Assembly (NCBI GenBank): GCA_030605085.1
Contig: JAUWBH010000101.1
Coordinates: 1 to 21,542 of the forward strand
Direction of reading: 5' to 3'
Length of the DNA stretch: 21,542 nucleotides
From: Promethearchaeota archaeon
Lineage (GTDB): Archaea; Asgardarchaeota; Lokiarchaeia; Sigynarchaeales; SOKP01
The notes below the pieces were generated by a model. It did not search any database. It saw nothing but the letters and a program-made list of their open reading frames with translations, and had not been told where the DNA came from. Position numbers and translations under genes: made by a program. This document shows positions 1 to 21,542 of this stretch, one piece after another. Position 1 is the stretch's first letter. Each line of letters opens with the position of its first letter.

Positions 1-1
1 A

Positions 2-193
2 GAATTAGTAATTGAAATAACCCCTGGAAAAATTAAGTGTCGAGAATGTAGTAAAATCTCAACTGTGACTTTAAATGAAGAGGCTTAATTAACGGGACTT
101 CAATTGTTTCAATGTAAACACTGTGAAAGTAAAAACACTGAAATAGTGGAAGGGAAAAAAGCTAATGTAAAGAATATTAAAATTCAAGAATAA
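2..193 (+). CDS. hypA: HypA-like nickel metallochaperone, C-terminal part, interrupted by an in-frame TAA
   Basis: The gene starts before the window. Read in one frame it gives a beta-strand segment (ELVIEITPGKIK), a first CxxC (CREC), an in-frame TAA at 86-88, then a second CxxC (CKHC) and a tail ending NVKNIKIQE. This matches the zinc ribbon and C-terminal strand of HypA/HybF, which delivers nickel to [NiFe] hydrogenase; the order CxxC, spacer, LFxC, xxC, EIVxG, KxIxxx is typical of the family. The stop falls in the spacer between the two zinc-binding pairs and everything after it is intact. As read, the spacer is about 21 residues, against about 12-13 in the HypA proteins I know. Removing 21 nt (83-103) would leave 14 residues and keep LFQC. 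It is either interrupted by a mini-intron or a recent pseudogene. No neighbouring hydrogenase gene is visible. Confidence 0.65.
83..103 (+). other. Candidate 21-nt BHB-type mini-intron in hypA (weak)
   Basis: GAAG at 77-80 pairs with CTTC at 98-101, giving a perfect 4-bp helix. The 3-nt bulges at 81-83 and 102-104 match the archaeal bulge-helix-bulge layout. Cutting between bulge bases 2 and 3 removes 83-103, deletes the TAA at 86-88, keeps the frame and joins NEE to LFQ before CKHC. There is no good inner stem, and 4-bp matches of this sort are expected by chance, so the exact borders are uncertain. Confidence 0.35.
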
Positions 194-373
194 ATTTTTG
201 AATAAATTTATCCTCATTGCTCAAGAAAACACCATTCTTTAGTTTTCTTCAATCAATGGTTTATTTCTGATTTTTCCACAAACGTTAAATATTAAGTTAA
301 TAATTAAGTTAATAAAAAATTATCTAACCATTATTACCGATTATTTATTTAAATTCCCGTTCAAATGACATAG
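194..373. other. Intergenic region with a hairpin downstream of hypA
   Basis: An 8-bp stem (AAGAAAAC at 223-230 with GTTTTCTT at 242-249, 11-nt loop) lies 30 nt after the hypA stop and is followed by a T-rich stretch. It may mark the end of the hypA transcript. The rest is AT-rich, with no ORF or RNA gene that I can support. Confidence 0.35.
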
Positions 374-1219
374 TTATGAAAGATTTAAGGTGTTAATATG
401 TTTTTGATAAAAAATTGCCTCGGCATTTAAACCTTGATCTACACAGAACTTTGTCAAATTTTTATATCTTTCAAGTGGATCAGCTCGACTTATCCAGCAT
501 ATTTTTGCCATACACTCGGGACAACATGCTAGTGGCCTCCTATCCGCTTCTTCTCGTGAATTTGAGCCATTCATCATGCAATTATATGAAATACAATGTT
601 TCAATGAAAAAATATGGGCAGTTTCGTGAGCCCCGGTTTTCATTGTGCGCAATAAGCATAGACGAAAATCTTTTTCACTATTCTCAGGATTTCCATTGCG
701 ATATATTGACCAAACACCTACTCTATGGAGGAGAGATCCTTGACCAAACACAAAATTCCATCCCTTACCAGGCCATAAATCTTCTGCTATAAATGCTATA
801 TACGCAGCAGCATTCTTAGGGAGGCGAGGCTTCAGAATTTTATACAAAACATATTTAGAAAGAATTTGATGATCACCCCATTGTGGATGGATTCGCTGTG
901 CTTGTGGTGGAATCTCTGACAAAGGGATGTCCTCTACGATAACTTTTGGCAAATTGTAAAATAGGCTCATAAATTCCGCTGTGAGTGTAATAATTTTCCG
1001 TTGAAGGCTAGATAAATCTCCTAAGGGTTGGATATAGATTATACGGCGTTTCTCTCGGGGAAGAACTGGATTGGAGTCAAGATATTCTTGGAAAGTTTGT
1101 CCTGATTCCTCTTTAAAGCTAAGCCATTCTCCTTTTTTAGGTTTTCCCATTTGTGTATGCAAAGGTCTTAATAGATTAATTTGCTCTTTTAATAATTTTT
1201 CAAAAGATTTCAATGTCAT
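374..1219 (-). CDS. amzA: Archaemetzincin (AMZ-like zinc metalloprotease), eukaryote-like motif
   Basis: A 281-residue protein with an ATG start. It carries the archaelysin/archaemetzincin signature: HETAH at residues 198-202, the third zinc-ligand histidine H208 followed at once by C209, then C214, the Met-turn-like CMMN, and a second CxxC (233-236). The four cysteines are expected to bind a structural zinc. Upstream, WNFVFGQ (about 154-160) is another family block. The stretch GSNSREEADRRPL and the later LERYKNL resemble human AMZ1/AMZ2 as I remember them more than typical euryarchaeal AmzA. One departure from the metzincin consensus HExxHxxGxxH is that the glycine is replaced by serine (S205). 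The length is between that of short archaeal AmzA (about 180-200 residues) and eukaryotic AMZ2. It is probably a soluble aminopeptidase-like zincin; its substrate is unknown. The gene is read separately from S8e, with 126 nt between them. Confidence 0.88.
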   Translation of the reverse strand: MTLKSFEKLLKEQINLLRPLHTQMGKPKKGEWLSFKEESGQTFQEYLDSNPVLPREKRRIIYIQPLGDLSSLQRKIITLTAEFMSLFYNLPKVIVEDIPLSEIPPQAQRIHPQWGDHQILSKYVLYKILKPRLPKNAAAYIAFIAEDLWPGKGWNFVFGQGSLLHRVGVWSIYRNGNPENSEKDFRLCLLRTMKTGAHETAHIFSLKHCISYNCMMNGSNSREEADRRPLACCPECMAKICWISRADPLERYKNLTKFCVDQGLNAEAIFYQKHINTLNLS

Positions 1220-1345
1220 ATTTCTCTATAAAAACTATTAAAATTGATAGTTATTAATGCTTCTATTTAAATAAGGTTAAACCTTGATATGAAGAAATTT
1301 AACGAGAATTAAATTTTAAAAGAATTAGCTCTAAAAATTTAAAGA

Positions 1346-1723
1346 TTAAATTAAAATCCCATTTAGGACGCCATGTTGGCCAGGGCGACTAGTAATTTTA
1401 GCTTTTCCAAGCTCTGTTTCGATTATAGCGCCTCTTGTAAGGATGTGCCTTCGATTTAAACCTCTTGAAGCTGCGTTGCTTTCGAATTTTAATATTCTCA
1501 CTTTCGAAGTTTTATTCGTTTGAGGATCTGTAACATTTATATACAAAGAAGAAAATAATTTAAGTTTATAATTACCCCCCATAACTCGTTGCTTTTTCTT
1601 TTTCTCTTTATTTACTGTTGTATGAATAGGAGGTCTCTCCAATTCCCGCTTTCTCTTCTTACGGAAATGTTTATATTTTTTACCAGTATATTTTCTTTTA
1701 CTTCTCCACTGACTTCTTGCCAT
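1346..1723 (-). CDS. rps8e: 30S ribosomal protein S8e
   Basis: A 125-residue, highly basic protein with the S8e family start (ARSQWRSKRKYTGKKYK), the ETxLGxAxITSRPGQHGVLNG C-terminal block (given here as ETELGKAKITSRPGQ plus HGVLNG) and the family's usual length for archaea. S8e is present in archaea and eukaryotes but not bacteria. It binds small-subunit rRNA. ATG start. It is divergent from the proteasome gene; the 181-nt gap between them must hold both promoters. Confidence 0.95.
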   Translation of the reverse strand: MARSQWRSKRKYTGKKYKHFRKKRKRELERPPIHTTVNKEKKKKQRVMGGNYKLKLFSSLYINVTDPQTNKTSKVRILKFESNAASRGLNRRHILTRGAIIETELGKAKITSRPGQHGVLNGILI

Positions 1724-1904
1724 AAAAAATTGACAATCCTAATTCAAATTTAATAATAGTGGTAATAAACGATATCTTTAAAATTTTTTTAAATTTAAGG
1801 CGTTTATAATTTTTTAAAGAAAAATATATTTAGTTCAATTCTTTACAAATAATATATAGCATTAAAAAAAGCAATTTTCATAATAGATTGAGATTAAGAT
1901 TTTA
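1724..1904. promoter_or_regulatory. Divergent promoter region between S8e and psmB
   Basis: AT-rich gap between two divergently read genes. A TATA-like element (AATATATAG, about 1850-1859) lies about 45-50 nt before the psmB start. On the minus strand a weaker TTTAAAGATA-like element precedes S8e. psmB has no clear Shine-Dalgarno sequence and may have a short or leaderless 5' end. Confidence 0.4.
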
Positions 1905-2543
1905 ATGATGGAAAATAATTCTAGTATTCGTAATTTAGACGAAGCTTCCATAAAAAAAGTTATGTCGGGAACCACGACTGTAGGAATAATTGTCAAAGAC
2001 GGAGTAATTGTTGGTACAGAGAGTCAAGCAACCGCCGGTTACATGGTAGCTACAAAAACAGCGCAGAAGTTATTTCAAATAAACGATTATACTTGTGCCA
2101 CTATAAGTGGAGGAGTTGCAGACTGCCAGTATGTTATCAATCAGATACAAGCGTTATCTAGACTTAAACAAGTTGAAGAAAATATTATTCCCGAGCCAAA
2201 ATACATTGCAAATATTACGAGAAATATTCTCTATCAAGGGCGTTCGTATTTTCTCGCATTGATGATTATTGGGGGGTATTCAGTAAAGGAGAAAGGCGGC
2301 AAGCTCTTTGGCATCGATCTTTTAGGTACACTTTACGAAGAGGATAAATTTATCGCCTTTGGGTCAGGATCACCGTTTTCCCTTGGTGTTTTAGAAGCAG
2401 ACTGGAAACCCGACTTGCCTAAATCTGATGGAATAAACTTAATAAAAACAGCCATTTCAGCATCGCGAGAAAGGGATGCTGCTTCTGGATTTCATATTCA
2501 AATTGCAGAAATTGATAAAGACGGCTTTAAACAGGTACAATAA
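1905..2543 (+). CDS. psmB: Proteasome beta subunit (N-terminal threonine hydrolase)
   Basis: 212 residues. A 22-residue propeptide ends in SG before the run TTTVG, so T23 would be the catalytic Thr1 after self-cleavage. Lys33 of the mature form is present (K55), as are the GSGSPFSLGVLE segment (Ser129 region) and RERDAASG (Asp166/Ser169 region). This is the 20S core peptidase, with four stacked rings degrading unfolded or tagged proteins. The usual Asp17 is Glu here (E39) and the residue normally Arg19 is Gln, a change close to the active site. The first two codons are both ATG; either may start. No alpha subunit is in the window. The next gene, convergent, is a JAMM isopeptidase-like protein, which suggests a protein-turnover neighbourhood. 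Confidence 0.93.
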   Translation: MMENNSSIRNLDEASIKKVMSGTTTVGIIVKDGVIVGTESQATAGYMVATKTAQKLFQINDYTCATISGGVADCQYVINQIQALSRLKQVEENIIPEPKYIANITRNILYQGRSYFLALMIIGGYSVKEKGGKLFGIDLLGTLYEEDKFIAFGSGSPFSLGVLEADWKPDLPKSDGINLIKTAISASRERDAASGFHIQIAEIDKDGFKQVQ

Positions 2544-2563
2544 AATATTCTCTTAATAATTTC

Positions 2564-3067
2564 TTATTCTTTAATTCTTTCCACTTCAACTTGCATAAGC
2601 TCCTCTTTAAAATAAATAAACCCGTTTAAATTGCTATTTGTAGCATCCATTATTGTCCAAACTAGATACTTAAAATTTTTTAATCCACAAGTATCTAAAA
2701 ATTTCATATGACCTAAATCTACTCCACTAGGATGAGAACCCGCAGGATGAGAATGAAATATGCTTATTAATTTTAAATTAAACTCATTATGAGCTTGTTT
2801 AAATACTCTGTTAAACTCTTCAAAATTTTCAATTAGAAATGCTACTGGGGATTTTCTATCAGATTCAAAACACTTAAAATTTTGACCAATGTAATGATAT
2901 TGGTACTGACCACTATTATTAAGTTCTATTGATTTAATATCTCCAAATATTAAGCCACACGCTTCGTTAGGACTCGCGCTCACTACGCATTTTTTCAGTT
3001 GTTCAAGTAATTTTTGACTTAATATTATTTTTATATCTTTTTGGTATTTCGTTTTATAATCCTCCAA
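2564..3067 (-). CDS. JAMM/MPN+ metallopeptidase (possible deubiquitinase-like enzyme)
   Basis: 167 residues with a JAMM motif: Glu35 in NEACGLIFG, then HSHP at 105-108, Ser114 and Asp117 (HSHPAGSHPSGVD). The spacing between the second His and Ser is six residues, one fewer than in Rpn11 (seven). JAMM enzymes use a zinc ion to cut isopeptide bonds or C-terminal extensions of ubiquitin-like proteins; Asgard archaea are known to have ubiquitin systems with JAMM proteases. No ubiquitin or E1/E2 gene is visible here. The only in-frame start near the N-terminus is TTG (3065-3067), six bases after the stop of the upstream DUF4443 gene and in the same frame, separated by three consecutive TAA codons. 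A GGAGG lies just after, not before, this TTG. Translation is probably coupled to the upstream gene. Family assignment is secure; substrate is not. Confidence 0.85.
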   Translation of the reverse strand: MEDYKTKYQKDIKIILSQKLLEQLKKCVVSASPNEACGLIFGDIKSIELNNSGQYQYHYIGQNFKCFESDRKSPVAFLIENFEEFNRVFKQAHNEFNLKLISIFHSHPAGSHPSGVDLGHMKFLDTCGLKNFKYLVWTIMDATNSNLNGFIYFKEELMQVEVERIKE

Positions 3068-3073
3068 TTATTA

Positions 3074-3745
3074 TTATAATAAAGTTAAGGAAGCATTTAC
3101 TGCCACTAATCTTGCTCTTTCAGAATTATCTCCTAAACCTATAATTATTACATCTTTTTTTTCAAGATTATAATTTTTATCTATAACTTGGTTTTTAACG
3201 TATTTTTGGACATTATCTTTTATTTCCATCTGAAATTCATCACTTTCAGAAGCGGAAGTTAATGGGAAATGAAAATTTTCTCCATCGTAAACGAGGCATG
3301 TCGCTCCAATTCCATTTACCTTAATTGCTGCGTCTCTTTGAGCAATTCCATTCGTTATTTTTTCACTACTATTTTTAACTTGACATAAATAAGCATGTGC
3401 TCCTTTAAATTCAATTATTACATCTTTTAAGATTGATAAATCACCGTCGTTAATGAGAAGTATTACATTTTTAATTTTATTTAAATATTTTAAGCCAGCA
3501 TCCGTTAAAATATGCCCTTTTCGACGATTTTTGTCTGGTACCGCTACAAAATTCGTTTTTTTACTTAATTTGGTAATTAAAGATTTTGCGGTTCCTGAAC
3601 CAATTAATAATTCTTTTTGCAAACGATATCTACCAATCCCATCAGGATTTTCTCCAAATATAAATAAGGCTAAGAGGATATGAGCGTATTCGAAAGTTGG
3701 CTTGATTGTTTCACTATGAAACATTTCGTCTAATTCTTTTAACAT
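3074..3745 (-). CDS. DUF4443-like winged-helix protein
   Basis: 223 residues, ATG start. The N-terminal ~85 residues look like a winged helix (GIGRYRLQKELLIGSGTAK, then a wing with KGHILTDAGLKYL). The C-terminal half (about 105-220) is an alpha/beta domain with AQRDAAIKVNGIGATCLVY and DVIIIGLGDNSERARLVAVNAS. This two-part layout matches the archaeal DUF4443 family, whose function is not established; a regulator with a ligand-binding or sensor domain is a fair guess. It forms a tight pair with the JAMM gene downstream. The first few codons of this gene also occur as a remnant at 5680-5712, carried along by the histone-locus duplication. Confidence 0.75.
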   Translation of the reverse strand: MLKELDEMFHSETIKPTFEYAHILLALFIFGENPDGIGRYRLQKELLIGSGTAKSLITKLSKKTNFVAVPDKNRRKGHILTDAGLKYLNKIKNVILLINDGDLSILKDVIIEFKGAHAYLCQVKNSSEKITNGIAQRDAAIKVNGIGATCLVYDGENFHFPLTSASESDEFQMEIKDNVQKYVKNQVIDKNYNLEKKDVIIIGLGDNSERARLVAVNASLTLL

Positions 3746-4107
3746 CTCTATAAATAATATTGAATCGTTAATCTAAAAAAATTATTAATACAAATAATAT
3801 AATAGAATAAAATAATAAGTATTTGTATTGTTTTCATTTGACTTATTTACATCTTGATAATTTCTCAATTCTACGATTATCTTGATTTATATTAATTAAA
3901 ATGCTGTAATCCTTGCTAGATTTCCATCCTTTTGATTTGATCTCTCAGTATTTTAACTGTAAAACATAAATTATTAAGTCATAGATAACACAAAAAATCC
4001 ACATTTATCGTTTCGGTATTTGATCGAATTTTCTTTTTTTTCTTTATTTTCAACAATCTTTTCTATTTAGCAGAATATAGATAATTTATATGAGATTATA
4101 ATTCCAT

Positions 4108-4200
4108 AATTTAACGAAAATGAAATTACGGTAAAAAATTCCAAACTTGCACCAGATTGATCATCTCCGTAAGTTGGAATTTTGTCGTTAAATTTTTTTT
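4108..4200 (+). ncRNA. Candidate structured RNA with terminator-like end, upstream of histone copy 1
   Basis: A 10-bp outer stem (AATTTAACGA at 4108-4117 with TCGTTAAATT at 4185-4194) encloses a 13-bp stem (4135-4148 with 4171-4183, one bulged A), capped by a small AGAT/ATCT hairpin. The outer stem is followed directly by a run of eight T. The second copy (5884-5974) keeps the outer stem with an A-U to G-U change and keeps the AGAT/ATCT stem while its loop differs. The element lies upstream of the putative histone TATA element (4237-4247), so it is more likely a separate small RNA, or a terminator, than an mRNA leader. A TATA-like ATAATTTATATG lies about 25 nt before it. Confidence 0.45.
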
Positions 4201-4236
4201 ATTTTTTTCTTCATAAAATTAAGGATGTTCCTAAAT

Positions 4237-4340
4237 CTTTAAATATGTAAATGATTTATGTATATATGATAAACTCTTAAAAATATAATAAAAAAATAAA
4301 AATCAAAAATTAAATTTATAAAATAATAATAAAGTGGAGG
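4237..4340 (+). promoter_or_regulatory. Histone copy 1 promoter and ribosome binding site
   Basis: TTTAAATATG (4238-4247) is a TATA-like element; an archaeal start would fall about 25 nt later, near 4270. GGAGG at 4336-4340 lies 7 nt before the ATG at 4348. The segment is almost identical upstream of histone copy 2, with GGAGG at 6096-6100, which supports the ATG in both genes even though stops follow shortly after. Confidence 0.6.
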
Positions 4341-4347
4341 AATAAAA

Positions 4348-4587
4348 ATGTCTGATTATATCTCTTGGTCTCCAATAAGGCGCCTTATGAAACAATAAGA
4401 AGCATTTCGCTTCATATGACAAAATAAGGGTGCCGTTATTGTCGCTCGAGACGCTGTAAATGAATTAGTTGATTGGATGGGTCGCAGTGCTGAAAAAATT
4501 ACGAAAACAGCTCTTACATTAACAAAACATGGGAAGAGAAAGAAAGTGACTCGCGACGATATTTTACTCGCAATCAAATACTTCTAA
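4348..4587 (+). CDS. Archaeal histone, copy 1, interrupted by a 30-nt insertion with two stops
   Basis: Reading from ATG gives MSDYISWSPIRRLMKQ, TAA, six codons, TGA, then GAVIVARDAVNELVDWM and the rest of an archaeal histone to KYF and TAA. Removing 30 nt (4394-4423) joins LMK to HKGAVIV and yields a 69-residue single histone fold: alpha1 with IRRLMK, central helix from ARDAV to TKH, loop GKRKK, then VTRDDILLAIKYF. Archaeal histones of 66-70 residues wrap DNA as dimers and longer stacks; there are no tails here. The strong GGAGG upstream and the many synonymous differences from copy 2 after the stops indicate that the whole protein is made. Splicing of the 30-nt piece is the favoured explanation; ribosome bypass is the alternative. 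Confidence 0.85.
4394..4423 (+). other. Candidate 30-nt mini-intron in histone copy 1
   Basis: Contains both in-frame stops (TAA 4396-4398, TGA 4417-4419). Fold: outer helix CCTTA (4383-4387) with TAAGG (4425-4429); bulges ACA (4392-4394) and AAA (4422-4424); inner stem of ATA/TAT, one mismatch, then GAAGC (4399-4403) with GCTTC (4409-4413) around a 5-nt loop. The outer and inner helices and both bulges are in BHB register, but the 4-bp central helix has only two proper pairs (T4388-A4421, G4389-C4420). Cutting after bulge base 2 on each side restores the frame. The borders are therefore a model. A 27-nt unit starting at the TAA and ending with a CAA codon is another frame-preserving option. 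Confidence 0.6.
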
Positions 4588-4845
4588 ATCATGTTTCTGC
4601 TTTTCAGCAGAAAAAGTATCCTTGAGCGATAAAAATTATAATTCTTTTTTTTTTAACTTCTTAATTTTTCTTAGCTTCTGTTCATTAAAATTTAGTATTC
4701 TTTGCCTAATTTGTTTCCTTTTGATTTAGGCTCTTACATGTTTTAATGTAGAATTTTAATAAAGAAAAATTGGTGAGTATGAAATTATGGAAGTTGGAAA
4801 GAAAGTATGTAAATTACTATATACGCTCAAATTATAAAATCTATG
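4588..4845 (+). terminator. Histone copy 1 terminator and T-rich gap
   Basis: Six nt after the histone stop is a perfect 7-bp hairpin (TTTCTGC at 4594-4600 with GCAGAAA at 4607-4613), followed within 35 nt by a long T run. Archaeal transcription stops at T runs. The remainder up to the 7-TM gene is AT-rich and shows no gene. Confidence 0.5.
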
Positions 4846-5604
4846 TCATTTACCATTTTCGGATCTTATTAGAACATTTGCGAGGCGCTTAGGTAGAAAA
4901 AAAGCTAAATAAAATAAAATCCCACTTAAAATTACTAATGCCCTAAATAAAGCAGTAAAAAATGGATAGATTGTTGGCACAAAAGAGTCTGACAATATTC
5001 CGGCAGTATAAATAATAAACGCCATCAGCAGTAATCTACCTTTCCACTTAATAATTTTATCGTCAATTCTCATCGTTTTTAACGAAAAATGAACGCCCGT
5101 AAAAAAAATGCTTAAAAATCCAAACATTCCGAAAATTAAAACAAAAATACCGAAGCGAATGTTAAACTTTCCTTCTAGTGCTCCAACCAGAGCAATCAGC
5201 TCTGGATCTCCCGAAAATAATAAGATGTAAAAAGTAACGTAAAACATTCCGGCAATTACGCAATAAATATAAAAAAGAATTTTCTTTTTATCTAATTCGG
5301 TCAAAATACCATACGAATGAATCCAAATTAGAAGTGTCAATGGATATAACGACGCCGCAAAACATATATACATAACACTCGACAAACCATGATCTAAAAA
5401 AATATACATAATGAATGTAATGGAGGCGGATAACCACGGGCTGCCCATGAGTACCCAGAAAATGCCGACAGGGATAAGTCTATTGTTTTTAGATTTCTTA
5501 AATTTATACATAATTCCAATTCCAATAGAGATTGTTATTATTAAAGTAATTAAAGCGAATAATCCTTCAATAAATTCTATCTGATTTAAATCTGATACTG
5601 CCAT
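4846..5604 (-). CDS. Seven-transmembrane protein of unknown function
   Basis: 252 residues with an ATG start and about seven hydrophobic helices (roughly residues 12-34, 45-70, 76-97, 108-130, 146-172, 187-207 and 214-240). Charged loops are short (KFKKSKNNR, TELDKKK, KTMRIDDKIIKWKGR) and the C-terminus is basic (RLANVLIRSENGK). There is no soluble domain and no recognisable enzyme motif. Similar 7-TM modules serve as sensor inputs of membrane kinases in some archaea, but nothing here proves a sensor role. It lies between the two histone copies and is read against them, so it was present before, or trapped by, the duplication. Confidence 0.7.
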   Translation of the reverse strand: MAVSDLNQIEFIEGLFALITLIITISIGIGIMYKFKKSKNNRLIPVGIFWVLMGSPWLSASITFIMYIFLDHGLSSVMYICFAASLYPLTLLIWIHSYGILTELDKKKILFYIYCVIAGMFYVTFYILLFSGDPELIALVGALEGKFNIRFGIFVLIFGMFGFLSIFFTGVHFSLKTMRIDDKIIKWKGRLLLMAFIIYTAGILSDSFVPTIYPFFTALFRALVILSGILFYLAFFLPKRLANVLIRSENGK

Positions 5605-5679
5605 AAAAATAAACCATAAACTTTATTTCGTTTAAAAAAAGATAGGGTTTTCTTTTAAAAATTTTTTTAAATCAATGTT

Positions 5680-5712
5680 TTATTTTGTAATAAAATCTAA
5701 TTCTTTTAACAT
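5680..5712 (-). pseudogene. Remnant of the DUF4443 gene start, carried by the duplication
   Basis: Reading back from 5712 gives ATG then LKELD, identical to the first six residues of the DUF4443 protein at 3745, then four unrelated codons and a stop. The match continues into the leader (5713-5732 against 3746-3766). It marks the left edge of the copied block and is not expected to encode a working protein. Confidence 0.75.
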
Positions 5713-5883
5713 CTCCATAATTTATATTGAATAAAAAATAAAAATTATTAAGTTATTGATAACACAAAAAATCCGATTTGATGTCTTGGAGTTTGATCGA
5801 ATTTTCTTTTTTTTCTTGATTTTCAACAAAATATCTTAGTTTGCAGAAATTAAAAAAATTAGATGTAATAATAATGCCAAATC

Positions 5884-5974
5884 TTAGCGAAAATGAGATT
5901 TCGGTAAAAAATCCTAAACTTGCACCAGATTGTTCATCTCCATAAGTTGGAATTTTGTCGTTAATTTTTTTTTA
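5884..5974 (+). ncRNA. Candidate structured RNA with terminator-like end, upstream of histone copy 2
   Basis: Counterpart of 4108-4200. Outer stem TTAGCGA (5884-5890) with TCGTTAA (5958-5964) pairs throughout, with one G-U in place of A-U; the internal AACTT/AAGTT stem is kept, as is the AGAT/ATCT cap with a changed loop. A run of T follows (5964-5973). Persistence of pairing despite base changes favours a real RNA structure. Confidence 0.45.
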
Positions 5975-6107
5975 TTTTTTTCTTCATAAAATTAAGGATG
6001 TTCCTAAATCTTTAAATATGTAAATGATTTATGTATATATGATAAACTCTTAAAAATATAATAAAAAAATAAAAATTATAAAATAATAATAAAGTGGAGG
6101 AATAAAA

Positions 6108-6377
6108 ATGTCTGAATATATCTCTTGGTCTCCAATAAGGCGCCTTATGAAACAATAAGAAGCATTTCGCTTCATATGACAAAATAACGGTGCCCTTATT
6201 GTCGCTCGAGACGCTGTAAACGAATTAGTTGATTGGATGGGTCGCTCTGCTGAGAAAATCACGAAAACAGCCCTTACCTTAACCAAACACGCTAAAAAAC
6301 ATATAAAAATATTATATGCTTAGTATAGGAAAAAGATTACACGAAACGACATCTTAATGGCCATAAAATACTTCTAA
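6108..6377 (+). CDS. Archaeal histone, copy 2, interrupted by two 30-nt insertions
   Basis: Same start as copy 1 (MSEYISWSPIRRLMKQ then TAA). The reading frame carries two interruptions: 6154-6183 (TAA and TGA, identical in sequence to copy 1) and 6297-6326 (TAG). With both removed the gene is 210 nt and encodes 69 residues, exactly the length of copy 1 after one removal. The product has the same fold, ending TKHAKRKKITRNDILMAIKYF when spliced. Against copy 1, the codons downstream of the first insertion differ mostly at third positions (for example gaa/gag, att/atc, aca/acc, cat/cac, gat/gac), the mark of purifying selection on the protein. It is therefore probably a working second histone rather than a pseudogene. 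Confidence 0.85.
6154..6183 (+). other. Candidate 30-nt mini-intron 1 in histone copy 2
   Basis: Same sequence and fold as 4394-4423 in copy 1. The outer helix CCTTA/TAAGG has one C-C mismatch here because copy 2 reads TAACGG. Removal joins LMK to HNGALIV. No base differs between the two copies inside the inserted segment. Confidence 0.6.
6297..6326 (+). other. 30-nt BHB mini-intron 2 in histone copy 2
   Basis: Absent from copy 1 at the matching position. Central 4-bp helix GCTA (6291-6294) with TAGT (6321-6324, one G-U pair); 3-nt bulges AAA (6295-6297) and ATA (6325-6327); inner stem A-T, one A-C mismatch, then a 7-bp stem CATATAA (6300-6306) with TTATATG (6312-6318) around a 5-nt loop. 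Cutting between bulge bases 2 and 3, as archaeal splicing endonuclease does, removes exactly 30 nt including the TAG at 6321-6323. It joins GCT AAA to AGG AAA AAG, matching copy 1 codon for codon (GGG AAG AGA AAG AAA). Confidence 0.75.
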
Positions 6378-6569
6378 TTTTTAGGTGGGTTAGATAAATA
6401 TAATTTTAATAAATTTCTTTTTTTTTTTTCTTGCTCTTTACCTTACTTTAATAAGATCATTATATATAGTATCGTATTTCAATAACTTATTTAATAAATC
6501 TAATTAATAGAATAACATTATATCTCTGCTTTTCAGAATTTTTATATAATTAGTTTAATAGTAAATAAT
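6378..6569. other. Gap after histone copy 2
   Basis: A run of 13 T (6418-6430) preceded by a T-rich stretch probably ends the histone transcript. No gene seen. Confidence 0.35.
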
Positions 6570-6800
6570 ATGCCCGAAAAAAAAATTTATAAAACGGATT
6601 TTCTTGGGAAAAAAGAGATGTTTTCTAAACCAAAGTATGTAATTGAGAATGGTAAGGTATATGAAACGGATTTTCTTGGGAAAAGAAAGGTTTTATCTAA
6701 ACCAAAGTATGTAATTGAGAATGGTAAGGTATATGAAACGGATTTTTTTGGGAAAAAAAAGGTTTTATCTAAACCAAAATATAAAATCGATAAAACATAA
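6570..6800 (+). CDS. Small protein made of three ~27-residue tandem repeats
   Basis: 76 residues, ATG start, no clear ribosome binding site. It consists of three near-identical units of the form (K/G)xYxTDFxGKKxxxSKPKYxIENGKV; the DNA repeat is 81 nt and almost identical between units 1 and 2 and between units 2 and 3, so it expanded recently. Alternating hydrophobic and polar residues with Gly turns suggest beta strands. It recalls bacterial beta-flower repeat proteins with the DFLGxP/YxIENGKVY pattern, but that is a resemblance only. It is rich in Lys and has no signal peptide. Function unknown. The high repeat identity argues that it could also be length-variable between strains. Confidence 0.6.
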   Translation: MPEKKIYKTDFLGKKEMFSKPKYVIENGKVYETDFLGKRKVLSKPKYVIENGKVYETDFFGKKKVLSKPKYKIDKT

Positions 6801-6851
6801 TCTTATAACAATAATTTAAGGGACGGGGATTCTTTCATGATTTTATTTAGT

Positions 6852-7388
6852 TCAAATTAAACCTTGAATTTCGGGGTGTGAAATTAATTGGTTTAATTTC
6901 TCATGTTCTTCACATGGTTCTAAACGAAAAGATATAGTACCTCCTAATTTTAATATTGGAAGACCATTACGCATAAGACACTCTATTTTTTCACAATGTC
7001 GATAACCCATTACTGAATGTGCGTGTTCGTGTAGTGCCATTATGACCATCACTAGTGTTATTTGTCCTAAATTTAGTTCTACGCCTATATCATCTTCAAA
7101 CTCAATAATACCCCCTAAAATTCTTTCAAAATTAATAGACGGTGGAGATCTTCTACTTGATCCATAAGCTACTCTGCTAGGATCAACTTTTGCTGGCACT
7201 TTATCAGTCAACCTAGCCAATTCAGGTACTTTTAATAATTCGTGTCTAAATTCAGATGCGGTAAGAACTCTGACATTTAATCCTATGTCATTTATTGTTT
7301 TAATAGTTAGATAAGCGATATGCATCCGATCAATTTCATGTCCATTAAAATAAATGATTCTATCAGGATCTTTCATACTATTTTTCAA
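6852..7388 (-). CDS. Second, divergent archaemetzincin-like zincin
   Basis: A predicted 178 residues. HEHAH (120-124) is followed by H131-C132, then C137 and M139 (GYRHCEKIECLMRNG). This recalls HExxHxxGxxHCx4CxM of archaemetzincins, but the gap between HExxH and the third His is one residue longer and the second CxxC is missing; a single LEPCEEH lies downstream. The N-terminal part (RIIYFNGHEIDRMHIAYL) has no known motif. The ATG at 7374-7376 is a likelier start than the TTG at 7386-7388; a GGAAG lies just upstream. It is probably a zinc-dependent peptidase or an inactive relative. The gene is divergent from the PrsW-like gene, with 139 nt between them. Confidence 0.6.
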   Translation of the reverse strand: MKNSMKDPDRIIYFNGHEIDRMHIAYLTIKTINDIGLNVRVLTASEFRHELLKVPELARLTDKVPAKVDPSRVAYGSSRRSPPSINFERILGGIIEFEDDIGVELNLGQITLVMVIMALHEHAHSVMGYRHCEKIECLMRNGLPILKLGGTISFRLEPCEEHEKLNQLISHPEIQGLI

Positions 7389-7527
7389 TTCTTCCTTATT
7401 TTGTCTTTTTCATTTACCTTACAATTATAATATTAACATAAGTTAAAATTAATATTATCGTATTTCAATAATTTATTTAATAAATTTATTTAATAATATA
7501 CTATAATCAGAAAAAAATAATTTAACA

Positions 7528-9225
7528 ATGACTGATAATATCTATAAACCAGCTGATATTAGGTTAGACTCTCTGAAAACTAAAATCTGGTTATTATCCC
7601 TTCTAGGGTGTGGAATTTATGCTATAATTGTAATATTAATCTTGTATTTTGCACAAATTTCAGTAGGAGTGGAGACAGTTATAATCTATAGTTATATTTT
7701 CATAGCTCCTTTGACTTTGTATGCGGTGTGGATGGCAGGATATATATGGAAATCGAAAAAATGGCATCATAATGAAGAAATTTATGGTGGACGAATCCAA
7801 AATTTATTGTTATTCCTCTTATTGGGTGTTTGTGTGATTAATTGGGCAAGTTTTTGGAATTCGGGTCTCGATGTTCTATGGTTAGCTGCAGCTATGAATT
7901 ATTATATTCTCACAAATGATATATTTTGGGCATCTGTAATCTATGCGATCGGTGCTTATGCGGTCACACCCGCATTAGTGGAAGAATTCCTCAAATCTCT
8001 ACCTTTCATCTTGGCATATTTCGTGATATTACAGAGGAACCGTAATTCAGAACAAAAAGGTAAAGGGATGCTCGGGAATGAATTAAATGGTTTTTTACTC
8101 GGTATTTTAATAGGAATAGTTTTTGAGATCATAGAATTGTCGAGTTATGTTATAAGTACAATAGTTTTAGGTGGCTCAACCATCGATATTTATCGTCAAG
8201 TAACAATTAGAAATTGGGCTCCAATCCATATAATGGGGGCCGCTATAGGTGGTTTTGCGGCGGGTAGGGCAGAAAGACTCCGGTTTGAACTTGGAGAAGA
8301 AAATTTACCTATGAAAACTCAGGTTAAAAAGTTTTTAAAAAGATTCTTACCTTTTTGGTTCATCCCTGTTCTGATGCATTTCACATGGAACAGTTCGGGT
8401 ATCTGGATTTTTCTTATCGTTTTAGCTGTTAACGGAGACATGGTTTTATTTGAAACGCTTTCAACTATCGTATATGTAGGATTAAGTATTATTTCATTTG
8501 TTATACTGCTAATTTATTTTAGAAAGGCAAATAAAATCGCTGAAAACATGTATCGTTGTCCGGAAACTGGAATAATTGTTGCTAGGGAAGGTATTGTGTG
8601 CAAAACCTTTAGCGATACCCCTTCCTCTAAAACTGTTGATATTAATATAAAATTAGTACAAATTCCATGTCCTAAATGTGGCAGGTTATCAAAAAGAACT
8701 CATAAATTTTGTACCAAATGTGGATTTAATTTTATAAAAAAAAGAAAACGAATCAAATTATACAACGGCCATTCAATGAGACTCATTATTTTTTCTTTAA
8801 TTTTTATTATCCTCTTTTTAATATTTAATTCAATTTTAACGGTTTTGTTATTATCTGCATATGTCGGTATTGCGCTGCTAATACTTATTACTCAAATAAG
8901 CGTTGTAATAATAACTGTTGGACTAACAATATATGCCATAATAACGCTTTTAAAGTTAAGAAAAAAGTATAGGGGCTACAAAAGCATTTGGGGATGGTTA
9001 ATACTAATTCTTAATTTAATTGGAATGATTGGTACATTTCTTTTCCTAGGCATAGCTTTCTTGATATTCGGTTTAATAGCAATTATTATTGGTGAATTTT
9101 TTACTTTTTTAATTCAGACTGCGACAGGCTTCCATTTATTATTAGGTGCGGCAATTTTATTCATTTTAATCATATTTGGTTTTCTAAAAGGAGAGCAAAC
9201 CTTACAATATGAACGAAAATTCTAA
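7528..9225 (+). CDS. PrsW-like glutamic intramembrane protease with a zinc ribbon
   Basis: 565 residues, ATG start. The N-terminal ~330 residues hold about eight membrane helices with the PrsW family motifs in order: VEEFLK (E152, E153, K156), a second Glu motif GIVFEIIE (E200, E203), PIHIMGAAIGGFAAG (H234) and MHFTWN (H284, N288). PrsW proteases (PF13367) use membrane-embedded glutamates to cut membrane proteins, as in site-1 cleavage of anti-sigma factors in Bacillus. After that comes a cytosolic-looking zinc ribbon (CPKCG and CTKCG, C381, C384, C395, C398) and then a second bundle of about four helices (416-560). This is longer than a typical PrsW (about 220-350). Fusion to a zinc ribbon followed by a second membrane domain is common in Asgard-type membrane proteins, but the role is unknown. 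Confidence 0.75.
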   Translation: MTDNIYKPADIRLDSLKTKIWLLSLLGCGIYAIIVILILYFAQISVGVETVIIYSYIFIAPLTLYAVWMAGYIWKSKKWHHNEEIYGGRIQNLLLFLLLGVCVINWASFWNSGLDVLWLAAAMNYYILTNDIFWASVIYAIGAYAVTPALVEEFLKSLPFILAYFVILQRNRNSEQKGKGMLGNELNGFLLGILIGIVFEIIELSSYVISTIVLGGSTIDIYRQVTIRNWAPIHIMGAAIGGFAAGRAERLRFELGEENLPMKTQVKKFLKRFLPFWFIPVLMHFTWNSSGIWIFLIVLAVNGDMVLFETLSTIVYVGLSIISFVILLIYFRKANKIAENMYRCPETGIIVAREGIVCKTFSDTPSSKTVDINIKLVQIPCPKCGRLSKRTHKFCTKCGFNFIKKRKRIKLYNGHSMRLIIFSLIFIILFLIFNSILTVLLLSAYVGIALLILITQISVVIITVGLTIYAIITLLKLRKKYRGYKSIWGWLILILNLIGMIGTFLFLGIAFLIFGLIAIIIGEFFTFLIQTATGFHLLLGAAILFILIIFGFLKGEQTLQYERKF

Positions 9226-9359
9226 TTTTTTTTTATCATAATTTTTTTTTAAATTATTTATCAAGTAGACAACGAATTAAAGAAATTAGTTATTTTACAT
9301 AATCAAAATAAGAATTTAACTTAAGAATTGTAAACTTTAAAATTATATATTTTTACTTC

Positions 9360-9656
9360 ATGAGAGTATTGGATGCATTATCTTAAAATACTCTCCCTTA
9401 AAAGGGCGAGATTCCTTCTTCCTCGAATGATGATGATGGTGGTGGTGGTGACAACGACGATGATAATAGTGGAGGTGGTGGCGGAGGTGGAGGCGATAAT
9501 GGAACCAAAAAAAGCAGTGCTGACGAAAGTGGCGAATTAACAAGTTTCTTATTGTCTCCTATTGGATTAATAATAGCGGGAAGTATTACTGCTGGTGGAA
9601 TAATTGGTGTAATAGTGGTTATTAAGAAAGTGGGCGTAGCTAAAGTACGAAAATAG
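9360..9656 (+). pseudogene. Orphan Gly/Asp-rich membrane-anchor fragment with upstream stops
   Basis: From 9402 to the TAG at 9654-9656 the frame encodes PSSSNDDDGGGGDNDDD, more Gly, a TKKSSADESGEL linker, one membrane helix (LLSPIGLIIAGSITAGGIIGVIVV is split here as LLSPIGLIIAG and SITAGGIIGVIVV), and a basic tail KKVGVAKVRK. This is the usual C-terminal anchor of archaeal surface proteins, but no outer domain precedes it. The same frame upstream has an ATG at 9360 and TAA codons at 9384 and 9399. No start codon follows the last stop, and no BHB fold was found that removes both stops. It is therefore probably a remnant of a larger surface protein. A perfect 9-bp hairpin (GAGAGTATT 9362-9370 with AATACTCTC 9387-9395) sits in the interrupted part. 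Confidence 0.5.
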
Positions 9657-9776
9657 AACAAGGACAAAATTCATTGTAATGCTACAATTGCATTTAGCAA
9701 TGTTTTACTTACTTTATAAGTTTTTGATACTTTTCTGCAAAATAATCTTATATTTCGGTCAGAAACAATCTTTTCT

Positions 9777-10871
9777 TTATTTCCTTGTTTTCAATATTTT
9801 TTCGTGTAAGACTTTAAAATTTTCTTCTGGCTTTTTATTTTCTAAATCGTTCCTCATTACAATTTTAATAGCATCGGAGGGACATTTTGAGACACAAATT
9901 CCACATCCTACGCACCAATCTTTATCAACAACGGCTTTATCGTCTATAATTTCAATTACATCTGCCGGACATATCTCAACACAGCTACCACATCCTATAC
10001 ATTTATCGCTTAGCGTTTCACGGATAAAATAAGTCGCCATGAGTTCATCTCTTGGTATTTTCCTTCGCTTAATCCTCCCGAGGCTCCAGCAACTACATGA
10101 ACAACAATTACAATTTTGTTGTACATTATCAATAGCGTTATCCGTAAAATGGACTAAACCCGATTCTTCAGCTTTTTTACTTATCTCTAACGCCTCTTCT
10201 TTAGATACTTCCCTTCCGAATCCATTTTCAATCATAAATTGTGCTAAATCGTTAAACTTCATGCAAACTTCTTTTGGGTGCATGCATTCTCTTCCTATTA
10301 TTTTCATTTGCACTCTGCAAATGCATTGAGCAACGCATATAATTTTTGCTTTTTGAATAATATTGCTCATTACTTGAAATGGCAAAACAGTAGCTCTTTC
10401 TGGTTCGATGGTTTCATCAACTGGTACAAATCTGAAAGCTATAGGGGTAGTACTAAAAGCTTCCTTAGTTACTTCCGTGTTAAAATACTTTAATGTAAGT
10501 TTTGTCATTTTTTTCGAATGAGGAGTTTCTTCACCTTTCCAAAAAAAGACTTGTGGGAAACCAAAACCCACCTGCTGTAAAGCGTAAAATATTTCTCCAT
10601 TTTTTTTTTTAGAAAATAACAACCCCCTTTTTGAAAGATCTTGAAGGTTTTTTTCTAATTTTTTTATAGGAATGTCAACAGAAATCGATATTTCCTTAGC
10701 GGTAATTCCTTGAAAAGGTATGACTTTATTGGGTATTGCCAATGCAATTTTAGCTTCCTCTAAACTGAAATTTGCCTTTAGCATTTCGAGTAAATCTTTT
10801 CTAGGCGGATACATCATCGATAGTGAGGATAGATGATCCATTAATTGTTCATGTATGTCTTGGGTTTTCAC
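9777..10871 (-). CDS. Winged-helix plus multi-cluster 4Fe-4S protein
   Basis: 364 residues. An N-terminal HTH/winged-helix-like region (about 35-90: LEEAKIALAIPNKV, AKEISISVDIPIKKLEKNL) is followed by a cysteine-rich domain with CVAQCICR (179-186), CMHPKEVC (196-203), and NCNCCSCSC (253-261), then a two-cluster bacterial-type ferredoxin with CIGCGSCVEICP (291-302) and CVGCGICVSKCP (320-331). The ferredoxin part should carry two [4Fe-4S] clusters; the middle cysteines could bind another. Similar proteins occur in strict anaerobes and are annotated only as 4Fe-4S dicluster proteins. A DNA-binding redox sensor or electron carrier are both possible. The start is GTG (10869-10871), supported by GAGGT about 8 nt upstream. 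It is divergent from the helicase gene. Confidence 0.75.
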   Translation of the reverse strand: MKTQDIHEQLMDHLSSLSMMYPPRKDLLEMLKANFSLEEAKIALAIPNKVIPFQGITAKEISISVDIPIKKLEKNLQDLSKRGLLFSKKKNGEIFYALQQVGFGFPQVFFWKGEETPHSKKMTKLTLKYFNTEVTKEAFSTTPIAFRFVPVDETIEPERATVLPFQVMSNIIQKAKIICVAQCICRVQMKIIGRECMHPKEVCMKFNDLAQFMIENGFGREVSKEEALEISKKAEESGLVHFTDNAIDNVQQNCNCCSCSCWSLGRIKRRKIPRDELMATYFIRETLSDKCIGCGSCVEICPADVIEIIDDKAVVDKDWCVGCGICVSKCPSDAIKIVMRNDLENKKPEENFKVLHEKILKTRK

Positions 10872-11027
10872 GATAGTGACCTCGTGTTAAATCATAAATA
10901 AAATCATATATAGTTTTTAATTATAAAAATTAAATCTTTTCCTATATAAAGATAATGCTTTCCAATAAAAAACAAAAATTTTGCACTGTTATAGGTTTTA
11001 AAAATCTTGAATGTCTCTTAATCCTAT
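10872..11027. promoter_or_regulatory. Divergent promoter region, 4Fe-4S gene and hef-like gene
   Basis: AT-rich, 156 nt. A TATA-like CTATATAAAG (about 10941-10950) could serve the plus-strand helicase. On the minus strand ACTATATATG (about 10906-10915) lies at a suitable distance for the 4Fe-4S gene, which also has the GAGGT ribosome binding site. Confidence 0.4.
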
Positions 11028-13169
11028 ATGCCAACATGTTCCCCTGAGTATTTTTCGCATTTGTTCTTAAAAAAAAATCAAATTTTATATCGACAATATC
11101 AGGATAATATATTTAAAAAATGTAAAAATAAGAATTCTTTAGTTGTTCTACCAACTGGTTTAGGTAAAACTATTATCGGTATTTTATTTATTGCTAATTC
11201 TCTAAAAAGGTATAAAAAATCTAAAATAATTATTTTAGCCCCAACAAGACCGTTAGTTTCACAGCATAAAGCCTCTTGCAAAAAATTTTTGGATTTAGAG
11301 CCTGAATATATCACATCTTTAACGGGGAAAATTTCTGGTGAGAAGAGAATATTATTCTTTAATAAGTCAAAAATTATTATCTCAACCCCTCAAGTAATTA
11401 AGAATGATTTAATGAGGGGGCGCTACAATTTAAATCAAGTTTCGCTTATTATTTTTGACGAAGCGCATAGGACCAATGGAAATTACGCTTACAATTTTAT
11501 TTCCAAAGAATATATTAATAATTGCTCGGATCCTTTAATTTTGGGTTTAACAGCGTCGCCTGGAAAAGATTATCATCATATTCAGCAATTATGTAATAAT
11601 TTACATATAGAAAAAATTGTGTTTAAAACTCGTGATGACGATGATGTAAAAGAATATGTCCACGATATTGATATCTTTATCGAGAGAGTTGGGCTTCCTA
11701 TAAAACTTCTCGAATTAACTCAAATATGGGAAAATTTGTTTAAAAAATTCTTAAGATTCTTTATAGACAAGAATTTAATTAATCCCTATAAAAAGTATTT
11801 TTCAAAATTGGATTTTTTGAGAATTGCTCACGATTTAACTATATCGTTAAAATATGAATCTGAAATAATAGAATACGATCTTGCGGAAAATTTATATTAT
11901 CATTCTCCAATGATTATCGATGTCGTAAAAGAAAATAACCTAAATATCCATTCAATATTCTCTTATTGCTCCAGTTGTATATCTTTACTTCATGGAAAGG
12001 ATTTATTAGAGACTCAAGACATTACTCTTTTTAAATCATTTTTGGATAAAATTAAATTTAGAGCAGATGAAGATGTATTGGCTGCTAAAAGGATTGTTAA
12101 TTCTGAACATTTTAAATTTATAAATTCTGTTATCAAAAAAGAAGATAAGTCAAAATTACATCATCCTAAAATATTCAAATTAATTTCACTTATAAAAGAG
12201 GAATTAGAAGAATCTCAAAATCAAAAAATCATTATATTTACTCAATATAGAGAAATGGCAGAATTGTTGAAACAAAAATTATCAAAGGAGTTTTCTTGTC
12301 GACTTAATGTAGAAAAATTTATTGGTCAAGCAACAAAAGTAAATGATTTAGGTTTCCCTCAACACCAACAAATTCAAATACTTCAAGAATTCAGAGAAGG
12401 AAAAATCAATGTTTTAATAGCAACCAGCGTGGCTGAAGAAGGTCTTGATATACCTAATGTTGACGCGATAATTTTCTACGAGCCCGTTCCCTCGGAAATT
12501 CGCTTAATCCAGAGACGGGGGCGAACGGGCAGGTTTGCTCCAGGACGATGTTATATTTTAATAACCGAAGGGACTGTTGATGTCCCCTTCCATATTGTTG
12601 CTAAAAACAAAGAAAAAACCATGAATTCAGTATTATTAGATCCTGGACAATTAATATTAAATAAAAGTATAGTCCGTAAAAGAATAAAATTCTCAACCAA
12701 TACTGATGCTTCTTCTGAATTTGATATTCTCAAAAATTTTAAAGAACGGCGGGATAAAGAAAAAGAATTACTAGCTAATCATTCCATTGAAGAATTAATT
12801 TCAGAATTGGATAATTACGCCAAAAGCGAAAAATATAAGAGACTTAAAGATTATGGTGTGTCTTTTTACTCAGATATAGTTAAAATAGATGAAACAAAAT
12901 TAAGAAAAGAAATGCTTAAAATTAAAGGTAAAAAGAACGCTGTTTCAAAAGAACCAAAAATTTATCTTAATAAGAATTTGAAAACTCTAATTAACATTAT
13001 CAAAACTTACGGCAAAGATGGAAGATTAGATTTTCCAAAATTTCAAAATCTTGCAGAAGAGGAAGAAATAACTGATCGTAAATTCTTTATTCATTTTAAT
13101 CAGGCTTGTTATTTAGGCTACTTAAAAAAGCACTTAAATTGCGTACATTTTATTAAAGATTACGATTAA
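11028..13169 (+). CDS. hef: Hef/FANCM-family SF2 DNA helicase without nuclease domain
   Basis: 713 residues, ATG start. Motif I PTGLGKT (42-48), motif Ia APTRPLV (71-77), motif II DEAH (144-147) in the family form DEAHRTNGNYAY, motif III TASPG (175-179), a helical insert between the two RecA domains (about 220-370, the Hef thumb), then TSVAEEGLDIP (466-476) and motif VI QRRGRTGR (495-502). Hef/FANCM/Mph1 remodels forked DNA at stalled replication forks. Euryarchaeal Hef carries a C-terminal ERCC4-type nuclease with an ERKxxxD motif; no such motif is present in residues 560-713, which are basic and helical and end in a short winged-helix-like segment. This copy is therefore helicase-only, as in many fungal and crenarchaeal relatives. 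Confidence 0.88.
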   Translation: MPTCSPEYFSHLFLKKNQILYRQYQDNIFKKCKNKNSLVVLPTGLGKTIIGILFIANSLKRYKKSKIIILAPTRPLVSQHKASCKKFLDLEPEYITSLTGKISGEKRILFFNKSKIIISTPQVIKNDLMRGRYNLNQVSLIIFDEAHRTNGNYAYNFISKEYINNCSDPLILGLTASPGKDYHHIQQLCNNLHIEKIVFKTRDDDDVKEYVHDIDIFIERVGLPIKLLELTQIWENLFKKFLRFFIDKNLINPYKKYFSKLDFLRIAHDLTISLKYESEIIEYDLAENLYYHSPMIIDVVKENNLNIHSIFSYCSSCISLLHGKDLLETQDITLFKSFLDKIKFRADEDVLAAKRIVNSEHFKFINSVIKKEDKSKLHHPKIFKLISLIKEELEESQNQKIIIFTQYREMAELLKQKLSKEFSCRLNVEKFIGQATKVNDLGFPQHQQIQILQEFREGKINVLIATSVAEEGLDIPNVDAIIFYEPVPSEIRLIQRRGRTGRFAPGRCYILITEGTVDVPFHIVAKNKEKTMNSVLLDPGQLILNKSIVRKRIKFSTNTDASSEFDILKNFKERRDKEKELLANHSIEELISELDNYAKSEKYKRLKDYGVSFYSDIVKIDETKLRKEMLKIKGKKNAVSKEPKIYLNKNLKTLINIIKTYGKDGRLDFPKFQNLAEEEEITDRKFFIHFNQACYLGYLKKHLNCVHFIKDYD

Positions 13170-13238
13170 AATATAGTTTATGAAAGTATAAATGTCTAGT
13201 TTGTTTATTTTTTAGTTTTTTTAATATTTCGAAAGTCA

Positions 13239-16200
13239 TCAAACCTTAACCTTTTCTTCTTTGCCTCGTTTGAAAATGAAATAAAAAACTAAAATTAAAA
13301 CAATCAAAATTGGAAAGGCAAGTACAGCAGGATTACTTCCACTGAAAATGTAAATATAATATGTTATTGCCAATAACGAAGCAAAAAAGCCAAAAATTGA
13401 ACCATAGTGGCTTAAAAATGTTTTTATTCTTCTTAAAAACATATATACTCTAAAATTCATTTTTTTTATTGTCTCTAATTCCTCTACATCTAAATCGTCT
13501 AAAATCTCAGGATTTTCATAATAAATACCAAAACGAGGATCATATTTTCCCTTTAACATTCCAACACTTATAAGAAAAATCAGGTGATCTTGTATTTTTT
13601 TTTTTTTAATTCTGAGCTCGTTATTTAAAAATCCAATTGTTAAATATTCATTTGCTACAGCTTTAATCGCCATTTCAATGTACGTTTTGACGATTATTCG
13701 TTCTAATGATTTTACTTTTTCCATTAATACAATAAAATATCCCTTGACAAACTTATTAAAATCGTCTAAGATGTGTTTATTTTTCAATTCAAAATTTATA
13801 GTTTGTTTATTAAAATCTTTTACTAAACTCTTAATATCTTTACTAATTTCTTTTACTTCTAATTCAATGTGTTTTACTCGTTTTTGAATTTTATAATGAG
13901 CTCTTCTAAATTCTTTTGTTTCAATGTCATCCTCCACTCTTGCTTGTAGCGTCCCTAGTAATTGACTCATGAGAATCTTCTTGTTATTAATATAAGTTAT
14001 CAATTTTCCACGGAAAGCTTCATTTTTTAAAATTCTTAACTCGTCTATTATTTTTTCTTTTTTATCTTCATATTCTTTTGCAAATTCTTTTTTTTTCTTT
14101 ACGATAAACTCGCCAATTTCAGAAGCTAATTGAAAAGACTCATTACTTTTATTCAATGTTAATTTTAAATCATTCTCGATTGTTTCTTGGGTTTGTTCAA
14201 ATTGACTTGCCAATTTTGTCCATTTACGCTCAAAACTTTCTTTAACCTTTAAATATGCTTTGCCTCGAGATTTTTCAATTTCTTCAAAAATTTTAGCATA
14301 TTTTTTATTTAGTTCTAATTTTAAAACATTAAATTCCTGGGCAATAAAGTTCTGTTTATTTGTAAAAAGTTCTAAATTACTTTTTATAGAATCAATAGCT
14401 AATTCGTTATTTTTAATGACTAAATCGAGATAATTCTTCGTGTCAAGGAATTCCTTTCTTGTTTTATCTATCTGAAGTTCTTCTATTTTGTTATTAAATT
14501 GAATTCGGATAATTTCATCAAAATTCAAATCGTTTATTCGATTTTTAAGTTCCAACATATTTACATTAAGCGTTCTATTTCTTATACTCGAATCGTAAAG
14601 AGCTAAAATTTTTCCAACAGTTTCCCTCGTTAATTTTAATAATTTACTTTCAATGAAATTTCGCAAATCTTTGTTCTTATAATAATGATTTGTGTAAATC
14701 AAGACACATTTTTCAGCTTCATAAAGTTCAGCGTTTAACTTAGAAATCTCAATCATATCTCTAATTCGTTCCATTAGAACTTTACATTTTAACCCTAATT
14801 CCTTTTTTAATTCAGAGACCTTTATGGTATTTGTTTTTTTCTCGCTAACTATTGAATTAATCTTTTCAGTAATAATGTTATTGATGTAATCATCTTTTAG
14901 GACGCTAATTTCGTGATTAATATACTCTTTGAAATTTTCCCATTGAATCGTAGTTACTTTATACTTATCGTCAAAATTAACAATTGTCTCCCTGCAATTG
15001 TTCAATTTCTTTAAGTAAAGCCTATCAGTTTCGTCAAATTTATTTTGAATATTGCCAAATCCATTAATTATCTCTTTAATTTTTTTATCAGCTGATTGAT
15101 CTAAACTATTTTTATAATTTTTTAACTCTGTTTTAAATTTAGATATCATTTTTGAAACAAAATTATCAAAATCCTTAAGTATTGCTCTATTTCTCGATTC
15201 TATTACGATATTTTTTAAAGTTTGTTCTTGTTCTTGAATAATTGAAACTAAATCACCCTCTAATAAATCTAATTTCCCTAATAAATGTCGATAGAGAAGA
15301 TATAGTTTCTGCTTAGATTTTATTTCAGTTTTAACATTTTTTTGAAGTTCTTTAATCTTATATATTTTATCGTTTAACAATCTTTCAGATTCGTCTTTTA
15401 TAATATTAAAAGCTTCCACGAATTTGTGATCATCTACTTTATTCTGGGCTTTATCACCTATGGCATTACTCTTTTGAATAAAGTTATTTTTCAACGAGCC
15501 TATTTTATCTAAATTTTCCTTAAAGAAATTGAATCCCTCCAAATAGTCTTTAAAAATCTCTGTTAAAAGCTCATTTATACTAATCCATTTGTTAATTATT
15601 TTAGTACGCTTCTGAACAATTAATTCTTCTTTTAAAGTTATTTTTTGAGAAATTTCGTGAATTTTTGCTCCGAATTCGTCAATATTTTGACGAAGTTTTT
15701 CGAATTCTTTAATAATTAAAGAAAATCCCTTATCGGAATAACCTTTTTCGAAAGTTTCTCTAAATAATTGCTTAAAATCATCTATTTTTCTATTAATAGC
15801 TTCGCTAAAAACGAAGATCTTCTCTTCTAACTCGTCTAAACTTTTATTTAAATCTCTTATTTCTTCTTTTTCAGATATTTTATCCATAAGATAGGCATTT
15901 ACTTCTTTCAATTTCTTGCTTAAAATTTCGTATAATTCTGACCACTGGGCGATTTCCGATTTAAAAATATTGTGAATATCAATATAATATAAATCTTCAT
16001 TAAACGAATTTTCAATATTTTCGTTAAGAAAGTCCGCTTCCATCAAAGCATCTCGGATGACATATTTTAATCTCTCTTTTGCTAGCGATAACTCCTCTAA
16101 CAAAAGGTAAGACTCGATTTCCTCCTTTATTTGCACCGAAGTAGTTTTTAATTTTAAGGTCATATTGAATATATCGTTCTTTATGTCCTTTAACTTGCTT

Positions 16201-16634
16201 TTTTCGTAATATAATCGATCTATATTAACTTCCGTATCAGAAACAATTATTTTTTCTAAAAAGAAATCTAAATAAAAATAATATTTTGTTTGAACCAAAA
16301 ACTTCTTTTTTGTTTTTATTTGCCCTTTAAAATAATTCCGATTAACCATATCAAGAACAAGTGAACGAACATCTCTTATTTTTATGGGATTATTTCTTTG
16401 TTTTATATTGTATTTTTTAATTATATCGGAAAGTGAAATTATGCTATTATTTAAAAGCTGATCGGATATCGTAGATGCAATAAGACTATTCCTTTCATTG
16501 AGATTCACTAAATAATTTCGGAATTCGACTTTATTATCTAAGATTTTTAAATTAATAGTGTAATAGCTATTAATATAAGAAATAACCTCTTCAATTCCAT
16601 GCGTCAGTCCATATGCTGTTTTAACCTGATTCAA
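13239..16634 (-). CDS. Giant coiled-coil protein with two C-terminal membrane helices
   Basis: 1131 residues as called. About residues 130-970 are almost entirely Lys/Glu/Ile/Leu helix, a long coiled coil. A winged-helix-like module may lie near the N-terminus (about 60-125, SLSDIIKKYNIKQRN with RDVRSLVLDMVNRNYF) and another before the membrane end (about 985-1040, YLTIGFLNNELRIKKKK with HLIFLISVGMLKGKYD). Two hydrophobic helices follow (about 1075-1095 and 1100-1120) with a basic tail, giving a tail-anchored layout. Function unknown; tethering, scaffold or cytoskeleton-like roles are guesses. The start at 16634 is a TTG with no ribosome binding site and there is no in-frame ATG for about 90 codons. 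The upstream toroid gene is in the same frame, separated only by TGA and 39 nt, so the two may be one gene. Confidence 0.7.
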   Translation of the reverse strand: MNQVKTAYGLTHGIEEVISYINSYYTINLKILDNKVEFRNYLVNLNERNSLIASTISDQLLNNSIISLSDIIKKYNIKQRNNPIKIRDVRSLVLDMVNRNYFKGQIKTKKKFLVQTKYYFYLDFFLEKIIVSDTEVNIDRLYYEKSKLKDIKNDIFNMTLKLKTTSVQIKEEIESYLLLEELSLAKERLKYVIRDALMEADFLNENIENSFNEDLYYIDIHNIFKSEIAQWSELYEILSKKLKEVNAYLMDKISEKEEIRDLNKSLDELEEKIFVFSEAINRKIDDFKQLFRETFEKGYSDKGFSLIIKEFEKLRQNIDEFGAKIHEISQKITLKEELIVQKRTKIINKWISINELLTEIFKDYLEGFNFFKENLDKIGSLKNNFIQKSNAIGDKAQNKVDDHKFVEAFNIIKDESERLLNDKIYKIKELQKNVKTEIKSKQKLYLLYRHLLGKLDLLEGDLVSIIQEQEQTLKNIVIESRNRAILKDFDNFVSKMISKFKTELKNYKNSLDQSADKKIKEIINGFGNIQNKFDETDRLYLKKLNNCRETIVNFDDKYKVTTIQWENFKEYINHEISVLKDDYINNIITEKINSIVSEKKTNTIKVSELKKELGLKCKVLMERIRDMIEISKLNAELYEAEKCVLIYTNHYYKNKDLRNFIESKLLKLTRETVGKILALYDSSIRNRTLNVNMLELKNRINDLNFDEIIRIQFNNKIEELQIDKTRKEFLDTKNYLDLVIKNNELAIDSIKSNLELFTNKQNFIAQEFNVLKLELNKKYAKIFEEIEKSRGKAYLKVKESFERKWTKLASQFEQTQETIENDLKLTLNKSNESFQLASEIGEFIVKKKKEFAKEYEDKKEKIIDELRILKNEAFRGKLITYINNKKILMSQLLGTLQARVEDDIETKEFRRAHYKIQKRVKHIELEVKEISKDIKSLVKDFNKQTINFELKNKHILDDFNKFVKGYFIVLMEKVKSLERIIVKTYIEMAIKAVANEYLTIGFLNNELRIKKKKIQDHLIFLISVGMLKGKYDPRFGIYYENPEILDDLDVEELETIKKMNFRVYMFLRRIKTFLSHYGSIFGFFASLLAITYYIYIFSGSNPAVLAFPILIVLILVFYFIFKRGKEEKVKV

Positions 16635-16655
16635 ATCAACATATTTTAGTAAGTC

Positions 16656-16676
16656 TAATTGCTTGAATATAAATCA
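16656..16676 (-). other. Speculative 21-nt mini-intron joining the toroid and coiled-coil ORFs
   Basis: On the minus strand ATTG (16682-16679) pairs perfectly with CAAT (16661-16658), with 3-nt bulges AAT and TAG. Cutting in BHB fashion would remove 16656-16676, including the TGA, and join NEIE to DLLKYVDLNQVKT in frame. There is no inner stem in this register; a competing 6-bp hairpin TTGAAT/ATTCAA overlaps it. Weak on its own. Confidence 0.25.
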
Positions 16677-17645
16677 TTCAATCTCGTTAATGAATTTGTT
16701 CCATATTATTGATAAAAGGATTATTAATTTTGAGATATCCATTAATTTAATAAGATTTGGACTAGTATTTTCGCTTAAAATTTCGTTCAAAGTTGAATTT
16801 ATAAATGAATAAATCCCTACTGGATTATAATCCAACAACCAAGAATAATTATCGAGCGCAAATGTTATCCAAAAAGTTGTGTTAATTCTTCCAGTCAATT
16901 TTTTAAAACTAAATCCACCGTTCTCTTTTTGAAATTGAAGCAAATATTGAATTTCCCTATCTTTAACATTATATTCAAGATCCAAATGTTTAAAACATAA
17001 TAATTTGAAAATTATTGAGGGCTCTCTTTTTTTATCGCCTAGAAATGAGAGAAAAATACTTTTATTAACACGAACATCGACTCCTAGTAGTATAAAGGAT
17101 TCTATAGCAAAATATAAATTTTGTTGACTGGAAGTTTTCTTACAAATTTCACAATCAATTTCAAGGCAATGTAAAAATTTATTTCCTTTTTTGTGCGCTA
17201 GGATAAAATCCTTTATTTCCCTATTAATTAAATCCATTCCTTTAGAAGCTAAATATTCTTTTATTAAACCAATAAGTTTTAAACTTGCTAAAGCGTAATA
17301 TGTGGACCATATATCTGGTTTTTTCGGAGAATTAGGAGCTTGTTTGAATCCTAACTTACCTTCTTGAAAAATTTCACACTTTTTTATGAATTCGTATATC
17401 TCATCAATATTTTCTTTCTCATCCTCGCCTAAATATTTTCTCAATAAAAGAAACCAATAAACATTTTCAAGATTTATTAACTTACTCGTAAATAAATCTT
17501 CATTAAAATAATGATATATCTTTAAAATTTCATCATTTTTACTAATGTAAAAAGCCCCTATATCCTTAACAAAAGCAAAAGAAACGAAAAGTTCTTTTTT
17601 AAATTCCGTTATATAAGGATAAGCAGTCTTCCCTTGAATTGTCAT
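16674..17645 (-). CDS. Alpha/alpha-toroid (prenyltransferase/squalene-oxidase repeat) protein
   Basis: 323 residues, ATG start. Repeats such as KPDIWSTYYALASLKLIG (about 109-126), NLYFAIESFILLGV and QFQKENGGFSFKKLTGRIN followed by TTFWITFALDNY match the QxxxGGF-W-T-YxALxxL repeats of the prenyltransferase beta / terpene cyclase toroid. Only about three to four repeats are clear, and the zinc or catalytic residues of prenyltransferases are not evident, so this is a fold prediction. A CxxDCEIC segment (about 156-164) may bind a metal. The end TGA (16674-16676) is in frame with the coiled-coil ORF downstream (see 13239-16634). Such repeat domains often act as binding modules in large archaeal proteins. 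Confidence 0.6.
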   Translation of the reverse strand: MTIQGKTAYPYITEFKKELFVSFAFVKDIGAFYISKNDEILKIYHYFNEDLFTSKLINLENVYWFLLLRKYLGEDEKENIDEIYEFIKKCEIFQEGKLGFKQAPNSPKKPDIWSTYYALASLKLIGLIKEYLASKGMDLINREIKDFILAHKKGNKFLHCLEIDCEICKKTSSQQNLYFAIESFILLGVDVRVNKSIFLSFLGDKKREPSIIFKLLCFKHLDLEYNVKDREIQYLLQFQKENGGFSFKKLTGRINTTFWITFALDNYSWLLDYNPVGIYSFINSTLNEILSENTSPNLIKLMDISKLIILLSIIWNKFINEIE

Positions 17646-17981
17646 GTTGACGATTTAGTTTTTTATAACTTTCTCTTTAATTATCGAAATGAATACATAA
17701 ACATAAAAAAAAAACATTCATTTATTTTTTTAGGAATATTTCTCAATAAAAATAAAGTAATATCTAGGTTTTATTTAGATTTAAAAAGTTATTTCAATTC
17801 CTTCGTTTAATTTTAGAATTAAAGCTTAAAAAGACCGATATTCTGTATTTTTTAAATAAAACTTTTGTGAGTGTGAAGTTAACCTGATATTTTAATTTAT
17901 CAAAAAAATCTAAAAGGGTTCTAACATTCTAACACATATAATTTTAGATAATAATTTTACAATATTTATCAGTGAATTCAT
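17646..17981. promoter_or_regulatory. Divergent intergenic region (336 nt)
   Basis: Very AT-rich gap between divergent genes. A TATA-like TTTTTTAAATAAA (about 17849-17861) could serve the aminotransferase, but lies about 120 nt before its ATG. I see no ORF, tRNA, hairpin terminator or repeat that I can support. Confidence 0.3.
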
Positions 17982-19166
17982 ATGGTTTCTAGAAGACTTA
18001 GAGACTTAGAATATGCGATAAGGGATGTTTCAGTTATAGCTAACGAAGTACGAAAAACAGGTAAAAAAGTTTACCATTTGAATATTGGTGATCCCGTTAA
18101 ATACGATTTTAGAACACCAAAATACATCTCTCAAGCTATGGCTGACGCTACCTTTGCTGGACAAAATTTCTATGTCGATTCTTTGGGAGTTAGAGAACTT
18201 CGGGAAGAAATATGCAAGTACGAGCAAGGAAAGAACTCGATCGATATTACTCCTGACGATATTTTAGTTACTTCTGGAGTAACTGAAGGAATCTTTTTCG
18301 TACTTTCAGGTTTAATGGAAAATAATAACGATATTCTAATTCCCGGTCCTTCCTATCCAGTTTATATTAATTATACAAAATTTTTTGACGGCATCCCTAT
18401 TGAATACAAATTAGAAGAAGAGAACGATTGGGAACCAAATATCGACGATTTACGAAAAAAAATTACTAATAAAACGCAAGCTATTTTGATTGGATCTCCT
18501 AATAATCCAACAGGCGTCGTATTTAATAAAAAAAAGACCAAAGAAATAATTGATATTGCGGGAGAATACGAAATTCCTATCGTTTCCGATGAAATATACG
18601 ACCAAATTGTATTTGAAAAGCAATATGTTTGCCCTGCTTCACTTAATAAGGATGTTCCTATAATTGGCATGAATGGATTCTCAAAAGCTCATCTTGCAAC
18701 AGGATGGAGAATCGGCTATATATATTATTACGATCCAGAGAACAAACTGGCAGAATTTAGAGAGGGTATAGAAAAAATGGCAAGGGCAAGGTTATGTGCT
18801 AATTCTGTCGCTCAATTTGCTGCCATAGAAGCTTTAAAGAATCCTGGACCTCATACGGACGAGATGGTTAAAGAATTAAGAAAAAGAAGAGATTATTCTT
18901 ATAAAAGAATCCGACAGATTGAAGGATTAACTTGTGTTAAGCCAGAAGGGGCTTTTTACTTGTTTCCAAAAATTGATTTTAAAGAGTTCTCTAAGTGGAA
19001 GGACGACAAAGAATTCGTTGTAGATCTTCTTAGGAAAACGGGCATTTGTACCGTTTATGGTTCTGGGTTTGGAAACTACGGTAAAGGACACGCAAGAATT
19101 ACTTTCTTACCAGAATTAAAAACCTTAGAAATTGTTTATAATCTCATCGAAGATTTTTTGAAATAG
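17982..19166 (+). CDS. PLP-dependent class I aminotransferase (alanine aminotransferase-like)
   Basis: 394 residues, ATG start. Fold-type I motifs: LNIGDP (33-38), the phosphate-site TSGVTEG (97-103), GPSYPVY (122-128), NNPTG (174-178, Asn175 binding PLP O3'), DEIY (203-206) and the Schiff-base lysine K235 in MNGFSKAHLATGWRIGY. The C-terminal ARITFLP holds the substrate-carboxylate Arg. The length is typical of archaeal alanine/aspartate aminotransferases, and the SKxxLATGWRIGY and PEGAFYLFPKI blocks match those annotated as alanine aminotransferase (pyruvate + glutamate to alanine + 2-oxoglutarate). Substrate is inferred only. It is convergent with the lactate/glycolate-oxidase-like unit, which could share pyruvate. 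Confidence 0.9.
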   Translation: MVSRRLRDLEYAIRDVSVIANEVRKTGKKVYHLNIGDPVKYDFRTPKYISQAMADATFAGQNFYVDSLGVRELREEICKYEQGKNSIDITPDDILVTSGVTEGIFFVLSGLMENNNDILIPGPSYPVYINYTKFFDGIPIEYKLEEENDWEPNIDDLRKKITNKTQAILIGSPNNPTGVVFNKKKTKEIIDIAGEYEIPIVSDEIYDQIVFEKQYVCPASLNKDVPIIGMNGFSKAHLATGWRIGYIYYYDPENKLAEFREGIEKMARARLCANSVAQFAAIEALKNPGPHTDEMVKELRKRRDYSYKRIRQIEGLTCVKPEGAFYLFPKIDFKEFSKWKDDKEFVVDLLRKTGICTVYGSGFGNYGKGHARITFLPELKTLEIVYNLIEDFLK

Positions 19167-19257
19167 ATTCAATAAATGTTTCTGATAATAGAATATTATT
19201 TTTATGAATACAAAAAAAAATTATAAAAAAATAATGAGCAAAAAAGCTCCTAATTAT

Positions 19258-20640
19258 TTATTCTAAAAGATCTTTTTCAGATGGCTTTTCTTTTATATCT
19301 AAAAGATTGTACTTACTGATCATTTCAAGAACGCCCATAACTTGCAAGCCATGAGCATAAAGTTCGTTGGCATCCGAAAGATTTCTCCAGCAAAAGGGAC
19401 ATTCAGTAGTAAGTATGTCTGCTCCAACTGCATTAGCTTCATCACATCTTAAACTCGCAGTTCTTAGAGAGAAATCGGGATAACCGGCTCTTACACCACC
19501 ACCCGCTCCACAACACATGCTATTTAGCTTTATGCGATACATTTCATCAAATTTTATTCCGACATCTTCCTCAAGTTTTCTTAATATCACTCTCGGGATT
19601 TCAAACCACGCATCTTGTCTCTGCTTTATCTTACGCATATCGAACATTAGATTTTTTGACTCTTTGATCATTTCCTGTTCAATGTCTACGGCAAAGTGTC
19701 TCCCAGTATGGCATGGATCGTGGTAAGTTACAACTTTACCTTTTAACTCTTTATTCGCTTTGAAATTGATTTTTCCATCTGTAATTAATTTAGAGATTAG
19801 TTCAAACGCGTGTTGGGTCTTGAAAGGAAGCTTTTCACCTTTCCCTATCCATTTAGGATAATCAATTGTAAATGTCCTATAGCAACCAGCGCACGAGAAA
19901 TAAACTTTTTCTAAATTCTTAAAGGCTTCGAGGTTTTTGTTCATTAATTCCTGCGCAGTATCCACGGCACCTACTCTAAAGAAAGGGCTTCCGCAACATA
20001 CTTCGTCTTCAATTAATGTAAAATTCATTCCTAACTGCTCAAAAACCTTCGCAGTTGCGATGGCAACTTCTACTTGACGATAACTCGCAGTACATCCCAC
20101 ATAATAGCCGATCTTAGCGTCTTTATTGTTAATATATTTTCCTAAACCGGCATCTTTTGACCATTTAAATCTTTCGTCAGCTGCACCACCATAAGGATTG
20201 TTTCTTTCCTTAACCAATCGGTCTACTAATTGATGTTTATCGATCATTGGTATGCCCGCTTCTACACACGCAGCACGTAGAGACTCAATTATATCCACAG
20301 TCGGAATTTTGTTTTCGCATTGAGCTGAACACATCCCGCAGGTTATACAGGGCATTAAAACATCTCTAACTTCTTCGGAAAATTCCAAATCACCGCTTAA
20401 AATTGAACGTGCAATCCATATTTTTCCCGCGTTCCAGAAAGCTTCCCATCCGTATTCAATACCTGCCGGGCAAGCGTCAACCATCCCTTCGTAAAGAACA
20501 TCTTTTTGTTTGCCTTTAAATTCACCAATCCCTTTTCTATCGGGTTCGCCAGAATAAGCAAAACGGCATGCCTTACAGTGAATACATTTATAAATATCTT
20601 TTTTTAAATCTTGTAACCTATCCATTCCAGTTTTTGACAT
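19258..20640 (-). CDS. Fe-S oxidoreductase with two CCG domains (GlcF/HdrD/LldE-like)
   Basis: 460 residues, ATG start with a strong AAAGGAGG 10 nt upstream. N-terminal cluster motifs: CIHCKAC (19-25) with a distant CP (57-58), and CITCGMCSAQC (98-108); the first motif is irregular, with the fourth Cys about 30 residues on. Two cysteine-rich CCG domains follow: GCTASYR / EVCCGSP / CAGCYRTF, and HDPCHTGRH / SMCCGAGGG / TECPFCW. CCG domains bind a non-cubane [4Fe-4S] or similar and are found in heterodisulfide reductase HdrB/D and in the GlcF or LldE subunits of glycolate/lactate oxidases. The FAD-linked oxidase just upstream makes the second role likely: electrons from a 2-hydroxyacid via FAD to the clusters and on to an unknown acceptor. 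Confidence 0.85.
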   Translation of the reverse strand: MSKTGMDRLQDLKKDIYKCIHCKACRFAYSGEPDRKGIGEFKGKQKDVLYEGMVDACPAGIEYGWEAFWNAGKIWIARSILSGDLEFSEEVRDVLMPCITCGMCSAQCENKIPTVDIIESLRAACVEAGIPMIDKHQLVDRLVKERNNPYGGAADERFKWSKDAGLGKYINNKDAKIGYYVGCTASYRQVEVAIATAKVFEQLGMNFTLIEDEVCCGSPFFRVGAVDTAQELMNKNLEAFKNLEKVYFSCAGCYRTFTIDYPKWIGKGEKLPFKTQHAFELISKLITDGKINFKANKELKGKVVTYHDPCHTGRHFAVDIEQEMIKESKNLMFDMRKIKQRQDAWFEIPRVILRKLEEDVGIKFDEMYRIKLNSMCCGAGGGVRAGYPDFSLRTASLRCDEANAVGADILTTECPFCWRNLSDANELYAHGLQVMGVLEMISKYNLLDIKEKPSEKDLLE

Positions 20641-20646
20641 TTTTCT

Positions 20647-20712
20647 TTAACCTCCTTTGTTTATGGAAAAATTATCTTCCATAGGATGCATTATCATATT
20701 TTTATTTTTCAT
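20647..20712 (-). CDS. 21-residue small ORF between the oxidase subunits
   Basis: ATG at 20712 is preceded by a strong ribosome binding site (AAAGGAGG, about 9 nt upstream) immediately after the FAD oxidase stop. It reads MKNKNMIMHPMEDNFSINKGG, shown here as MKNKNMIMHP then MEDNFSINKGG, and ends in TAA. Its last codons AAA GGA GGT TAA are also the ribosome binding site of the Fe-S gene, so its translation would sweep that site and could couple the two genes. It is short and Met-rich. No homologue is recalled. Either a tiny subunit or a leader peptide, or simply a decayed gap; the Shine-Dalgarno is the main evidence. Confidence 0.5.
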   Translation of the reverse strand: MKNKNMIMHPMEDNFSINKGG

Positions 20713-20731
20713 TTCTATCAACCTCCTTTGC

Positions 20732-21542
20732 TCACGGTAATGCTAATCGTCCTGGATGCATAATTCCCGCAGGATCTACAAGCTTCTTGAATGCCCTTAA
20801 GTATTTCCAGTACATACCAGCTTGATAATAAGCTTGTATATGGATGTAAGGATCGGGCCTGTAGTTAAGCCATCCTCTTTTTAAACCGTAATCCGTAATA
20901 TCTTGATTAAGTTCTTGAACTCTTTCGAAATCCTCATCTTTTGTACTGTCAAAACAAACGATAGGCATGCAAATTGCTTGTCTACAGCGTTCTATACTTG
21001 CGATCCAGAGAGTCGGTGGAAATCCATGTTTTTCCGATGCTGCAACAAACATATCTGCAAACTCGGCACACTCTGGCCAAGGCGTATACCATGTTATAAA
21101 CAAGAAGCCAGCTTCCCAGAAACTGTACGGAATAGCAATTTTATTAGGTTTCTTCATTCTGCTAGCTATTTGTTTGGGATGAAGTTCCCATGGCTTCATG
21201 GCAGCTCCATCTTTAGCTCTATTTTTCTTGTAATCTTCGGCCATTTTGTTAATTGTTTCAACACAATGATTCAATTCGCTTTCTTCTTGTGCCCAAATCT
21301 CCCAATTGATGTCTTTAGTAGTATTTACTAAAGAATTCATCCACCATTGACTAACTCCAATTTCCTCGTAGAATTTGTAATCGTGCGGCACTTTATCTTT
21401 AGGCCATCTTGTCATAACGAGATGATAATTCCCACCTTGGACCATTCCGTTTCCAAAGCTATAGACGCTTTAAAATTTACGGTATGGTGAGAGATCCCGA
21501 ATTCCTTTTTAGCGACTTCTAAGGTTAAATCTTGCATATCTT
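20732..21542 (-). CDS. FAD-linked oxidase, C-terminal part (GlcD/DLD-like), interrupted by a 32-nt mini-intron
   Basis: The gene runs past the window on its 5' side. The main segment (from 21444 down) has VQGGNYHLVMTRWPKD, a cap domain with IWAQEESELNHCVETI, and the C-terminus VDPAGIMHPGRLALP typical of the FAD-oxidase type 4 / vanillyl-alcohol-oxidase C-terminal domain (LDPxxIxNPGK). Upstream the protein-like frame is a different one: DMQDLTLEVAKKEFGISHHTV, split as DMQDLTLEVAKK plus EFGISHHTV, which runs without a stop to the window edge. The two frames are joined exactly by removing 21445-21476. Without removal, the downstream frame has TAA codons just before it. The enzyme should oxidise a 2-hydroxyacid (lactate or glycolate) and pass electrons to the Fe-S protein downstream. 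Confidence 0.85.
21445..21476 (-). other. 32-nt BHB mini-intron in the FAD-linked oxidase gene
   Basis: On the minus strand: central helix CCGT (21482-21479) with ACGG (21450-21447), four Watson-Crick pairs; bulges AAA (21478-21476) and AAT (21446-21444), each 3 nt; inner stem TTTTAAAGC (21475-21467) with GCTTTGGAA (21459-21451), nine pairs including two G-U, 7-nt loop. Cutting after the second bulge base on each side removes 32 nt. 32 is two more than a multiple of three, exactly the shift needed to move from the upstream frame to the downstream frame. The junction codon becomes A|TG. Confidence 0.78.

Follow-up and report, generated by a model that had tools for sequence, protein, structure and literature searches.

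Confirmed bulge-helix-bulge (BHB) introns of archaeal mRNAs amount, in the literature reviewed and as far as the accessible text of the two sources goes, to those of crenarchaeal cbf5 and one intron in a 5'UTR (PMC7714728, 2020; PMC2738675). The cbf5 pre-mRNA introns are of the BHB type, measure 16–44 bp (Watanabe 2002 as cited; Yokobori 2009, PMC2738675) and are linked there to a hetero-oligomeric splicing endonuclease; the available part of the same paper also cites unconfirmed predicted introns in other protein-coding genes and, from Peng et al., an archaeal virus with putative introns of 12 bp. The 5'UTR intron belongs to Haloferax HVO_1309 (PMC7714728, in part), and tRNA introns are described as abundant in Atabeyarchaeia and Freyarchaeia, which are also Asgards (PMC11291895, in part). 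Searches of the open-access PMC library, preprints excluded, listed no report of mRNA introns in Asgard archaea.

The candidate introns described here were found in a window, by which we mean the whole analysed stretch of 21,542 nt (contig JAUWBH010000101.1, assembly GCA_030605085.1; Lokiarchaeia; Sigynarchaeales; SOKP01), and in related genomes. Like the cbf5 introns they are short, BHB-type and located in protein-coding genes, but whereas cbf5 is a single gene interrupted in Sulfolobales and Desulfurococcales (by the text available in PMC2738675), the Asgard elements occupy 20 positions in six other families (histone, FAD-linked oxidase, CCG-domain protein, FwdB, EF-1A and EF-2; cbf5 was outside the families searched). 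The original prediction had considered a size of about 30 nt new for mRNA BHB introns, a view overturned by the cbf5 range. The motif, and presumably the enzymes, are those of archaeal tRNA and rRNA introns, although here the host is an mRNA whose reading frame must be restored. The HVO_1309 intron is, as the elements here would be, an mRNA substrate of the splicing endonuclease but, as described, lies in an untranslated region of one gene. The archaeal-virus elements resemble them as very small inserts within coding genes, again in an archaeal setting, and differ in being 12 bp long; they are putative introns. The mitochondrial byps of Magnusiomyces capitatus are, in the accessible text of PMC5009743, a further case in which genes that the cell needs put up with numerous short inserts, but there the ribosome hops and BHB geometry is outside the model.

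Insertions in the histone and oxidase genes

Five insertions of 30–32 nt interrupt three genes of the window, namely two tandem histone genes and an FAD-linked oxidase gene. Histone gene H1 (4348..4587, + strand; two exons; predicted spliced product starting MSDYISWSPIRRLMKHKGAVIV) carries a 30-nt element with in-frame stops at 4394..4423 (histone site a), whose BHB is relaxed, with two of four central pairs and eight of nine inner pairs. Its tandem copy H2 (6108..6377, +; three exons) has a 30-nt insertion of the same site and sequence at 6154..6183, and the two were counted as one event because the genes are close tandem copies with an identical insertion. The second element of H2, also 30 nt (6297..6326, +; histone site c), would on removal restore AKRKK and folds with a GCUA:UAGU central helix (one G-U pair) and bulges AA|A and AU|A. 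Downstream (3') of the intron, 19 of the 36 synonymous sites and nine of the 126 nonsynonymous sites differ between H1 and H2.

The oxidase gene (20732..21542, −) has its 5' end outside the window and three exons inside it; its orthologs are loci L087–L116, of which L088 matches Pfam FAD_binding_4. A frame-shifting element of 32 nt at 21445..21476 (−; FAD site b) shows a CCGU:ACGG central helix with an inner helix of 9/9, and its excision restores HHTVMVQGG. A second element, 30 nt long and stop-free (21306..21335, −; FAD site c), was absent from the original prediction; it has a GAUG:CAUC helix, an inner helix of 9/9 and the junction WWMN|WEIW. The predicted spliced-junction peptide of the oxidase is GISHHTVMVQGGNYHLVMTR.

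The four insertions proposed originally, three in the histones and FAD site b, each with a stop or frame shift, are real: uninterrupted relatives align on both sides, and in all four the proposed cuts coincide with the BHB register giving the best protein match. The BHB reading of these genes is likewise supported and now extends to 20 positions in six families; its weak part is the first intron of H1 and H2, where just two of four central pairs form. The codon position of histone site a is also interrupted at L045 and L085, by a different sequence and there with a 4/4 central helix. Between the histones of these two loci, two of the 44 synonymous sites have changed and four of the 169 nonsynonymous ones, numbers too small to argue for selection.

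Related genomes and fold geometry

Across the window and the related genomes, of which the named source records are metagenome assemblies by title, we catalogued 41 insertions of 29–33 nt at the 20 positions. Outside the window these elements sit in EF-1A, EF-2, FwdB, the CCG-domain protein, further histones and further FAD-oxidase positions; among them are EF-2 of the bin132 chromosome (CP070805.1; L308, 157–186) and EF-1A of G007 (L294). Exactly 30 nt were found in 32 of them, stops or frame shifts in 37, and three (EF-1A site d, three genomes) lay in genomes outside the order. Cuts restored conserved residues such as ITRND, CGTLCDD, HHTVMVQGG, GHADFVKN and MTDSDDEEQ, and for EF-2 the predicted spliced-junction peptide is QMTDSDDEEQER. 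Insertions recur within a gene at different positions; at histone site a, EF-2 site a and EF-1A site d the position is constant and the sequence has diverged. Six genomes (G029, G031, G038, G040, G047 and G056) have no EF-2 match at E ≤ 1e-60 other than the interrupted one.

Catalogue figures refer to loci with sequence (30 FAD oxidase plus that of G073, 20 EF-1A plus six, 30 CCG, and 12 EF-2 plus 14 pieces), most genomes having been judged on match tables. Stop-bearing rows outside the catalogue include EF-2 of G067, G027, G028:C272 and G039, a CCG paralog of G034, histones of G065:C301 and G006:C138, and EF-1A of G016 and G114. Internal stops were seen in none of 63 AlaS matches over the cut-off, at the level of match tables, and the flagged EF-2 of G035 had no insertion within the 761 nt examined. 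Bulk comparison of 1.6 Mb from G004, G008 and G033, where just 11–29% of bases had a cross-genome match, gave no new introns; the addition of stretches of G004:C2, G041:C23, G046 and G035 gave one new interrupted gene (CCG). The alignment method is blind to introns common to all compared genomes and to stop-free ones in poorly covered genes.

Insertions were detected through protein alignment and their fold was scored afterwards, against a canonical geometry of a 4-bp central helix and two 3-nt bulges with the cut after the second bulge base. Four central pairs together with at least seven of nine inner pairs, in best-protein registers, were found for 30 of the 41 introns and 16 of the 20 sites (one site, EF1A_b, having been entered at the wrong length), as against at most five introns and two sites for each of 24 decoy bulge geometries. 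With EF1A_b at its true 33 nt, 31 of 41 fit, and four central pairs are present in 37 of 41. The ten misses comprise H1 and the first intron of H2 in the window (central 2/4), one of two introns at histone site d, FAD site a (all five introns, with 4–6 of nine inner pairs), FAD_f and FwdB. The class as a whole thus shows the helix, bulges and inner helix, the first introns of H1 and H2 departing from it, and cutting after the second bulge base restores frame and conserved protein.

Shuffling intron interiors gave a combined p of about 1e-35 over the 20 sites (the one wrong-length site had p = 0.96). Unconstrained minimum free energy folds contained the whole central helix in just 24 of 40. Covariation at EF-2 site a was 0.137 versus 0.064 in shuffled alignments, a value reached by one of 500 shuffles; two pairs had changed on both sides, which 145 of 500 shuffles also reached.

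The tRNA-splicing endonuclease family PF01974 was present in all 11 relative genomes counted (two genes in eight, one in three), with L237 matching NCBIfam endA over the cut-off and PDB tRNA-splicing endonucleases, and RtcB occurred once in each of ten out of ten. Both proteins are thus found in the relatives, the window's own genome being outside this count, and the expanded machinery anticipated in the original prediction was not seen among these relatives.

Alternative readings and proposed splicing

The window insertions are very probably BHB mini-introns removed from the pre-mRNA by the endonuclease and RtcB, a reading based on sequence and predicted fold. Translational bypassing, in which the ribosome skips a segment that the mRNA retains (T4 gene 60, Magnusiomyces byp), would also leave short frame-disrupting blocks within intact flanking protein, and PMC5009743 reports 81 inserts of this kind from Magnusiomyces mitochondria. 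It seems improbable here: just four of the 41 insertions (one of the 41 having been entered at the wrong length) have a best-protein register in which the triplet preceding the segment matches the one that closes it, although the accessible text of PMC5009743 allows for imperfect triplet matching in several byps, and hopping gives no reason to expect the 4-bp helix and two 3-nt bulges present in 30 of 41. The established cases named in the part of that paper available are, moreover, phage and mitochondrial. As for group I or II introns, nothing in the window reached the Rfam gathering score, and the catalogued inserts measure 29–33 nt; spliceosomal-type GT...AG ends occurred in none of the 41 chosen registers.

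Pseudogenes or errors of assembly are a very improbable source of the interruptions. Isolated nonsense codons do occur in the window (in hypA and the coiled-coil gene), and interrupted histones stand alongside intact paralogs in G001, G035 and G046; against this, EF-1A is interrupted in three genomes (G001, G007 and G055) in which no other EF-1A passes the family threshold (in G007 a second match is weak and partial), which argues against pseudogenes. Moreover, EF-2 site a is interrupted in nine genomes, change between H1 and H2 downstream of the intron is mostly synonymous, and all 41 lengths are 29, 30, 32 or 33 nt. Least credible of all is chance, that is, ordinary protein indels in AT-rich genes that fold by accident. 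In its favour, the fold-only scan of 2.4 Mb gave no convincing excess: 223 distinct candidates at the loosest limits compared with 177–214 for the 24 decoy geometries, and at six stricter settings a count within the decoy range at five and equal to the decoy maximum at one (nine inner pairs). The genome-wide BHB excess that the original prediction named as its own check may thus be present at the loosest limits and did not exceed the decoy maximum at stricter ones. A probable ordinary 30-nt indel at L012 also scores 11, as high as an intron. Yet shuffle p was below 0.003 at 17 of 20 sites, 37 of 41 insertions contain a stop or frame shift, and among insertions backed by two or more alignments (with twelve loci of already known introns set aside) other lengths score at most 8 and sense-strand insertions of 30–33 nt score 9–13.

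In BHB splicing as we propose it, the pre-mRNA would adopt the bulge-helix-bulge fold and be cleaved by the tRNA-splicing endonuclease within both bulges, behind the second base of each; RtcB would then ligate the exons, and translation would follow. The predicted fold is the shape that archaeal cells excise from tRNAs, so the messages are likely spliced before they are translated; transcription, cleavage and ligation of these elements are presumed, as is a preference of intron gain for highly expressed genes. We lean, by a little, towards a broader reading in which Asgards carry widespread, actively turning-over mRNA introns of about 30 nt, spliced by tRNA endonuclease and RtcB without a spliceosome, which have repeatedly come to lie at numerous sites of the genes with the highest transcription (histones, EF-1A, EF-2, energy metabolism). 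On this view, plentiful transcripts may have received them by reverse splicing and then been reverse-transcribed, and the archaeal lineage nearest to eukaryotes would thus already live with interrupted essential genes.

If the elements are spliced, many archaeal proteins would be mis-annotated as fragments or pseudogenes, since gene finders would miss such introns, and mRNA introns in archaea would be far commoner than the one established gene. Asgards would then need their tRNA-splicing enzymes to express histones and translation factors, and natural populations could serve to track how introns are gained and lost. In archaeal relatives of eukaryotes the system also offers a concrete setting for testing how introns are tolerated and spread, through a proposed mechanism that has no relation to either group II introns or the spliceosome.

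Other candidate loci

Two further window genes had been suggested as intron-bearing, and each proved to contain a single nonsense codon with no inserted bases. The TAA of hypA (86..88, +) is a point nonsense codon, because the relatives have the unspliced length: all four searched showed five extra codons relative to the shortened query, in a part of the gene where the window reads 63 codons. The coiled-coil (toroid) gene has an in-frame TGA (16674..16676, −) where the three compared orthologs have R.

In L012 the coiled-coil gene has a 30-nt insertion (16881–16910; one alignment) that was left uncounted; since 27 nt stand there in other loci, it was taken as an ordinary indel. A 29-nt split at L020 (2320–2353; one alignment) had no BHB that both kept the protein and restored the frame. 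FAD_f of G073 (L322, 152–181), a 30-nt protein insertion with three of four central and six of nine inner pairs, was counted as a miss. A scan candidate common to G004 and G046 is not an intron but an in-frame TGA, at DCSI*ILGP; we take the protein to be HdrA and the TGA probably to encode selenocysteine.

Extra segments in the histone and FAD oxidase genes

The window spans 21.5 kb of chromosome, and its histone and several adjacent genes match Lokiarchaeia loci. Comparison with relatives, made for genes with an ortholog among these loci (the aminotransferase, for one, has none), revealed extra segments on the forward strand in the tandem histone genes H1 (4394-4423) and H2 (6154-6183 and 6297-6326), and on the reverse strand in the FAD-linked oxidase (21445-21476 and 21306-21335). 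All except the last, which is stop-free and had been missed, were named as mini-introns in the original prediction and are indeed extra relative to the relatives; the aligned parts of the helicase, proteasome, rpS8e, DUF4443, 565-aa membrane and HdrD-like genes contained no extra segment.

Of the 36 synonymous sites downstream of the first intron, 19 differ between H1 and H2, as do 9 of the 126 nonsynonymous ones, and this part is thus still selected as protein; the histones of two related loci, L045 and L085, differ at 2/44 and 4/169 such sites, too few for a verdict on selection. The block upstream of H1 and H2 (4120-4347 and 5890-6107) is nearly identical in the two and may be a conserved element of histone promoters or leaders; part of it (ggaattttgtcgtt) also sits before the interrupted histone of L045. 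A small gene with three near-identical repeats (KxYETDFLGKKKVLSKPKYVIENG) lies at 6570-6800.

Two further genes thought possibly interrupted proved otherwise. The coiled-coil gene aligned without a break to three orthologs (single ORFs, ~1470 aa), with one in-frame TGA (16674-16676, reverse strand) where the orthologs have R, while for hypA all four relatives searched have five codons more than the shortened query, which is the unspliced length, and lack the TAA nonsense codon (86-88, forward strand). An in-frame TGA at DCSI*ILGPVM, common to two related genomes (stretches G004:C2 and G046:C10), is probably selenocysteine in HdrA. Locus L020 (2320-2353) has ~29 additional bases separating PTTR from PAEY, with the arms of a perfect inverted repeat of 8 bp (ACTCGGCT/AGCCGAGT) on either side; these bases were rejected as a BHB.

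Bulge-helix-bulge geometry

For 41 insertions at 20 gene positions, all cut registers of the given length with the best ortholog protein match were chosen and then scored for bulge-helix-bulge (BHB) structure. Lengths were 30 nt (32 insertions), 32 nt (six), 29 nt (two) and 33 nt (one), and none had GT...AG ends. Four central pairs were present in 36/41, or 37/41 once the EF-1A insertion EF1A_b of genome G055 is set to its actual 33 nt; a strict criterion (4/4 central and at least 7/9 inner pairs) retained 30/41, or 31/41 after that correction. Under every other combination of bulge sizes (each 1 to 5) it retained at most five introns. Shuffling of intron interiors gave p < 0.003 at 17 of the 20 sites, the remainder being FAD_a in the FAD oxidase (0.0095), FwdB (0.15) and EF1A_b (0.96, wrong length entered); the Fisher combination over the 20 sites, one at the wrong length, was 1e-35 (1.5e-21 for an earlier set of ten). 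At EF-2 site a, across nine genomes, the covariation score was matched by 1/500 shuffles, and the number of pairs changed on both sides (two) by 145/500. The weak case is the intron shared by H1 and the first site of H2 (central pairs 2/4, inner 8/9, plus an outer helix); the introns at the corresponding position of L045 and L085 have 4/4 central pairs. MFE folding gave a complete central helix in 24/40. A fold-only scan without orthologs yielded 223 distinct candidates, where decoy geometries gave 177-214, and under tighter settings the real geometry never rose above the decoy maximum, so these elements are not countable by fold alone.

The simplest account of these sequences is that the insertions are BHB introns in mRNA, with predicted splicing via the tRNA pathway. 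The main rival is that they are passed over by translational bypassing instead of being spliced, against which only 4/41 insertions passed a matched-codon test, although codon matching is not absolute in yeast mitochondrial bypassing (PMC5009743). Precedents for mRNA BHB introns, in the literature consulted, are cbf5 (16-44 bp; PMC2738675, which also mentions unconfirmed predictions in other protein-coding genes) and a Haloferax 5'UTR (PMC7714728). Abundant tRNA introns are described for Asgards in PMC11291895; searches of the open-access literature, preprints aside, brought up no report of mRNA introns in Asgards.

Distribution among related genomes

Searching genomes with the spliced histone returned 51 loci, nearly all uninterrupted by match length. 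The L045 histone (ABR03 bin) is interrupted twice; one of its insertions sits at exactly the window's codon position and differs in sequence. Among the matches listed, three of 79 genomes of the order (G001, G035, G046) have an interrupted histone, each accompanied by intact paralogs. FAD oxidase matches came from 63 genomes, of which eight, as far as seen, carry an insertion: 32 nt and frame-shifting at GLE|SQIP in five (G004, G035, G040, G041, G043), 30 nt in G051, and stop-free in G071 and G073, that of G073 (L322, 152-181, reverse strand) being a 30-nt protein insertion with a G+C-rich hairpin and only a partial BHB. The CCG-domain protein is interrupted at one common site in G041 and G044, and FwdB in G001 (contig C201), where the downstream part matches TIGR03129.

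EF-1A, picked without prior knowledge of introns, is interrupted in three (G001, G007, G055) of the 67 genomes with a match above the family cut-off and, elsewhere in the phylum, in G190, G194 and G212. An interrupted EF-1A with no second match over the cut-off is most unlikely to be an expendable pseudogene, provided that the bins are close to complete. For EF-2, the match table flagged 13 genomes; on examination of all 13 sequences (ten by the 5' piece only), 12 proved to be interrupted, at three positions in all, and G077 has a further insertion at a fourth. AlaS, picked as a contrast, had no internal stop in 63 matches over the cut-off. Histones, EF-1A, EF-2 and FAD oxidase appear to be favoured over AlaS, a hint that intron gain may follow transcript abundance; the histone, FAD oxidase and CCG genes were examined because introns had already been seen there. 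The P-loop position HG|K is interrupted in both EF-1A (L293, 168-200) and EF-2 (L312, 84-113), paralogous GTPases whose mini-introns here come from different genomes.

Candidate splicing machinery

The crenarchaeal heterotetrameric endonuclease type has been linked to cbf5 introns and relaxed motifs (Yokobori et al., PMC2738675). PF01974 was detected in 11/11 related genomes, with two copies in eight, and RtcB once per genome in 10/10. The protein of locus L237 exceeds the NCBIfam endA cut-off, and its closest PDB entries are 3p1z, 3ajv, 2cv8 and 2zyz, which are crenarchaeal heterotetrameric enzymes.
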